A DNA stretch of 64,000 bases from Hoeflea prorocentri. GTDB lineage: Bacteria > Pseudomonadota > Alphaproteobacteria > Rhizobiales > Rhizobiaceae. The notes under the pieces are model-generated. The model was not told the DNA's origin. It made no database searches and worked only from the letters and a program-made list of their open reading frames with translations. The translations under genes were made by a program, and so were the position numbers. Positions 1 through 64,000 of the stretch are shown here, in pieces (positions within the stretch are counted from its first letter, which is position 1; every line of letters starts with the position of its first letter). The stretch lies in the NCBI RefSeq assembly GCF_027944115.1, contig NZ_JAPJZI010000001.1:2914001-2978000 (forward strand), given 5' to 3'.

Positions 1-219
1 GACGAGAGGCACTTGTCGCATGCAGCGCTTGACGTGACGACGGAGGAACCATTGCCGCCGGCTCACCCCTTCTGGACCCATCCCGCAATTGCCCTGACGC
101 CTCACATTGCAGCCGAAACACCGCCCGGAAGGTTGACGCGGCTGGTTGCGCGTGAAGTTGAGCGGGCACGCTGCGGAAAGCCTCCACTCGGCCTTGTCGA
201 CCGGGTTCAATCCTATTGA
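1..219 (+). CDS. D-isomer-specific 2-hydroxyacid dehydrogenase, C-terminal part (5' end outside window)
   Basis: The reading frame is open from the first base, so only the last 72 codons are seen. The C-terminal signature is clear: an 'AALDV' segment, 'EPLP', 'HPFW', then 'TPHIAA', which in this family form the return to the NAD-binding domain and carry the catalytic His (in TPH). Spacing resembles glyoxylate/hydroxypyruvate reductase A (GhrA), which reduces 2-oxoacids with NAD(P)H in the cytosol. The substrate cannot be told from the fragment. The stop lies 15 bases before the amidohydrolase start on the same strand, so the two are probably co-transcribed. Confidence 0.8.
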   Translation, partial: DERHLSHAALDVTTEEPLPPAHPFWTHPAIALTPHIAAETPPGRLTRLVAREVERARCGKPPLGLVDRVQSY

Positions 220-234
220 ATAAAGGCAGAAAAG

Positions 235-1260
235 ATGAAATTTTTCTTTGACGAACGGCAACTTGCGCACGCTCCGGAACACTACTTCCGCTGGGGGAGC
301 CCAGTACCGCACCCCGAACAGCCCGAACGGGCTGTCCTGCTGCGGGATGCGTTGTTGGCTGCGGGTCATGTTTTGGAGAAGCCCGGCGATTTCGGGCAAG
401 GTCCGATCAAGGCGGTTCATGATCCGGAATTCGTGGACTTCTTCAAGGATGCGCGGGCGCGCTGGGACGAGGCGGTCGGGCCGGATGCGCCGGCGGTCCC
501 GAACTACCATACGGCTCGCACAAGCGCTTGGCGGCCGACCGGCGTTGTCGGCCAACTGGGCTACTATAGCACCGGAACCTCCTGTCCGGTCACGCACGGC
601 ACCTGGGAGGCGATATACTGGTCCGCGCAATCCGCGCTCGCCGCTGCAGACCTTGTGATGAAGGGAGAGAGAATCGCCTACGGCCTCTCACGCCCACCCG
701 GGCACCACGCCTACCGGGATGCCACTGACGGTTTCTGTTTTTTCAACAATGCCGCCATCGCTGCGCAACATATCCGGCAACGGTTCGAACGGGTCACGGT
801 TCTCGATATCGACACCCATGCCGGGAACGGCACGCTGTCGATCTTTTTCAACCGCGGGGATGTACAGGTTATCTCGATGCATGTCGATCCGAGCGACTAC
901 CCGCCTTACTTTAACGGTTATACCCACGAAATCGGCGAAGGTCCGGGTGAAGGTGCTTCACTCAATGTCACCCTGACGCCCGGAGCCGAGGAGGCATTGG
1001 TCCTGCGGTCTTTTGGCACCTGTATTGATGCCTTAAAAGACTTCGCACCGGAGGCTGTGGTTGTATCTCTTGGCTTTGATCTGTCGGAGGACGATCCGCT
1101 GTCGGTCGTGAAGTTCAGCAGTCAAGGGTTCGTGGAGATGGCCGGTGCGATTATGGATCTTGGCCTGCCGACCGTTCTGATTCAGGAAGGCGGCTATCTC
1201 GGCCCCTCGCTCAGCAAGAATGCGGTCGCGTTTTTGGAAACCTGTGACGGCGCGCTTTAA
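235..1260 (+). CDS. Histone-deacetylase family acetylpolyamine amidohydrolase
   Basis: 341 residues, the length of bacterial acetylpolyamine amidohydrolases (AphA type), zinc enzymes that remove acetyl from acetylputrescine or acetylcadaverine. Visible are the active-site His pair in 'RPPGHHA' (H157/H158), the zinc ligands in 'DIDTHAGNGT' (D193, H195) and the third ligand in 'LGFD' (D282). The ATG at 235 follows an AAAAG-type ribosome site. The convergent aldehyde dehydrogenase and aminotransferase that follow would handle the freed diamine or amino aldehyde, which supports a polyamine role. Another deacetylated amine or amide substrate is possible. Confidence 0.85.
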   Translation: MKFFFDERQLAHAPEHYFRWGSPVPHPEQPERAVLLRDALLAAGHVLEKPGDFGQGPIKAVHDPEFVDFFKDARARWDEAVGPDAPAVPNYHTARTSAWRPTGVVGQLGYYSTGTSCPVTHGTWEAIYWSAQSALAAADLVMKGERIAYGLSRPPGHHAYRDATDGFCFFNNAAIAAQHIRQRFERVTVLDIDTHAGNGTLSIFFNRGDVQVISMHVDPSDYPPYFNGYTHEIGEGPGEGASLNVTLTPGAEEALVLRSFGTCIDALKDFAPEAVVVSLGFDLSEDDPLSVVKFSSQGFVEMAGAIMDLGLPTVLIQEGGYLGPSLSKNAVAFLETCDGAL

Positions 1261-1271
1261 GGCGCGCCGTC
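1246..1271. terminator. Hairpin between convergent genes
   Basis: A perfect 10-bp stem (GACGGCGCGC / GCGCGCCGTC) with a 6-base loop spans the stop codon of the amidohydrolase and lies just before the end of the convergent aldehyde dehydrogenase. There is no T-run after it on either side, so it is a stem that could stop or stabilise transcripts from both strands rather than a classical terminator. Confidence 0.5.
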
Positions 1272-1279
1272 GTCATGTC

Positions 1280-2716
1280 TCACGCGTGGTTCGTATAACA
1301 CGTCTTCGAGCTGGTGTAGAAAGCCCGCGCGGCGCGCCCCTGTTCGCGCGGGCCGTAGCTTGAACCCTTGCGGCCACCAAAGGGCACGTGAAAATCCACC
1401 CCGGCTGTGGGCAGGTTGACCATGACCATTCCGGCAGTGGAGCGCGCCTTAAAATCCTCAGCATATTTGAGAGAACGGGTGCAAATTCCCGATGAAAGGC
1501 CCAAAGGACTGTCATTGGCGATCGCGACCGCCTCGTCATAATCGGCGGCTTTCAGCACGCTGACGACCGGGCCAAATATCTCCTCGCGCACATGCACCAT
1601 GTCGTTGGTAGCCCCGGCCACGACGGCCGGTGACAGATAGAATCCGGGCGTGTCGCATTCGACCAGTTCGCCGCCACACAGCACCTCACCGCCTTCTTTA
1701 CGGGCCATTTCCAGATAACCGAGATCTATCTCAAGCTGCCCCTTATCCACCACCGGCCCCATCTGGGTCTGCGGATCAAGGGCGTTGCCGACTCGAATTG
1801 CGGCAGTCCTTCTGGCCATCGCTTCAACCAGTGCATCGTGGATACCCGGCGTGGCGATCACCCTTGTGTTCGACGTACAGCGCTGACCTGTAGAGATGAC
1901 GGAGCCCGAGACTGCGCAGTCCACAGCCTGTTCGAGATCGGCGTCGTCCATTATGATGAGAGGGCTTTTGCCGCCCATCTCCTGCTGGATTGGCGCGCCC
2001 CGTCCCGTGACAATCTGTCGGATATGGGCGCCGGTTGCAACGGAGCCGGTAAAGCTGACTGCAGCAACCCGATCACTACGAACCAGCGCATCGCCCACAA
2101 CACTGCCGCGGCCGGTGACAAGATTGGCGACACCAGCCGGCAGACCCGCCTTGTGCAGAATGTCGATGAGTTCCCAGGCGCATCCAGGTGTCAGGTCGGC
2201 TGGCTTCAGAACGGCCGTGTTGCCGTAGGCCAACGCCGGAGCCAGTTTCCAGGCCGGGATGGCAATCGGGAAGTTCCAGGGGGTGATCAGGCCAATGACA
2301 CCGTGCGGCTCGTCTCGGGTTTCAACCCGAACGCCGGGGCGAACCGAGGCGATTGCGACGCCGTCCACGCGCAAAGCCTCCTGTGCATAGAACTTGAACA
2401 CCTGAGCGGCACGTGTGGCCTCGCCGATGCCCTCGGCCAGAATCTTGCCTTCCTCGCGCGACAGCAGGCGGCCCAACTCCTCGCGGCGCTCAAAAATAGC
2501 CTGGCCAGCGCGTTCCAATATTTCGGCGCGGAACAGCGGTGATGCGGTGGCCCAGGCCTCAAAAGCATCGGCGGCGGCGCAAATGGCATGCTCTGTGTCA
2601 TCAACCGTGCCAACGGCAAACTCATCGATGACATCATTTGTATCGGATGGATTGATATTGGGTTTAACCTCGTCGGTCGATTGATACTCGCCGCCAATGA
2701 TAAGTGTTTTTGTCAT
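1280..2716 (-). CDS. NAD(P)-dependent aldehyde dehydrogenase
   Basis: 478 residues, full ALDH length. Visible motifs are 'PWNFP' (147-151), the Rossmann 'FTGSVATG', the general base in 'EMGGK' (E246), the catalytic Cys in 'GQRCTS' (C280) and 'EEIFGPV' near the C-terminus. The subgroup looks like succinate-semialdehyde, betaine-aldehyde or 4-aminobutyraldehyde dehydrogenases. It is followed upstream on the same strand by a class III aminotransferase 15 bases away, so it probably oxidises the semialdehyde that enzyme makes. The exact aldehyde is inference. Confidence 0.85.
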   Translation of the reverse strand: MTKTLIIGGEYQSTDEVKPNINPSDTNDVIDEFAVGTVDDTEHAICAAADAFEAWATASPLFRAEILERAGQAIFERREELGRLLSREEGKILAEGIGEATRAAQVFKFYAQEALRVDGVAIASVRPGVRVETRDEPHGVIGLITPWNFPIAIPAWKLAPALAYGNTAVLKPADLTPGCAWELIDILHKAGLPAGVANLVTGRGSVVGDALVRSDRVAAVSFTGSVATGAHIRQIVTGRGAPIQQEMGGKSPLIIMDDADLEQAVDCAVSGSVISTGQRCTSNTRVIATPGIHDALVEAMARRTAAIRVGNALDPQTQMGPVVDKGQLEIDLGYLEMARKEGGEVLCGGELVECDTPGFYLSPAVVAGATNDMVHVREEIFGPVVSVLKAADYDEAVAIANDSPLGLSSGICTRSLKYAEDFKARSTAGMVMVNLPTAGVDFHVPFGGRKGSSYGPREQGRAARAFYTSSKTCYTNHA

Positions 2717-2731
2717 CGATCGTCCCCGGCC

Positions 2732-4087
2732 CTAGAATTCGTGCTTTTCAAGTGCTGTCAGACCGGCTTCGACCGCATCGATGATCAGATCGGTTTCATC
2801 GCGCGAAATAATGAGCGGTGGACAAAATGCGCAGGCATCCATCATCGCGCGGGAAACCACGCCTTCCTGCAGAAGATAGTCCGCCATTGCCGCTCCCATT
2901 TTGCCTGGTGCGATATCCTGGTTGGGATGCGCGACTTCAAGGGCCGCAATGAGGCCTATGCCACGCACCTCTCCAACCAGCGGGTGATCTGCAAAGGTCG
3001 ACAGCCTGCTGCGAAAATAGGAACCCACCTCTGCGGCGTGTTTGACCAGTTCACGCTCTTCGATGATCGCGATGTTTTCCAGTGCAACTGCCGCGCCAAC
3101 TGGATGACCACCGCCGGTGAAGCCGTGCCCCAGAACGCCAATGCGGCCGCTCTCTTCGGCTACGGGTTCGTAAAACCGGTCATTCACGAGAAAGGCGGAA
3201 AACGGCACATAGCTGGAGGTAATCTGTTTTGACAGCACCATGACGTCCGGTTTGATGTCATAAGTCTCGCTGGCGAACATCCTGCCGGTCCGGCCAAATC
3301 CACAGATCACCTCGTCCGCCACAAGCAAAATGTCGTATTTCGCCAGGACCGCCTGGATCTTTTCCCAATATGTGGAGGGGGGCACCACAACCCCGCCGGC
3401 GCCCATGACCGGTTCGGCGAAGAAGGCAGCGATTGTATCGGGTCCCTCGGCCTGGATCATCGCGTCAAGGTCCTGCGCGCAACGGGTGGCGAACTGGTCT
3501 TCGCTTTCGCCCTCCAACCCTTCTTTCCAATAGTGCGGGCAAGTGGTGTGCAGCACGCGGTCGATCGGCATGTCGAATGAGAGGTGGTTGTTGGGCAAAC
3601 CGGTCAAGCTGCCCGAGGCGATCGTGACGCCGTGATAACCCCGGTTACGCGAGATCAACTTCTTTTTCTGCGGTTTGCCGAGGGCGTTCGAGCGATACCA
3701 GATCATCTTCATGATCGTGTCATTGGCCTCTGAGCCCGAATTGGTGAAATAGGCCTTCGACATGGGAACCGGCGCCATGTCAACGAGCTTCTCGGCCAGT
3801 TCGATGATAGCCGGGTGCGCGCGGTGCCCGAAATTGTGATAAAATGACAGGTTTTCCATCTGCTGGGTCGCTGCCCTGACCAGGCGCTGCTCACCCCAAC
3901 CCAGGGCTACGCTCCACAGGCCGGCCATGGCTTCAACGTACCGCTTGCCGGTGTTGTCGGTTACAAAAACTCCCTCGCCGTTTTCCATGATGTGCGGACC
4001 GATCTCAGCATGACGGACAGCATTTGTGTAACCGTGGAAATGGTATGCGATATCCCGTGCTTCCATGGAGTTGGGTAGATGTGTCAT
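2732..4087 (-). CDS. Class III (omega) aminotransferase
   Basis: 451 residues, PLP fold type I. The PLP-binding Lys is in 'LSKQITS' (K287), the Asp that contacts the pyridine nitrogen is in 'ADEVICGFGRTG' (D258), and the phosphate-cup 'NSGSEAND' is at 116-123. The family is omega-amino acid:pyruvate, putrescine and taurine:pyruvate aminotransferases. It sits between an aldehyde dehydrogenase and L-2-hydroxyglutarate oxidase in one minus-strand run, near an acetylpolyamine deacetylase, so putrescine, cadaverine, GABA or 5-aminovalerate are the likely amino donors. The donor cannot be chosen from sequence alone. Confidence 0.85.
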   Translation of the reverse strand: MTHLPNSMEARDIAYHFHGYTNAVRHAEIGPHIMENGEGVFVTDNTGKRYVEAMAGLWSVALGWGEQRLVRAATQQMENLSFYHNFGHRAHPAIIELAEKLVDMAPVPMSKAYFTNSGSEANDTIMKMIWYRSNALGKPQKKKLISRNRGYHGVTIASGSLTGLPNNHLSFDMPIDRVLHTTCPHYWKEGLEGESEDQFATRCAQDLDAMIQAEGPDTIAAFFAEPVMGAGGVVVPPSTYWEKIQAVLAKYDILLVADEVICGFGRTGRMFASETYDIKPDVMVLSKQITSSYVPFSAFLVNDRFYEPVAEESGRIGVLGHGFTGGGHPVGAAVALENIAIIEERELVKHAAEVGSYFRSRLSTFADHPLVGEVRGIGLIAALEVAHPNQDIAPGKMGAAMADYLLQEGVVSRAMMDACAFCPPLIISRDETDLIIDAVEAGLTALEKHEF

Positions 4088-4104
4088 TGGGTGCTCCTTT
4101 CGCG

Positions 4105-5367
4105 TCAGGTGGTGAGCAATTGTTCAGCGGCTTTTGCGGGGTCCCGTTGCGGTAACCGGTGTGCGGGTGTCTGGCGTGCCGCGATGCGGTCACACACATG
4201 TTCCGCGATTGGCAGGGCGGAAGTCGCAGCCGGCGACGGTGCGTTGCAGACGTGGGTTGTGCGCGCCGTCTCGCGAATGAGGAAATCCTCGATCATTTGA
4301 CCGTCCGCTCCTACGGCCTGCGCACGGATCCCGGTCGGCCAGGGCGTTAGATCGTCCAACGTCAGCGAGGGACAATAGCGCTGACAGCGATTGAGAAAAA
4401 TCCGCTTCGACAACGACCCGGCCAGCTCCGACATTGCGGATTTGCGGTGCCGGAGCATGAGTTTCCAGTACCCCGGAAAGGTGACCGCGTCCAGGAGGTC
4501 GCGTGGGTCGGGAATGTTGCTGCCGTAGCACTCACGACCGAATGAGAGCATCGCATTCGGGCCGACTGTCAGCCTGTTCCCGACCATCCGCGTCAGGTGC
4601 ACACCGAGAAAGGGCAGCGAAGGGTCCGGCACCGGGTAAATCAGGTGCCGGACTTCGTTAGGCCAGGCAGCCCGCACTTCGTAGTATTCACCGCGAAAGG
4701 GAATGATGCGAAATCCTTCACCCACGCCGCTCATAGCGGCAATCCGGTCGGCCTGCAGGCCTGCGCATGCCACCATGTGTTTGGCCAGAACCTCCTCACG
4801 ATCGGTGATCAGGCGGACTTTGCCGCCCTCTTCCCGAATGTCCAGAAGCTTTGTGCCAAGCCGGATTGTACCGCCGCTTGCCTCGAAGCGTTCCGCCATG
4901 GCTCGGCACAGGCCTGGAAAGTCAACGATACCGGTAGAAGGGCTCAGATAGGCGGCACGTCCGGCGACATGGGGCTCGCGCTCGCGCAGGCCATCCCGGT
5001 CTATGCGGGTCAGCGGCACGCCGTTCTGAGCCGCCCGCTCGGCAATGGCAGCCAGCCCCGGCAGTTCCTCATCGTCAGTCGCGACGATCAATTTGCCGCA
5101 GATATCAAATTCGACACCCATGGCTTCCGCAAGCCACTTTGTCATAACTGCGCCGCGCCGACAGTATGTGGCCTTCAGACTTCCAGGCGCATAATATACG
5201 CCAGCGTGAATGACGCCTGAATTCCGACCGGTTTGATGGCGCGCGAGGCCTTTGTCCCGTTCGACAAGAACCACCGAAGTGCCCGGATATCGGGACTGAT
5301 ATGTCCAGGCCGTTGCCAGCCCCAGGATACCGCCACCGACAACCGCCAGAGAGAAGGTGTGTGACAT
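4105..5367 (-). CDS. lhgO: L-2-hydroxyglutarate oxidase (LhgO-like)
   Basis: 420 residues, FAD-dependent DAO fold. The N-terminal dinucleotide motif 'VVGGGILGLATA' (9-20) is followed by the LhgO-specific 'RHQTGRNSGVIHAG' and 'YYAPGSLKA'. LhgO oxidises L-2-hydroxyglutarate to 2-oxoglutarate and passes electrons to the quinone pool. In the known glutarate route it works with CsiD/GlaH, which is not in the window. The gene starts the minus-strand set with the aminotransferase and aldehyde dehydrogenase, and a LysR gene is divergent from it across a 126-base gap. Confidence 0.85.
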   Translation of the reverse strand: MSHTFSLAVVGGGILGLATAWTYQSRYPGTSVVLVERDKGLARHQTGRNSGVIHAGVYYAPGSLKATYCRRGAVMTKWLAEAMGVEFDICGKLIVATDDEELPGLAAIAERAAQNGVPLTRIDRDGLREREPHVAGRAAYLSPSTGIVDFPGLCRAMAERFEASGGTIRLGTKLLDIREEGGKVRLITDREEVLAKHMVACAGLQADRIAAMSGVGEGFRIIPFRGEYYEVRAAWPNEVRHLIYPVPDPSLPFLGVHLTRMVGNRLTVGPNAMLSFGRECYGSNIPDPRDLLDAVTFPGYWKLMLRHRKSAMSELAGSLSKRIFLNRCQRYCPSLTLDDLTPWPTGIRAQAVGADGQMIEDFLIRETARTTHVCNAPSPAATSALPIAEHVCDRIAARQTPAHRLPQRDPAKAAEQLLTT

Positions 5368-5449
5368 AAACGTCCATGCGTTTGTTTACAAAAAACCAAA
5401 CTTGATCTTGAATATCTGAATAAAAACCATAAAAAAATCCCAACTTCCC

Positions 5450-5461
5450 AAACTTAAGTTT
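5450..5461. promoter_or_regulatory. Candidate LysR operator, 12-bp palindrome
   Basis: AAACTTAAGTTT is a perfect palindrome in the gap between lhgO and the divergent LysR gene. Single AAACTT half-sites recur on both sides, near 5399 and 5472. It fits a site for the adjacent LysR protein, but this is inferred from position and symmetry only. Confidence 0.45.
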
Positions 5462-5493
5462 TTAGAAAATGAAACTTACGAAGAGGCTTGCAT

Positions 5494-6408
5494 ATGACCA
5501 ACCCCTTCTCGGGCACACTTGGCGATGGAGAGATAGCCCTTTTGAGGGAGTTTGTTGTCATCGTTGAAGCCGGCGGTCTGAGCGCGGCCGAAGCACGCCT
5601 TAACAAAGGCAAATCTGCAATCAGTCTAAACCTCAAGAAGCTGGAGACCCGGTTGGGGATGACGCTTTGTCGGCGTGGTCGAGGCGGTTTCAGTTTGACC
5701 GAAGAGGGGCGAATAACGCATTCAGCCGCAGTTCAGCTGCTGGAAGAGCTCCATCGCTTCGGTGCACATATAGCGAATGCGTCAGCTTCCTTGAGTGGCT
5801 TCGTTAGATTTCATGCGGACGACAGCTTCCTGTTCGGTTTCCAGCGTCCGATCTCAAACGCTATCGCAAGACTGGCTGCCGATCATCCTCGACTGCGCCT
5901 GGACTTCAGAATGGGTGATCCCGAACAGGTGTTGATTGCGGTTCTGGACGGCGCAGCTGATCTTGGATTAACCGCGGCACCACGGCAAAATGACCTATTG
6001 TCCTACTCATCCGCATTCACCGAGGACATGGGATTGTTTTGTGGTAGAGGCCACCAACTTTTTTCAGAACGCAAGCTCGTGTCGCTGGAAGAAATAGGAC
6101 AGCACAATGCGATCGCCACATATATGGATCACGCACCGATAGCCCGTGACCTTCTCGCGCATATGAGTTTCACGGCTCGCGCGCCAACAATCTTGTCGCG
6201 GATTCAACTATTGTTGTCAGGGGCATATATCGGGTTCTTGCCCACCGATGTGGCCGCACTTTGGGTAGAGCGCGGTGAATTGTCGGAGGTGAACGCTCCT
6301 GGCTCACGATTTCAGAATCCTTGTTTTTTCATTCGACGGAAGTCAGAGCCTGAGAAGCTAATTGTTCGACTGCTGAAGCAGAATTTAATGCATGAGGCCA
6401 GTGTATAA
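5494..6408 (+). CDS. LysR-family transcriptional regulator
   Basis: 304 residues with an N-terminal winged helix (about 15-75; 'LNKGKSAISLNLKKLE' is the recognition helix) and a periplasmic-binding-like effector domain ending in a short C-terminal tail. The ATG at 5494 has AAGAGG seven bases upstream and is preferred to the in-frame TTG at 5488, which overlaps that site. It is transcribed away from lhgO, so it most likely controls the lhgO-aminotransferase-aldehyde dehydrogenase genes, possibly in response to 2-hydroxyglutarate or an omega-amino acid (inference). Confidence 0.85.
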   Translation: MTNPFSGTLGDGEIALLREFVVIVEAGGLSAAEARLNKGKSAISLNLKKLETRLGMTLCRRGRGGFSLTEEGRITHSAAVQLLEELHRFGAHIANASASLSGFVRFHADDSFLFGFQRPISNAIARLAADHPRLRLDFRMGDPEQVLIAVLDGAADLGLTAAPRQNDLLSYSSAFTEDMGLFCGRGHQLFSERKLVSLEEIGQHNAIATYMDHAPIARDLLAHMSFTARAPTILSRIQLLLSGAYIGFLPTDVAALWVERGELSEVNAPGSRFQNPCFFIRRKSEPEKLIVRLLKQNLMHEASV

Positions 6409-6745
6409 CCGGCAGATTTCTTTTCGAGGCAAGCCTATATTGAGAATTCACACTTCGGATCGAGGTTTTTACCATTCGCAAGGGGCCGGAAGGTGAAGGC
6501 AAACCAAAGATGGCAATGGGATTGGGCGCCAGCTGCTCTTTCTTGAACCCGTGGCCGTCATGGTCTCATCTTACGCTGAGAAAGTGCTTCCCCTTGAGGC
6601 GTATCCGACAAGGGATGCAAGTGTCTTCTGGCTGAGGCAATCAATTCGGATGCCAGACCGGTCTGCGCGGCCGACTTGATCGCGTCAACAAAGAGTACCC
6701 CGGCCGGAAACAGCGTTCGGTCCGCGGCAAGGGGTCTCCGTGCGT
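6409..6745. other. Gene-free stretch between convergent units
   Basis: Between the LysR gene and the end of the sugar operon. A minus-strand frame around 6558-6735 is open and reads like protein (it contains 'FPAGVLFVDAIKSAAQTG') but has no start. I do not recognise it. It may be a decayed distal gene of the operon. Confidence 0.3.
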
Positions 6746-7801
6746 TTATATGCCGGATGAAGCTCGGCTTACCACAAGCGTGTAGGACGTCTCGAACACC
6801 GCGTCAGCAGCAAGCTTCAGTGCCGTTTTAGTGTCATCCTGCCGCAAGGGCGATTCGAGATTTGTGCTGTGAATTTCCCCGAGGTCAAACGCGGCGGCCA
6901 CCGGCTCTATCCCGATCGCGTTGAATCTGCCATCCCATGGGTACTGCGTGCGGCCACGGTTCGAGACCCACAGCAGGCATTGTGGAAAATCCTGAACGTC
7001 CCAAGCCAGTTCGATTTCGGTGTTTGCATCGTGGTCGGCAAGGACAGCTCGACCATCCGTGAGCGAGACCATCACCAGTTCCTCCGTGGCAAACTCAAGC
7101 GGAAGCGCGGTGAGATCGAGTGTTCCTCCCTCCTCTGTTTCCAAATCGGTCAGGGAGACCGTGGTCTTGTCCGGCACCAGACGAGATGTCCCCGGTTCCA
7201 CGGCGACCGGAAAGGTCCGCGCCATCGTCATAGACGGAATTTTCAATGTGGCGCTCCCCGGGTTTTGCGGCAGCGCAAAAACAGGATGAAGACCGACCGG
7301 GAGTTCCGCGTCACGCCGCATCTCGATTTCGAGCGTGACAACCAGAGACAACCCCTCACCACGGCTGATCCTTCGGCGAAGGCGGCGTACAGGGTGATCC
7401 GCCGGATAGTCGACCGCGAGCACGATCTCGTTCCCGGACCGGCTCAAAACATTCCAGCAATGATTGGACGCATAGCCATGCACATTGTCATCCGCAGCGC
7501 GCATATTTCGATCAACGCCCATAATCCACCGCGCCGGCAGATCCATGCGGGCATCGGGCATTCCGAACGGAACGCAGGGCCACTCCCCCCTCAGGCCGCG
7601 AAGAACGGGAGGCAGTGTTGCAAGCCTCTCAGGCGGATCGGAAGCCCATGGCGCGATAGCAAATGGCTGCACCTCTTCGCCGTCGGGCAGCGTGAATGTG
7701 ACGGGGCCGAGCATACCCCCGAGAGCCGATACTTCACCTCGGATGTTGCCCCACTCAAACGTCCAGACCCGGCTTTCCCTATCCCTCCCCTGCCCGTTCA
7801 T
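6746..7801 (-). CDS. Aldose 1-epimerase-like protein
   Basis: 351 residues from the ATG at 7801, which overlaps the stop of the upstream SDR as ATGA. An upstream in-frame start would lie deep inside that SDR and is rejected. The fold is the galactose-mutarotase type: 'GAMLGPV'-like start ('GGMLGPV'), a central 'HPVFALP' carrying a conserved His, and 'GIEPVAAAFD' near the end with the conserved Glu. Such proteins interconvert sugar anomers or bind phosphosugars. As the last intact gene of the sugar operon it probably presents the anomer used by the sugar dehydrogenase. The substrate is unknown. Confidence 0.7.
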   Translation of the reverse strand: MNGQGRDRESRVWTFEWGNIRGEVSALGGMLGPVTFTLPDGEEVQPFAIAPWASDPPERLATLPPVLRGLRGEWPCVPFGMPDARMDLPARWIMGVDRNMRAADDNVHGYASNHCWNVLSRSGNEIVLAVDYPADHPVRRLRRRISRGEGLSLVVTLEIEMRRDAELPVGLHPVFALPQNPGSATLKIPSMTMARTFPVAVEPGTSRLVPDKTTVSLTDLETEEGGTLDLTALPLEFATEELVMVSLTDGRAVLADHDANTEIELAWDVQDFPQCLLWVSNRGRTQYPWDGRFNAIGIEPVAAAFDLGEIHSTNLESPLRQDDTKTALKLAADAVFETSYTLVVSRASSGI

Positions 7802-8550
7802 CAGATTGTAATGCCGCCATCGACGTTGATGGCTTGTCCGTTGACGAATGCACCCTCGTCTGAGGCAAGAAACGCGCAAATCGCTGCGATTTCCTCGGCT
7901 GTACCAAAACGTCCCGCCGGCTGGCGGTCGATAAAGAAACGATAGGCCTCTTCCCGGCTGTTCATCGATTTCGCAAGATCATCGATACGACCACGCAAGC
8001 TTGGGCTGTCAACCACACCGGGGCAGACCGAGTTACACCGGATTCCGTTGCCGATATAGTCCGCCGCCACGGCCTTTGTCAGTCCGATGACACCTCCTTT
8101 TGCAGCGCAATATGCGGCGCGCTTGGGAAAGCCCTTGATGGAGCTCGCCACCGAACCGATGGTGACGATGCTTCCGCCATTCTCCTTCATTTTCGGAACC
8201 GCCGCGCCGATGACGTTGAAGGCGCTGGTAAGGGTGATGTCGACCGACCGTTGCCAGTCGGTGGCGGTGCATTCTTCTATGGTTCCCTGATGGACATACC
8301 CAACAGCATGAACCAGAACATCGATCTGATCGAACTTGGAGAAATAGCTCTCGACAGCGTCCGGATCGGTGGCATCCAGTTGCACGGTTTCCGCAACGGA
8401 CAGATCCGCCACAGCGGCGCCGTTCAGATCAGATGCATGGACATTTGCGCCCTCGAAATGCAGGCGCTCGGCTACAGCACGGCCAATGCCCTGCGCGGCG
8501 GCGGTGACGATCGCGGTCCTGCCCGAGAGCCGGTTGTTCAATTCTTTCAT
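7801..8550 (-). CDS. SDR-family oxidoreductase (sugar or 2-keto-3-deoxy sugar acid dehydrogenase candidate)
   Basis: About 249 residues, classical short-chain dehydrogenase. Cofactor motif 'TAAAQGIG' near 17-24, an 'HAVG' in place of NNAG, catalytic Ser in 'IGSVASS', 'YCAAKGG' holding the Tyr-x-x-x-Lys pair, and a C-terminal 'VNGQAINVDGG'. GGAG precedes two consecutive ATGs (8553, 8550); the second gives better spacing. It resembles the dehydrogenases of L-fucose and L-rhamnose type oxidative routes. The broken FAH-type gene just upstream, which would use the diketo acid, supports that idea. Confidence 0.75.
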   Translation of the reverse strand: MKELNNRLSGRTAIVTAAAQGIGRAVAERLHFEGANVHASDLNGAAVADLSVAETVQLDATDPDAVESYFSKFDQIDVLVHAVGYVHQGTIEECTATDWQRSVDITLTSAFNVIGAAVPKMKENGGSIVTIGSVASSIKGFPKRAAYCAAKGGVIGLTKAVAADYIGNGIRCNSVCPGVVDSPSLRGRIDDLAKSMNSREEAYRFFIDRQPAGRFGTAEEIAAICAFLASDEGAFVNGQAINVDGGITI

Positions 8551-8556
8551 CATCTC

Positions 8557-8850
8557 CTAAAACTCCACCACGGTCTGGGTCTGAGACCCAAGCCCATCGA
8601 AGCCTGGCGAGACCTTGCCGTCGATCTCGTCGGGAGTCACCGGTAGCGGGCCGGTGGGACGGAAGTCTGGGAAAGACTTGCCCTTAACCCACTGACCAGA
8701 CCGCTCGAGCTGCCTGGCTTGGTCGGACACGTCGCTGACCGGCACAAAACCTGCGACTTGATCCATCGCCGCGGCTTTGTCGATGTTGATCGCCGGTTTG
8801 CCACGCGAATCCCGGGCGCGACGCCCGGAAAAGGATTTGATGGCACTCAC
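8557..8850 (-). pseudogene. Fumarylacetoacetate-hydrolase-family gene, decayed remnant
   Basis: The 97-residue frame contains 'NIDKAAAMDQVAGFVPVSDV', 'QWVKGKSFPDF', 'GPLPVTPDEI' and then 'GFDGLGSQTQTVVEF'. These match in order the middle and the extreme C-terminus of FAH-family enzymes (2,4-diketo-3-deoxy-L-fuconate hydrolase type). The N-terminal half is missing and roughly 70 residues between TPDEI and the final 'DGLG' segment are absent, so it is an internally deleted remnant. In the oxidative L-fucose and L-rhamnose routes this family does the last cleavage, so its loss would leave the pathway incomplete unless another copy exists. Confidence 0.7.
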
Positions 8851-8882
8851 AGTACTTGCTCCTTCAATTTCTGGTTTGTGCG

Positions 8883-9029
8883 CTACGGGAAACCCGAGGC
8901 GGTGATAGCAGAGCCGAAAACAGGATCAGCAGCGACGGCGTGGTCGGCGTGGACATCGGTTGCGGCACCAGGGCCAAACTCTTCAACAATGGCAAAGCAA
9001 TGCCTCCGCATATTGGCCGAAGCAAGCAT
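8883..9029 (-). CDS. Short ORF of 48 codons with a strong ribosome site
   Basis: An ATG at 9029 follows GGAGGA by three bases and opens a 48-codon frame ('MLASANMRRHCFAIVEEF...') that ends before the FAH remnant. I do not recognise the protein. It may be the broken 5' part of the gene that once lay between the lactonase and the SDR, in another frame from the FAH remnant. Confidence 0.3.
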   Translation of the reverse strand: MLASANMRRHCFAIVEEFGPGAATDVHADHAVAADPVFGSAITASGFP

Positions 9030-9050
9030 GATTCCTCCGCGGGCTTACGC

Positions 9051-9923
9051 CTAACCGCCAAACCAGTTTTCCGGCTGACCCGTGACGTCCGTGGCGATCT
9101 TCAGCGTGGCGCCGTCAATTGCGGATGGATCGTCCATCGCGAACCGGGCCGACGTGACGATGAGTGTTGACAGGTCATCGCCTGCGAAAGTCGCCGCGGT
9201 GGGGTTTTCGACCGGCAGATCGATAACACGATCAACACGACCATCCGGCGCATACCGGATTACCCGTCCGGCTGAAAAGCGCGCGGTCCACAAACAACCA
9301 TCCGCATCCATCGTACTGCCATCGGGCAGACCGGGACCGCCGGACACAAAGACACGGCGATTGTAAATGTCGCCGCTGTCATTGTCGTAATCCCAGACCC
9401 AGATCGTGTTTTGCAAACTGTCGCCGAAATAAAAGCGGGTCCGATCTGGAGACCAGGCCATTGTGTTGGGTATGCCGAGATCGGCCTCTCCGAACCCTGT
9501 CACATTTGTCCCATCCAGCCGATAAAGCCGTCCGCGAGCCGCCGCCTGTTCGCGAGGTTCGAGATCGGGCGTCAGATTGTTTTCCATGCTTGCGACCCAC
9601 AGGCGTCCGGCGGGGTCGCATTTGCCTTCGTTGAGGCGCATATAGGGATCGCGTTCGGGCACGATTGTGGTCGCGGTCGGCCCTTCCCCAGGTGACCAGC
9701 GGGCAACGCCGCCAGCAAACGAGACGGCTGCGGGGCCTTCGGGCGAAAGGGCAAGCGCTGTCGGGAGGTCATCGGTCTGCCAGGTTTCGGTTTGTCCGTC
9801 CGAAAAGCGTCGGCGCCGGATGCGCTTGCCAACGATATCGACTGACCAGATGTGACCGGCGCCATCCCAGAACGGACTTTCACCAACTTCGTCTCGCTCA
9901 GGGCCCAGAACTTCAGGTTTCAT
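9051..9923 (-). CDS. SMP-30/gluconolactonase-family lactonase
   Basis: 290 residues, six-bladed SMP-30 propeller. 'GESPFWD' near 14-20 carries the metal-binding Glu, 'LNEGKCDPAGRLWVASM' is the family hallmark, 'PNTMAWSPD' carries the metal Asn, and 'PDGSTMDADG' carries the catalytic Asp. These Ca/Zn enzymes open sugar-acid lactones such as xylono-, arabinono- or gluconolactone. The ATG overlaps the stop of the GntR gene by four bases. Between the sugar dehydrogenase step and the enolase-type dehydratase of the same operon a lactonase is expected. Confidence 0.85.
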   Translation of the reverse strand: MKPEVLGPERDEVGESPFWDGAGHIWSVDIVGKRIRRRRFSDGQTETWQTDDLPTALALSPEGPAAVSFAGGVARWSPGEGPTATTIVPERDPYMRLNEGKCDPAGRLWVASMENNLTPDLEPREQAAARGRLYRLDGTNVTGFGEADLGIPNTMAWSPDRTRFYFGDSLQNTIWVWDYDNDSGDIYNRRVFVSGGPGLPDGSTMDADGCLWTARFSAGRVIRYAPDGRVDRVIDLPVENPTAATFAGDDLSTLIVTSARFAMDDPSAIDGATLKIATDVTGQPENWFGG

Positions 9924-10651
9924 GGCCGGACCCTCAAGTTCGGCTCTGGCGAAGAATCAAAATAATCCGGGTATTTGCTGCGCGCCTCATCGACATAGGA
10001 AAAAATTCTCCGCAAGTGCGTGAGCATCGCTGCTTCGGCCGCATCAGCGTCACCCGTCTCTATGGCGTCCGCAATCTGGGTATGCTGATGTATAACGACG
10101 TCAAGATCCTCGACTGCCTGCACCATCAAATGGCGGAATCGGTCCATATGCACTTTCATACGGCGGATGTCGGGCAGAACGTCGGACCTGCCGGCATAGG
10201 CGGCAATCAGCCCGTGAAATTCCTCGTCAGATCCATAGAACCCATCCTTGTCGTCGAATTGCAAATACGTTCTTTGCAATGTGATTTCCTTGCGCAGGCT
10301 CTCGATCAGCTTGTCACGCGCCGGCAGGGCCACGACCCGGCGCAACAGAGCCAACTCGAGTGCTTCGCGCATGAATTGCGAACGTTCCAGATCGGAATTC
10401 CTCAAAGGCGAAACCCTGCTGCCACGCTGGGGCATGACCTCGACAAAACCACGCTCGGCGAGCAAGGCCAGCGCTTCCCGCGCAGGAGTTCGGCTGATGC
10501 CGAGCATCTCCGAAACCGATGCCTCAGACAGCGATTGATATGGTTCGAGCTCGAAGGAAATGATGCGATGCAGCAGGTCCTGATAGGCATGCTTGGCAAG
10601 CGGCAGACCAGAACCTTTGGTTGGATGTCTCATCTTCTGAACCTTGCTCAT
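9920..10651 (-). CDS. GntR-family regulator, FCD (FadR) subfamily
   Basis: 243 residues. N-terminal winged helix with 'MLGISRTPAREALALLAERG' and an all-helical FCD domain whose metal-binding His residues are visible in 'EFHGLI' and the later 'HTQIADAI' segment. It sits inside the transport/catabolic operon, overlapping the permease stop and the lactonase start by four bases each, so it is transcribed with the genes it probably represses. FCD domains usually bind the sugar acid or a pathway intermediate. The palindrome at 16900-16917 ahead of the operon is a candidate site. Confidence 0.85.
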   Translation of the reverse strand: MSKVQKMRHPTKGSGLPLAKHAYQDLLHRIISFELEPYQSLSEASVSEMLGISRTPAREALALLAERGFVEVMPQRGSRVSPLRNSDLERSQFMREALELALLRRVVALPARDKLIESLRKEITLQRTYLQFDDKDGFYGSDEEFHGLIAAYAGRSDVLPDIRRMKVHMDRFRHLMVQAVEDLDVVIHQHTQIADAIETGDADAAEAAMLTHLRRIFSYVDEARSKYPDYFDSSPEPNLRVRP

Positions 10652-11529
10652 GCTTGCTGCACCCTGAGACCTTGCATGAAATACTTCCTCAGCAGAAAGA
10701 ACAAAACCAACGAGGGCACTGAAGCCAACAGCGCGGCAGTCAGAACCACATTCGGCCCGATTGATGAGTAGCTGCCCTGAAAGACCAGCAGCGCATTCAT
10801 GATGGACCGAGTTTCCAGCCGATTACCCAGCACAGTTGAAAACAGCATATCATTCCAGATCCAGGTGAACTGCAAAAGGAATACAGCGATCATCGGACCG
10901 GTCGTATTGGGCAGAACGATGCGGAAAAATACTGTGAACTCTCCGGCACCGTCCATGCGGGCCGCCTCGTCCATTTCACGAGACAGCCCTGACATAAAGT
11001 TGCGCAGCACCAAGGTCGGAAAAGGTACGCAGATCGCGGTGTAAAACAGCAGCATACCTGCGTGCGAATTCAGGAGACCCAGCTTCTGATAGCCGAAGAA
11101 AAGCGGAATCAAGTACATCTGGAAAGGGAATACTGTGCCGGCAAAGATGAGCATGAACCAGCCATTCCGCCACGGGATATCGATGCGGGTTATTGCAAAT
11201 GCAGCCATAGCAGCGAAGAACACGGCCAGCGCGGCGCCAAATGTACCGTAGATGGCCGAGTTGAACATCGACTGACCCATATTCCCCAGTTCCCATGCTT
11301 GCCGCATGTTCTCGACAATCGGGCTAAGCCCTGAAGGCAGGGACAGGGGCGGATTCAGGGCGTATTCCGTGTTCGACTTGAAGATCGAAATAGCCAGGAA
11401 ATAAAAAGGAAGCACCCAGACAAGCGAGAAGACAATCGCGACGAGAAACTTCCAGCGGCCGCTGCGATGGCGGGCGTTTTCTCGCCGGGCGATGGCATCA
11501 AGGTCGAGGAGATGCAAATCCACAGCCAT
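10648..11529 (-). CDS. Carbohydrate ABC transporter permease (MalG type)
   Basis: 293 residues from the ATG at 11529, which overlaps the stop of the other permease as ATGA. A longer frame exists but would run into that gene. About six membrane helices and the EAA loop 'EAARMDGAGEFTVFFRIVLP', which docks to the ATPase, are visible. Belongs to the CUT1 sugar importer group. Together with MalF-, MalK- and binding-protein-like neighbours it forms one importer in the inner membrane. Confidence 0.9.
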   Translation of the reverse strand: MAVDLHLLDLDAIARRENARHRSGRWKFLVAIVFSLVWVLPFYFLAISIFKSNTEYALNPPLSLPSGLSPIVENMRQAWELGNMGQSMFNSAIYGTFGAALAVFFAAMAAFAITRIDIPWRNGWFMLIFAGTVFPFQMYLIPLFFGYQKLGLLNSHAGMLLFYTAICVPFPTLVLRNFMSGLSREMDEAARMDGAGEFTVFFRIVLPNTTGPMIAVFLLQFTWIWNDMLFSTVLGNRLETRSIMNALLVFQGSYSSIGPNVVLTAALLASVPSLVLFFLLRKYFMQGLRVQQA

Positions 11530-12479
11530 CAGCGCACCATCCTGTCCACGCGGGACTGCAGCAGTGTTTGAATCCAGGTCACGCACAGAACCACCAGCCC
11601 GATGATCACGGCAACCGCCGATCCAAACGCCCAGCTGCCTTTCTGAAAAGCTTCAAAATACATGAATACCGCCAATGCCAGACTGCGCTGTCCCGGATAA
11701 TTCACACCCATCACCCAAAGCAGATCGAAGACGGTAAATCCGGCCAGAACCGACAGGATCGTCACCATCAACAAGGTCGGCATCAAAAGCGGCAGCGTAA
11801 TGCGTCGAAATATCTGCCAGCTGCTCGCTCCGTCGATGCGGGCAGCTTCGATCGGGTCACGCGGAATTGCAGCCAGTCCCAGCAGCAAAAGTACCATGAC
11901 AAGACCGGCGGTCTGCCAGACAAAGGTGGCGATGATGGCCGGGGTCACGGTGTTATCCTGGTAAAGCCAACCGATTTCCACCTGGCTCCCCGAAACCAGT
12001 GACAGCCCGCGGTTCAAGAGCCCCGCTGGTGCATAGACATAAAACCACAGAACACCGACGGCGGTTGGAGCGAGAATCCTGGGTATGAACACGATATTCT
12101 TGAACAGCTCCGCGCCACGCATGTTGCGTAGAAACATCGCCATGCCCAGCCCTAACGCGATGGGAAAAACGATTGACGCCACCACCCAGATCGCCGTGTT
12201 CAGCAACGCCTCGGCAAAGAACGGGTTGCTGGCCATCTTCTCATAATTGGCAAAACCGGCATACTCGCCAAACCCTTTGAACTTCTTCCACTTGGTGAAA
12301 CTGAGCCAAACATTGTACCCCACCGGCGCCAGAAGCAGGCCGAGCACAAGAAGAAGGGCCGGGGCCATGAATAACAGCCCCACCCCAAGGCGACCGCGCC
12401 GTCTGACCCGTTCCCTGCGAGCGATTTCGTCAAGGCCGATACGATCAAGTATTGCGGAGTCTTTTGCGGCGCGATCCAT
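11529..12479 (-). CDS. Carbohydrate ABC transporter permease (MalF type)
   Basis: 316 residues, with a cytoplasmic N-terminus of about 30 residues, then six or more hydrophobic helices. The EAA loop reads 'EAARIDGASSWQIFRRITLP'. CUT1 family inner-membrane channel partner of the downstream MalG-type protein. The solute-binding protein gene ends 11 bases upstream, so the order is binding protein, MalF, MalG on one transcript. Confidence 0.9.
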   Translation of the reverse strand: MDRAAKDSAILDRIGLDEIARRERVRRRGRLGVGLLFMAPALLLVLGLLLAPVGYNVWLSFTKWKKFKGFGEYAGFANYEKMASNPFFAEALLNTAIWVVASIVFPIALGLGMAMFLRNMRGAELFKNIVFIPRILAPTAVGVLWFYVYAPAGLLNRGLSLVSGSQVEIGWLYQDNTVTPAIIATFVWQTAGLVMVLLLLGLAAIPRDPIEAARIDGASSWQIFRRITLPLLMPTLLMVTILSVLAGFTVFDLLWVMGVNYPGQRSLALAVFMYFEAFQKGSWAFGSAVAVIIGLVVLCVTWIQTLLQSRVDRMVR

Positions 12480-12490
12480 CGGTGTCTAAC

Positions 12491-13714
12491 TCACTGATCG
12501 GCCCAGTATTCGGCGTTGAGCGCCTGCATGGTCGCCATCACGTCCTCAGCAGTCTCCATGGTCGGATCCAGCATGAACCGGTTCATCTCGGCCACCAGTT
12601 CACCCTGAAGATCCGGGGGAACCGCCTCCCACCAGCGCAGATATGCGCCGGTACCGGCCGCAGCCATATCCGAATTCACTTTCGACACGACAGTATTTGG
12701 AGCGTTCGCCGCGTCGTTGCCGATGTAGTTGCCCGAGGCTTCACCCCAGACATTCGCGCCATCGACCGAAACGAAGTATTTGAGCGCCGCCATGGTATCT
12801 TCATCTTCAATGCCGGCTTTCGACACGACGATCGGCGCACCTTCCACGATGACTGCGCTGGCGTTGCCATCAACGGCATTGGGCATGATGAACACGCCGA
12901 CATCGTCTTTCGGCACACCCGCCGCCGTGACAAGTCCGTAGGCCCATTCGCCGATCAGGTACATGGCTCCTGCACCGCGTGCATAATCATTGACTTCCTC
13001 AGTCGAACGCGCGTCGGAGAACCAGCCCTTTGCGTACATGTCAGACCAGGTCTGGAACACTTCGCGGACCTCGTCGCTATCATATGCGACGGAACCGTCA
13101 TTCAGCCCGTTATAGGCCTCGGGATGCAGCCGCAACAATAGTTCCTGAAACCAGATGAACCCGCGCCATCCCTCTTGAACCGTTGCCAGAAAAGGCGTGT
13201 GTCCTGCGGACTTGATCGTCTCGGCGGCGGCCATCAATTCAGCCCAGCTTTTCGGCTCCGAAATCCCCAGCTCGGCAAAGAGCGGCTTGTTGTAGAGCAC
13301 CACCCAGCGTGCCATGACCAGCGGAACCGCATAGGGCTGACCGTCGACCATAAACAAGTCCTTGGCCGAAGCACCGTAGTCGCCGCTCTCGATCATTTCC
13401 TTCCAAAGGTCGTCAAGTGGCGCGATTTGTCCTGTGCTAACCAGTTCATTGAAGGTTTCGCCGGTCCACCAGGTGAACAGATTCGGGGTCTGCCCGGAAG
13501 CCACCGAGGCCTGAATGAACGCCTTGTATTGTTCAGCGGTCGCATAGGGCGTCTCGACAATCTTCACGCCCGTGGCGGCTTGCGACCCGGCACCCACTTT
13601 TTGCAGCTGCTCGGACCAGAAGCCCTTGTCGTGAAACAGCTGGACCTCACCGGCGATCGCCGAGGTTGCAGCAAGGATTGCCCCGACGGCAGCTCCTATC
13701 AATATCTTTTTCAT
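12491..13714 (-). CDS. ABC sugar transporter, extracellular solute-binding protein
   Basis: 407 residues from the ATG at 13714, which has GGAGGAAG just upstream; an earlier in-frame ATG at 13729 overlaps that site and is rejected. A signal peptide is clear (MKKIL, then a hydrophobic stretch ending 'TSAIA' near residue 21). The rest is a family 1 sugar-binding fold, with 'WWTGETFNEL' and 'GAGAMYLIGEWA' typical of these proteins. It captures the substrate in the periplasm for the MalF/MalG/MalK-type importer of this operon. The ligand is not evident. Confidence 0.9.
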   Translation of the reverse strand: MKKILIGAAVGAILAATSAIAGEVQLFHDKGFWSEQLQKVGAGSQAATGVKIVETPYATAEQYKAFIQASVASGQTPNLFTWWTGETFNELVSTGQIAPLDDLWKEMIESGDYGASAKDLFMVDGQPYAVPLVMARWVVLYNKPLFAELGISEPKSWAELMAAAETIKSAGHTPFLATVQEGWRGFIWFQELLLRLHPEAYNGLNDGSVAYDSDEVREVFQTWSDMYAKGWFSDARSTEEVNDYARGAGAMYLIGEWAYGLVTAAGVPKDDVGVFIMPNAVDGNASAVIVEGAPIVVSKAGIEDEDTMAALKYFVSVDGANVWGEASGNYIGNDAANAPNTVVSKVNSDMAAAGTGAYLRWWEAVPPDLQGELVAEMNRFMLDPTMETAEDVMATMQALNAEYWADQ

Positions 13715-13747
13715 GTCTTCCTCCTCCATTGGGAACTGGTTTGTCGT

Positions 13748-14851
13748 TTATTCTCGAAGGCTGAGCTCCGTTTCAGCATCGAACAGGTGCAGGCGATCGG
13801 AATTGATGTGAAATCGCACTGTTTCTCCGTCTTCGATCCAGCGAGGTTGCTGCATCCGCGCCACGAATTGCGTGCCGGACAGTTGAGCGAACAAAAGTGT
13901 TTCGTTGCCGAGAAATTCAGACAACATGACCTGCGCTTCTATACCGGCCGCGTCCGCCGGGTGCAGGCCGTGGCCAAGCGGCACAATGTCCTCGGCACGC
14001 AGACCGGCGATAACCCTTTGCCCCGCAACGAGGCCTGCGGCAAAGCGGTCTTGCGGCACCGCGATCCGCAACGCATCGTTGACCACACTCAGGCCACCGT
14101 CGCCGTCCGGTTCCAGAACGCCGTCGAAGAAATTCATCTGCGGTGTTCCGATGAATCCGGCGACGAACCTGCTCGCCGGATTTTCGAAGACTTCAAGAGG
14201 CGTGCCCTTTTGGGCAATCTCACCGTCTTTCATAACCACGATAATGTCAGCCAGCGTCATCGCTTCGATCTGATCATGGGTCACATAGATGGTCGTAACT
14301 CCAAGGCGATGTTGAAGCCGCTTGATCTCCACCCGCATCTGATTGCGCAGCTTTGCGTCCAGGTTCGACAGGGGTTCGTCGAACAGAAACACCTCCGGTT
14401 CACGCACGATTGCCCGTCCCATGGCGACACGTTGGCGCTGGCCGCCGGAAAGCTCGGACGGCCTTCTGTCCAGGTAAGGTTCAAGTTCCAGCGCCTGAAC
14501 GGCGCCGGCAACCCTGCCCTCGATCTCATCGGTCGACATTTTTGCCAGCTTCAACGAAAAGGTCAGGTTGTCGCGAACCGTGAGGTGCGGGTAGAGCGCA
14601 TAGGTCTGAAAGACCATTGCCACCCCGCGGTCGCGAGAAGGCAGATCATTTGCCAACGTATCACCGATTCGCAGTTCGCCGTGGCTTATGCTCTCGAGAC
14701 CCGCAATCATCCGCAGGGTCGTCGACTTCCCGCATCCCGAGGGCCCGACAAGCACGACGAACGAGCCGTCCGGAACATCCAGATCGATACCGCGGACTGC
14801 AAGGACCTTGCCGTAGACCTTGACCAGATCACGCACCACTACTTCGGCCAC
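13748..14851 (-). CDS. ABC transporter ATPase (UgpC/MalK type)
   Basis: 367 residues. Walker A 'GPSGCGKST' (36-44), Q-loop '[10 protein letters not shown]', signature 'LSGGQ' (134-138), Walker B 'FLFDEP' (155-160), H-loop '[12 protein letters not shown]', then a C-terminal OB/TOBE domain from about 240, which is specific to CUT1 sugar importers. It overlaps the end of the dehydratase gene by 13 bases, which suggests coupled translation. It energises the MalF/MalG-type permease in this operon. Confidence 0.92.
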
Positions 14852-16086
14852 GATTGATCCCCCGATACCGTTTTCACATCTGGATTTGCGAAGTTCTTTT
14901 CAGGCCAGATGGAATACCAGCCTGGTCGAGCCGGATCGCGGTCATAGGCATAACCACCGGTCTTTCGGAAAAACTCGGAATACTGGGCGATCTTGTCCCG
15001 GCAAGGCTCCACGCCAAGACCTGGATCGGTCGGCACGTCGATACAGCCGTTCCTGTAAGGCAGCTTGCCGCCTTTCAAGATATCATCGGTCAAATGGTGG
15101 TAGTGGGCATCCGCCGCAAAGTTCAGGTTTGGAAGCATGGCCCCAAGATGCAGCATCGACGCTAGTTGAATCCCTAACTCACCGGACGAATGCACAGCGG
15201 CCGAACGCTGAAAAGTCTCCAGCACGTGCGCCGCCTTGATAGACTGGCGGATACCGCCCCAGAAGGTGGTGTCCAGAAGGACAACATCGACCTGGTCGTG
15301 CAGGATGCACTGGGTCAGCTGCTCAAAATTCACCACGACCATATTGGTTGCGGTCGGGATCGGCTGCCCCGCACGCACCCTCCGCATCCCTTCCAGCCCC
15401 CAGGTCGGGTCCTCAAAGTAGTCGTTGTTGAGATCGGCGATTGAGCGCCCGATTCGGATGGCCTCCTCGACCGACCAAACGCCGTTCGGGTCCAGTCTTA
15501 GCGTGTCTTCGGGGAAAGCTTCCGCGAGGGCACGAATTACCGCAACTTCGTGCTTGGGATCAAAATGCCCACCTTTGAGCTTGTGGGTGCGAAACCCGTG
15601 CTTTTCTTTGAGATTTCGGGCGTGAGCAACGATTTCGTCGGGATTTGTTTCACCGCCGGCGCCGCCTTCTTCGTAGCGAAAAAACAGATAGCTGGCGAAT
15701 TCGACTTTGTCCCGAAGAGCACCGCCAAGAATCTGGTGAGCAGGCAAACCGAGGCGTTTCCCGGCCAGATCGATGCAGGCCATTTCGATTGCGGCATGCA
15801 GTTGCAGGCGGTTGTTATAGAGTGTCGCCGTGGGATTCATCAGTTTCCAGCGCAACTGCTCCAAATTCAACGGATCGTGCCCCAACAGATAGGGTTTCAG
15901 CGATATCACCGATGCTTCCGCACTCTCGCCGCCACCGCCAAGCTCACCCCAGCCGGACAGACCGTCATCGCCGACAACTTCGACGATTGTCCGGATAAAG
16001 CGTCCCCAGTGCGCGCCGGCGGAATGCCGTAGCGGCGCCTCAAGCGGAACCGCGACAGTTGTCGCCTTGATGTCGGTAATCGTCAC
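14839..16086 (-). CDS. Enolase-superfamily sugar-acid dehydratase (glucarate-dehydratase-like)
   Basis: 415 residues. N-terminal capping domain to about 130, then a TIM barrel with all catalytic elements: 'HKLKGG' (K169, K171), metal ligands D199 in 'RLDPNG', E225 in 'FEDPTWG' and N248 in 'ATNM', and the D272/H299 dyad in 'LLDTTFWGG' and 'AVHSSGELG'. An Asn third ligand and the KxK pattern point to the D-glucarate dehydratase group. It would dehydrate an aldonate or aldarate to a 2-keto-3-deoxy acid, following the lactonase of the operon. The true substrate needs testing. Confidence 0.85.
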
Positions 16087-16098
16087 GCAGAGTTACTC

Positions 16099-16857
16099 CT
16101 ATCTGGGGGAACCGCCCAGGCGGGTCATCAGCCCCCCGTCGATCCGGATCACCTCGCCGGTTATGAACGAAGCGCGCCCGGACAAAAGGAAAGCCACAAG
16201 TTCGGCCACCTCACCGGCCTCCGCCGCGCGGCCCAGCGGATGCATTGCATCGATTTCGCCCCAAACTGCGCCCGGATCATCTGCCAGCCCAACTGCCCAA
16301 TCGAGCATTGGCGTCTTGACTGATCCCGGAGCCACTGCGTTTGACCGGACCCCGACATCTGCAAAATCAACCGCAATCGACTTGGCCAGCCCGATGAGTC
16401 CGTGTTTCGAGACGGTGTAAGCAGCAACGTTTTGTTGAGTCGCCAGTCCTTGAACCGAAGCCATGAACACGCATGCGCCCTTTGACTTGACCAACTGCGG
16501 CAGCAAGGCGCGCGACATCAGATAGGCGCCTCGCAAATTGACGTTCAGAACCTCGTCCCACTGCTCGGGCGTGGTTTCGGCCGCGGATCCATACCTTTGA
16601 ATGCCGGCGTTGTGAGACAACCCGGTTGCTCCGCCCATATCCATCGCGGCCCTTGCGGTGTGTTCAGATGTCGCCTCGTCCGCCACCGAGCCGGTGATGC
16701 AGGTAACTTGGGTTGTCCCGGAAGCAATTTCTGTTTTGACCTTGTCCAGGCCGGCAGCGTCGACATCGACCAAAACCAACGCCTCGCCGTCCCGGGCCAT
16801 CCGCTCGGCTACGGCGCGCCCAATTCCATTGCCGGCCCCGGTTATTACCACGCACAT
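16099..16857 (-). CDS. SDR-family oxidoreductase, first gene of the sugar operon
   Basis: 252 residues. Cofactor motif 'TGAGNGIG' (6-13), 'HNAG', catalytic Ser in 'MASVQG', 'YTVSKHG' with the Tyr/Lys pair and a C-terminal 'ITGEVIRIDGG'. Its position at the head of an operon with lactonase and dehydratase suggests an NAD(P) aldose 1-dehydrogenase making the lactone, while the second SDR acts later on the keto-deoxy acid. The opposite order of roles is equally possible. Confidence 0.78.
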   Translation of the reverse strand: MCVVITGAGNGIGRAVAERMARDGEALVLVDVDAAGLDKVKTEIASGTTQVTCITGSVADEATSEHTARAAMDMGGATGLSHNAGIQRYGSAAETTPEQWDEVLNVNLRGAYLMSRALLPQLVKSKGACVFMASVQGLATQQNVAAYTVSKHGLIGLAKSIAVDFADVGVRSNAVAPGSVKTPMLDWAVGLADDPGAVWGEIDAMHPLGRAAEAGEVAELVAFLLSGRASFITGEVIRIDGGLMTRLGGSPR

Positions 16858-16899
16858 TCTCAGAACCCCGTCGATTCTCGTGTCACCGCGACAATTACC

Positions 16900-16917
16900 A
16901 CGCTACCATGGTAGTGT
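16900..16917. promoter_or_regulatory. Palindrome ahead of the sugar operon (candidate GntR operator)
   Basis: The 12-bp core CTACCATGGTAG (16903-16914) is a perfect palindrome and extends to 18 bp with one mismatched pair. It lies 43-60 bases upstream of the first SDR, where a repressor would block the operon promoter. A TACCA half-site repeats just downstream near 16896. The FCD-type GntR protein encoded in the operon is the likely binder (inference). Confidence 0.45.
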
Positions 16918-17684
16918 CCAGCACAAGGCGTTACTCGGTTCCAATTCTCGCAAAACGGAATGGCTAGTCTGCTCTGATCCCCGAAAGTCATCCACAAGCG
17001 CCCTGGCGTGGAAAAGGTGAGCCCTCTTGACGGATTGGTATTCTTAAACTGACGAGCGCTGGGTGAAGTGTCGGCGCTCCTTGCCGCAGTATCGCTTTGT
17101 GTCAGCCGATCAGATACTCAGTTCGTTCGAAGAGACAGACACTCGTGTAGTGACATCAATTGCCGACTTCTGCACCGCTTCGGCAGCGAGCCGGTCAAAA
17201 CAGGGCGTTTGATCTTTAATGATTACGCTGCCCGAACAACCATCGCCCCGGCCCTTCGAGCACAGCTCTCAGGGTGTTCAATGGTCAATCAGGCGCCTAA
17301 CGCTCTGAGATTGTTGCGGATGCAAAACCTTCAATTTGCCCGGCGCATGAAAGGGATACCGAAACAACAACAAGACACTTCCGGAACCCGTGATACCAAA
17401 ACTATAACTGACGAAACAGTCCGGGGGACTTCAACTCTATCAAGACAAAAACCTCCAAACATCTCGTCGCAAGGGATTGCGGACCTGGTCTGCAGTTTTG
17501 CTGTTTGACGCCGGATTTCGTTGTCTGGGCGGGGTTCTCGTGGGTCGCCGTTGTTCCTCCTTAGAGGATGATGGCGAAATAGGCCGCAAATTTTCAGATC
17601 ACGCTCGGGACCAACAACCTGATTCAGTGGTGGTTCGTAACAATTGTTCCGCGAGGCAGACATGCGGCCCCGGCCGGGGCGTGA
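16918..17684. other. Intergenic region with one dispersed repeat
   Basis: About 770 bases between the sugar operon and the dipeptide importer. I see no credible gene; the open frames have atypical composition and no ribosome sites. The stretch holds copy 1 of the 26-base dispersed repeat (17251-17276) and looks like decayed sequence. Confidence 0.4.
17251..17276. repeat. Dispersed 26-bp repeat, copy 1
   Basis: Contains the 20-base core GCCCTTCGAGCACAGCTCTC, which is identical at 25984 and 34662; the following six bases differ slightly (AGGGTG here). The core can fold as GAGC-ACA-GCTC inside flanking CCC/GGG. All three copies lie in decayed intergenic sequence. Confidence 0.75.
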
Positions 17685-17715
17685 GCTGTGCACCACGAAT
17701 GACGCGGTGCACAGC
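17685..17715 (-). terminator. Stem-loop after the dipeptide-importer operon
   Basis: A perfect 10-bp stem, GCTGTGCACC paired with GGTGCACAGC, with an 11-base loop lies eight bases beyond the stop of the binding protein. A GC-rich palindrome (17667-17680) follows it. There is no clear U-tract, so it may terminate with Rho help or protect the 3' end. Confidence 0.5.
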
Positions 17716-17723
17716 AAAGTGAT

Positions 17724-19292
17724 TTAGTTGGTGGAAATGTTCCAGTAAACTGGAATAGGCGTTGTCAGCACACCATCCAGATCAGCACTTGCCGCACGGA
17801 TCAGGAAAAGCGTGGCTGCCGGCATATAGGGAACATAATCCAAGGCCCGAACCTGGATCGCCTCGGCAATTGCATTCTTTTTGGCCTGATCGGTTTCTAC
17901 TGCAAATTCCGCACGCATCTCTTCGATCTCCGCATCACAAGGCCAGCCAAACCAGGCCTTATCGCAATTGGACCGCAAAGAAAGATGTCCCGAAGGCTCC
18001 ATGGCATCTGCGCCGGACGGGCCGGAGAGGAACAAGGACCAGCCGCCATTTGCGACCTCTTCCTTGGACGCGCGGCGTGACGTCAGCGTGCCCCAATCCA
18101 TCGCTTGAGGCTCGACATTCAGGCCAATCTCCCGCATCAGCTGAGCTGCAACCAAGCTAAAAGTATTGGTCGGGCCGCTCTCGGTGGCGTGAAGAATGAC
18201 CACCGGTGTTCCGTCATAACTGCTCTCCGCGATCAAGGCTTTGGCCTTTTCCATGTCCGGCTTCGGCCATGACGCATCTGTGAAATATGGCGACGAGCAC
18301 ATGTAGAAGCTGGGGCACGCCACGTAGAGGTCAGGATCGCTGACGTAGGCCTGTGCAAAGACTTCCTGATCAACCATATATTTGATCGCTTCGCGCACTT
18401 TAGGATTGCTGAACGGCGGAACCGACAGGTTCATCCGAAAAACCATCTGAAGCCCAAGCGTGTCCAAAGGCATGGTGTTGATCGACGGATCGTTCTCGAC
18501 CAGTGGCAGGAAATCCGGCGGCATTTCCTCGAAAATGTCAATCTCGCCCGCCTGAAGTGCATTCAACGCCGTCTGGGCGTCCGGAATATAGTGCCACTCC
18601 ACACGATCGACATTCGCGACCTTTCCGCCGGCAAGACCACTGGCCGGCTCGGCGCGGGGGACGTAGTTGGGGTTCTTCACGTAGACGACCTTGGAACCGG
18701 GAACCCACTCGTCCTGCTTCATGATGAATGGGCCGGAGCCTGTCGGATCAGTGATACCAACGTCTGAAGGCGTCGATGCGATTTCTGCGGGCATGATGAA
18801 GGGCACGTTCGAGCTGGGTTTGCCGAGCGCGTCCAGTACAAGTCCCCAAGGCTCTTTCAGGACAAGTTGGAAGCTGTCTTCATCGATGGCCTCAAGGCTC
18901 TCAGTCAGCGCCATGAGCTGCTGGCCCAAACCGTCCCGTTCACCCCAGCGTTTTAAGGAGGTCACAACGTCCGTGGAGTCCACGACATCGCCATTGCTGA
19001 ATGAAAGATTGTCACGCAGGTCAAAAGTGTAGGTCAAGGCGTCATCGCTGACGGAATACGTGTCCACCATCTGCGGCTGGATGTTCATATCGGCATCCAC
19101 CGCGAACAATGTGTCGTAAACCATATAACCGTGATTGCGCACCATGTAGTCGGACGTGATGATCGGATCGACCTGCTTCAAATCGCCAAATGGCCGTATA
19201 CGAAGCGTCGAGTCCTCAGCCTGAGCGCTTAGCGCCATGACGTTGACAGAGAGCAGTATCGCTGTCGAAATTTTCAAGAATCTGTATCTCAC
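17724..19292 (-). CDS. Dipeptide/oligopeptide ABC transporter, solute-binding protein (family 5)
   Basis: 522 residues from the GTG at 19292, chosen because GGAGGA lies four bases before it; the longer frame from a TTG at 19313 would include that ribosome site. The N-terminus 'VRYRFLKISTAILLSVNVMALSAQA' region is a signal peptide. The mature part has the family 5 pattern ('LRIRPFGDLKQVDPI', 'YTFDLRDNLSFSNGD', 'VREAIKYMVD'). It is the last gene of the dpp-like minus-strand operon. With an amidase under the same LacI control, an amide or modified peptide may be the ligand (inference). Confidence 0.9.
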   Translation of the reverse strand: MRYRFLKISTAILLSVNVMALSAQAEDSTLRIRPFGDLKQVDPIITSDYMVRNHGYMVYDTLFAVDADMNIQPQMVDTYSVSDDALTYTFDLRDNLSFSNGDVVDSTDVVTSLKRWGERDGLGQQLMALTESLEAIDEDSFQLVLKEPWGLVLDALGKPSSNVPFIMPAEIASTPSDVGITDPTGSGPFIMKQDEWVPGSKVVYVKNPNYVPRAEPASGLAGGKVANVDRVEWHYIPDAQTALNALQAGEIDIFEEMPPDFLPLVENDPSINTMPLDTLGLQMVFRMNLSVPPFSNPKVREAIKYMVDQEVFAQAYVSDPDLYVACPSFYMCSSPYFTDASWPKPDMEKAKALIAESSYDGTPVVILHATESGPTNTFSLVAAQLMREIGLNVEPQAMDWGTLTSRRASKEEVANGGWSLFLSGPSGADAMEPSGHLSLRSNCDKAWFGWPCDAEIEEMRAEFAVETDQAKKNAIAEAIQVRALDYVPYMPAATLFLIRAASADLDGVLTTPIPVYWNISTN

Positions 19293-19334
19293 TTTATCCT
19301 CCAATGTACTCAATGCTGAGCTGGCCTTGGTTGT

Positions 19335-20309
19335 TTATGTCGCCAGCGAATGATGGCAGGCGACGGACATATCGGGGCCGCGACTGCGCATCTCTGGCCT
19401 TTGCTCGGCACAGAGATCTGTGGCCAGCGGACAGCGGGTTCGAAACCTGCAGCCGCTGGGAATGTTGTAAGGACTTGGGACTTCGCCACTGAGGGCGGCG
19501 CTTTTTCCCCTGCGTGACGGATGCGTGGCCGGAACAGACGCAATGAGGGCGCGCGTATAGGGGTGGGAAGGAGCGTTGAATATCTGGTCAGCAGTGCCGG
19601 TTTCGACGACCGCACCCAGATACATCACGGCCACATGATCGGCGAGATAGCGCACAACCGAAAGATCGTGCGAGATAAACAGATAGGCAACGCCCGTTTC
19701 TTTCTGGACCTCTTTGAGCAAATTAAGCACCTGAGATCGGATCGAAACGTCCAACGCCGCGACGGCCTCGTCCGCCACAATGACACGCGGATTTGCCGCA
19801 AGGGCACGTGCAATGCCAAGACGTTGGCGCTGTCCTCCTGACAATTCGCGTGGACGGCGTTCCTTGAAAGCCTGCGGCAACCCGACCTGATCGAAGAGCT
19901 CGGAAATCCGCCTTTCTCGCGCTTGACCTTCTGCCAATTTCAGGCAATCGATCGGTTCCGCAACAATTTGTGCTGACGACATGCGTGGATTGAGACAGGC
20001 GAACGGGTCCTGAAAGACCATCTGAATCCTGCGTCGCCATTGGCTCAGTTCATCCGGTCCGCCACCTTTCAATGTCATGCCGGCCAGGCTGACGGAACCA
20101 TCCGTCGGTTCGGTCAAGCGAAGAGCGAGACGACCAACGGTGGTCTTTCCGCAACCGGACTCGCCAACCAGACACAAGGTCTCTCCCGGATGCAGGGTCA
20201 GCGATACGTCATCCACGGCCACCACATGCTTTTGTTCACCAAGTCCGAAAAGACCGGAACGTTCGGTGTAGACCTTGCGCAGGTTTTTGATTTCAAGCGC
20301 CGCGGTCAT
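19335..20309 (-). CDS. Dipeptide ABC transporter ATPase (DppF/OppF type)
   Basis: 324 residues from the ATG at 20309, which has GGGAGG upstream and overlaps the preceding ATPase stop as ATGA. Walker A 'GESGCGKTT', signature '[15 protein letters not shown]', Walker B 'VIVADEAVAALD' and the C-terminal oligopeptide-transporter extension with conserved 'CRFRTRCPLA' (the Cys-rich segment seen in OppF) are present. Works as a heterodimer with the DppD-like partner. Confidence 0.92.
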   Translation of the reverse strand: MTAALEIKNLRKVYTERSGLFGLGEQKHVVAVDDVSLTLHPGETLCLVGESGCGKTTVGRLALRLTEPTDGSVSLAGMTLKGGGPDELSQWRRRIQMVFQDPFACLNPRMSSAQIVAEPIDCLKLAEGQARERRISELFDQVGLPQAFKERRPRELSGGQRQRLGIARALAANPRVIVADEAVAALDVSIRSQVLNLLKEVQKETGVAYLFISHDLSVVRYLADHVAVMYLGAVVETGTADQIFNAPSHPYTRALIASVPATHPSRRGKSAALSGEVPSPYNIPSGCRFRTRCPLATDLCAEQRPEMRSRGPDMSVACHHSLAT

Positions 20310-21292
20310 GTTGCCTCCCGAGGCTCTTGAACACGCCAGCAAGCCGCGCTGTGGTCAGGTGAAATGTGAATTGAAGTCTGTGCGTTTGAACAACGCTCCG
20401 ATGCCAGGGCACATCGACCCCGAAACTGGCATCCATGGCGGCTCGCAGATGGCAGAGGCACAGTTCCGGGTATTTCCATAAGCCGCGGCATACGGTCTTC
20501 GGTCTGCAGCTGCTGAACGGAATTCAGAAGACCTTGTGTGTAAGGGTGACGCGCATTGTCGAAAATCTCCAAAACCGGGGCTTCTTCGACTTGCTGGCCC
20601 GCATAAAGAACCAATACTTTGTCGGCCATTTCGGCAACCACGCCGAGGTCATGGGTGATCAACAGGAGACCTGTACCGCGTTCACCGCACAGGTCACTCA
20701 TCAAGCGCAACACCTGCGCTTGAATTGTCACGTCCAGCGCCGTTGTCGGTTCATCCGCGATCAAAACAGCAGGGTCCAGCCCCAAGGCCATCGCGATCAT
20801 CGCACGTTGCCGCATCCCCCCTGACAACTCATGCGGATAGGCGTGCACGCGTCGTTTTGCGTCTGGAATCTGGACCATGTCCAGCATGCGCTCAGCTTCT
20901 TTCAGCGCGTCACGGCGGGAGCCACCGCGATGTTCAATGAACACTTCTGCGATTTGATCACCGATTTTCATCACAGGGTTGAGCGACGTCATCGGCTCCT
21001 GGAAAATCATGGCAATCCGGTCGCCTCGCAACATGCGCAGTTCCCGGGGACCAGCTCGCACCAAATCCGTGCCTTCGAAAAGAATGCGTCCCTTGGTGAC
21101 CTTCATTGCCGGATTTAGAAGACCCATAATCGCGAGAGACGAGATGCTCTTGCCGCAACCGGATTCGCCGACCAGGCAAAGGGTTTCGCCAGCGGCAATG
21201 TCAAAACTGAGGTCTTCCACCAACGGGATTTCCTGATCGTCCGGATTCAGCGAGATTGTCAGGTTTTCGACTGAAAGACGTGGTGTGGACAT
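20306..21292 (-). CDS. Dipeptide ABC transporter ATPase (DppD/OppD type)
   Basis: 328 residues from the ATG at 21292, overlapping the permease stop as ATGA (a GTG one codon earlier is less likely). Walker A 'GESGCGKS', '[17 protein letters not shown]' Q-loop, signature '[15 protein letters not shown]', Walker B '[12 protein letters not shown]', and C-terminal '[11 protein letters not shown]'. Supplies ATP hydrolysis to the DppB/DppC channel with the OppF partner. Confidence 0.92.
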
Positions 21293-22194
21293 CACATTCC
21301 GTCCGTCTTCTTCACCGCCAACGACGCAGCAGGGTCCAGAAGATCACGCATGGCATCGCCCAGCAGATTGACCGCCAGGATGATCAGAGTGAGGAAAATT
21401 GCCGGGAACAAAAGGATCCAAGGCGCGATCTGCAAAAACTGACGCCCTTCGGCCATCATATTGCCCCAGCTGGGCACATCGGGCGGTGTACCCGCGCCCA
21501 GAAATGACAGGATCGCTTCCAGAATCATTGCGGACGCCAGCACATAAGTGGCTTGAACCAGGATCAGGCCCGCTGCCCCGGGGAGGATGTGGTGCCGCAA
21601 AATCCACGGCACTCCCGCACCACACGTGATGGCGGCTTCAACATAAGTTTGCGCGCGCATCACAAGAACATTGGCTCTGACCATGCGGGCCATTCTGGGG
21701 ATTTCCGGCAGGCTGATGGCAATAACCAGAACCAGGGGTGATGATCCGATCATGGCGACGAGAGCAATCGCCAGAAGCACAGAGGGAATTGCCATCACTG
21801 CATCCATGGTCCGCATGATGACGGCATCCAATCGGCGAAAATACCCGGCACACACTCCGATAACCACGCCTACAACCGTTGTGGCAATCGCCACCAACGC
21901 ACCAATGACCAAAGAGACCCGTGCACCCCAGACCACGCGCGCAAAAACCGAGCGTCCGACTTGGTCAGTCCCAAACCATTCTTCCGCGCTTGGCGGCTTG
22001 AGGCGTTTGATCGGGTTCAACTGAGCAGGATCGTCCGCCAGGAGCGGAGCAAACAAAGCCATGCAAATGGTCAGAAGCAGGACAGCGCAACAGAAGATCA
22101 GCACAGGTTGGCGAACCGCAACCGGGCGGATACCGAAGCGCCATCGGCCGGCGGGCATCGCCTTGTGTGTTGAGTCGGTTTGAGCAGCTGACAT
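21292..22194 (-). CDS. Dipeptide ABC transporter permease (DppC type)
   Basis: 300 residues, a long N-terminal cytoplasmic region, first helix near 35-55, the periplasmic 'HWFGTDQLGRD'-like segment ('EWFGTDQVGRSVFARV') that marks DppC/OppC proteins, and the EAA-like loop 'YVEAAITCGAGVPWILRHHILP'. Pairs with the DppB-type protein encoded 10 bases upstream. Confidence 0.92.
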   Translation of the reverse strand: MSAAQTDSTHKAMPAGRWRFGIRPVAVRQPVLIFCCAVLLLTICMALFAPLLADDPAQLNPIKRLKPPSAEEWFGTDQVGRSVFARVVWGARVSLVIGALVAIATTVVGVVIGVCAGYFRRLDAVIMRTMDAVMAIPSVLLAIALVAMIGSSPLVLVIAISLPEIPRMARMVRANVLVMRAQTYVEAAITCGAGVPWILRHHILPGAAGLILVQATYVLASAMILEAILSFLGAGTPPDVPSWGNMMAEGRQFLQIAPWILLFPAIFLTLIILAVNLLGDAMRDLLDPAASLAVKKTDGM

Positions 22195-22204
22195 GCGAGG
22201 CCCA

Positions 22205-23146
22205 TCAATATTTTATACGGGGATCAAAAAACGCGTAAGCAAGGTCGACCCCGAGATTGACCAGCACGTAGATTGCGGAAAACAGAAGGATGAGCGCCTG
22301 CACGACCGGATAGTCGCGACGCAAAATGGAATCAGCAGCCAGCCGACCCAGCCCCGGAATGTTAAACACGGTTTCCGTCACCACAACGCCGCCCAGCAGT
22401 GCCGCAAATCCGATGCCGATAATTGTGACAATCGGAACGGCGGCATTGCGCAAAACGTGCCGCAGGGCGACTTTCCAGACAGAAAGCCCCTTTGCATGGG
22501 CCGTTCTGACGTAATCCTCGCTGAGGATTTCCATCGCGGCCGCACGCGTCACCCGCGCAATCAATGCCGTATAGAGAGACGACAACGACAACGCGGGCAA
22601 AACCAGCGCTATAAGCGCACCGTGGATGCTCGTAGAAAAGCCTGGATAGCCCTGAACCGGAAACCAGCCCAACCTGATTGCGAAAACGTAGACAAGGCCG
22701 AAGGCAACAACAAAGACGGGTACGGAAAAGCCAATCACCGCGGAGGCCATGGCAACACGCGCGATTAGGCCGCTTGGCCACCATGCGGCCGCCAAGCCAA
22801 GCGGCACACCCACCGCAACAGCAATTGAAATTGCCATGAGTGCCAACACCAGAGTGGGCTCGATGCGTTGGGCGATGAGTTGGGAAACAGGCAGCCCTGA
22901 AAACAAAGATTCCCCGAAATCGCCACGCACCATTTGGCCGACCCATGACGCGAACCGCTCATGCGCCGGCCGCTCCAAATCCAGAGCGACACGGACCGCC
23001 TCAACTTGCTCCGAGGTCGCAAAGTCACCTGCAATGATCTGCGCCGGGTCGCCGGGCGTTAGCTCAAGGAGCAGGAAAACAAACAGCGCCACACCGAAGA
23101 GGACCGGTATCGCCGTGACCATGCGACCAACCAGATAACCAGCCAT
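22205..23146 (-). CDS. Dipeptide ABC transporter permease (DppB type)
   Basis: 313 residues. The N-terminal helix 'RMVTAIPVLFGVALFVFLL' and 'LTPGDPAQ' are the DppB/OppB hallmark, and the ATPase-docking loop is 'YVRTAHAKGLSVWKVALRHVLRNA'. First gene of the importer operon. Its ATG lies 51 bases downstream (in the operon direction) of the LacI-type operator at 23198-23217. Confidence 0.92.
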   Translation of the reverse strand: MAGYLVGRMVTAIPVLFGVALFVFLLLELTPGDPAQIIAGDFATSEQVEAVRVALDLERPAHERFASWVGQMVRGDFGESLFSGLPVSQLIAQRIEPTLVLALMAISIAVAVGVPLGLAAAWWPSGLIARVAMASAVIGFSVPVFVVAFGLVYVFAIRLGWFPVQGYPGFSTSIHGALIALVLPALSLSSLYTALIARVTRAAAMEILSEDYVRTAHAKGLSVWKVALRHVLRNAAVPIVTIIGIGFAALLGGVVVTETVFNIPGLGRLAADSILRRDYPVVQALILLFSAIYVLVNLGVDLAYAFFDPRIKY

Positions 23147-23197
23147 ATCTCCTCCTCAGTTCTCAACATTTTCTGTCGCCAGCGGGTTTTTCCACCA

Positions 23198-23217
23198 TTA
23201 AGAAAACGTTTTCCTAA
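23198..23217. promoter_or_regulatory. LacI-type operator 1 (importer side)
   Basis: TTAAGAAAACGTTTTCCTAA, an inverted repeat around a central CG with one mismatched pair. Its arms match operator 2 at 23311. Centre-to-centre distance is 112 bp, which would allow looping by a tetramer or two dimers. Position fits control of the dppB-led operon. Confidence 0.65.
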
Positions 23218-23310
23218 ATTCATACCCATTAATATTTTAATCGCAACAAAAAAGATGGTTTTTCAGGTAAAACTTTCCTATTGACCTTTGAGTTCGAACC
23301 AGCGCATTAA

Positions 23311-23328
23311 TAGGAAAATGTTTTCCTA
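23311..23328. promoter_or_regulatory. LacI-type operator 2 (regulator side)
   Basis: TAGGAAAATGTTTTCCTA is an inverted repeat perfect apart from the central TG pair and sharing its arms with operator 1. It lies 19 bases before the LacI ATG and downstream of a TTGACC hexamer at 23281, so binding would repress the regulator-amidase transcript. LacI proteins typically use a central CG; here one site has CG and the other TG. Confidence 0.65.
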
Positions 23329-23347
23329 ATGTCGGGATTTAGTCCGA

Positions 23348-24388
23348 ATGGCTGCAAGCTCTTCTCCTACAATCAAGGAAGTGGCGCGTTTGGCGGATGT
23401 GTCTGTTGGAACGGTGTCTAAGGTGTTGAACAGGACCGGTAGTATCAGCGAACCGGTCAGGAAGCGGGTTCAGGACGTCGCCGAAAGTCTGGGCTACGCA
23501 CCCAATTCGAATGCTCGTAGCTTGCGCAGTGGCACAACCCGCCTTCTTGGGCTGCTCGTCGCCGATCTTTCCAATCCGTTTTTCCTGCAACTCGTCGAAG
23601 AAATCGAACTTCTGGCAAGCAATTCCGGCTATTCCGTACTGCTCTACAACAGTGCCGAAGATCCCGTGCGCGAAAGGCGCAATATTCATGTTCTGTCAAC
23701 GCAGCGCGTTGACGGCGTCCTGGTTATTCCCACACGAGAGCCATGGCAGGGACGCACGGCTTTTCTGTCGAACCTGCCCTGCCCGACCGTCCAGGTGGAC
23801 CGATTGGTTGATGGGCTGGACGCACCATCGGTCGTGATCGACAATCGTCTGGCCGGCCGCCTTGCCGCAGAACACCTGGCTGATCTTGGCCATAACCGTA
23901 TCGGGGTTCTTTCCGGCAAATCCGACCATGCCATTGCACGTCACCGTGTTGAAGGCATCCGATCCGTTTTTGCAGAACGGGGCGTGATGTTGGACGAGAC
24001 ATTGATCATTCGTGATCTGTTTGCCGTCGACACCGCCAGGGAAGCAACATTGCGCCTCATGGCATCTGCCAAACCGCCCACGGCAATATTTTCATCCAAC
24101 AACCATCTGACCCTTGGAGCGCTGCAGGCACTTTCCAACATCGAAGCTCAGATCCCGCAGGATATTTCGATAATCGGAGTGGATGAATTGCCTTGGGCAG
24201 GTCCATTGTCAGGTGGGTTAACCGCTGTGGTCCAACCGAGCGAAATGATCGCAAAACATGCTGTCGACTCGATCCTCAAAGAGGCAAAAAGCGCAACACG
24301 ACAAGAGCGGCACCCGGACGCTCCCGTTGTTCTGGCCCCTCGGTTGATTGTCCGCAATTCAACCTGCGCCCCGCGTGCAGAGCCATGA
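23348..24388 (+). CDS. LacI-family transcriptional regulator
   Basis: 346 residues. The N-terminal helix-turn-helix 'IKEVARLADVSVGTVSKVLN' and hinge 'NARSLRSGTTRLLGLLV' are diagnostic; the rest is the periplasmic-binding-like effector domain. It is divergent from the dipeptide importer, overlaps the amidase start by four bases (ATGA) and has a matching operator in each direction. It therefore likely represses both transcripts until an imported ligand appears. Confidence 0.92.
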   Translation: MAASSSPTIKEVARLADVSVGTVSKVLNRTGSISEPVRKRVQDVAESLGYAPNSNARSLRSGTTRLLGLLVADLSNPFFLQLVEEIELLASNSGYSVLLYNSAEDPVRERRNIHVLSTQRVDGVLVIPTREPWQGRTAFLSNLPCPTVQVDRLVDGLDAPSVVIDNRLAGRLAAEHLADLGHNRIGVLSGKSDHAIARHRVEGIRSVFAERGVMLDETLIIRDLFAVDTAREATLRLMASAKPPTAIFSSNNHLTLGALQALSNIEAQIPQDISIIGVDELPWAGPLSGGLTAVVQPSEMIAKHAVDSILKEAKSATRQERHPDAPVVLAPRLIVRNSTCAPRAEP

Positions 24389-25791
24389 CACAAGAACGAA
24401 GCGAAAGCCTCGTCTGGACAGGACGCTCCGCTTGCGACGCAATTTCCGACATCAGATCAGGCCACCTCTCCCCGGTGGATGTTATGGAAGAGACTATCGC
24501 TCGGATCGAGCACATCGAACCCCAGGTGAATGCATTTACATCCCTCCGCCTTGAATATGCATTGGATCGTGCCAACGAGATCCAGAATCAGGCTGCCAAC
24601 GGCCGCCCGCTGCCGCCCCTTTGCGGCCTACCTCTGGCCGTTAAAGACAATTCCGATCTGGCAGGACTTCCGACAAGTGGTGCAAGCACTCTGGCGCAAC
24701 GCGGGATCGCGGAAGCATCGGACCCGTCGATTGCAGCTCTTGAAGACAAAGGCGCAATCGGGATCGGCAAAACGAACCTCTCCGAACTGGGTGGCGCCAA
24801 TACAACCAACGCGCTCTTTGGCTCTACACTCAACCCGTATGATCTGCGCTTGACCGCGGGCGGCTCATCCGGCGGGACCGCCGCGGCTTTGTCCACGGGG
24901 TGCGCCTATCTCGGACATGGAAATGATGTAGGCGGAAGCCTGCGCACGCCCGCTGCTTTCTGTGGTCTTTTCGGATTGCGACCCACACCAGGTTTGGTGC
25001 CGCGCCGCACAGGCGGCGATGCCTTTGACACAGTCTTTGTTGAAGGGCCCATGGCGAGGACTTTGGCAGACTTGGGCCTGACCTTGGACGCCATGCTTAC
25101 CGAGGACAACGCTGATCCGTTTTGTCGAGGCCCGGCGGGCACCTATGAAGGGTTTTATGCTGCAGCGACATCGCCGAGGCCGATGGGACGTTTCGCTTTC
25201 AGTGAGGACATGAATATTCTGCCTTTGGAAAACGGGGTCAGATCCGCCTTCAAAGACGGCATCGAAAAACTGGCCAACCAAGGTGTTCCCTTGGAACAAG
25301 ACACACCGGACGTTGCCAGTTTGGTCGCGCATGTGCAGGTCCTGCGCAGCATGTCCTACGCCGCACACTGGGGTCATCACCTGCCCGAGAATGCGGACGC
25401 ATTTACCAAAGACGTCTATCGCGACATCTCTTTAGGCCTGTCACAAAGTGCACGCACAATTGCACACGCCCAGCGCATCCGCACAGACACGTTCCATGAA
25501 CTGCGTGATTTCTTCAAAACGTATGATTTGCTGATATGCCCGACGGTCCAGGTCGCTCCCTTTCCGTTTGAACGGGCTTGGCCAAAAACCATCTGCGGTG
25601 TCCAATGTGAAAGCTACATTGACTGGATCATGATCACCTATATCTGGAGCCTCGTCGGCTGCCCCTCAGTAGCAATGCCGGTTGGATTGAACTCGGATGG
25701 GCTCCCCCTCTCATTGCAATTGGTCGGCCCGCCAAAATCAGAAAAGAAGCTGCTTAACGCCGCCGCATTCATTTCAGATATCCTGACCTAA
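24385..25791 (+). CDS. Amidase (amidase-signature family)
   Basis: 468 residues from the ATG at 24385; the frame is open further upstream but only inside the LacI gene. The Ser-cisSer-Lys triad is complete: K87 in 'LAVKDN', S161 in 'GGSSGGT' and the nucleophile S185 in 'VGGSLRTP'. The family hydrolyses carboxylic amides (GatA, indoleacetamide and peptide amidases). Translation is coupled to the LacI gene. With a co-regulated dipeptide-type importer it probably hydrolyses an imported amide in the cytosol. The substrate is unknown. Confidence 0.88.
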   Translation: MTQERSESLVWTGRSACDAISDIRSGHLSPVDVMEETIARIEHIEPQVNAFTSLRLEYALDRANEIQNQAANGRPLPPLCGLPLAVKDNSDLAGLPTSGASTLAQRGIAEASDPSIAALEDKGAIGIGKTNLSELGGANTTNALFGSTLNPYDLRLTAGGSSGGTAAALSTGCAYLGHGNDVGGSLRTPAAFCGLFGLRPTPGLVPRRTGGDAFDTVFVEGPMARTLADLGLTLDAMLTEDNADPFCRGPAGTYEGFYAAATSPRPMGRFAFSEDMNILPLENGVRSAFKDGIEKLANQGVPLEQDTPDVASLVAHVQVLRSMSYAAHWGHHLPENADAFTKDVYRDISLGLSQSARTIAHAQRIRTDTFHELRDFFKTYDLLICPTVQVAPFPFERAWPKTICGVQCESYIDWIMITYIWSLVGCPSVAMPVGLNSDGLPLSLQLVGPPKSEKKLLNAAAFISDILT

Positions 25792-25835
25792 ACACCTCTT
25801 TTCCTGTTTGGGGCAAGGTAAGAGCACCTGGTCGA

Positions 25836-25983
25836 ATGCGGGCCGCACACCCGAAACTCACCCTGCCCCAAATGTACAATGTCCTCGAAAAACTCCGCGC
25901 AGATGAGCCGGCCGAAGGCAAAGACAAGGACGTTTATCGCAATGGTTTCGTCGGCATCCCAGATGCATTGCACCAGTGCCCCA
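25836..25983 (+). pseudogene. Remnant of a SAM-dependent DNA methyltransferase gene
   Basis: The first 49 codons read 'HPKLTLPQMYNVLEKLRADE' and then 'GIPDALH'. This resembles the conserved C-terminal segment 'LT.T.MYNVLEKLR..E...L...LH' that I recall from large class I DNA methyltransferases of restriction-like systems. The rest of the protein is absent, and the frame runs directly into the dispersed repeat and then low-quality sequence. Taken as a small leftover of a lost defence gene. Confidence 0.5.
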
Positions 25984-26009
25984 GCCCTTCGAGCACAGCT
26001 CTCGGGGCG
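25984..26009. repeat. Dispersed 26-bp repeat, copy 2
   Basis: Same 20-base core as at 17251 and 34662, followed here by GGGGCG. It begins exactly where similarity of the methyltransferase remnant stops, so it may mark a recombination or insertion boundary. Confidence 0.75.
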
Positions 26010-26240
26010 TTCGTCGCTCGTGAAGTGCGGCTAGCACGTCACATTGAAGCGCGTTGCGCTTCAGCCGCTCCAGCGCTTCGCTATGGCTTCGCGCGTTCGT
26101 CAGAAAAACCGTCAAATCGCTAAGCTATTCAATTACTTGTCGAAAATCGAAGTGACATAGAACCTAGTGAAGTCCCACCTCACACATCTCTTGTTCACGC
26201 TACCAAAGGCCGGTCTTAGGCGCCAATTTCCCACGTGACC
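26010..26240. other. Intergenic stretch without a gene
   Basis: Between the dispersed repeat and the end of the LysR gene. It contains short GCGCTTC-rich inverted segments (26050-26100) but no coding frame or terminator I can support. Confidence 0.3.
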
Positions 26241-27143
26241 TTAGCCCAGCCCATCTTCGCCGAGTTGAACAATGACATCCCGCACCACGGAGCTCGCACG
26301 GCTTAGTGGCAACGATTTTGGCCAAGCGACGAGATAGTCTTGATCAACTCCGGGCTCGACTATGCGCCGCGCAGTGATGGTTCCTGCCTTAATCTTGTCC
26401 AGAACCGCACATCGCGGAAGAATGGAGCATACCGAACCACTGTTGACATGACTGAAAATCATCAACAATTCATCGGACTCAAATCGCACTTCATGAGGAA
26501 GCCTGGCGGAACTTATCTGAAGTTCCAGGTCGTTCCTGAAGGGCTGACCTTTTGGTACACTGACCATTGGATACTCCATCGCATCCGCCAGTGAGATGAC
26601 ATCGGGCGTATTCTGCGCGGCCGGATGTGCGGGGTCGCACAAAAAAAACAAGGGTTCCTTGGAAATCCGTTTTGCATTGACTTTTGAAAGATTCTCGCGA
26701 TCCGGCAGCACCCCCACATCCGCCCGACCGTTTTCAACGTTGAGCTGGACTTGATGGCTTGGCAGCGGCGTCGCGCGAAGCTCGATCTGCGGATAACGCT
26801 TGTCCAACTCTTTGATCAGCAGCGGCAACAGCCGAACGGCCATGGCATTGTTAATATGCAAAGATACCTTACCGACGACTTGCTCGGATTGCGAGGCGAT
26901 ATCCATCCGCGCGACGTCAATCCGGTTCAGAATGTGCTCGGCATGATCATGCATGATGGTTCCTGCTCGGGTCAGCGTCGCACCCTTCTGGGTTCTATGA
27001 AAGAGTTTTGTCTCCAGTTCAGTTTCCAACGCTCGAAGCTGCTGGCTGATCGCCGGTTGCGCGACTGACAATACGCTGGCAGCGCGTGTGAAACTGCCCT
27101 CCTTTGCGACGACCACCAGATATTCAAGCTGGGTCAATTTCAT
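26241..27143 (-). CDS. LysR-family transcriptional regulator
   Basis: 300 residues. The N-terminal helix-turn-helix is canonical ('MKLTQLEYLVVVAKEGSFTR', then 'AQPAISQQLRALE') and a type 2 periplasmic-binding effector domain follows. Related to CbbR/NAC-type and TAXI-linked LysR proteins. Divergent from the TAXI binding protein with a 172-base gap that carries two palindromes, so it likely controls the TRAP transporter and hydrolase. Confidence 0.9.
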   Translation of the reverse strand: MKLTQLEYLVVVAKEGSFTRAASVLSVAQPAISQQLRALETELETKLFHRTQKGATLTRAGTIMHDHAEHILNRIDVARMDIASQSEQVVGKVSLHINNAMAVRLLPLLIKELDKRYPQIELRATPLPSHQVQLNVENGRADVGVLPDRENLSKVNAKRISKEPLFFLCDPAHPAAQNTPDVISLADAMEYPMVSVPKGQPFRNDLELQISSARLPHEVRFESDELLMIFSHVNSGSVCSILPRCAVLDKIKAGTITARRIVEPGVDQDYLVAWPKSLPLSRASSVVRDVIVQLGEDGLG

Positions 27144-27189
27144 TTCAGGACTTTCCTATCCCCTAATTCTATTATTGAAATCAAGTGTC

Positions 27190-27206
27190 CATAAGTATTC
27201 CTTATG
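27190..27206. promoter_or_regulatory. Candidate LysR box
   Basis: CATAAG-N5-CTTATG, a perfect interrupted palindrome containing the T-N11-A pattern of LysR sites, in the gap between the LysR gene and the TAXI-TRAP genes. A second palindrome (27210-27222) follows four bases on, as expected for a paired recognition and activation site. Confidence 0.5.
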
Positions 27207-27209
27207 AAC

Positions 27210-27222
27210 TTCATAACATGAA
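27210..27222. promoter_or_regulatory. Second palindrome in the LysR/TRAP gap
   Basis: TTCAT-AAC-ATGAA, a perfect 13-base palindrome adjacent to the LysR box. It could be the activation half of the operator or chance. Confidence 0.35.
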
Positions 27223-27315
27223 ACCGGCTATCCCAAGGAGGCAAAATCACCAAATTTCTGGAATGGATGCCGCGCCCCGCTTCCAGAGGGCGAATCCAGA
27301 AAGGGGTTCTTTGAA

Positions 27316-28320
27316 ATGATGAAGCTGCTCACTAACCGCCGCATGTTCCTCAAAGGTACCGCCGCAGCCGGGATCGTCGCTGCGTCAGGCGTGCCGGCAT
27401 TTGCTCGCGATGGCGCGCTGCGATGGGGCTCATCCAGCCTCGGGTCATCCGGATATGTCATACTCGAGGCGATGGCGAATGTGACGAACAAGCATACGAA
27501 CCTGCACAACGCCGTGCAGGCCACCGCCGGAACCACGGAGAACTTCGCGTTGCTGGGATCGGGTGAGCTGGATATTGCTCACACAACCTCGATCGATTGG
27601 GTGGCCGCGTTCCGCGGTGACAAACCCTATCCGGGCAAAATCGAGGCAAATCAGCTTTTATCCTATGTGAAATGGCTATGTCCGCCGCTCGTGCACAAGG
27701 ATTCGGACATTCAGACGATTGCGGACCTCAAAGGCCGCAAATACAGCGCGTCCAAGCCGGGAAGCGGCGCGGCGGCCCTGTCGCGCATCCTGCTGGAATC
27801 GGCCGGACTCGGTTCAGATGGGCGCGATGTGGATTGGGTCTATGGCGGTTGGAAAGAGGTGTACAACAACTTCCAGCTGGGCCAGGTCGATTGCATCTTC
27901 GGGATTTTCACCAACGGAGCGCCGATCGGCCTGATCACCCAAGTGAACACCGCCGTTCCGCTGCGGGCACTTGAGTATTCGCAAGACGTTCTGGACGCCG
28001 CGATCGCCAAGAACCCCGGTATCCTGGTGGCCGATCTGACGCCTGAGGATTGGTCGGCTCTTGAAAAGCCGGTTCGCAGTCCAGTCTTTACCGGCATCCT
28101 TGGTGCGGCCACCTCCGTATCGGCCGAAGACGGCTACGAGATCGTGAAATCGGTGCTCGACAATGTCGAAGAGGTCAAATCCTTCGGTAAACCGCTTGCT
28201 GGAGTCGGCCTTGAAGCCGCGGTCAACAACCTGTTGGTTGCCTATCCCGTCAACGCCGGCGCGGCGCAATACTATAAGGAGAAAGGCGTCTGGCGCGACG
28301 AACTGAAGATCGCGTCGTAA
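27316..28320 (+). CDS. TAXI-family TRAP transporter solute-binding protein (Tat-exported)
   Basis: 334 residues. The N-terminus carries a twin-arginine signal ('NRRMFLKGTAAAG'), so it is probably exported folded. The mature part has the TAXI pattern ('LRWGSSSLGSSGY', 'GELDIAHTTSIDW', 'YGGWKEVYNNFQLGQVD'). It delivers its ligand to the fused TRAP permease encoded 74 bases downstream. TAXI proteins usually bind glutamate or other small carboxylates, but the ligand here is unknown. Two start ATGs are adjacent (27316, 27319). Confidence 0.88.
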   Translation: MMKLLTNRRMFLKGTAAAGIVAASGVPAFARDGALRWGSSSLGSSGYVILEAMANVTNKHTNLHNAVQATAGTTENFALLGSGELDIAHTTSIDWVAAFRGDKPYPGKIEANQLLSYVKWLCPPLVHKDSDIQTIADLKGRKYSASKPGSGAAALSRILLESAGLGSDGRDVDWVYGGWKEVYNNFQLGQVDCIFGIFTNGAPIGLITQVNTAVPLRALEYSQDVLDAAIAKNPGILVADLTPEDWSALEKPVRSPVFTGILGAATSVSAEDGYEIVKSVLDNVEEVKSFGKPLAGVGLEAAVNNLLVAYPVNAGAAQYYKEKGVWRDELKIAS

Positions 28321-28394
28321 ATTCGATCCAGCAAAAAAGGTAGAGCCATCAAAACACGACTGGTGGCCTGCCTTGTATTGTCAGGAATGCCGAC

Positions 28395-30338
28395 GTGACT
28401 GCGATCATCCCGAAGGATTTCCTAAGAGCCGACGACGGCCGATTGCGTCCGCTTTCCGTGGTGATGCTCGGGCTGGTTCTGTTCATGGCAATCAGCCACG
28501 TCATGCAACTCTGGTTTCTCTACATCCCGTCCAGCCTGTTTAAAACCCTGCACCTCTGTCTCAGTATTGTTACGTTATTCATCTGGTATGCGCAGCGGCG
28601 CGAGAGTAAGTGGCGCGGTGCCTCCGATCTGGTGCTCGCCTTTGTCGCGACCGCATGTCTTGCCTACGTCTTTCTGTCTTTCGAGGCTCTGATCCACGAG
28701 CGCATGTTCGGCCCTTCGACCGCCGATGTGATCGTCGGGGTGGCCCTTCTGATCGCGGCAATCACGGCGGCCTACAATGTCTGGGGCATCACGATACCGA
28801 TCATTGCGATCGGTGCACTCCTATACGGCTATTTCGGCAACCTTTTTAACAGTGACCTGCTCTATCACAGTGGGATCAAGTTCGAGCGACTGATTTCCTA
28901 TACGTCCATCCCATTTTTTGAAGGTCTTCTGGGCTCGATGACCGGACTCTCGGGCGGGCTCATTTTCGTCTTCATGCTGTTTGCCGGGCTGCTGCGCACA
29001 ACCGGTGGCATAGATTTCATCCTGACCCTGGCAGAACGGTTGGGAGGGCGATCGCGCGGCGGACCGGCCAAGGTGGCCGTGGTTGGCAGCGGGATCATGG
29101 GTATGATCTCGGGCAGCACAGTGGCCAATGTCGCCTCGACCGGATCGATTACGATCCCGCTCATGAAGAGGAACGGCTTTCGTGGCAGTTATGCCGGCGC
29201 AGTCGAGGCCGTGGCCTCGACGGGCGGGCAGTTCATGCCGCCAGTGATGGGGCTGACGGCCTTTTTGATTGTCGGCATCACCGGCATTCCCTATGGCTCC
29301 GTCATGCTGGCGGCTCTGTTGCCGGCGTTGATCTTCTACGGCAATCTTTTTCTCGCAGTGCATTTTCAGGCGGTTGCTTCAGGCATGAAACCGCAGTTTG
29401 AAGAGGCCGCAAAACGCACCTCGCTGATACAGGACATCAAGGAATACGGTCACCTTCTGTTCGCCGTCGGGTTGCTGGTCTACCTGCTGATCGGTCGAAT
29501 GCCGCCGGGGCACGCGGCGGTTATCGCTGCCTTGTTCATTGCCGCAGCGGAGCTGGTCAAACAATTGCTGCTGCACCGTGCGGCGCCGGGTGAAGGGCTG
29601 CGTATCGCCATAAACCGGATCGTTGCGGGTCTGCACGAGGGTGTCCTCAATGGCGCCCAACTCGCCGTTGTGATCGCCGTGATCGGCGTGCTGGTCGACA
29701 TGATGACCATCACCGGATTCGCCCAGAAACTGTCAAACCTGATGCTGGGTGTCGCCGACGACAACCTCATCGTGCTGCTTTGCCTTGCCGCGCTCTCCTG
29801 CCTGGTCTTCGGACTCGGGATGCCGACGCCTGCCGCCTATTCGCTGGTAGCGGTGGTCGGCGCACCTGCGCTGGTCGATTTTGGAGTCGAAATGCTGACC
29901 GCGCATATGTTCGTCTTCTTCTTCGCCAATATGTCAGCGGTCACACCACCGGTGGCTCTGGCCGCCCTGGTTGCCTCGAAACTCGCTCAGGCAAGTTATG
30001 CGCGGACTGCGTTGATTGCCTCGATGCTCGGCCTTCCCGGTTTTGTTATCCCTTTCCTGTTCGTGGTTTACCCCGAACTGCTGATGTTGGAGGGCGCGCT
30101 GCCGCAGCGCTTCCTGACCTTTATCGCTTGCCTGGTCGGGTTCGCAGCAGTGAACGTGGCGGTTTCCGGCACAATGCTGACACCGAACCTTCCGGTCCGA
30201 ATGCGCTTGGCAGCAGCTGCGACCGGAGCTTTGCTTCTTTGGCCGTCGCTCATCGCAACACTCATCGGATTTGTTGCATTTGCAGTCCTGCTATTTGTCG
30301 ATCGGGCACGCAGCGCAAGCGAACCGATGACAACTTGA
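28395..30338 (+). CDS. TRAP transporter permease, 4TM and 12TM subunits fused
   Basis: 647 residues, the size of fused DctQM permeases used with TAXI binding proteins. Starts at a GTG with AGGA eight bases upstream. The N-terminal four helices (to about 170) correspond to the small subunit. The large-subunit part has 'GLSGGLIFVFMLFAGLLR', 'SGSTVANVASTGSITIPLMK', 'AVEAVASTGGQFMPPVMG' and the late 'GLGMPTPAAY', all family hallmarks for sodium-coupled uptake in the inner membrane. Confidence 0.92.
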   Translation: MTAIIPKDFLRADDGRLRPLSVVMLGLVLFMAISHVMQLWFLYIPSSLFKTLHLCLSIVTLFIWYAQRRESKWRGASDLVLAFVATACLAYVFLSFEALIHERMFGPSTADVIVGVALLIAAITAAYNVWGITIPIIAIGALLYGYFGNLFNSDLLYHSGIKFERLISYTSIPFFEGLLGSMTGLSGGLIFVFMLFAGLLRTTGGIDFILTLAERLGGRSRGGPAKVAVVGSGIMGMISGSTVANVASTGSITIPLMKRNGFRGSYAGAVEAVASTGGQFMPPVMGLTAFLIVGITGIPYGSVMLAALLPALIFYGNLFLAVHFQAVASGMKPQFEEAAKRTSLIQDIKEYGHLLFAVGLLVYLLIGRMPPGHAAVIAALFIAAAELVKQLLLHRAAPGEGLRIAINRIVAGLHEGVLNGAQLAVVIAVIGVLVDMMTITGFAQKLSNLMLGVADDNLIVLLCLAALSCLVFGLGMPTPAAYSLVAVVGAPALVDFGVEMLTAHMFVFFFANMSAVTPPVALAALVASKLAQASYARTALIASMLGLPGFVIPFLFVVYPELLMLEGALPQRFLTFIACLVGFAAVNVAVSGTMLTPNLPVRMRLAAAATGALLLWPSLIATLIGFVAFAVLLFVDRARSASEPMTT

Positions 30339-30350
30339 GAAGGAAAAAGA

Positions 30351-31238
30351 ATGAAATTTATGCTCCTGGGGTCGGGAACGCCCGCGCCATCATTGACACG
30401 AATGTCATCAGGCTATGCTCTGGAAATCGGCGATGATTTGATTGTTTTCGATCACGGCGGTGGTGTGCATCAACGCTTCCTGGAAGGCGGGTTTCGCGCC
30501 AAAGACGTGACCCACTGTTTCCTGACCCACTACCACTATGACCATATAATGGATCTGCCTCGGCTTGTTCTGACCCGCTGGGATCACGGCGGTCCGGATG
30601 TCCCTGCATTGAACATCTATGGTCCGGATCCTCTTCAAACGACCCTGGATCGCTTTTTTGGGCCTGAAGGCGCGTTTGCACTCGATATCCAGGCCAGGAT
30701 CGATAGCCCTGCCAGCCAAGCGGTGTACAAGGTTCGCGGCGGCGAGGGTGCCCGCCCCGGCCCGAAGTTCACTCCAACCGAGGTGCGTGTCGGCGATGTG
30801 ATTGAGGGCGACAACTGGACAATCAAAGTAGGTCCGACGCGCCATGTCCAGCCTGCTCTGAACTGCATCGCTTACCGTATCGAAACCGACCAAGGGACGA
30901 TTGTCTACTCCGGTGACAACGGGGGCGTCTATGAGCCGTTCATTAAATTTGCGAAGGGTGCTGACGTGCTCATTCACATGAACCATTTTCTCTCTGGGAC
31001 GGAGCTGACCCCTGAATATCGGGTCATGTCCGGTTCGCATTTAGACAATGCGGCGACGGCCAAACAGGCCGGAGTTGGCATGTTGGTTCTGACGCATCTG
31101 CAACCCGATCTGGACCGCTTGGGTGTAAGAGAGCGCATGGTCTCCGAAATTGCCGACATATACAACGGTCCAGTGATTGTTGGACAAGACCTGATGGAAA
31201 TCCCGATGCGGGTTGGGGAGCAAAAGACAGCCGACTGA
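30351..31238 (+). CDS. Metallo-beta-lactamase-fold hydrolase (RNase Z/arylsulfatase-like)
   Basis: 295 residues. The dinuclear-metal motif is 'THYHYDH' (H60, H62, D64, H65). 'GSGTPAPS' at the start and 'YSGDNG' later give it the RNase Z/phosphonate PhnP-like layout rather than a lactamase one. It begins 12 bases after the TRAP permease stop with a good ribosome site (GAAGGAAAAAG), so it probably acts on the imported compound in the cytosol. The reaction cannot be inferred. Confidence 0.8.
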   Translation: MKFMLLGSGTPAPSLTRMSSGYALEIGDDLIVFDHGGGVHQRFLEGGFRAKDVTHCFLTHYHYDHIMDLPRLVLTRWDHGGPDVPALNIYGPDPLQTTLDRFFGPEGAFALDIQARIDSPASQAVYKVRGGEGARPGPKFTPTEVRVGDVIEGDNWTIKVGPTRHVQPALNCIAYRIETDQGTIVYSGDNGGVYEPFIKFAKGADVLIHMNHFLSGTELTPEYRVMSGSHLDNAATAKQAGVGMLVLTHLQPDLDRLGVRERMVSEIADIYNGPVIVGQDLMEIPMRVGEQKTAD

Positions 31239-31547
31239 CTACCGGAACGTCTGTCAAGTGCGTTAATTAGATCGCCGTTTGCGGGGTTCATTTCGTCGTC
31301 TCCAGCCCGGCAGAACTCAACCACAAGGACCTCCGCATCGTCAGGCTCCATAGTTGGCGCAGGTGACGGAACCGAAAGCCAACTCTCCGGCGCTGTCGTC
31401 GTAAGGCAATCGCTGATCTTGGCAAAATGGCGGTCAACGGCTTCGAAAACCGGTTTTCAGACCCTTTAGAAATCAGAACCCCTACTGCTTGCAATCGGGA
31501 TGGAAGAACAACGGGCGTTCATTACCCGATGCTAGAAAGGAGCCCCC
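31239..31547. other. Intergenic region upstream of the amaB-like gene
   Basis: 309 bases with no gene I can support. A minus-strand frame ('MEPDDAEVLVVEFCRAGDDE') is open in its left half but overlaps the hydrolase gene and has no recognisable family. The right part presumably holds the promoter of the aldehyde dehydrogenase; I see no convincing hexamers. Confidence 0.3.
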
Positions 31548-33050
31548 ATGACATATGAAAACATCTTGAAAGACGCCGGACTAACCCGCGCGGAATTTAC
31601 CGGCGGCGAATTGAAAGTACATACGCCCGTCGACGGATCAGAAATCGCAGCGCTTAAAGTCCATACGATTTCTGAAGCCGACGCACAGATCGCCGGTGCC
31701 AATAAAGCTTTCAAGGCTTGGCGCACAGTACCTGCGCCGCGGCGCGGTGAACTCATTCGGCTGCTTGGTGAGGAGTTACGCAAAGAGAAGGAAAACCTAG
31801 GTCGGCTGGTCACCCTGGAATGCGGAAAGATCTATCAGGAGGGCTTGGGCGAAGTTCAGGAAATGATCGATATTTGCGACTTCGCCGTTGGCTTGTCGCG
31901 CCAGCTTTACGGTCTCACTATTGCCTCCGAACGGCCGGGCCACGCTATGCGTGAAACCTGGCATCCCATGGGCGTGTGCGGCGTGATCACAGCGTTCAAC
32001 TTCCCCGTTGCTCCCTGGTGCTGGAACGCGGCATTGGCCATTGTCTGCGGCGATCCGGTTATTTGGAAACCCTCGGAGAAGACACCGCTGACAGCTTTAG
32101 CCGTGCAAAAGATCTGCGAACGCGTCTGCCAGAAGTTCGGTGATGACGCACCCAGGGATCTCTTCCAAGTCCTCGTGGGTGAGCGCGAATTGGGTGAGCT
32201 GTTGACGGCATCGAAGGATGTGGCAATCGTTTCGGCAACGGGCTCGGTGCCAATGGGACGAGCTGTGGCCGGTGACATGGCTAAGAGGCTGGGACGTACG
32301 ATCCTTGAACTTGGTGGAAACAATGCAATGATCGTGGCGCTTTCCGCCGATCTTGAAATGGCTGTTCGGGCAATCGTGTTTTCGGCCGTCGGTACCGCAG
32401 GACAGAGATGCACAACACTGCGGCGCCTGATCGTGCACAAAGACGTTTATGACCAACTCATTCCACGCCTGACGAAAGCCTATTCGACGCTGCCAATTGG
32501 TAGTCCGCTTGAAGAGGACACGCTTATCGGCCCGCTTATTGACGATCAGGCAATGTCAGCCATGGAGCAGGCAATCGAGCAGGCCAAATCGGAAGGTGGC
32601 ACCGTTCATGGGGGCGGTCGTGCGCTGAACGACCAATTCCCCTCAGCAGCCTACGTGCATCCGGCCATTGCTGAGATGCCGGAGCAATCTCAAATCATGC
32701 ATCTTGAGACCTTTGCACCGATTCTCTACGCGGTGAAATATTCAACAATTGAGGAGGCCATTGAGATTCATAACGCCGTACCGCAGGGACTGTCTTCTTG
32801 CATATTCTCAACAGATATCCGCGAAACCGAACTGTTCCTATCCGGAGTTGGCTCGGATTGCGGAATCGCCAATGTGAATATTGGACCCTCCGGCGCTGAA
32901 ATAGGTGGTGCTTTTGGCGGCGAAAAGGATACCGGAGGCGGCCGCGAAAGCGGCTCAGATGCCTGGAAGGGCTACATGCGTCGACAGACCAACACGATCA
33001 ACTACTCCACCGAACTGCCGCTTGCGCAGGGCATCGTGTTCGACATCTGA
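31548..33050 (+). CDS. amaB: ALDH7-type aldehyde dehydrogenase (alpha-aminoadipic semialdehyde dehydrogenase, AmaB-like)
   Basis: 500 residues with the antiquitin (ALDH7) features 'GLGEVQEMIDICDFAVGLSR', 'ERPGHAMRETWHPMG' and 'NFPVAPWCWN'. General base E254 in 'LELGGNN' and catalytic C288 in 'AGQRCTT' are present. ALDH7 enzymes oxidise piperideine-6-carboxylate (alpha-aminoadipic semialdehyde) to 2-aminoadipate in lysine catabolism. The next gene is a DAO-type oxidase, as in Pseudomonas amaAB, which supports the assignment. Confidence 0.82.
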   Translation: MTYENILKDAGLTRAEFTGGELKVHTPVDGSEIAALKVHTISEADAQIAGANKAFKAWRTVPAPRRGELIRLLGEELRKEKENLGRLVTLECGKIYQEGLGEVQEMIDICDFAVGLSRQLYGLTIASERPGHAMRETWHPMGVCGVITAFNFPVAPWCWNAALAIVCGDPVIWKPSEKTPLTALAVQKICERVCQKFGDDAPRDLFQVLVGERELGELLTASKDVAIVSATGSVPMGRAVAGDMAKRLGRTILELGGNNAMIVALSADLEMAVRAIVFSAVGTAGQRCTTLRRLIVHKDVYDQLIPRLTKAYSTLPIGSPLEEDTLIGPLIDDQAMSAMEQAIEQAKSEGGTVHGGGRALNDQFPSAAYVHPAIAEMPEQSQIMHLETFAPILYAVKYSTIEEAIEIHNAVPQGLSSCIFSTDIRETELFLSGVGSDCGIANVNIGPSGAEIGGAFGGEKDTGGGRESGSDAWKGYMRRQTNTINYSTELPLAQGIVFDI

Positions 33051-33083
33051 GCAGGAAGACCATTGGCACAAGATCAAGCAATC

Positions 33084-34346
33084 ATGAAGAAAGGGAACCT
33101 CTGGCGCGCGACTATCAAACACGCGCTGGAAACTGAACCTTTGAACGAAGAAATCACCACGGATGTTGTTATCATCGGTGGTGGCTTCACCGGACTTTCA
33201 GCCGCACTTTACATCGCGCAGAAGCACTCAGACGTCTGCGTGCTCGAAGCCGAAACGATCGGCCATGGTGGCTCAGGTCGCAATGTTGGATATGTGAATG
33301 CGGGGCTATGGACACCCCCCGACGAGGTTGAAAAACTTGTCGGCAAGGAGTCCGGGCAAAAGCTCAACTCCCTCCTTGCTGACGGTCCAAATGTGGTGTT
33401 TGATCTCATCGAACGGCACCAGATTGAATGCAGCGCCACCAGACAAGCGACACTGCATTGTGCAGATACACAAAGCGGTAAACGCGACCTGGAGATGCGT
33501 CATAAGCAACTGAGTGCCCGCGGCGCACCCGTTGAATTGTTGAATCAAGAAGCTACCCAAGAGCGCACTGGCGCCAGGCATTTCGTGGCTTCGCTAATGG
33601 ACCCCAGGGCAGGGACAATTCAGCCGCTTGCCTATGCTCAGGGCCTTGCCCGGGCGGCAGTCAATGCCGGTGCGCGGTTCTTCCAACACACCCAAGCTAT
33701 CAGCCTTGAAAATCTTGGCGACACATGGGTCGTCAAAACAACCAACGGCTCAGTGCGAGCTCGGAAACTCATTCAAGCAACCAATGCCTATGGTACAGAA
33801 GGCCTACATGAAAATGATTTTGTACCGGTCTATTACTTCCAACTGGCAACCGAGCCGCTGAGCGAAGATCAGCGGGCTGAAGTTCTTCCGGGTTTAGAAG
33901 GATGCTGGGACACGGCAACCGTCATGTCGTCTTTTCGATTGGATGAAGACGGCCGATTATTGGTTGGCGCCGTGGGCAATCTTAACGGTCCCGGTGCTGC
34001 AATTCATAAGGCATGGGCGAGACGCAAACTAAAATCGCTCTATCCAAAGCTAGGTCACCTGAAGTTTGATCATGAATGGTGTGGTCGGATCGCAATGACG
34101 TCCGACCATCTGCCGAAGGTTGTCTCAATTGGTCCAGCAGCGATTTCTATTTTTGGCTATAGCGGTCGTGGCATCTCTCCAGGAACAGTTTTCGGTCGCT
34201 GTGCAGCCAAATGGGCCACAGAAAGTACCGAGGATGCATTTCCCATTCCGATAAAAGCGCCCAAGGCCGACCGGTTCAAACGCTTCAAATCAATTTTTTA
34301 CGAAACAGGGGCCACGCTGACGCATCTGTTCAAAGCGTGGATTTGA
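33084..34346 (+). CDS. amaA: FAD-dependent amine oxidase (L-pipecolate oxidase, AmaA-like)
   Basis: 420 residues from the ATG at 33084; a TTG at 33063 with AGGAAG four bases upstream is an alternative start. FAD motif 'VIIGGGFTGLSAALY', then 'GGSGRNVGYVNAGLW', 'DPRAGTIQPLAYAQGLARAA' (DAO family) and 'FGYSGRGISPGTVFGR' at the C-terminal FAD site. The enzyme would oxidise L-pipecolate to piperideine-6-carboxylate, the substrate of the preceding ALDH7. A related substrate such as another cyclic or secondary amine is possible. Confidence 0.72.
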   Translation: MKKGNLWRATIKHALETEPLNEEITTDVVIIGGGFTGLSAALYIAQKHSDVCVLEAETIGHGGSGRNVGYVNAGLWTPPDEVEKLVGKESGQKLNSLLADGPNVVFDLIERHQIECSATRQATLHCADTQSGKRDLEMRHKQLSARGAPVELLNQEATQERTGARHFVASLMDPRAGTIQPLAYAQGLARAAVNAGARFFQHTQAISLENLGDTWVVKTTNGSVRARKLIQATNAYGTEGLHENDFVPVYYFQLATEPLSEDQRAEVLPGLEGCWDTATVMSSFRLDEDGRLLVGAVGNLNGPGAAIHKAWARRKLKSLYPKLGHLKFDHEWCGRIAMTSDHLPKVVSIGPAAISIFGYSGRGISPGTVFGRCAAKWATESTEDAFPIPIKAPKADRFKRFKSIFYETGATLTHLFKAWI

Positions 34347-34580
34347 GAATGGCGTTACATAGTGCAGGAAGGAAATGACAATCATGGAATGGGGAGACAA
34401 TCGGCATCTAAATTTTTGATGCATGGTATCCGTGTGTCCCTGGTAATGTCAGGAACGCCTCGACATTTCGCTTTCCCGTGCGCTACGAGGAGCTGGAATC
34501 CTTCTTCCCGATCACAGGTCCGTCAAATATACCGTCAATAATCCTAGCTACGCCGCTATATTCGCACATGGTCGACATCG

Positions 34581-34636
34581 GATGAGGATGGAAAATTATT
34601 TGACATCAATTACTTGTGATAATTCCGGTCAATCGC
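34581..34636. repeat. Repeat A, left flank of the B6 cluster
   Basis: A 56-base segment beginning GATGAGGATGG that matches 57272-57327 in the same orientation at 46 of 56 positions by hand comparison. In one frame both copies encode a similar C-terminal peptide ('DGKL.DINY' then stop). They are direct repeats about 22.7 kb apart enclosing the B6 genes. Confidence 0.6.
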
Positions 34637-34661
34637 GCGACATCCAGATCCACGTGTAACT

Positions 34662-34687
34662 GCCCTTCGAGCACAGCTCTCCGGGCG
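34662..34687. repeat. Dispersed 26-bp repeat, copy 3
   Basis: Same 20-base core as copies at 17251 and 25984, followed by CGGGCG. It lies 25 bases after repeat A in the left junction of the B6 cluster. Confidence 0.75.
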
Positions 34688-35098
34688 TAGCCGACCGCAC
34701 CGATCTCTATTCGTTTAGCTCCTGAAGAGCGGGCCATGCTTCAAAAGGCAGCAGGCCATATGCCTTTAAGCAGGTACATCCCGGAACAGGCTTTGGGGTC
34801 TGCATCGGCACTTCGACGACGATACAGCCCCCGGCCTGTTGAAGACTAGGAAGCCCTACCGCGCATTTTGGCCGCGCTGAGTCAATCACATCCGCCCACA
34901 CCAGCGCTCAGTATGCGCGCTCCCGTGCCTGAAACTTCTGATAGAGAAAACGCAAATTAGTGGCCCAGACCTGCAGGGCTAGACAAACAATCAGCAACCC
35001 GATGGTTGAGTAAAATGAGGCATATCCCGCTCTTAGAAAACGTCTACATAGTCGGCTAAAGCGGGTGGGCTATCCGGCACGCCATGGAGGTCGGTGTT

Positions 35099-36655
35099 TC
35101 AACTCAAGGTGCGGGGATCAAAAGGCGTTCGTGGTGCCTGAGCTCGGATCAGGTCGCTCTTGCGTTCCGCCATTGCAACAATTGCTGCATTGTGCGGCCC
35201 CGTTGTGGCCTGCGGAATGATCGAGCCGTCGATCACATGCAGCCCTTCCGTGCCGCGCACCACAAGAGCTGGATCGACCACGGCTTCGTCGTCGGAGCCC
35301 ATCCGGCATGTCCCGACAGGATGGTGATGAGTAAAGGCGGCTTTCTGAAGAAAATCCAGCTTCTCCGCGCGTGTGTTGAGTTCAACACCCGGCAGAAACT
35401 CTTCCTTGCGCCAATCGGCAAAAGCCTGCGAATGCCCGATCGCGCGGGTTCGCTCCATCGCTTCTATGTAAATTTCGCGATCGTATTCTTCGGCCAGATA
35501 GTTTGGATCGATGTCAGGAGCCACCGTTGGATCGGCGGACCGAAGACGAATGGCGCCGCGGCTCCTGGGATGTGTGAAGCCGAACATCAGAGTATAGGCT
35601 TCCCCAAACGGTGGCGGATCAAAGGCATCGGTGGCAATGGGAACGACGACGCAGGCGGCCACCATCTCGGGCGCCAGTTTGTCATCGCCGTTTCGCGATG
35701 AATAAAGCAGCGACTCCGAGTGCTGGGTCTGTGTGAACGGAACCTCGTCTTTGGACAGATAGACATTTCCACCTGAAAGTAAGTGGTCCTGGAGATTCTG
35801 CCCGACACCAGGCAGGTCGACCCGTGTGGATATTCCCAGCTTGGCCAGTTCGTCCGCCGACCCGATGCCGGAACGCATCAGGATCGCCGGCGAATTGATG
35901 ACACCGGCGCACAGAACGACCCCTTCCCGAGCCTCGATATGCACAGGCTTGCCGTCGACGATCAGATGAAGTCCCGAGCATCGCGTGCCGGTAAAGGCTA
36001 AACGGTCGACCAGACAACCGGTTCGAACCGTCAGATTCGCTCGTGAAAGCGCCGGTGTCAGATAGGCATCAGCAACGCTCTGGCGCTTACCGTCGACGAT
36101 CACCAGGGTATTGAGGGTCGGCCCCGTCATCCGGGCGCCGTTGTGTTCGCGCGTCGGCACATGCCCCTGCTCTTCAGCAGCGGCCATGAAGCATCGCGTC
36201 AGGGGATGCGGATCGCTCGGAACCATCTGCCGGATCGGTCCCTGATCGCCGTGGTAGGGCGACGGTGCAAAGGGCGATGTTTCCGATGCGATGAAATAGG
36301 GCATCAGATCAGCATAACCCCAGCCCTCACAGCCAGCCGCAGCCCAGCCATCGAAATCGCTGGGATGGCCGCGCACATGCGCCATCGCATTGATGCAACT
36401 CGATCCGCCCACGACGAAACCCCTTGCCCAATCATGGATGCGATTGGCGGTGTGGCGCTGCGGCACCGTCTTGAAGGCCCAGTCGATGTCCGAGCCTTCC
36501 AGCATTGGCCACATGGCAGGCTCCGAGATTGCTGGTTCGTCGGCCTCACCACCCGCTTCAATCAGACAGACGGTTGCGTCTTCGTCCTCGCTCAGGCGCG
36601 CCGCCAGAACGCATCCGGCCGTGCCGGCGCCGACAATCAGATAGTCATACTGCAT
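35099..36655 (-). CDS. Pyridoxine 4-oxidase (GMC oxidoreductase)
   Basis: 518 residues from the ATG at 36655. GMC fold: FAD motif 'VGAGTAGCVLAARLSE', 'WARGFVVGGSSCINAMAHVR', 'NLQDHLLSGGN', and the active-site His region 'HHHPVGTCRMG'. Specific stretches ('VRGHPSDF', 'TQHSESLLY', 'FGFTHPRSRGAI', 'AIGH', 'WRKEEFLPG') match what I recall of the M. loti pyridoxine 4-oxidase structure, which oxidises pyridoxine to pyridoxal with O2. It is transcribed after the GntR gene. The presence of five other B6-pathway genes in this region supports the assignment. Confidence 0.8.
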   Translation of the reverse strand: MQYDYLIVGAGTAGCVLAARLSEDEDATVCLIEAGGEADEPAISEPAMWPMLEGSDIDWAFKTVPQRHTANRIHDWARGFVVGGSSCINAMAHVRGHPSDFDGWAAAGCEGWGYADLMPYFIASETSPFAPSPYHGDQGPIRQMVPSDPHPLTRCFMAAAEEQGHVPTREHNGARMTGPTLNTLVIVDGKRQSVADAYLTPALSRANLTVRTGCLVDRLAFTGTRCSGLHLIVDGKPVHIEAREGVVLCAGVINSPAILMRSGIGSADELAKLGISTRVDLPGVGQNLQDHLLSGGNVYLSKDEVPFTQTQHSESLLYSSRNGDDKLAPEMVAACVVVPIATDAFDPPPFGEAYTLMFGFTHPRSRGAIRLRSADPTVAPDIDPNYLAEEYDREIYIEAMERTRAIGHSQAFADWRKEEFLPGVELNTRAEKLDFLQKAAFTHHHPVGTCRMGSDDEAVVDPALVVRGTEGLHVIDGSIIPQATTGPHNAAIVAMAERKSDLIRAQAPRTPFDPRTLS

Positions 36656-36739
36656 TCCGTGCTGGTCCTCGCGCGACACTATTTTCAATTCTCTTGCGGC
36701 CAGTCTGGCAACTCCGACGCGTGCCCAAGCTGCGCCCTT

Positions 36740-37432
36740 TCATTCGGCAGCCGTGGACGTGCCCGCGCTAAAGTCAGGTGACATGCGGTCGAAGATCACG
36801 GCGCGCACGGCCAGCAGATGCTGGCGCATGCACTCCTGTGCCAAGTCCGGATCTCGGGCAGCGATCGCCCGTGCGATCTTAAGATGCTCCGCATCCCGCT
36901 TGCGTCGCCGGTCCGGGCATGGCGGGGCACGATCCGGCAACCGAACCCGCGCATCACCGCCAACCTGGCGAAGAATCCTGTAAAGCTCGCGCGCTAGTGT
37001 GTTGCGTGTCGCACTTGCAATTTCAAGGTGAAAGGCCAAATCCGGTGCGCCGTAGGACTCTTCCTTCTGGCTGTTGGCCGCTTTGACAATCCGCTCCGCT
37101 TCGAGCGACGACGCCTTCAGCGCCGCCAGTCGCGCAAGCTGCGGTTCGATAATCAGACGCAGTTCAATCACATCGGTTGGATTGGCGAGGCGCACGAGGT
37201 TCTGGACCTGGGGATTTGTTTCGCGAAAATTGCGGCGTCCGACACGTGCCGGCGGAATCAGGTTGTCTTCTCTCATCTCCGCCAGAATGCGCCGCAGGCG
37301 CGAGCGGGTGATGCCGAACTCCTCGACCAATTCCCGTTCTGGCGGAAGCGTGCCGTCTTCGCTGGCCAGATCCGCGATCGTTTCCTTCAACTCTTCCGCA
37401 GAAAGCCTGGCTGACTTTCGGTCTTCAGTCAT
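36740..37432 (-). CDS. GntR-family regulator (FCD) of the B6 cluster
   Basis: 230 residues. Winged helix with 'PPERELVEEFGITRSRLRRIL' (30-50), then an FCD effector domain ('VIELRLIIEPQLARLAA'). Located between and divergent from the second GMC gene, co-directional with pyridoxine 4-oxidase. An 8-bp-arm inverted repeat in the divergent gap is a candidate binding site. Its ligand is presumably a B6 vitamer or pyridine acid (inference). Confidence 0.85.
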   Translation of the reverse strand: MTEDRKSARLSAEELKETIADLASEDGTLPPERELVEEFGITRSRLRRILAEMREDNLIPPARVGRRNFRETNPQVQNLVRLANPTDVIELRLIIEPQLARLAALKASSLEAERIVKAANSQKEESYGAPDLAFHLEIASATRNTLARELYRILRQVGGDARVRLPDRAPPCPDRRRKRDAEHLKIARAIAARDPDLAQECMRQHLLAVRAVIFDRMSPDFSAGTSTAAE

Positions 37433-37470
37433 AACGTCCTTTGAATCTCCCTGGAAACCATTTGAAACAT

Positions 37471-37501
37471 AATACGGTCGCGGACACTAGGCAACCGTAT
37501 T
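37471..37501. promoter_or_regulatory. Inverted repeat in the GntR/GMC divergent gap
   Basis: AATACGGT and ACCGTATT, perfect 8-base arms separated by 15 bases. A TTGACA hexamer (37500-37505) overlaps the right arm, though no good -10 follows it at the usual distance. A good candidate operator for the adjacent GntR protein. Confidence 0.5.
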
Positions 37502-37559
37502 GACATAATTGGTTGCACAATGGTTTGCTTTGTGAACAGACTTTTTGGGGGTGACGGGA

Positions 37560-39218
37560 ATGGCCACGGGTTTCGACTATGTCATTGTTGGCGCGGGATC
37601 GGCCGGCTGCGTTCTCGCCGACCGGCTGAGTGCCGATCCGAGCTGTCGCGTCTTGCTGCTGGAAGCGGGAAACTGGGATCGTGACCCCCTGGTTCACATA
37701 CCTCTGGGCTGGGGCATCATATTCAAGGAGCGCCGCCACGATTGGGGCTACGACTGCGAACCCGAGGATGCAGTCGACGGTCGTGCCATCGAATGTGTGC
37801 GTGGCAAGCTGGTCGGCGGCTGCTCGTCCACAAACGCAATGGCGTGGGTCCGCGGCAGCGCTCATGTCTACGACCGCTGGGCAGCGGAAGCTGGTTTGGA
37901 AAACTGGAGCAGCCAAGCCACCCTGCCCTACTTTAAGAGGCAGGAAAGTTGGGAAGACGGCGCGAACGGTTGGCGCGGCGGCGACGGTCCGGTAACCGTT
38001 CAACGATGCCACTACCAGGATCCCCTGGTGGAAGCTTTCGGCGAAGCCGGCCAAAGGGACTTCGGCTGGACGGACGACTACAACGGCGCCAATCGCGACG
38101 GATTTTCGCGACTTCAGATGTCTATCCGGAAGGGACTTCGCGCCAGCACGTCAAACGCCTACCTTCGGCCCGCCGCCAGCCGAAAGAACCTGACGATCAG
38201 AACCGGCGCGACTGTGCGTGAAATTCTCTTCCGGGGGGACAGGGCAACGGGTGTCGTTCTCATGAACGGGAGCGGCGGCGAAACAATTCATGCTGAACGC
38301 GAGGTGATTGTTTCGGCCGGCGTCATTAACACACCGAAATTGCTGAAGAATTCCGGAATCGGCGCAGAAGATGAACTGCATGGACACAACATCGATATTC
38401 GAAAGCCGCTGGCCGGCGTCGGCGCGAATCTGATGGATCATCCATCGATCATTGTGATGTATCACAGAGCCGGACAAGGACCGTTTCACCGGATGATGCG
38501 CTATGACCGTATCGTTCCTGACCTCGTGCGGACTTACCTTGGCGGAGAAGGGTTTTCAGGGGATGTACCGGGCGGCATCACCGCCTTCCTCAAATCCAGC
38601 AAGGCCACCGATACGCCTGACATCCAAATCCTGTTCACCGCTGCTCCGTTGGCATCCTGGCCCTATCTTGCGCCGTTCAAAAAGCCGTTTCCGGATGGCT
38701 TCGCAACGCGCCTGGTGCTGACGCAGCCAAAGTCCCGCGGCGAAGTTAAGCTGGCCTCGTCCGACCCGCACGGCCTCCCGAGGATCCATCAGAACTTTCT
38801 CGATGCAGAGTATGATCGGCGGGTTCTCCGAGAGAGTTTCGATATCGCCCGGTCGCTGGCCTCGTCACCCGAGATGAAGCCATTCGTGAAAGCGGAAGTC
38901 GCACCCGGACCCGATTGTATCAGCGACGAGGCCATCATGGACTACACGAGAAAATCGCTGATTACGGTTCATCACCCCTGTGGGACATGCCGCATGGGCA
39001 GCGCCGCCGACGAACGGTGCGTGGTCGGCCCGGATTTGAAAGTGCACGGTTTCGATGGCCTCCGTGTCGTCGATGCATCGGTTTTCCCGGAGATTCCGAA
39101 CGGCAATATCAACGCCGCGGTCATCATGGTGGCCGAACGGGCCGCCGATATGATTCTGCAGGGAACCGAACCAACCAGCCCTCCGTTGGCGAACCATAAT
39201 TCAACCATTAACAAATAA
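37560..39218 (+). CDS. GMC oxidoreductase, candidate 4-pyridoxate dehydrogenase
   Basis: 552 residues from the ATG at 37560 (an upstream GTG at 37545 is less likely). FAD motif '[15 protein letters not shown]', '[20 protein letters not shown]', 'LMDHPSI' and '[11 protein letters not shown]' define the GMC fold. In M. loti the 4-pyridoxate to 5-formyl step is made by an FAD enzyme that I recall as GMC-like. This gene leads the run ending in the next enzyme's gene (42696), so that role is the best fit. A generic alcohol dehydrogenase role is the alternative. Confidence 0.65.
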
Positions 39219-39233
39219 TTATGTTGTAATTAT
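39215..39233. promoter_or_regulatory. AT-rich inverted repeat before the bicupin gene
   Basis: ATAATTA-TGTTG-TAATTAT, perfect 7-base arms, beginning at the stop of the GMC gene and 52 bases before the bicupin start. Could be an operator or a weak transcript-end stem followed by a short T-run (39236-39241). Confidence 0.35.
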
Positions 39234-39284
39234 CGGTTTTTGGGTGTCTACTCTGATCAGCAGCGTGAACCAGAGGAGTGAATT

Positions 39285-40433
39285 ATGTCAGCAACCGCGA
39301 CGTCTGATACCGGTGCCAACAGGAAAGAAGCGCTGAAAGGTCTGCACTCCGACGTGTTCAGCGCGAACATGCATCCTTTCTGGGCAACCACCAAGGACGT
39401 GGAGCATGACGAAGTGGCGCAATTGATGTCGCCGCAAAAGGCCGTTCCCTGGGTGTGGAAATATTCCGATATCGGACCTTTGCTGGAACGGGCCGCCGAG
39501 CTGATCACCATGGCCGACAGCGACCGACGCTCTCTCGTTTTGGTCAATCCCGGGCTGGCGCCGCGGCGCGCTTCCGTCACGACCATGTATACAGCCTACC
39601 GTTTCAACGGGGTCGACGAGATCATGCCCCCGCACAAACATTCGGCGAGCGCCTGCCGTTTCGGTCTTCTGGGCGGCGGCAATTTCACCAGCGTTGAAGG
39701 CGAAAATGTCGTTTTCGGTCCAGGTGACATGATTTTGACGCCAAACGACGCCTGGCACAATTTCGGCAGCATCGGCAACGAGGGCGCCCTCAACCTTTCG
39801 GTTCTCGACTTCCCATTGGTGGAGACGCTGCACGCGCTGGAATTCCACCATCACTACACCGAGATGGAAAACGGAAAGGAAGTCGAAAAGAAGGAACAGT
39901 CCGCGCGCTATCCCGTTGACTACTCCAAGCTCGTTTATGGCCAGGGCGGTATGATGCCGCGCTTCGTGGATCATCACCGGGCGGGTGGCTTTGCATCCCC
40001 TCAGGTCGTCTATCGCTGGGAGGCGATGGAAACGCTGCTTGATGCTCACAAGGACCACGACGGCGATCCACATGACGGTATCATCATCGATTACGTCAAT
40101 CCGCGAACCGGCGGACCCGTGTTCGAAACGATCAACTATTACATTCAGATGCTGCGCCCCGGCGAAAAGACGGCACCGAAGCGGGAGACAGCCAATCTGT
40201 TGCTGGCGCCATTCAAGGGCAAGGGACACTCCATCGTCGATGGAGAGCGATTTGACTGGGAAGAATTCGACACGCTGGCGGTTCCGGGTGGTTGCTGGGT
40301 GGAGCATGTCAATCCGTCCCAGACCGAACCGGTGATCCTGTTCGGCGCCACCGATTCTCCAACTCAGAAGAAACTCCATCTCTACAAGAGCTGGGGCCGC
40401 AACCAGGCAGGCGACCTGCTTCGTCTGGCATAG
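39285..40433 (+). CDS. Bicupin ring-cleavage dioxygenase (gentisate/salicylate dioxygenase family)
   Basis: 382 residues with two cupin domains, the length and layout of gentisate, salicylate and 1-hydroxy-2-naphthoate dioxygenases. The first cupin keeps the Fe(II) ligands: H117 and H119 in 'PPHKHSASACRF' and H158 in 'DAWHNFG'. The second (from about 285) lacks the HxH pair, as usual. The family opens rings bearing OH next to COOH or a second OH. Placed among B6-degradation genes, it may cleave a hydroxypyridine carboxylate, a role not described for M. loti (inference). Confidence 0.78.
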   Translation: MSATATSDTGANRKEALKGLHSDVFSANMHPFWATTKDVEHDEVAQLMSPQKAVPWVWKYSDIGPLLERAAELITMADSDRRSLVLVNPGLAPRRASVTTMYTAYRFNGVDEIMPPHKHSASACRFGLLGGGNFTSVEGENVVFGPGDMILTPNDAWHNFGSIGNEGALNLSVLDFPLVETLHALEFHHHYTEMENGKEVEKKEQSARYPVDYSKLVYGQGGMMPRFVDHHRAGGFASPQVVYRWEAMETLLDAHKDHDGDPHDGIIIDYVNPRTGGPVFETINYYIQMLRPGEKTAPKRETANLLLAPFKGKGHSIVDGERFDWEEFDTLAVPGGCWVEHVNPSQTEPVILFGATDSPTQKKLHLYKSWGRNQAGDLLRLA

Positions 40434-40455
40434 ATCCGTAATCAGCCGGCGCCAC

Positions 40456-41631
40456 ATGGCGCCTAAGACCTCCCCACAAAACAGGCGAGAAAGCGACTAT
40501 CCTTTGGCAGATGCTCTCAACACCACGCTTCTAGCGCATATTGACTGCCCCGGAGGGGGGCAGGTCTGGGTGGACGGCACGACCCTCTATATTGGACACA
40601 TGCGTTTTCCCTCCGGGACAACCATCGTGGACGTGGCGGATCCGCGGCAACCGAAGGTGATCAGCAAAATCGGCGTTCCGGATGGCTGGCACTCACACAA
40701 GGTGCGCGTTGCAAACGACCTTATGCTCGTCAATCACGAAAAGATCGGTCAGGAAGGCGATCATAGCTTCGGCGGCGGTCTCGGTATCTATGACGTGGCC
40801 GATCCGTCCAACCCGCGCCTTCTGTCCAAATGGCGAACCGGCGGTCGCGGCGTTCACCGATACGATTTCGACGGGCGCTATGCCTATATCTCACCGACCG
40901 CCGACGGTTATGTCGGCAATTTCGTGATGATCCTGGACCTCAAAAACCCCGAAAAACCTGAAGAGGTCGGTCGGTGGTGGATCCCCGGGCAGTGGCAGGG
41001 AGGTGGCGAAGACTACCCCTGGGACGATTGGGTTCCGCCCCGTTGCCATCATCCGATCCGGCGTGGAGACCGCCTCTATGTCAGTTACTGGCATCACGGA
41101 TTGTTCATTCTCGACATTTCCGACATGTCGAAACCCAAGGCGATCTCGAGTCTGAATACGAGCCCGGTGTATCCCCACCCGACCCATACCTGCCTGCCGT
41201 TCAAGGAAAAGATTGCAGGCCGTGACATCATGATCGTAGCCGATGAAGATGTCGCCAAACTCTATCCCTCGCCACCGGCGTTCACCTGGGTCTACGACAT
41301 CACGGTGGAGACCATTCCGACCTCGATCGCGACATGGCAGGTCGAAGGACTGCATGGGGATGGCTCCCCGCAGGAGCCGATGACCGGCTGCCACCAGCCA
41401 TCGGAGCGCGTGGCCGGCACGATCGTACCCTTTGCCTGGTTTGCCCAAGGCCTGCGGATTGTCGATTTTGCCGATCCGTACAGTCCTCGCGAGCTCGGCC
41501 ACTTCCTTCCAGACGTGCCGGAGTCGCAGGCGCGGCCGTCATCAAACGATGTGACGATCGATGACCGCGGCATCATTTATCTGATCGACCGGATCCACGG
41601 CGTGGACATCATCGAAACCAGCGTTTTCTGA
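40456..41631 (+). CDS. LVIVD-repeat beta-propeller protein, possible metalloenzyme
   Basis: 391 residues built of repeats of the type 'VDVADP..P' and 'YDVADPSNPRLLSKW', the LVIVD propeller pattern. No signal peptide, so cytosolic. Histidines recur at blade positions ('WHSHKV', 'GVHRYDF', 'RCHHPIR', 'YWHHGLF', 'PHPTHTC', 'GCHQPSE'), reminiscent of His-metal centres of carotenoid-oxygenase and selenium-binding-type propellers, though this comparison is only by pattern. It lies between the bicupin and RidA genes, so a catalytic part in the same pathway is plausible. The start has no strong ribosome site. Confidence 0.7.
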   Translation: MAPKTSPQNRRESDYPLADALNTTLLAHIDCPGGGQVWVDGTTLYIGHMRFPSGTTIVDVADPRQPKVISKIGVPDGWHSHKVRVANDLMLVNHEKIGQEGDHSFGGGLGIYDVADPSNPRLLSKWRTGGRGVHRYDFDGRYAYISPTADGYVGNFVMILDLKNPEKPEEVGRWWIPGQWQGGGEDYPWDDWVPPRCHHPIRRGDRLYVSYWHHGLFILDISDMSKPKAISSLNTSPVYPHPTHTCLPFKEKIAGRDIMIVADEDVAKLYPSPPAFTWVYDITVETIPTSIATWQVEGLHGDGSPQEPMTGCHQPSERVAGTIVPFAWFAQGLRIVDFADPYSPRELGHFLPDVPESQARPSSNDVTIDDRGIIYLIDRIHGVDIIETSVF

Positions 41632-41638
41632 GGAACCA

Positions 41639-42031
41639 ATGGCCAAGATCTCCGACAAGCACTACGCCATCGGCAAGAAAAACCCGAACCTGCCTTTTCA
41701 TCCGGCCGTTCGCGCCGGCGATTACATTTTCGTGTCGGGCCAGGTCTCCAAGGATGAGAACGGCAACATGATGGTGGGCTCGATCGAAACCGAGACGGCT
41801 GGAACCATCGAGGCCATTCAACGCCTCATCGCCGAGGAAGGTGCGACGCTGAAGGACGTCGTCCGCGTCTGCACCTATCTCGAGGATCCACGTGACTTTG
41901 GCCGCTACAACGCGGTTTTCAAAAAGTATTTCGACGGCGCGGTGCTGGCCCGAACCACGGTCGAAGCACGTGCAGTGATCACGACGCGGATCGAAATCGA
42001 CTGCATCGTCTACAAACCGTTGGAAGACTGA
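41639..42031 (+). CDS. RidA-family imine/enamine hydrolase
   Basis: 130 residues, RidA/YjgF fold. 'YIFVSGQVSKDENG' and 'KDVVRVCTYLEDP' are family signatures, and the catalytic Arg (R105 in 'ARTTVEA') is kept. RidA proteins hydrolyse reactive imines such as 2-iminopropanoate to keto acids and ammonia. An AGGAA ribosome site lies just upstream, seven bases after the propeller gene. Next to a ring-opening dioxygenase on an N-heterocycle, it could hydrolyse the imine produced (inference). Confidence 0.85.
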   Translation: MAKISDKHYAIGKKNPNLPFHPAVRAGDYIFVSGQVSKDENGNMMVGSIETETAGTIEAIQRLIAEEGATLKDVVRVCTYLEDPRDFGRYNAVFKKYFDGAVLARTTVEARAVITTRIEIDCIVYKPLED

Positions 42032-42068
42032 ACGTGAAACCTGGGAAACCGACAATCAGGAGAAACCC

Positions 42069-42668
42069 ATGATCCGGGTATTGGGACGCAAGACATCGGG
42101 AAACGTGCAGAAGGTTCTGTTTTTTCTGGAGGAAACCGGGACGGAATACGATCGCGAGGATTTCGGTCGGCTGTTTGAGAATACCAAAACGCCGGAATAC
42201 CTCGCCATGAATCCGACAGCCAAAGTGCCGACGGTCATTGATGGCGACACGGTCACGTGGGAGAGCAACACGATCCTGCGTTATCTCGCGGTTACCCGGG
42301 CGCCTGGGCTAACCGGCTCCAATCCGGCCGAGTGTGCCGAGGTCGAACGGTGGATGGACTTTCTGCTCGCCGCGATCAATCCCGGTTACCTGGCGGCCTT
42401 CAAGGGCGCGAAGCTCGAACCGTCGGAACGGCCTGCAGGCTTCGACGCACAATTAGCCGACCTTCACGCCCAGATGACGATCGTGAGCGACACTCTGGAC
42501 GGCAATGAGTTCGCGGCGCTCGGAAAGCTGACGATCGCCGATATTGCAATGGCGCCCATCATGGGCCGTTGCCTGAATTTCCCATACCAACGTCCGGCGA
42601 TGCCCGGGCTTGAAGCCTGGTTCGAACGGATGTCCGCGCGCGATGCGTTCAAAGCGGCAACGGGGTGA
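42069..42668 (+). CDS. Glutathione S-transferase-like protein, possible isomerase
   Basis: 199 residues: thioredoxin-like N-terminal domain ('MIRVLGRKTSGNVQKVLFFL' with a Ser as candidate catalytic residue near position 10, 'NPTAKVPTVIDGD', 'ESNTILRYL' for glutathione binding) and a helical C-terminal domain from about 90. AGGAG ribosome site. In the gentisate pathway a GST-type maleylpyruvate isomerase follows the bicupin dioxygenase, and the same gene pairing occurs here. Confidence 0.82.
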   Translation: MIRVLGRKTSGNVQKVLFFLEETGTEYDREDFGRLFENTKTPEYLAMNPTAKVPTVIDGDTVTWESNTILRYLAVTRAPGLTGSNPAECAEVERWMDFLLAAINPGYLAAFKGAKLEPSERPAGFDAQLADLHAQMTIVSDTLDGNEFAALGKLTIADIAMAPIMGRCLNFPYQRPAMPGLEAWFERMSARDAFKAATG

Positions 42669-42695
42669 ACGGGGAGTCATGACAGGGGTGCGCTG

Positions 42696-43610
42696 ATGCA
42701 AATCGCGATCATAGGCATGGGTTCCATGGGCCCCGGGATGGCGGCGCGGATTGCGCGCGGTGGGCATGATGTCCGTGCCTTCGATATCGCCGAAGCCGCT
42801 CGAGGGCGGGCGGCATCGCTGTTGCCGATGATCGTCTCCGCGCTCGATGGCCTGGAGATCAAAGATCAGGGCGGCAATCTTTCCTTTGCCGGGTCACTCG
42901 AGGAAGCGGTAGCGGGGGCTGACCTGGTCATCGAGAACATTCCCGAGAACATCGATACGAAAGCAGCGCTTTATCGCGAACTGGACCCGCTTCTGGCTGC
43001 CGACACGATTGTCGCGACAGACACCTCCGGCATCCCGATCACGAAGCTTCAGGCACACATTTCGCACCCCCGGCGATTTGTCGGCATGCACTGGTCAAAT
43101 CCGCCGCATATCGTGCCGATGATCGAGGTCATTGCCGGCGAGCAAACGGCGCCGGACGTCGTGACCGCAATACAGACCCTGATCCGCGATCTTGGTTTGC
43201 TGCCGGTGACCCTGAAGAAGGACGTGCCCGGGTTCGTCGAGAATCGCGTGCTCTACGCGCTTTTGCGAGAATGCGTCGACCTGGTGGAACGCGGTGTTAT
43301 CGACCCGGAAGATCTCGACACCTGTGTCAACTGGGGTATCGGCTACAAGTTAGCTGTCATCGGTCCCATGCGGCTCCTCGATATGGCAGGCCTGGACATC
43401 TACCAGTCCGTATCCTCGTTTCTGAACGCTGAGCTATGCAACCGCGACGATGTCTCGCCGATGGTGACAACAGCAACCGAAAAGGGCCAGCTTGGCATGA
43501 AAACCGGTGGCGGCCTTTTCGACTACACGGAAGAGGACCTCACTGCTTTTCCGCGCGAACGCGCACAGACCTTGATCGCGGTACGCAAGATCCTGGAGGA
43601 TCGGTCATGA
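42696..43610 (+). CDS. 5-formyl-3-hydroxy-2-methylpyridine-4-carboxylate dehydrogenase (FHMPCDH)
   Basis: 304 residues, 3-hydroxyacyl-CoA dehydrogenase fold: 'GMGSMG' (7-12), catalytic H132 in 'GMHWSNPPH' and E144 in 'PMIEV'. Long stretches ('VPGFVENRVLYALLRE', 'VERGVIDPEDLDTCV', 'GIGYK', 'IGPM', 'SVSSFLNA') match my memory of M. loti FHMPCDH, which oxidises the 5-formyl group with NAD+ to give 3-hydroxy-2-methylpyridine-4,5-dicarboxylate. It therefore is not a fatty-acid enzyme. Its stop overlaps the TRAP small permease start by ATGA. Confidence 0.85.
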   Translation: MQIAIIGMGSMGPGMAARIARGGHDVRAFDIAEAARGRAASLLPMIVSALDGLEIKDQGGNLSFAGSLEEAVAGADLVIENIPENIDTKAALYRELDPLLAADTIVATDTSGIPITKLQAHISHPRRFVGMHWSNPPHIVPMIEVIAGEQTAPDVVTAIQTLIRDLGLLPVTLKKDVPGFVENRVLYALLRECVDLVERGVIDPEDLDTCVNWGIGYKLAVIGPMRLLDMAGLDIYQSVSSFLNAELCNRDDVSPMVTTATEKGQLGMKTGGGLFDYTEEDLTAFPRERAQTLIAVRKILEDRS

Positions 43611-44107
43611 CTCGTCCATCCGGAAGCTTGGGCGCGCGGGCACTTGAGACACTCAAGCTCCTACTGGGTCTTGCACTTGTGTTGATGGTGGTTCTGAACA
43701 TCGTCAATGCTGCCGGACGCTATGGCGGCCTCCCCGTTCCGGGCGGCATGGACGAACTTCTGGTAATCGCCATGATCTGGGTCGTCATGATCGGCTGCAT
43801 TCTGGCGACGCATGACCGTACGCACCTGGCGATCAATCTTCTGCCCCAGTCGCTGAACAACGACCGCCGTCGCGTCCTCGAAACACTTGTGACCTTTCTG
43901 ACGGCTGGCGTCTGTGCGTTTGTTGCCTGGCATTCATGGACCTTCATCGAACGCATCGGTGCGATCGGGCAAAAGAGCATGGGGCTCGGGGTTCCGATGG
44001 TCGTGCCGCACCTGGCCATTTTTGTCGGATTTGCCGGTACCGCCCTCGTTTCGTTGGTTCTTGCGGTCACGGACTGCCGAGCCTTCTTCCAGGATCGGGC
44101 CAAATGA
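43607..44107 (+). CDS. TRAP transporter small permease (DctQ type)
   Basis: 166 residues with four predicted helices and the DctQ feature 'WVVMIGCILATHDRTHLAIN' near 60-80. Starts at the ATG overlapping the FHMPCDH stop and ends overlapping the DctM start, so the three are translationally coupled. Part of a sodium-driven carboxylate importer, perhaps for pyridoxate or another pyridine acid. Confidence 0.9.
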   Translation: MTRPSGSLGARALETLKLLLGLALVLMVVLNIVNAAGRYGGLPVPGGMDELLVIAMIWVVMIGCILATHDRTHLAINLLPQSLNNDRRRVLETLVTFLTAGVCAFVAWHSWTFIERIGAIGQKSMGLGVPMVVPHLAIFVGFAGTALVSLVLAVTDCRAFFQDRAK

Positions 44108-45378
44108 TATGGGCCATCGCGCTAACAATCGTGTTGCTGGTTGCGCTTGGCGCGCCGATCTTCGTCGCACTGCTGGCAGGCGCGGCTGTAGGGCTCTCGA
44201 TGTTCAACGGACCCCCGCTGATCGCCTTGCAGCAGACAATTTTCGGCGGACTGGATGCCTACGCGCTGCTGGCCGTGCCGTTCTTCGTCTTCGCAGGAGA
44301 GCTGATGGCCGCCTCGGGTATCGCGAACCGGCTCATCGCGCTGGTCCAGGCCTTGTTCGGTCGCGTTCCGGGGTCGCTGGGTATCGCGGCACTCGGCGGT
44401 TCTACCCTGATCGGGACGATATGCGGTTCCTCTGCTGCCGCGGTCGCGGCTGTAGGCAAGAACATGTACCCGCGGCTTCTGGACGCCCAATACGGTCAGC
44501 GTCGGGCGTCCGGGATCATTACGTCATCAGGTGCGATCGACATTGTCATCCCGCCGTCCATCGCCATGATCCTCTACGGAGCGGCCGCGGAACAGAGCAT
44601 TCCCAAACTGTTCATCGCCGGGATCGTGCCGGGACTATTCGTGGCACTTTTGATGGGTATTTACATCTCAGCATCAGCTCGTTTCTCCGGCCTGCCGACG
44701 GAAGGCCGGTTCGACCCACGTTCGACGATCATCGCGTTTCAAAAGGCGATCGGCGCGTTGTTCATGCCGGTTTTTATCCTGACGGGAATTTACGCGGGCG
44801 CCTTTTCGCCGACAGAGGCCGGTGGCTTTGCCTGCGCCTATGCCATCATTCTCGGGCTGGTCTTCTACCGCAGCCTGACTTTGTCGGACATTCTGGCCGC
44901 AGCTGCCCGTGCAGCGATGATCACAGCGCAAATCATGGTCGTTGTTGCCGCAGCAAGCGTGATTTCCTGGCTGCTCACCGTCAAGGGAGTGCCGCAAGCG
45001 CTGATTGCCGGAATTATCGACGCCGGCCTGTCACCGCTGATGTTTCTATTGGCGGTGAACGTTTTTTTGCTCGCCACCGGCTGCTTCCTCGATCCGACTT
45101 CGGCGATTTTGGTTCTGGCACCACTGCTGGTCCCGATCGCCATCGCTCTCGGTATCGACCCCATCCATTTCGGGGTCATCATGACGGTGAACCTTGCGAT
45201 CGGAATGTTCACACCGCCATTCGGGCTCAACATTTTTGTCGCCCAATCCGTCCTCGGCGTGTCGGCAGCGGACATCTATCGCGGAGTCCTGCCCTTTGTA
45301 GCCGTGCAAACCATAGCCCTGGCAGTCATCACGCTCCTGCCGGTGCTGTCTCTGTGGCTCGTCCGCGCAATGTCATAA
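44104..45378 (+). CDS. TRAP transporter large permease (DctM type)
   Basis: 424 residues from the ATG at 44104 in the ATGA overlap with DctQ; the frame is open further upstream only within dctQ. Features 'VPFFVFAGELMAASGIANRL', 'GTICGSSAAAVAAVG', 'IPPSIAMILYGAAAEQSI' and 'MTVNLAIGMFTPPFGLN' are DctM hallmarks across about 12 helices. Forms the channel with the upstream DctQ. Confidence 0.92.
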   Translation: MIWAIALTIVLLVALGAPIFVALLAGAAVGLSMFNGPPLIALQQTIFGGLDAYALLAVPFFVFAGELMAASGIANRLIALVQALFGRVPGSLGIAALGGSTLIGTICGSSAAAVAAVGKNMYPRLLDAQYGQRRASGIITSSGAIDIVIPPSIAMILYGAAAEQSIPKLFIAGIVPGLFVALLMGIYISASARFSGLPTEGRFDPRSTIIAFQKAIGALFMPVFILTGIYAGAFSPTEAGGFACAYAIILGLVFYRSLTLSDILAAAARAAMITAQIMVVVAAASVISWLLTVKGVPQALIAGIIDAGLSPLMFLLAVNVFLLATGCFLDPTSAILVLAPLLVPIAIALGIDPIHFGVIMTVNLAIGMFTPPFGLNIFVAQSVLGVSAADIYRGVLPFVAVQTIALAVITLLPVLSLWLVRAMS

Positions 45379-45397
45379 AAACCAGGGAGAAGAGATC

Positions 45398-46411
45398 ATG
45401 AATTTCGTCCGGAGCTTAATTGGTCGCATGCTGCTCGTAGCGGCAGCGACAGCCATGCTTTGCGCTCCTACTCTTGCTCAAAGTACGATGAAGCTGTCTT
45501 CGGCCACCATCAATGATGTCCAGCACGAGTGGCAAAAGGTCTTCGCCCAGGAAATGAACAATCGTGCTGGTGATGCGGTGACAGTAGAGATCTATCCCGC
45601 AAGCCAGTTGGGTGCGATCCCACGCATGACCGAGGGCGTGCTTCTTGGCACAATCGAGGCCTTCACCACACCAACGTCCTTCGTGACAGGCGTTGATCCA
45701 CGTTTTCAGGCTTTCGACATTCCGGGGCTCTTCCACGACGCTGACGAAGTTCGCGCAGTGATCCACAATCCGGAGTTTCGTGATCATCTGGAAACCTTGT
45801 TCCTGGACAAGGGTGTGCGCATCATCGGCGCGATCTACAACTCGCCAATGCTGATGCTGACGTCCAATCCGGTGACAGAGCTGGCAGGAGTCGACGGGCT
45901 TAAGATCCGCACATTCGCCTCGCCTCTGCAGCAGGAGCCGATGAAAGCCATCGGAGCCATTCCGACGCCGCTCGCCCTTTCGGAAGTCGTGCCCCAGCTT
46001 CAGTCGGGCGGTATCGACGGCCTGCTTGCCGGCATGCCTATTCTGACCGCGTTCAAATTCTATGACACGGCTCAGCATGTGACCGACTTGAACTTCTCGC
46101 ATCTCATATCGATCACACTTGTCAATGAAGCATGGTTCCAAAGCCAGACGCCGGAGGTCCGTAAAGCCATTCGTGCCGCCGGACGAGCGGCCGAAGAAGC
46201 TGTGTTCGACTGGGGCGTTGCCAATGTCGAGCGTGCCAACAAGGCCTGGATCGACGCCGGAGGCAAAATCCACAATCTTCCGGAAGCCGAGCAGTCGCGC
46301 ATGATGGACACCTTCGCCGACGTCGGCGCCAAGACGATTGCTGATCAGACCGACGTCGTGGCCGAGTACGATCGCATTGTCGGCGTTCTCGACGCCCACA
46401 GGTCCAAATAG
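45398..46411 (+). CDS. TRAP transporter substrate-binding protein (DctP type)
   Basis: 337 residues with a Sec signal peptide (cleavage after 'APTLAQ' near residue 27). The DctP pattern 'NRAGDAVTVEIYPASQLG' is followed by the middle 'DGLKIRTFASPLQ' carrying the conserved Arg that salt-bridges the carboxylate of the ligand, so the substrate is an organic acid. Separated by 19 bases from DctM. Located between FHMPCDH and the BMP importer. Confidence 0.9.
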   Translation: MNFVRSLIGRMLLVAAATAMLCAPTLAQSTMKLSSATINDVQHEWQKVFAQEMNNRAGDAVTVEIYPASQLGAIPRMTEGVLLGTIEAFTTPTSFVTGVDPRFQAFDIPGLFHDADEVRAVIHNPEFRDHLETLFLDKGVRIIGAIYNSPMLMLTSNPVTELAGVDGLKIRTFASPLQQEPMKAIGAIPTPLALSEVVPQLQSGGIDGLLAGMPILTAFKFYDTAQHVTDLNFSHLISITLVNEAWFQSQTPEVRKAIRAAGRAAEEAVFDWGVANVERANKAWIDAGGKIHNLPEAEQSRMMDTFADVGAKTIADQTDVVAEYDRIVGVLDAHRSK

Positions 46412-46413
46412 GC

Positions 46414-46926
46414 TCAGTCGGAGGACCCGTGTTCGACTTCCCGGCATACCACGCGACTGTCGCTTCCATCGGTACAAATGTGCCGGATCAAGGCAGGCGT
46501 CCGGCCTGTGCGATAGTCAAGACGAACCATCGATCGGGTTGCGTACGTGCGCGGCGGGCGCCCGCACCAGATCGCTTCAACCGGCATTCGGTCCTCCAAC
46601 TCGTTCAAGAGATTAAACACACCGGTTTCGGGATTGTGCCAAAGCTCGAAGCGCACGGTTCCTTGCGTTTCGGCATCGCCGACAGGCGCCGAATACCAGT
46701 GTGCAAGGCTCGCCGAACAACGGAGCAGCCCATCGCTATCGTTCCTGATTTCAACCGGCACGGCGTTGACGCCTTCCGTTCCGCGTTGAAGGTTCGAGTA
46801 TGGGATGTATTCCCTTTTCTCGTTCGCTTCACCGGGGCCAAGGGCCGAGCCGGCAAAAACAATGAGAACCGCCAGTGGGCGGCGAAGGTTTGTCGTAAAG
46901 CAAAGGAGACGTAGGAAATGAAACAT
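46414..46926 (-). CDS. Hypothetical exported protein, antisense to the cluster
   Basis: 170 residues, only gene on this strand inside the B6 run. It has an N-terminal hydrophobic segment ('RRPLAVLIVFAGSALG') like a signal peptide and a mature part with three cysteines ('LLRCSASLAHWYSAPVG', 'AIWCGRPPRT', 'HICTDG', plus 'VVCRE'), which could form disulfides. I do not recognise the family. Its ATG overlaps head to head by nine bases with the ATG of the BMP binding protein, and no ribosome site is seen, so expression is doubtful. It fills the only large gap between the two transporters. Confidence 0.5.
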   Translation of the reverse strand: MFHFLRLLCFTTNLRRPLAVLIVFAGSALGPGEANEKREYIPYSNLQRGTEGVNAVPVEIRNDSDGLLRCSASLAHWYSAPVGDAETQGTVRFELWHNPETGVFNLLNELEDRMPVEAIWCGRPPRTYATRSMVRLDYRTGRTPALIRHICTDGSDSRVVCREVEHGSSD

Positions 46927-47934
46927 CTGGTTTTCTCACTGGTGCTGGCCGCGGCTGTAACCGCGACATCGGCCCATGCGCAGGACATCGATACCATAGC
47001 GGTTCTGACACCGGAAGTCGGCTCCGACTTTGGCTGGAATCAGCAGGGCGTCGACGCCGCCAAGGCCGCAGGCGAAGCTGCGGGCGTTAAGGTGGTCGTG
47101 GCCGAAGGCCTTGGCTATGGCGATGTCCGTGCTCCCATGCGGGAACTCGCCTCCGAAGGTGTGGACCTGATCATCGCCCATGCATCGGGCTACATCACAG
47201 CGGGCATCGAGATCGCCGAAGAGACCGGCATTCCGGTGGCTATTGTCGACAGTCCCGAAGCCCTGAAGAAAGGGCTCGTCGCCGACTACACCTTGTCGGG
47301 ACATGAAGGCGCCTGGCTTGCCGGACGCATCGCCGCCAAGATGACCAAGACGGGTACCGTCGGCATTGTCGTTTCGGGTGAACCACCATCCTGGAACTCG
47401 CAATCGGCTGGCTTTGCACAGGGCGTGCGCGCTGAAAACCCAGACGTGAAGATCCTCTACGCAGTCATCGGACCGGCAGCTTATGCGGATGTCGCTGGTG
47501 GCAACCGGGTGACAACCTCCGTCATCGCAGCCGGCGCCGACATCATCTTTGGTCAAGGCAACGGATCGACCTTCGGTATGCTGCAGGCTGTCGAGACCAA
47601 CAAGGCGCCCGACGGCTCCGATGTCCTGTTCATCGATGTGATCGGCGACAAGACGTCCGTCGACAAGGGCCACCTGCTGACGTCGGTCCTGTGGGACATG
47701 ACTCCGGTCTACTCCGCAATGATCACCGACTTGAAGGCCGGTTCGTTTGGGACCAAGCACTATGCCATCAGTGTCGAAGGCGATAGCGTGAAGCTGATCA
47801 AGACACCGCAGATGCCGGACGATGTCTGGGCCGCTGCTATGGATCTGCGAGAGCAGATCGTGTCGGGTGATGTTTCGCTCGAGCCGATCTTCGATGCCGA
47901 AGAAGTGCGCAAACTGGTCACCTTGACAGAGTAA
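46918..47934 (+). CDS. BMP-family ABC transporter solute-binding protein
   Basis: 338 residues with a signal peptide ending 'TSAHAQ' near residue 22. BMP/Med fold: 'VGSDFGWNQQGVDAAKAAG', 'GYGDVRAPMRELASEGVDLI', 'GHEGAWLAGRIAAKM'. These proteins bind purine nucleosides and some other heterocycles. AGGAG ribosome site just upstream. Followed without gaps by its ATPase, two permeases and three B6 enzymes, so a pyridoxine, pyridoxal or pyridoxamine ligand is a reasonable guess. Confidence 0.88.
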   Translation: MKHLVFSLVLAAAVTATSAHAQDIDTIAVLTPEVGSDFGWNQQGVDAAKAAGEAAGVKVVVAEGLGYGDVRAPMRELASEGVDLIIAHASGYITAGIEIAEETGIPVAIVDSPEALKKGLVADYTLSGHEGAWLAGRIAAKMTKTGTVGIVVSGEPPSWNSQSAGFAQGVRAENPDVKILYAVIGPAAYADVAGGNRVTTSVIAAGADIIFGQGNGSTFGMLQAVETNKAPDGSDVLFIDVIGDKTSVDKGHLLTSVLWDMTPVYSAMITDLKAGSFGTKHYAISVEGDSVKLIKTPQMPDDVWAAAMDLREQIVSGDVSLEPIFDAEEVRKLVTLTE

Positions 47935-47938
47935 TCCG

Positions 47939-49507
47939 ATGGAGAATGATCTTTCCTGCAATGAGGAGCGTGTATCACTCGTCAATGTGACCAAGCGGTT
48001 TCCCGGTGTGGTCGCTGTCGACAAGGTGTCGCTGTCTTTCCATGCGGGAGAGGTTCATGTCCTTCTGGGAGAAAACGGGGCTGGCAAGTCCACGATCGTA
48101 GGCATGCTTGCCGGCCTCCAGGAGCCCGACGAGGGCCACATCACAGTCGATGGGCGTCAAGTGCGCCTGTCGAGCCCAACCGAAAGCCTGGCCCACGGAA
48201 TCAACACGGTCTTCCAGCACGTCATGCTGGTGCCGACGCTCACGGTTTTCGAGAATCTGATACTGGGAGCCCCATGGTGGACGCGTCCACCGCGCAGTGA
48301 AATCGAGCATCGGGTCAAAGAGTTATCACGCGAATTCGGATTGTCGGTCCCACTGGATGCACGTACGGGTGACCTTTCGCTCGGAGAACAGCAACAGATT
48401 GAGATCGCACGGGCGCTGCTGCGCGACAGCAGAGTGCTTATCCTCGATGAAGCGACCTCGATGCTGACCCCGCGAGGTGCCGATGAGCTCGGTGATCGAA
48501 TGCGAAGACTTGCAGGGCGGGGCATCTGCGTCATTTTCATCACCCACAAGCTGAGTGAGGCCTATCGTTTTGGCGACCGTATCAGCATCCTGAAACAGGG
48601 CCGTTTCGCCGGCGCCATCGCTCCGGAACGCCTCTCCGAAATGACCGAGGAAGAGGCCATCGAGGAGAAGGTCCGGTTGATGTTCGGACAGAGCGATCAA
48701 GGCCGGGCAGAGACAACCAGGACAAGCCAAGATCCCGGAGAAATGTGCCTGGCTGTCGAAGGCCTTGCGACGGAAGGCGAAGCGGAGATCCTTGCCCTCT
48801 CTGACATTTCCTTCGAACTGCGTGTCGGAGAAATTCTCGGCATTGCCGGTATTGACGGCAACGGACAAAAACAACTTGCGGAAGCTCTCGCCGGGCAACG
48901 GACGGCGACAGCCGGGAGGATCGCGCTGGACGGCGTGGATATCACCCGCCTACCCGTGGGGCGCCGCCGTAAACTCGGGCTGCGCTACCTCACCGACGAC
49001 AGGCTGCGGGAAGGCAGCGTCGGCGAGTTTCCGGTCTCCCACAATGCCGTGCTTAAGGAGATCGGTGCGCGGCCCTTTTGGGTGCGCGGCGTCGAGCAGG
49101 CCCGCAAGATCGCCGATCATGCCATCCATCTCATCCATCAATTCAGCGTCAAGACGCCTGACGAAAAGACGCCGATTGGCCACCTCTCCGGAGGCAATAT
49201 CCAGAAGTTGCTGCTCGGCCGCGAACTGTCGGGCGAGGCGCGTGTCGTGGTCTTCAACAAGCCCACCTATGGGCTTGACCTGCAGAACATTTCCGCCTCG
49301 CGGAAGCGGATCCGCGCCATCGCCAACGCCGGCATGGCCGCCCTGCTCATTTCGACGGATCTCGATGAGATTCTCGAACTGTCCGACCGCATTATGGTGA
49401 TGGAACGCGGACGAGTGCGCGGCATTGTCGAAAACGACCCCGCACGGCCGGATGAGTTGCGGCAAACGGTCGGGCGGCTGATGGTCGGCGAGGATCTGGC
49501 GGCATGA
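47939..49507 (+). CDS. ABC transporter ATPase with two nucleotide-binding domains (nucleoside/sugar type)
   Basis: 522 residues. Domain 1: Walker A 'GENGAGKST', signature 'LSLGEQQQIEIARAL', Walker B 'VLILDEATS'. Domain 2 has a degenerate Walker A ('GIDGNGQKQ'), signature 'LSGGNIQKLLLGREL' and Walker B 'VVVFNKPT' with Asn-Lys in place of the usual Asp-Glu, so it is likely catalytically weak, as common in this family. Energises the two BMP-type permeases that follow. Confidence 0.9.
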   Translation: MENDLSCNEERVSLVNVTKRFPGVVAVDKVSLSFHAGEVHVLLGENGAGKSTIVGMLAGLQEPDEGHITVDGRQVRLSSPTESLAHGINTVFQHVMLVPTLTVFENLILGAPWWTRPPRSEIEHRVKELSREFGLSVPLDARTGDLSLGEQQQIEIARALLRDSRVLILDEATSMLTPRGADELGDRMRRLAGRGICVIFITHKLSEAYRFGDRISILKQGRFAGAIAPERLSEMTEEEAIEEKVRLMFGQSDQGRAETTRTSQDPGEMCLAVEGLATEGEAEILALSDISFELRVGEILGIAGIDGNGQKQLAEALAGQRTATAGRIALDGVDITRLPVGRRRKLGLRYLTDDRLREGSVGEFPVSHNAVLKEIGARPFWVRGVEQARKIADHAIHLIHQFSVKTPDEKTPIGHLSGGNIQKLLLGRELSGEARVVVFNKPTYGLDLQNISASRKRIRAIANAGMAALLISTDLDEILELSDRIMVMERGRVRGIVENDPARPDELRQTVGRLMVGEDLAA

Positions 49508-50592
49508 CGGAAACCCAGGTGCCGCAGGCGTCGACCGAGGACATCGGATCCGTCCAAAGACCGGAAAACCCGTGGAAGCGGGCCGCGATTACCTCGCTTG
49601 GACCGATTGTCGCAGCCGTCGTTCTGTCGGGATTGATCCTCCTTGCCTTCGGCGTGGATCCGATCGCCTATTACGGCTTCGTCATTGAAAAGGGTCTCTT
49701 GTCGTCGCTTGGCTTGCAGCAAACCCTGACCCGCATGGCCCCTCTGCTGTTTCTTGCGGCCGGCTTGATCGTCGCCTTCCGGGCCGGGATATGGAACCTC
49801 GGCGTGGACGGGCAGTTCCTGCTGGGTGCCGTCGGCGCGGCGGCGCTGGCGCCGGTGCTGGTCGAGACGATGCCCGGCTGGCTGGTGTTGTTGCTGGGCT
49901 TCCTGTTGGCCGGACTGATCGGAGCGGCATGGTCGGTGATCCCTGCCCTGCTTCGGGCCTATCAGGGCGTCAACGAGATCATCACGACGCTGATGATGTC
50001 TTTTCTTGGCGTTTCCATCGCGAACGCGCTCGTAAAGCTGGTGTTCTGGGACCCGAACACGACGGTTCCTCAGACAAGAACCCTTCCCGTGGCCGATCGG
50101 CTTCCGCGGTTGTTCGATACGACGATTTCATCTGGCGTGCTCTGGGCGCTGCTTGCCATCCTCGCCGTCCATTTCGTCATGACCCGAACTGCCTTTGGCC
50201 TGCGTCTCCGCACCGTTGGCGCCAATCCGCGCGCGGCCACCCATGCCGGGCTCTCCGTTCCGCTGCTGACCGTTGCCGTATTTGCCATTTCGGCCGGATT
50301 TGCTGGCCTGGCGGGCGCAACGGAGATCCTCGGCGTCAACGGAAACATCCGCACGGACTGGAATCCGGCCTACGGGTTGACGATCATTCCGCTGGTCTTT
50401 CTGGCACGGTTCAACGGACCGGTGTCGATCATCCTGATCTTCTTCTATTCCGTAATTCTGATCGGCAGTGAAAGTGCCGCTCGAAGAGTGGGCGTGCCGC
50501 AGGATTTCCGGCTGATCCTGGTCGGGATGCTCATGATCTTTCTGGGACTGGCGGAATGGCTGGATACCAGAAGCAGAAAGCGGGCGGGTTAG
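49504..50592 (+). CDS. ABC transporter permease (BMP/nucleoside type), subunit 1
   Basis: 362 residues with about ten helices after a short cytoplasmic N-terminus. Pattern 'RAGIWNLGVDGQFLLGAVGAA' and 'YQGVNEIITTLMMSFLGVSIAN' are characteristic of the YufP-type permeases that pair with BMP proteins. Starts in an ATGA overlap with the ATPase. Confidence 0.9.
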   Translation: MTETQVPQASTEDIGSVQRPENPWKRAAITSLGPIVAAVVLSGLILLAFGVDPIAYYGFVIEKGLLSSLGLQQTLTRMAPLLFLAAGLIVAFRAGIWNLGVDGQFLLGAVGAAALAPVLVETMPGWLVLLLGFLLAGLIGAAWSVIPALLRAYQGVNEIITTLMMSFLGVSIANALVKLVFWDPNTTVPQTRTLPVADRLPRLFDTTISSGVLWALLAILAVHFVMTRTAFGLRLRTVGANPRAATHAGLSVPLLTVAVFAISAGFAGLAGATEILGVNGNIRTDWNPAYGLTIIPLVFLARFNGPVSIILIFFYSVILIGSESAARRVGVPQDFRLILVGMLMIFLGLAEWLDTRSRKRAG

Positions 50593-50595
50593 ATC

Positions 50596-51531
50596 ATGGA
50601 AGCTCTTCTGACATCGGCCTTCATTTCGTCGCTGCTGACCGGGGCGATCATTGCCGGAATTCCGCTCCTGCTGGCGGGCCTTGGCGAGCAGATGTCGGAG
50701 AAGGCCGGCGTCCTGAACATCGGCATCGAGGGCATGATGATCATGGGCGCCTATCTGGGCTTTCTGGTCGCCTGGGCCACCGAATCGATATGGCTCGGCT
50801 TTCTCGGCGGCATGGCGGGCGGCATGTCGGTGGCGCTGTTGATGGCGGTCCTGTGCGTGCGTCTGGGGCTGAACCAGATCGTCATCGGAATTGGACTGAC
50901 GCTGAGCGCTGAAGGGTTGACGTCGCTCCTGCACCACTTTCAGTTTTCGCGAACCTACCCGCGTCTGCCGGCGCCGGTCAGGCTCGATATTCCGATGCTG
51001 ACGGATATCCCCGTCATTGGGCCATCGTTCTTCGGCCGTCATTTGTTCGTCTATCTGGTGTTCTTGGCGGTGATCGTCCTGGCCGTCCTTTATCGCAAGA
51101 CCGCCCTGGGACTGACACTGCGCGCTGCCGGCGAAAAGCCTGCGGCTCTCGATGTCGCGGGTGGGCATGTCACCCTTTTGCGCAGCGCCGCGGTGCTTTT
51201 CACGGGTGCCATGGCCGGCCTTGGCGGCGCCTACATGGCAAATATTGCGGCAGGCATCTTCATTCCGTTCATGACTGGTGGCGCCGGGTTCATCGGCATC
51301 GTTCTGGCCATGCTGGCCCGCGACCGTCCCGTCTGGGTGTTGATCGGCGCCATGATCTTCGGATCGACTCTTTCCATGACCACCGCGTTGCAGGTGGCCG
51401 GGTCGAACATACCCACCGACATCATTCAGACGTTGCCGTTCGCGGCCGTCATGATCGTCCTCGTAATCTTCGGCCGCCGTGCCCACCTGCCCTCCGCGCT
51501 CGGCCTGCCATACGAACGGGGAGCCCGATAG
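50596..51531 (+). CDS. ABC transporter permease (BMP/nucleoside type), subunit 2
   Basis: 311 residues, about nine helices. 'LAGLGEQMSEKAGVLNIGIE' followed by 'GMMIMGAY' is the YufQ-type hallmark. Ends 28 bases before the 4-pyridoxolactonase ATG, so the importer and the B6 enzymes are on one transcript. Confidence 0.9.
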   Translation: MEALLTSAFISSLLTGAIIAGIPLLLAGLGEQMSEKAGVLNIGIEGMMIMGAYLGFLVAWATESIWLGFLGGMAGGMSVALLMAVLCVRLGLNQIVIGIGLTLSAEGLTSLLHHFQFSRTYPRLPAPVRLDIPMLTDIPVIGPSFFGRHLFVYLVFLAVIVLAVLYRKTALGLTLRAAGEKPAALDVAGGHVTLLRSAAVLFTGAMAGLGGAYMANIAAGIFIPFMTGGAGFIGIVLAMLARDRPVWVLIGAMIFGSTLSMTTALQVAGSNIPTDIIQTLPFAAVMIVLVIFGRRAHLPSALGLPYERGAR

Positions 51532-52365
<834 letters not shown>

Positions 52366-52376
52366 ACAGGTGACGC

Positions 52377-53555
52377 ATGCGATATTCCAAAACACGCCCG
52401 CCGGCCTTCACGCTGTCCGCTGGCCCCGTCGACGCCTATCCCGAGGTTCTTCGCGGAATGGGCACGACCGTCCTTTACGACTTCGATCCGGCATTCCTCC
52501 ATGTCTATGAAGGCGTCGCCAGGAAAGCCCAAACAGCCATGGACATGAACGAACCACCGGTGATCCTTCACGGTGAACCGGTGCTAGGACTGGAGGCTGC
52601 AGCCGCGTCGCTGATCGCCAGAGAAGACGTCGTGCTTAATCTGGCTTCCGGTGTTTACGGCAAGGGTTTCGGCTATTGGGCCACCCGCTATGCCAGCCGG
52701 GTGGATGAGATTGAAACCGACTACGATGATGCCATTGACCCCGGCGCTGTTGCCGAGCATCTGAAGAAGCACCCGGAAACCGCAGTTGTCTCGGTGGTGC
52801 ACCATGACACGCCTTCTGGGACGCTCAACGACATCAATGCCATCGGTCAGGTCGTCGCCGACGCCGGCGCCCTGCTAATCGTCGACGCCGTGTCATCCTG
52901 GGCCGGGATGGAAACGTCCCCAGCAGCATGTCAGGCCGGCATCTACATCACCGGCCCGAACAAGTGCCTGGGGTGTCCGCCGGGGTTGACGATGGCGGCC
53001 GTGTCCGATGCCGCTTGGGAGAAGATGGAAGCGAACAAGGACGCGCCCTTCGCCTCCATGCTGTCCTTTACCGACTGGAAAAATGCCTGGAAGGCGAGCG
53101 AGCCGTTTCCGTTCACGCCATCCGTTGCCGAGATCAACGGGCTGGACACGGCGCTTGACAGGTATCTGGAAGAAGGGCCGGAGGCTGTCTGGGAGCGCCA
53201 CGCGCTGACGGCAGCGGCCACCCGCGACGGCGTTCGTGCCATGGGCGTCGACATATGGCCCAAACGGGAAGAGATCGCTTCCCCGACCTGCACCGCGGTG
53301 CGGATGCCCGACGGAGTGGACGCCGGTCCAGTTCTGGCCGAGGCCCGCGCCCGGTATGGCGTCAGCATGTCCGCGGGTCGCGCTGAAACGCTGGGCAAAC
53401 TGATCCGCATCGGCCACATGGGCCCGACGGCGCAACCGGCTTACGCCCTTGTGGCGGTCGCCGCGTTGGGTGGAGCGCTGCAGGCACTGGGCACAAACGC
53501 TGACATTGCCGCAGGCCTCGGAGCTGTGCAGGCTCGAATGGATCAAGGTCTATAA
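52377..53555 (+). CDS. Pyridoxamine-pyruvate aminotransferase
   Basis: 392 residues, class V aminotransferase fold. The schiff-base Lys is K196 in 'GPNKCLG'; 'LHGEPVLGLEAAAASL' holds the Glu (E67) that I recall as important for binding pyridoxamine. 'LNLASGVYGKGFGYWA', 'HHDTPSGT', 'PFPFTPSV' and 'AGRAETLGKLIRIGHMGPT' match the M. loti enzyme closely. It transfers the amino group of pyridoxamine to pyruvate, giving pyridoxal and L-alanine, and does not need bound PLP. Related serine-glyoxylate aminotransferases are a less likely reading. Confidence 0.9.
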   Translation: MRYSKTRPPAFTLSAGPVDAYPEVLRGMGTTVLYDFDPAFLHVYEGVARKAQTAMDMNEPPVILHGEPVLGLEAAAASLIAREDVVLNLASGVYGKGFGYWATRYASRVDEIETDYDDAIDPGAVAEHLKKHPETAVVSVVHHDTPSGTLNDINAIGQVVADAGALLIVDAVSSWAGMETSPAACQAGIYITGPNKCLGCPPGLTMAAVSDAAWEKMEANKDAPFASMLSFTDWKNAWKASEPFPFTPSVAEINGLDTALDRYLEEGPEAVWERHALTAAATRDGVRAMGVDIWPKREEIASPTCTAVRMPDGVDAGPVLAEARARYGVSMSAGRAETLGKLIRIGHMGPTAQPAYALVAVAALGGALQALGTNADIAAGLGAVQARMDQGL

Positions 53556-54326
<771 letters not shown>

Positions 54327-54372
54327 TTGCCTTTGCCAGAAGCTGCTTCTCGAGTATCGCGCCAGTAACAGT

Positions 54373-54399
54373 GGCACCAACCTCCATCCGGTTGGTGCC
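54373..54399 (+). terminator. Hairpin between pyridoxal dehydrogenase and the CoA ligase
   Basis: GGCACCAACC paired perfectly with GGTTGGTGCC around a 7-base loop, in the 100-base gap after the dehydrogenase. No T-run follows, so it may be a partial terminator or an mRNA-processing stem setting lower expression of the last two genes. Confidence 0.45.
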
Positions 54400-54426
54400 G
54401 CCCAGTCCACTTGTGGGTGAACAATA

Positions 54427-55962
54427 ATGCCAACGACAATCGCCTCCCTGATCGCTGACCATGCGGACGACAGTCCGGCAATCGGTGCGCCGGGTCGCTC
54501 TTGGCTGACCTACGGTCAATTGCGGTCGCTTACCGATGACGTTTCCCAGGCACTGGCGGCCATGGGAATCGGACGTGGTGACCGCGTGGCGATCGTGCTC
54601 GACAACGGACCTGAGATGGCCTGTGCGTTCATCACGATTGCTCAGGCGGCGACGACGGCGCCGCTCAATCCGGCGTACCGTGAAGAGGAATATGCCTTCT
54701 ACCTGGAGGATCTTCAGGCCAAGGCGCTTGTGGTGGCGGAAGACTATGGCGGCCCGGCGCTGGCGGCCGCCGAAACGAGCGGGGCCATGATCGTGCGCCT
54801 CGCGTCCGACGCCGATGGACCGGCGGGCGTATTCCGGCTGTCCAGACCAGCAGTCGATGGTGCAAAGGCCGCCGGCAACCCGGACGAAAACGATGTCGCC
54901 CTGATCCTGCACACCTCGGGCACCACGTCGCGCCCCAAGATCGTACCGCTGACCCAGTCCAATATCCACGCTTCGGCAAACAACATCCGGTCATCGTTGG
55001 CGCTGACACCCGAAGATCGCTGTTTGAATGTCATGCCGCTGTTTCACATTCACGGCTTGATCGCTGCGGTCGCTTCGTCGCTGGCCGCAGGAGCATGCAT
55101 AAGCTGTGCCCCCGGGTTCAATGCGTTACGCTTCTACGCTCAGCTCAAGGAAGTTGCACCCAGTTGGTACACGGCCGTTCCGACCATGCACCAGGCGGTC
55201 CTTGCCCGCGCAGCGCGCAACCGGGAAATCATCGATAGCGCCGGTCTTCGGTTCATCCGGTCGTCGTCCGCATCGCTGCCGGCACCGGTCATGGAGGAGC
55301 TGGCCGCAACCTTCGGCGCGCCCGTGATCGAAGCTTATGGCATGACTGAAGCCACCCACCAGATGTGCAGCAATCCCTTGCCGCCCCGCGCACAAAAACC
55401 AGGATCCGTGGGCTTGGCTGCCGGCCCGGACGTGCAGATTGCCGCCGAGACCGAAAATAGTCTGCTCGAGCCGAGTGCAACCGGTGAAATCGTGATCAGC
55501 GGCCCGAACGTGACACCCGGGTACGAGGGCAATCAGGATGCCAATGCCGCCAGTTTCTTCATGGCCGATGACAAACGCTGGTTCCGCACCGGTGATCAGG
55601 GATCGTTTGATGAAGAGGGCTATCTTCGCCTGACCGGACGGCTGAAAGAGATCATCAACCGGGGCGGCGAGAAGATCAGTCCGCTTGAGGTGGACGCGAT
55701 CTTGCTCAGCCATCCTGATATTGCTCAGGCTGTGTGCTTTGCTGTGCCGCATCCGAAACTGGGCGAAGACATCTCGGCCGCAATCGTTCTGGCCGAAGGC
55801 TCCGAGCTTGATGAAAAGACGGTTCGCACGTTTGCTGCAGAACGGCTCGCCGACTTCAAGGTGCCGCGTTCGGTGGTGATCCTGGAAGAAATTCCCAAGG
55901 GGGCGACCGGGAAGATCCAACGCATCGGCTTGGCTGAAAAACTCGGCCTCGGGAGGACCTAG
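54427..55962 (+). CDS. AMP-forming acyl-CoA synthetase (oxalate-CoA-ligase-like)
   Basis: 511 residues. ATP-binding 'HTSGTTSRPKIVPLT', 'YGMTEATHQMCSNPLPP' and 'KPGSVG', the hinge 'YLRLTGRLKEIINRGGEKISP', and the C-terminal catalytic Lys in 'PKGATGKIQR'. The 'EA.HQM.SNPLP' stretch is that of the oxalyl-CoA synthetase branch (AAE3/Pcs60), pointing to a small dicarboxylate or oxo acid. As part of the B6 cluster it may activate a ring-cleavage product (inference). It ends two bases before the likely start of the next gene. Confidence 0.8.
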   Translation: MPTTIASLIADHADDSPAIGAPGRSWLTYGQLRSLTDDVSQALAAMGIGRGDRVAIVLDNGPEMACAFITIAQAATTAPLNPAYREEEYAFYLEDLQAKALVVAEDYGGPALAAAETSGAMIVRLASDADGPAGVFRLSRPAVDGAKAAGNPDENDVALILHTSGTTSRPKIVPLTQSNIHASANNIRSSLALTPEDRCLNVMPLFHIHGLIAAVASSLAAGACISCAPGFNALRFYAQLKEVAPSWYTAVPTMHQAVLARAARNREIIDSAGLRFIRSSSASLPAPVMEELAATFGAPVIEAYGMTEATHQMCSNPLPPRAQKPGSVGLAAGPDVQIAAETENSLLEPSATGEIVISGPNVTPGYEGNQDANAASFFMADDKRWFRTGDQGSFDEEGYLRLTGRLKEIINRGGEKISPLEVDAILLSHPDIAQAVCFAVPHPKLGEDISAAIVLAEGSELDEKTVRTFAAERLADFKVPRSVVILEEIPKGATGKIQRIGLAEKLGLGRT

Positions 55963-55964
55963 CT

Positions 55965-56945
55965 ATCAGGATCTGTGTATTCGGCGCCGGTGCCATCGGC
56001 GGATATCTTGGGGTCAAGCTGGCGCAAGCCGGAATGGATGTGAGTCTGGTGGCTCGCGGCCCGCACCTGAACGCCATGCGCGAAAAAGGTCTGACCCTGA
56101 TCGAAGAGGACCAGGCGCCGGTCACGGTGCCGGTCACTGCGTCTGACGATCCTGCGGAGCTTGGCGTCCAGGACTATGTCATCGTCACGCTCAAGGCGCA
56201 TTCGGTTCCGCCCGTGGTCGGACGGATGCAGCCGCTATTCGGTGACAACACCACTGTGGTCAGCGGCGTCAACGGAGTGCCGTGGTGGTATTTCCACAAG
56301 CTCGGCGGCCCGCTCGAGGGCCGTCGTCTTGCCTCCGTCGATCCGGGCAATGCCCAGTGGGACGGCTTCGGGCCGGACCGCGTCCTGGGATGCGTCGTGT
56401 ATCCGGCGGCAGAGGTGATCGAGCCGGGAGTGATCAGGCACATCGAGGGAAACCGCTTTTGTCTTGGCGAACCCGACGGATCGAAGTCCGATCGGGCGAA
56501 GGTGCTGTCCGAAGCAATGATCAAAGCCGGGCTGAAGGCGCCGGTGCGTCCGCGCATCCGCGACGAAATCTGGGTGAAGCTATGGGGTAACCTCTCCTTC
56601 AATCCGATCTCGGCTCTGACCCATTCGACGCTGGACGTGCTGTGCACCGATCCCGGCACCCGGGCGGTGGCGCGGGCCATGATGGTCGAGGCGCAAGAGA
56701 TCGCTGAGAAACTGGGTGTGCGCTTCCCGATCGACGTCGATCGCCGCATCGACGGCGGCGCTGCTGTCGGCGCCCACAAGACTTCCATGTGGCAGGACCT
56801 GAATCTCGGCCGCCCAATGGAAATCGACGCGCTGGTCACAGCCGTCCAGGAATTGGGCCAGCTGACCGGGACACCAACACCGACCATCGACACGGTCTTG
56901 GCTCTGATCCAGCTACGAGGGCGAACGGCTGGGCTTTACGGCTGA
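55965..56945 (+). CDS. Ketopantoate-reductase-like (ApbA/PanE) oxidoreductase, likely ATC start
   Basis: 326 residues if initiated at the ATC at 55965. The Rossmann motif 'FGAGAIGGYLG' begins four codons later, and GGGAGGA (55951-55957) lies seven bases upstream. The frame has no ATG, GTG or TTG between its upstream stop and residue 24, and the first ATG (56034) would delete the NADPH-binding strand. Homologues typically begin 'MRIC.FGAGAIGG', aligning M with this ATC. C-terminal 'KLWGNLSFNPISALTHST' and 'RPMEIDALV' are PanE-family marks. Probably reduces a 2-oxo acid with NADPH; not necessarily ketopantoate. Confidence 0.75.
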   Translation: MRICVFGAGAIGGYLGVKLAQAGMDVSLVARGPHLNAMREKGLTLIEEDQAPVTVPVTASDDPAELGVQDYVIVTLKAHSVPPVVGRMQPLFGDNTTVVSGVNGVPWWYFHKLGGPLEGRRLASVDPGNAQWDGFGPDRVLGCVVYPAAEVIEPGVIRHIEGNRFCLGEPDGSKSDRAKVLSEAMIKAGLKAPVRPRIRDEIWVKLWGNLSFNPISALTHSTLDVLCTDPGTRAVARAMMVEAQEIAEKLGVRFPIDVDRRIDGGAAVGAHKTSMWQDLNLGRPMEIDALVTAVQELGQLTGTPTPTIDTVLALIQLRGRTAGLYG

Positions 56946-57009
56946 CATCGCGATTGGTGGATTGATCCTGTGAAACCTTCGGGTCCGGTCCCGCCCGGTT
57001 TTAGATCTT

Positions 57010-57230
57010 TTTCAGGCCGGGCTTCGCGACCGGCTCATGGCCCCCGGAGGTCGCTGCCGAAGCAATACGCGCCTATGTCGGGGAGACCAACCGGCCGAAC
57101 AGGGAACGGCGGCTACAGCCGCGCTCTCACCGATCGTCTCCGCAAGTTGGAGGCCGGGCACGAGGAACTGACCGAGAGGCTCTCATGCACTTCCGCCGCC
57201 ATCCCGGACATTCATCCGAATTGCAGCACC
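57010..57230 (+). pseudogene. Serine recombinase C-terminal remnant, frameshifted
   Basis: Three pieces in different frames read as the tail of a large serine recombinase: 'GLRDRLMAP', then after an extra C near 57042 'EVAAEAIRAYVGETN' and 'RERR', then with a small deletion 'NGGYSRALTDRLRKLEAGHE' and 'IPDIHPN'. The catalytic N-terminus is absent. It lies just beyond the last B6-cluster gene and beside repeat B, so it marks a former mobile-element or island end. Confidence 0.65.
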
Positions 57231-57271
57231 CAACCATCGTCAAGCGAAAGCGCAATGATGGACGGACACTG

Positions 57272-57327
57272 GATGATGATGGAAAACTTCTTGATATCAA
57301 TTACTTCTGAGAACACCGGTCAACCGC
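57272..57327. repeat. Repeat B, right flank of the B6 cluster
   Basis: Direct copy of repeat A (34581-34636) at 46 of 56 positions. Contains GATGATGATGG and TATCAATTACTTC. Lies immediately after the recombinase remnant. Confidence 0.6.
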
Positions 57328-57401
57328 AATCAACACGGATTCCTCGCAACCCCTACTCCCATTCGATGATCAATGAGCTGATTAAATCACTGTTTTCATA
57401 A

Positions 57402-58222
57402 TGAATTTGTCTGCGACAATTCGCACATACCGTCAGAAGTACCGTCATTGGTGTAAGCTTCTGATATTGCTTTATTATTCCTGCAAGCGAATTCAGAATT
57501 ATCTGAATAAGAAGAAAAGAAATCTAGGTGAACCGGACGTACCGACACGCGGATTATGATTGAGGTCAGGATCTGCAGCAAACCGCCCTGCCCTGCCCCA
57601 GTCTGTTTCATGGACTGATTGATATGTTTAGGGAAAAGATCCTCAAGCCAGTCCAAACTGTTTCAGGCTGCCTCATTCAAGCTCCGCACTTTTGCAGCTC
57701 ATTTGAATCCCAGCTTGATCGATAGCGTCACGTCTCTGGAAATACCTCGCCCGTCTCACCTTCTATTTCCTTGTTCACGCCGCGGACGGTTCATTTGCAT
57801 CAAGATGAGCTTCCAGTTTTTGTTGATCCCAGGTTAGGGTACAAAACGCAAGATTTTGCCTTGAGGGTGTCCCCTTAGCGAAAACTCAGCGTCGTCGCCT
57901 TTGTCAGCCCAGGCATCGAAAAAGGTTCCGATCGGATACCTATCAGCCATGTCCGAAATAAACTTCCAAAACCAATGTGGTCAAAGTCGCTCAAACTCCG
58001 AGTTCGATGATGGAAATTCGGGCCGTGTGTGACAAAAGATAGACCCCAGTAATTTCGCTAAACCGGAAGAAAGTTGCGGCCGACGTCAAAAATGATAGTC
58101 GAAAGGGGATCTGCAATCAGCTGGTTAGTACCGCTGAGGTCGCGACATCTAACAATGGCATCAAACAGTTTCTTTGAAGCCTAGAACACTGGGGATCATT
58201 GATTTAAAGTAGTTTTTCGTTA
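57402..58222. other. Gene-poor decayed region right of the B6 cluster
   Basis: About 820 AT-richer bases. The only item worth naming is a 38-codon minus-strand frame (57834-57950, 'MADRYPIGTFFDAWADKGDD...') that looks protein-like but is too short to assign; it may be a gene end. No ribosome sites or terminators stand out. The low coding density and base composition suggest old horizontally acquired sequence. Confidence 0.35.
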
Positions 58223-59257
58223 TCAATTCAGATCAGTTGATTGATGGACAGCGCTTTGTTGAGTACGTGCGGTCTTGTCGTCAACAAATGGCAAATCGAC
58301 GCTACTAAGCGCCTCCTTCGCAGACTGAACTCGGTGAATCACTTTTGGCATGGCTATGCGAAGATGGTTGATCGCCTGCTGTCTGATTTCGTACAGATCC
58401 AAGTTCTGCATGGCCGAAATTATATTCAAATGCTCTTCGAAAAACGGCTCTTCGGCCGGTAGATCAACTTCATTGCCTAATACATATCGGCTCGCCAAAT
58501 GCAGACAATTTGTGCGGCGCAAAGACTCCGATATCTCCTGGTTGGGGCACTCCTTTACACAACCTATATGGAGCTCTTCTTCCATCTTGTAGAGTTCCGC
58601 GGGATCGACGTTTGGGTAAAACTTTATTGCAAGCTCCAGGCGCGACGCGATTTTATCCAGTTTTTCAGGGGAAAGCTTTTCTGCAGTCAGTGCCAGCGCT
58701 TCAGGTTCTAGCAAAATACGGAGCTCATAAAGCGCGGCAATGCGTTCCTGATCGAGCGCAACCGTGTGCCAGCGTGAACTCCCATCACGAATAACAAGTC
58801 CGTTGGCTTGGGCCTGCAGCAAAACTTCATGCATGACCGTTCTACCCACGCCATAGTAGCCGGCTGCATCAGATTCATTTATCCGAAGTTGGCCGCGAAT
58901 GGCGCAACGAACAAGATCTGGTTCGACTTGGTCATACAGTTTTTCGGATAAACGGACTTTAAGTGCACCCGTTTCGTCAGAAGCCAACCCAAGTGTTTCG
59001 GCAGTAATGGGCCGACGGTCGACAGTGCCATCAGTCGTTGGAACAAGAAAACCACGCCCCGAAGACCGAGTTACCAAGCCTTCAGAATGGAGCTGGGCTA
59101 TTGCCGCTTTCACTGGCGTACGGCTCGCTCCGATCAATGTTGCAACCGAAGATTCAACGATTACTTGCCCTGGACTTAGCCTTCCTTCTTCGATGGCTCC
59201 CTTCAGTAGGGCATGAGTTTTTGATACCAGATTTTGGTTCCTACCCTTTTTGTGCAC
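58223..59257 (-). CDS. GntR-family regulator with two winged-helix domains and FCD domain
   Basis: 344 residues from the GTG at 59257, which has GGAG eight bases upstream; a TTG at 59284 lacks one. Residues to about 75 form a winged helix ('ATLIGASRTPVKAAIAQLHS'), a second, similar helix-turn-helix follows near 130-165 ('ESDAAGYYGVGRTVMHEVLL'), and an FCD ligand domain occupies the C-terminal part ('ALYELRILLEPEALALTAE'). Two tandem DNA-binding domains are unusual in this family. Divergent from the DUF1330 gene and the sugar genes beyond it. Confidence 0.78.
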   Translation of the reverse strand: MHKKGRNQNLVSKTHALLKGAIEEGRLSPGQVIVESSVATLIGASRTPVKAAIAQLHSEGLVTRSSGRGFLVPTTDGTVDRRPITAETLGLASDETGALKVRLSEKLYDQVEPDLVRCAIRGQLRINESDAAGYYGVGRTVMHEVLLQAQANGLVIRDGSSRWHTVALDQERIAALYELRILLEPEALALTAEKLSPEKLDKIASRLELAIKFYPNVDPAELYKMEEELHIGCVKECPNQEISESLRRTNCLHLASRYVLGNEVDLPAEEPFFEEHLNIISAMQNLDLYEIRQQAINHLRIAMPKVIHRVQSAKEALSSVDLPFVDDKTARTQQSAVHQSTDLN

Positions 59258-59525
59258 CAACTTCGCTCCGACGGTAACGCCCAAGAGGCTGTTTCGAAAA
59301 CCTAACCGATGTTGGATGATCGTGCTTAAATGCTAGTCCAAACTGTCGTTAAAGACAACTTGGAAGATCTCACAAACATCACCGACCATCCACGGTAACA
59401 TAGCCGTAATAAGCATCATTATGAAAGCGATCCGACCGATACAAAGGCAAATGCTCCAATTCCCTTTGTGCCGCAACCCGCTCGAACAGGTCGACCGCAA
59501 TATCTCATATTATTAGTGGATATTG
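59258..59525. other. Divergent regulatory gap
   Basis: Holds the promoters of the dual-winged-helix regulator and the DUF1330 gene. TTGGA and TCCAA (59312-59316, 59357-59361) form a loose inverted repeat. No gene seen. Confidence 0.35.
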
Positions 59526-59553
59526 TTGACAAAGGCCATAAATAGAAGATAAC
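59526..59553 (+). promoter_or_regulatory. Sigma-70-like promoter of the DUF1330 unit
   Basis: TTGACA (59526-59531), 16-base spacer, GATAAC (59548-59553). The expected start is about 55 bases before the TTG start of the DUF1330 gene. Confidence 0.5.
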
Positions 59554-59618
59554 GATTGTTTGGTCACCTGATCCCCAGCACATTTCATGAGGGATCTCGC
59601 AGAGGGCAGGAGGGAAGC

Positions 59619-59984
59619 TTGACCGGCAACATCTACACCATCGCGTTTCATGATGAGGTTGATGGTGAGGCAGCCTTGCCGGCTTATGCAGAGTTGGTAG
59701 CACCCGCAGTTCTGGCCGCTGGAGCCCGATATCTTTGTCGCGGTGAACCGGTCGCTATCAACGAAGCCAGATTGAAGGCGAGAGCAACCTTGCTCGAATG
59801 GCACTCATTGGAGAAAGCCTTAGCACTTTATTCAGATCCTCAGTACTTGGCGGCGCTTGAAAAGCTCCGAGGAATGGTCGAGCGCGACATTCGCATTGTC
59901 CCGTCGTTTGATGCAGGAGCTTTGTTTTCAGAAAAAGATCAGACCAGCAGCATCGATGTAGCCACGTCAGAAAGATCGGATTGA
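59619..59984 (+). CDS. DUF1330-family protein
   Basis: 121 residues from a TTG at 59619, preferred because CAGGAGGG lies five bases ahead; the frame is open to 59556 without a ribosome site. The core 'YTIAFHDEV', 'AARYLCRGEPV'-like 'GARYLCRGEPVAI', 'LLEWHSLEKALALYSDPQY' and 'ERDIRIVPS' is the ferredoxin-like DUF1330/dimeric alpha-beta barrel. Function unknown; such proteins sit in many catabolic clusters. A charged tail of about 20 residues is extra. Confidence 0.7.
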   Translation: MTGNIYTIAFHDEVDGEAALPAYAELVAPAVLAAGARYLCRGEPVAINEARLKARATLLEWHSLEKALALYSDPQYLAALEKLRGMVERDIRIVPSFDAGALFSEKDQTSSIDVATSERSD

Positions 59985-59985
59985 G

Positions 59986-60269
59986 ATGCTCAAGACCATG
60001 GGATTTCCATCGCGTTACATTCAAGGGCCCGGGGCTCTTGCACAGGCCGACAGCTTGCCGAAGGAGCTTAGGCACAACAGGCTGGCGCTGCTTTGCGAAA
60101 AAACCGTGCGAGAGGTTGCATTGCTGGGGCTGCTTGACAGTTTCAATACTGCCGGGCACGCCTCGGACGTTGTTCAATTCTTCGGTGAAATAAACCTCGA
60201 GACCATCGCTGACTGCAAACATAAGATCGCCGACCATCAGCCGGATGTTGTCATTGGTCTTTGCGGTAA
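59986..60269 (+). pseudogene. Glycerol-dehydrogenase-like (GldA) N-terminal remnant
   Basis: Begins at an ATG one base after the DUF1330 stop. 'MLKTMGFPSRYIQGPGALAQ', 'RLALLCEK', 'FFGEIN' and '[11 protein letters not shown]' follow the order of iron-type polyol dehydrogenases (GldA), where the last would be 'IGLGGGK'. The sequence then changes abruptly into an unrelated ABC ATPase gene. Only the first third of the enzyme remains, without its metal site. Confidence 0.6.
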
Positions 60270-60655
60270 AAAACCCCGTCCATCAACCAAAAGGTCGGGA
60301 ATCTATCAGGCGGGAACCAACAGAAAATCGCGATGCCCAAATGGCTGGCTGCCAGCGTCGAGGTGCTGACCGTGGAAGAACCCACGGTGGGGATCGATGT
60401 GAAAAGCAAGGCCTATCTGCGGGAGCTTGCCGATGATGCACCGCTCTTCTGCTGATAACAAGTGACTTACCAGAAATGATCTCTCTGGCGGATCGGATTT
60501 TGCTGATGGATGAATTTATTTTGAAAGGCGAAGTCAAAAATACTCGTGATTGCAAAGCGATGCGTCAATGCGGGATGGAATATTTCCATCATTCCGAGGA
60601 TGAGCTGCGGGCAGCGAACGCCGCATCATCAGCTGAGGAAGGAAGAAAGGCGTGA
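60270..60655 (+). pseudogene. Sugar ABC ATPase (RbsA type) C-terminal remnant with frameshift
   Basis: From about 60270 the frame reads '[20 protein letters not shown]', then 'KWLAASVEV', '[20 protein letters not shown]', the signature, Walker B region and following helix of RbsA-type second domains. Loss of one G near 60438 (GATGATG-CACC for GGCACC) shifts the frame; the other frame continues '[20 protein letters not shown]' and 'GEVKNTRDC' to a stop at 60655. That stop overlaps the GTG of the next gene. The first domain and most of the gene were lost at the junction with the GldA remnant. Confidence 0.72.
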
Positions 60656-61641
60656 AGTTTAATACAACGGCAAACGATCACTTGACGCTATCACAGATCG
60701 GCCTGGGTACCGGACCACTTGGCGGGCTATATGCTGAAAGCCCGCGTAGCCGGGCCATGCAGGTACTGGAATGCGCCTGGGAAAATGGGATTCGTTACTT
60801 CGATACGGCGCCATTTTATGGCTACGGATTGGCCGAGCGTCGGGTTGGGGACTTTCTTCAGGGGAAAGACGGTGACAGTTGGGTTCTGTCGACCAAAGTG
60901 GGTCGATTGCTTAAGCCAGACGTTGGCCCCCCAACCGATATCGCTGATTTTGTAAACGGTCTGAAGTTCGGCGTCGAATTCGACTATTCCTATGACGGCA
61001 TCATGCGGTCCATCGAAGACAGCTATGCGCGTTTGGGATTAACCAAAATCGATATTGCTTATGTGCATGACATCGGCCGCTTCACTCATTCTCCAGAGAT
61101 GAACGACCACCACATGGCACAGTTGAAAGACGGCGGTTTTCGGGCGCTGGATATGCTGAAAGACAGCGGTACCATCAAGGCCTGGGGAATTGGGGTCAAT
61201 GAAGTTGCAGTTTGCCTTGATGTTTTGGAACGAACCGAATTGGACTGCATCCTGTTGGCCGGGCGCTACACATTGCTGGATCGCTCCGCCGAAGCAGATT
61301 TGCTACCGGCCTGCCGGGCACGCGATATTTCAATCATCGTCGGAGGGATATTCAACTCCGGCATCCTGGCAACGGACGCTGTCGAAAACGGGTATTTCGA
61401 TTATCGCCCGGCGAGCTCTGACATCAAAGCCAGAGTGAGCGCCATGCAGGCGGTCGCGGAGAAAAATGGTCACCAGCTTGCGCGCGCGGCACTGCAGTTT
61501 CCTTTGCGGGAGCCGTTGGTTGTCAGCATGTTGCTCGGCACTGACACAGCAGAAAAGCTCCAGCACAATTTGGACGAATTGGCCGCTCCATTGCCAGACA
61601 GCAATTGGGACCAATACAGCAACCACGCACTGATGGATTAA
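60652..61641 (+). CDS. Aldo/keto reductase (L-fucose/D-threo-aldose dehydrogenase-like)
   Basis: 329 residues starting at a GTG. AKR barrel: 'IGLGTGPLGGLY', catalytic Asp/Tyr in 'YFDTAPFYGYGLAERRVG', Lys in 'LSTKVGRLL', His in 'DIAYVHDIGR'. This is the branch of aldose 1-dehydrogenases (L-fucose, D-threo-aldose) and also of the Microbacterium pyridoxal 4-dehydrogenase. The following fuconolactonase-type gene makes an L-fucose-like sugar the likelier substrate, giving a lactone. Confidence 0.82.
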   Translation: MKFNTTANDHLTLSQIGLGTGPLGGLYAESPRSRAMQVLECAWENGIRYFDTAPFYGYGLAERRVGDFLQGKDGDSWVLSTKVGRLLKPDVGPPTDIADFVNGLKFGVEFDYSYDGIMRSIEDSYARLGLTKIDIAYVHDIGRFTHSPEMNDHHMAQLKDGGFRALDMLKDSGTIKAWGIGVNEVAVCLDVLERTELDCILLAGRYTLLDRSAEADLLPACRARDISIIVGGIFNSGILATDAVENGYFDYRPASSDIKARVSAMQAVAEKNGHQLARAALQFPLREPLVVSMLLGTDTAEKLQHNLDELAAPLPDSNWDQYSNHALMD

Positions 61642-61719
61642 CACCGGCTTCGACATACCAGGCCATTGGCCGACCAGACAGGAACGGCACGTCTCACGAC
61701 AGATCAAAAGGACCTGAAC

Positions 61720-62634
61720 ATGACAACACGTGATATAATAGACGCTCATCACCACCTCTGGTCCTTGGAAGGGAACATGTATCCGTGGCTGCAAAAACCC
61801 GTGCAAATAGGTGTTGGTGGTAACGTCGATAGTATAGCGTCAGACTATTTGTTGAGCGATTACCGCGAAGACACGAAAAGCTATAATCTTCTGGCCTCCG
61901 TGCACATTGAGGCACATTTTGATCGACGCTTTCCTGTGGACGAAACCGCTTGGCTTTCCCAGATGGCTAAAGAATCAGGAGGTCCGGCCGCAATCGTTGG
62001 ATATGCCGCGTTGGAGGATCCGAATGTTAAGGAGATTCTGGAGCGGCATCTTGAACACGGCGATTGCTTCAAAGGCATCCGCCAAATCCTTTGCAATCAC
62101 GAAAACCCGGAGTTTTGCTTTGTCCAGCGTGACGATTTCATGCGAGATGCGCAATGGCGCAAAGGCTTCGGGCTTCTCGCCGAGCTTGGGTTGTCTTTTG
62201 ACCTGATGGTGTACCCGCACCAGCTTCCGGATGCCATCGATCTGGCTGCCTCCTTCCCCGAAACCCAGATTATCATAAATCATGGAGCCATGCCGCACGA
62301 CCGAAGCAAGAACGGCCTGGCGCAATGGCGCGCGGATCTCGTAAAGCTTGCGGGATACGAAAACGTCTCGATGAAGGTGTCAGGTCTCGGGCAGACGGAT
62401 TGGAATTGGACGGGGCAAACGATACGTCCAATGATCCGGGATCTGATCGAAATTTTCGGCCCGAAGCGAGCCATGTTTGCAAGCAACTTCCCGGTCGATA
62501 AAGCCTACAGTAGCTTTGACGTTTTGTTTGGAGCCTTTGAGAAGGCCGTTGAAGACCTGTCCAAAGACGAACAAGACGCGCTTTTCTGGGGCACTGCAAA
62601 CCGGGTCTATCGGCTGAACGCCGCTCCAGCCTGA
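61720..62634 (+). CDS. Amidohydrolase-family lactonase (L-fuconolactonase-like)
   Basis: 304 residues from the ATG at 61720 with AGGA upstream; a GTG/ATG-poor extension to 61666 is rejected. The metal motif 'IDAHHHLW' starts the barrel, with 'FKGIRQILCNH', 'IINHGAMP' and 'FASNFPVDK' typical of amidohydrolase 2 lactonases of fucose/rhamnose pathways. It would hydrolyse the lactone made by the aldo/keto reductase encoded just upstream. Confidence 0.8.
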   Translation: MTTRDIIDAHHHLWSLEGNMYPWLQKPVQIGVGGNVDSIASDYLLSDYREDTKSYNLLASVHIEAHFDRRFPVDETAWLSQMAKESGGPAAIVGYAALEDPNVKEILERHLEHGDCFKGIRQILCNHENPEFCFVQRDDFMRDAQWRKGFGLLAELGLSFDLMVYPHQLPDAIDLAASFPETQIIINHGAMPHDRSKNGLAQWRADLVKLAGYENVSMKVSGLGQTDWNWTGQTIRPMIRDLIEIFGPKRAMFASNFPVDKAYSSFDVLFGAFEKAVEDLSKDEQDALFWGTANRVYRLNAAPA

Positions 62635-62726
62635 TACCAGTTGGTAAACGCCGTTAAAAAAAAGCCCAAGCCCGTGGCAACCTACACACGAAAGCCCACC
62701 AGGTACCGTAGACCGGAAGAAAACAT

Positions 62727-63254
62727 ATGCCCGTAGAAGCTCAAGATGACAATCCACGTATGCCCTACCAGCACGATAATCCATCAGAGGTGCTGGCGGA
62801 TATCGTCATTCCCGACGGTATTCCGGACGACGAACGCGTTTGGGTTCCTCAAGCAGAAAACGTGGATTTTCGCCCACTCATCCTCAACCGCAGTCAGGGC
62901 TATTGGATGAACTTGCTGCGCGTGCGTAAATCCGGAGTTCTGTCGCGCCATCGTCATCCACAGGCCGTGCACGGTTGGGTCCTGAAGGGCCATTGGCACT
63001 ATCTTGAACATGATTGGGTTGCACGCGAAGGCGGTTTCGTTTTTGAACCACCAGGTGAGACGCATACGTTGGTTGTGCCAGACAGTGTCGATGAGATGAT
63101 TACGCTGTTTCAGGTTCAGGGTGTGATGTACTACGTCGATCCCTGGGGAAAGGGCATTGGCTTTGAAGATGTCTTCACCAAGATCGAACTCTGCCGCAAG
63201 CATTACGAATCTGTCGGATTGGGCGCTGATTTCGTCGAGCAGTTCATCAGATAG
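62727..63254 (+). CDS. Cupin protein, 2,4'-dihydroxyacetophenone dioxygenase-like
   Basis: 175 residues, single cupin. 'SRHRHPQAVHGWVLKGHWHY' contains the His ligands (HxH, then His and Glu of the barrel), and 'FVFEPPGETHTLVV' has the fourth ligand. Family members include 2,4'-dihydroxyacetophenone dioxygenase, which cleaves an aryl ketone C-C bond, but many are uncharacterised acetylacetone-like cupins. In a sugar/diol context its substrate may be a hydroxyketone or diketone (inference). Confidence 0.75.
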   Translation: MPVEAQDDNPRMPYQHDNPSEVLADIVIPDGIPDDERVWVPQAENVDFRPLILNRSQGYWMNLLRVRKSGVLSRHRHPQAVHGWVLKGHWHYLEHDWVAREGGFVFEPPGETHTLVVPDSVDEMITLFQVQGVMYYVDPWGKGIGFEDVFTKIELCRKHYESVGLGADFVEQFIR

Positions 63255-63298
63255 GTGTAGGCGGGCTCCATGTTTGAACCTTCAACCGGACAATTCGC

Positions 63299-63469
63299 AT
63301 GACCGCTAGGTCCGTAAAGCTGCTGAGGTGCAGATGTGCCGCGCAAATAGCGCTGGTTGCGGCCGGCATGGCAGGGTGGACGGAGCGGCAATTCGATCCG
63401 GCATTGTCCCGGGAAGGTGTGCGGGAGATCCGTGATCAGTGGCAAAGGAGCGACCATGCAGCGGAATGA
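63299..63469 (+). CDS. Short ORF overlapping the diol dehydratase start
   Basis: 56 codons from ATG 63299 to TGA 63469, overlapping the next gene by 14 bases. The C-terminal part ('AAQIALVAAGMAGWTERQFD', 'IRDQWQRS') looks faintly like the tail of an FGGY sugar/glycerol kinase, so this may be a truncated kinase end. I cannot confirm it. Confidence 0.3.
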   Translation: MTARSVKLLRCRCAAQIALVAAGMAGWTERQFDPALSREGVREIRDQWQRSDHAAE

Positions 63470-64000
63470 ACAATCCAAACGTTTTGCAAAGCTCAGCCAA
63501 AGAGACATCAACAAGGAAGTCTTTGTTGATGAATTGCCGGAATTGGGACTGATTGTCATGAACAGTCCGACGGATCCCAGTCCGTCGATCAAGATCCAGG
63601 ATGGAAAGATCGTCGAGATGGACGGCCGGGATACGGCGGATTTCGATGCCATCGACCGCTTCATCGCCCAGTACGCCATCGACGTGGAACGGGCGGCAGA
63701 CGCCATGGAACTGGAATCAGTGGAGATCGCTCGCATGCTGGTCGATATTCACGTCCCGCAGCGCCGGGTGATGGATATATTTGCCGGACTGACACCCGCG
63801 ATGATCGCCGAGGTCATGGGCCATTTGAATGTCGTCGAGATGATGATGGCCATGCAGAAGATGCGCCAGCGCAAGAAACCCGCAGACCAGGCGCACGTTA
63901 CCAATTGGAAGGAGAATCCGACCCTCCTGGCCGCCGATGCCGCCGAGGCCGGCTTGCGCGGATTTGCAGAAGAAGAAACCACGGTACGTGTGGCGCGCAT
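63456..64000 (+). CDS. pduC: Propanediol/glycerol dehydratase large subunit, partial (3' end outside window)
   Basis: 181 codons are visible from the ATG at 63456, with AAAGGAG five bases ahead, to the window end without a stop. 'KRFAKLSQRDIN', 'MNSPTDPSPSIKI', 'NVVEMMMAMQKMRQRKKPAD', 'QAHVTNWKENPTLLAADAAE' and 'EEETTVRVA' match the N-terminal part of PduC/DhaB1, the barrel subunit of B12-dependent diol dehydratase, which turns 1,2-propanediol or glycerol into an aldehyde. Medium and small subunits and a reactivase should follow beyond the window. Confidence 0.9.
   Translation, partial: MQRNEQSKRFAKLSQRDINKEVFVDELPELGLIVMNSPTDPSPSIKIQDGKIVEMDGRDTADFDAIDRFIAQYAIDVERAADAMELESVEIARMLVDIHVPQRRVMDIFAGLTPAMIAEVMGHLNVVEMMMAMQKMRQRKKPADQAHVTNWKENPTLLAADAAEAGLRGFAEEETTVRVAR

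Follow-up and report, generated by a model that had tools for sequence, protein, structure and literature searches.

The question raised by this locus is how vitamin B6 breakdown continues beyond HMPDC in a gene cluster that appears equipped to make this compound by the classical upper route while the classical lower enzymes are missing from it. The window (the whole stretch of Hoeflea prorocentri DNA analysed, 64,000 nt) carries the following genes, whose open reading frame coordinates, already given in a first-pass annotation, were verified.

35099..36655, minus strand: pyridoxine 4-oxidase (GMC, FAD); top PDB match 4ha6, 456 bits
36740..37432, minus strand: GntR/FCD regulator, between the divergent halves; FCD 69.7 bits
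37560..39218, plus strand: second GMC oxidoreductase, likely 4-pyridoxate dehydrogenase; GMC domains, classical-cluster synteny at 59-61% identity
39285..40433, plus strand: gentisate/salicylate 1,2-dioxygenase-family bicupin, suggested HMPDC 3,4-ring-cleaving dioxygenase; 3bu7, 186 bits, nearly full length
40456..41631, plus strand: LVIVD-repeat protein, probably folded as a beta-propeller and suggested to hydrolyse the ring-opened product; PF08309
41639..42031, plus strand: RidA-family protein, proposed imine/enamine hydrolysis; PF01042
42069..42668, plus strand: GST-family protein with a low-scoring likeness to MaiA (32 of 171 bits), suggested glutathione-dependent isomerase; GST_N/GST_C
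42696..43610, plus strand: FHMPC 5-dehydrogenase (FHMPCDH), which makes HMPDC; NF042925 524 bits (cut-off 500), 4om8 438 bits
43607..44107, plus strand: DctQ-like small TRAP permease subunit, assigned by position; frame read, no NCBIfam match
44104..45378, plus strand: DctM-like large TRAP permease, judged from position and hydrophobic sequence; open reading frame
45398..46411, plus strand: TRAP substrate-binding protein (DctP); NF037995 150 bits (cut-off 50)
46918..47934, plus strand: putative B6 ABC transporter, binding protein; NF047927 495 bits (cut-off 400)
47939..49507, plus strand: putative B6 ABC transporter, ATPase; NF047930 813 bits (cut-off 670)
49504..50592, plus strand: putative B6 ABC transporter, permease 2; NF047929 546 bits (cut-off 400)
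50596..51531, plus strand: putative B6 ABC transporter, permease 1; NF047928 556 bits (cut-off 465)
51559..52365, plus strand: 4-pyridoxolactonase; NF047925 484 bits (cut-off 325)
52377..53555, plus strand: pyridoxamine-pyruvate aminotransferase (PPAT); NF046070 643 bits (cut-off 600)
53583..54326, plus strand: pyridoxal 4-dehydrogenase, SDR type; NF047923 420 bits (cut-off 325)
54427..55962, plus strand: probable oxalyl-CoA synthetase (AMP-forming); 5ie0, 427 bits
55965..56945, plus strand: PanE-like reductase, probable oxalyl-CoA reductase; NF005089 482 bits

The six upper enzymes of the Mesorhizobium loti type that the first-pass annotation had recognised could be confirmed. Four of them (PPAT, pyridoxal 4-dehydrogenase, 4-pyridoxolactonase and FHMPCDH) exceeded their NCBIfam equivalog cut-offs, and low similarity, which would have spoken against the assignment, was not seen, since pyridoxine oxidase and FHMPCDH best matched their own solved structures (4ha6 and 4om8, respectively). 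The GMC protein at 37560-39218 gave no NCBIfam equivalog match and is assigned as the likely 4-pyridoxate dehydrogenase by synteny. That is, in the four classical clusters fetched a homologue directly precedes FHMPCDH with 59-61% identity, and in genome G007 the homologue directly follows the decarboxylase. The upper part of B6 degradation pathway I is thus present, with 4-pyridoxate dehydrogenase placed through synteny.

Neither HMPDC decarboxylase nor MHPCO nor AAMS hydrolase (AAMSH) was found with domain and NCBIfam models among the cluster proteins scanned, in agreement with what had been noticed from the letters of the sequence. The whole-genome search that the first-pass annotation had called for was also run, and returned no match for AAMSH at E<=1e-20 or for the decarboxylase at E<=1e-15. 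The top MHPCO-like protein in the genome reached 33% identity and 88 bits, while in 14 genomes related to the query genome the orthologues reach 82-94%; the distant flavin hydroxylases of the window's genome were 33% and 30% identical to MHPCO. Orthologues of the three enzymes that make up the lower part of pathway I were therefore not found in the whole genome. Distant MHPCO-like proteins were likewise seen in cupin-carrying genomes (40% in G176, 42% in G487, 33% in G000 and 29-30% in G160, G880 and G932), and G186 encodes a decarboxylase-like protein at 37%.

Comparison with relatives pointed to a replacement. Among the 34 PPAT-positive genomes of the same family, all three classical enzymes co-occur in the same 15, the cupin is present in nine, no genome has both, and ten, which are included in the 34, have neither set; the probability of zero overlap by chance is 0.0018 if genomes are taken as independent. 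Furthermore, the cupin occurs in nine of 199 family genomes, and all nine are PPAT-positive (chance 4.7e-8, again if genomes are independent). MHPCO lies on the same contig as PPAT, at a distance of 14.5-16.1 kb, in all 15 classical genomes, of which four neighbourhoods were fetched and the other 11 are known from search-match coordinates. In G007, proteins encoded between the pyridoxine oxidase gene and that for the second GMC match AAMSH (3kxp, 453 bits), MHPCO (3alj, 762 bits) and Mlr6791 (2z7b, 447 bits).

The cupin-LVIVD-RidA-GST cassette together with FHMPCDH is found again in further families of the same class. FHMPCDH adjoins the cupin set in 16 of the 17 loci, the RidA gene and the GST gene are each found in 16 of 17, and an LVIVD homologue (at least 64% identity) occurs in exactly the 17 cupin-type genomes among 43 searched (16 of the 17 were aligned, G134 having only a short frame). 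At the cupin locus L035, FHMPCDH, PPAT and pyridoxine oxidase are all missing within 16.7 kb; PPAT was not found in the stretches fetched around the loci of G361 and G487, and in the latter only the cupin, FHMPCDH and LVIVD genes are grouped. A scan of the contigs of named genomes gave one relative, an Acetobacteraceae MAG. Plasmid-borne copies were considered and rejected, as in protein searches of a plasmid collection the 83 records with a cupin match (E<=1e-30) and the 65 with an LVIVD match (E<=1e-20) were all below 60% identity. The GntR/FCD regulator has homologues of 45-52% in the same position in G880 and in the family cupin-type clusters fetched that far. A homologue of the DctM-like large permease was found in both cupin-type and classical clusters, and the TRAP transporter is therefore not specific to the new branch. 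Taken as a comparison of gene content, a swap of this cassette for the three classical lower enzymes is well supported, and the different lower route that the first-pass annotation had suspected gains support from a cassette that is both recurrent and mutually exclusive with the classical genes.

The cupin belongs to the gentisate 1,2-dioxygenase family (cupin class III), in that it retains the three iron ligands His117, His119 and His158 as well as the pocket residues Arg81/82, Arg125 and Asp175; Pfam recognises one Cupin_2 stretch in it. It is not a gentisate 1,2-dioxygenase proper: it scored 191 bits on the curated gentisate model (cut-off 442) and 209 on the 5-aminosalicylate model (cut-off 650), and it carries Arg at the position of SDO Gln108. 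In a tree of 16 of the 17 cupins (G089, with 76% over 274 residues at a contig end, was left out) and nine reference proteins, the cupins form a separate clade within the gentisate/salicylate dioxygenase family, with support 100/100, outside the reference branches. The SDO Gly106-x-Gln108 motif reads Ala-x-Arg in this clade, and the Arg is found in 16 of 16 clade cupins and in none of the nine references. The position of SDO His162 is Phe in the window's cupin and His in the other 15 clade members and in all nine references. Gln108 of SDO makes contact with the carboxylate of the substrate and has been described as a conserved residue of GDOs (PMC11264262, PMC10306065), and the enzyme class cleaves between the hydroxyl-bearing and the carboxyl-bearing carbons (PMC10306065). 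Plain gentisate degradation was rejected, given the score far below the gentisate model, the position outside the reference branches and the separate paralogues in cupin-type genomes (37-38% in three, 30% in a fourth).

For the neighbouring genes, roles of RidA and GST in this setting are proposed from gene position, both families being common, and the LVIVD protein gave a weak profile match to the haloalkylphosphorus hydrolase 5hrm. At the far end of the cluster, the predicted oxalyl-CoA synthetase matched four PDB sequences at E<=1e-60, all four oxalate--CoA ligases, and similarity to the best of them spans residues 13-507 of 5ie0. The Rossmann motif of the adjoining reductase lies upstream of its first ATG (56034), so that translation probably begins at a rare start codon near 55965. 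A synthetase homologue (at least 56%, E<=1e-100) is present in 11 of the 17 cupin-type genomes and in none of the 15 classical ones, and in ten of these 11 the reductase adjoins it. It lies outside the B6 cluster in six of the 11, on another contig in G880, G682, G487, G932 and G186 and at a distance of about 49 kb in G361. The other six cupin genomes gave no synthetase match at E<=1e-100, and in three of these (G108, G176 and G160) no oxalate genes were found in nine selected open reading frames flanking the cupin clusters. In Methylobacterium bullatum both homologues follow oxlT, the synthetase two genes from the oxalate/formate antiporter, and the reductase has relatives close to oxlT in Azospirillum and to gcl in Phyllobacterium. 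In all, oxalate or glyoxylate genes stand in three of the five PanE-like contexts opened, no oxalate gene being annotated in the other two, and the likeness to PanE2 is one of gene context. PanE2 of M. extorquens reduces oxalyl-CoA (PMC8411744).

We consider it probable that the cluster is a B6 catabolic unit in which an M. loti-type upper route is joined to a different lower route, with HMPDC cleaved directly between C3 and C4. The chemistry of this lower route, inferred from sequence, could run as follows. The Fe(II) cupin of the gentisate/salicylate type would bind HMPDC through its ortho pair of C3-OH and C4-COOH and open the ring at C3-C4, so that decarboxylase and flavin oxygenase would be unnecessary. 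The expected product, HOOC-CO-C(COOH)=CH-N=C(CH3)-COOH, is an imine of pyruvate. Isomerization by GST, hydrolysis of the imine or enamine by RidA and a further hydrolysis by the LVIVD protein might then yield formyl-oxaloacetate along with pyruvate and ammonia; hydrolysed at a C-C bond, formyl-oxaloacetate would break down to oxalate and malonate semialdehyde. The synthetase could convert oxalate to oxalyl-CoA and the adjoining reductase oxalyl-CoA to glyoxylate. Least certain are the sequence of the steps that follow ring opening and their allocation to the individual proteins. Against this reading may be set the six cupin genomes with no synthetase match, the L035 locus, the loci of G361 and G487 with no PPAT in the stretches fetched, the reduced gene group of G487, the distant MHPCO-like and decarboxylase-like proteins of cupin genomes, the Phe at the SDO His162 position of the window's cupin and the two PanE-like contexts with no oxalate gene annotated. 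For the complete third B6 route (cupin cleavage, RidA and beta-propeller hydrolysis, ending in pyruvate, ammonia, malonate semialdehyde and assimilated oxalate) we regard the chances as evenly balanced.

The cupin could also open HMPDC while its product takes another course, perhaps being converted to formate and oxaloacetate or first decarboxylated, the synthetase-reductase pair handling some other acid. The six cupin genomes without the synthetase and the six in which it lies outside the B6 cluster would suit such an arrangement, but its absence from all 15 classical genomes and the oxalate/glyoxylate genes near homologues in the three named relatives do not, and we think it unlikely. Somewhat less likely again is an action of the cupin one or two steps earlier. 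4-Pyridoxate and its 5-formyl derivative share the 3-hydroxy-4-carboxylate motif in the chemistry of pathway I, and could thus offer the same ortho OH and COOH, and the fetched L035 locus lacks FHMPCDH; however, FHMPCDH adjoins the cupin set in nearly every locus, and the extra Arg specific to the clade would fit a second carboxylate.

That the classical lower route survives through unrecognized, non-orthologous enzymes elsewhere, with the cassette serving another aromatic compound, appears very improbable. The distant flavin hydroxylases of the genome could be taken in its favour, but AAMSH and the decarboxylase have no match there at the thresholds used, and the cupins of the family are strictly nested in PPAT-positive genomes and never found alongside MHPCO orthologues. 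Hardly credible is a dead end in which the upper route serves B6 detoxification or salvage and HMPDC is excreted. Of the ten PPAT-positive genomes that have neither lower set, nine were fetched, and these contain only partial sets near PPAT, so that partial use of B6 may occur, whereas the window combines the full upper route with a conserved ring-cleavage cassette. We retain direct cleavage of HMPDC by the cupin as the preferred reading.

The presence of a different gene set around an iron dioxygenase points to an undescribed way of dismantling vitamin B6, and its mutually exclusive replacement of the ring-opening half, seen in several families within a single class, would represent a new pyridine-ring opening. 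If true, the route would provide a substrate for an unnamed cupin dioxygenase clade and a first role for a tight LVIVD clade, would give RidA a dedicated catabolic substrate resembling its housekeeping one, and would connect the use of B6 with oxalate and glyoxylate metabolism. The breakdown of B6 has been called the best understood of the cofactor catabolic pathways (PMC3538738). No cupin route appeared in the titles and abstract openings of the B6-degradation literature among the matches listed, which covered few subscription journals.

With pathway I of Pseudomonas MA-1 and M. loti, the window shares the six upper enzymes, the transporters and the gene order, the likeness ending at HMPDC; it differs in having cupin, LVIVD, RidA and GST in place of HMPDC decarboxylase, MHPCO and AAMSH, and acetate and succinic semialdehyde are not expected as products. 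Pathway II, known from Pseudomonas IA and Arthrobacter Cr-7, runs through isopyridoxal and 5-pyridoxate; it too is a B6 route, whereas the window has the 4-pyridoxate enzymes of pathway I. The end product of pathway II is 2-(hydroxymethyl)-4-oxobutanoate (PMC3538738). Like the gentisate, salicylate and 5-aminosalicylate 1,2-dioxygenases, the window's enzyme is a bicupin with a three-His iron site and equivalents of Arg83, Arg127 and Asp174, but it has its own clade, the Ala-x-Arg motif and a B6 gene context. The gentisate pathway consists of a dioxygenase, a GSH-dependent isomerase and a fumarylpyruvate hydrolase. The cassette follows the same logic of dioxygenase and GST-family isomerase, but no FAH-family hydrolase was recognized among its proteins; RidA and LVIVD may stand in its place because the ring nitrogen must be removed. 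Finally, as in oxalate assimilation through oxalyl-CoA synthetase and PanE2, the synthetase best matches oxalate--CoA ligases and has a PanE-like partner adjacent to it, the difference being that here the pair closes a B6 cluster.

The vitamin B6 cluster lies in a genome of 5.04 Mb in two contigs, beside what is probably a pipecolate/lysine catabolic pair, and the features concerned are:

31548-34346, L-piperidine-6-carboxylate dehydrogenase (807 bits, cut-off 730), then an L-pipecolate oxidase-like protein (471 bits, cut-off 600)
35099-56945, vitamin B6 cluster
39285-40433, cupin
54427-55962, AMP-forming synthetase, with a PanE-like reductase gene as its neighbour

The first-pass annotation had recognised the upper enzymes of the M. 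loti-type pathway I here, and this is borne out. Four proteins pass NCBI equivalog cut-offs for B6 degradation, namely pyridoxamine-pyruvate aminotransferase (PPAT), pyridoxal 4-dehydrogenase, 4-pyridoxolactonase and FHMPCDH, the dehydrogenase making 3-hydroxy-2-methylpyridine-4,5-dicarboxylate (HMPDC), and four further proteins exceed the thresholds set for the subunits of a putative B6 ABC transporter. One GMC oxidoreductase has pyridoxine 4-oxidase as its best match. The second has no equivalog match among the NCBI models; its assignment as 4-pyridoxate dehydrogenase follows from the position of its homologues: a 59-61% identical protein directly precedes FHMPCDH in all four classical clusters fetched, and in the related genome G007 the homologue directly follows the decarboxylase, as in the M. 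loti gene order mlr6791-6792-6793.

The same annotation had found none of the three classical lower enzymes in the cluster, and they were not found elsewhere in the genome either. Queries were taken from locus L052 of G007, where they match AAMS hydrolase (PDB 3kxp, 453 bits), MHPCO (3alj, 762 bits) and Mlr6791 (2z7b, 447 bits), the HMPDC decarboxylase. The window's genome contains no match to AAMS hydrolase at E<=1e-20 or to the decarboxylase at E<=1e-15, and its closest proteins to MHPCO are flavin hydroxylases only 33% and 30% identical.

That other enzymes fill the vacant place, as had been proposed, is upheld by the distribution of the genes among 199 genomes of the family. PPAT occurs in 34 of them at E<=1e-100 (32 exceed NCBI's cut-off). 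Orthologues of MHPCO, AAMS hydrolase and the decarboxylase (at least 82%, 73% and 74% identity, respectively) co-occur in the same 15 of these 34 genomes, the cupin (at least 72%) is found in nine others, ten have neither set and none has both. Across all 199 genomes the cupin is confined to those nine, which are PPAT-positive; treating genomes as independent, which is optimistic given their relatedness, the probability of such nesting is 4.7e-8 and that of no overlap 0.0018. Outside the 15, MHPCO-like proteins of only 29-41% identity were seen in the window's genome and in G084, G160, G176, G178 and G189; the cupin-type genome G186 has a decarboxylase-like protein of 37% identity. The swap occurs even within one genus label (g14), in which G013 and G116 are classical and G186 is of the cupin type. 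Apart from the lower genes, most genes and their order are common to the four fetched classical clusters and the cupin clusters. This exchange of the lower genes is real and recurrent.

A third cluster type, with PPAT, a pyridoxine oxidase-like GMC protein and the B6 ABC transporter, was observed in G084 (L056-L057), G189 (L058-L059), G178 (L036-L037) and G057 (L050-L051). The stretches fetched contain no lactonase, FHMPCDH or cupin set, and genome searches found no orthologues of the classical lower enzymes; perhaps this is another B6 route.

The cupin type extends beyond the family. At E<=1e-80, there were seven cupin matches in a 385-genome sample of the class, presumably Alphaproteobacteria, and three in a 398-genome phylum sample, the window's own genome appearing in both. 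No B6 genes were found around the match in G355 (41%), and the remaining seven genomes bear six family labels (f1, f25, f37, f40, f73 and f83). With the nine family genomes and one Acetobacteraceae MAG (L035), the cupin type comprises 17 genomes. An LVIVD-repeat protein is present in all 17 loci, RidA and a GST each in 16 (exception G487), and FHMPCDH in 16 (exception L035). When 43 genomes were searched for LVIVD, precisely the 17 of the cupin type had a homologue of at least 64% identity; elsewhere identity reached at most 36%. Among the eight genomes outside the first sample, PPAT lies in the same fetched stretch in five (G269, G363, G538, G682 and G880) and was not seen in the stretches fetched around G361, G487 and L035; MHPCO was unmatched at E<=1e-20 in five and matched at just 29-42% in three. 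G487, whose cassette is minimal, encodes two adjacent MHPCO-like proteins of 42% (G487:C37:82444-84683). On a Skermanella mucosa plasmid (L122), a 37% LVIVD relative adjoins a tripartite tricarboxylate transporter, with an alpha/beta hydrolase nearby, perhaps another catabolic use of the LVIVD family.

Within the known family of gentisate 1,2-dioxygenase (GDO) and salicylate 1,2-dioxygenase (SDO), the cupins form a new clade with 100/100 support, although several reference proteins sit on long branches and the tree program cautions about joins of that kind. The iron-binding His117, His119 and His158 as well as Arg81/82, Arg125 and Asp175 are kept in 16 of 16 full-length clade members. In the alignment with SDO, the SDO motif Gly106-x-Gln108 has become Ala-x-Arg in all 16; nine reference proteins have Gly (eight) or Ala (one) at the first place and Gln (seven) or Ser (two) at the second. 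Papers on SDO describe Gln108 as contacting the substrate and as conserved among GDOs (PMC11264262; PMC10306065). Residue 160 of the window's cupin is Phe, whereas the other 15 members and the nine references have His (SDO His162); SDO variants made at this site did not establish what it does (PMC11264262).

This enzyme class cleaves between an OH-bearing carbon and the adjacent COOH-bearing carbon (PMC10306065). In HMPDC, that pair is C3 and C4. A cut by the cupin at this place would yield an open-chain pyruvate imine carrying a 2-oxo acid, so that neither decarboxylation nor the flavin oxygenase would be needed. RidA proteins are hydrolases of imines and enamines, for example 2-iminopropionate. 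The gentisate pathway includes an isomerase of the GST family, and the cassette GST may act in the same way. The LVIVD protein has a weak profile match to a haloalkylphosphorus hydrolase and many invariant His, features that would fit a metal-dependent hydrolase. We infer that all three take part in breaking down the ring-opened product.

C-C hydrolysis beside the 2-oxo acid would free oxalate. Every one of the synthetase's four PDB matches at E<=1e-60 is an oxalate--CoA ligase. The PanE-like neighbour has homologues in 44 plasmid records, and gene surroundings were inspected in five named relatives: in Azospirillum ramasamyi the homologue lies one gene from oxlT, in Phyllobacterium zundukense it is two genes from glyoxylate carboligase, and in Methylobacterium bullatum it stands between oxlT (630 bits, cut-off 335) and the synthetase; no oxalate gene is annotated close by in Skermanella rosea or on a Rhodobacteraceae plasmid with both synthetase and reductase. 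Published work characterises M. extorquens PanE2 as an oxalyl-CoA reductase (PMC8411744), and engineered yeast employs it downstream of an oxalyl-CoA synthetase (PMC12686821). The synthetase (at least 56%, E<=1e-100) occurs in 11 of 17 cupin-type versus 0 of 15 classical genomes (Fisher 1e-4), and within family f1 in 5 of 10 versus 0 of 15 (p 0.005), both values ignoring relatedness; the reductase adjoins it in 10 of the 11. Against this reading, six of the 17 lack the synthetase and six of the 11 carry it outside the B6 cluster. Oxalate among the products is a good, testable hypothesis. In the PanE-like frame (window 55960-56034), the Rossmann motif lies upstream of the first ATG, and the stretch from the stop codon of the synthetase to this motif offers no ATG, GTG or TTG; the gene likely has a rare start codon.

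A new ring-opening route acting on HMPDC is likely, and the cluster is best described as a known B6 pathway with a new lower branch.
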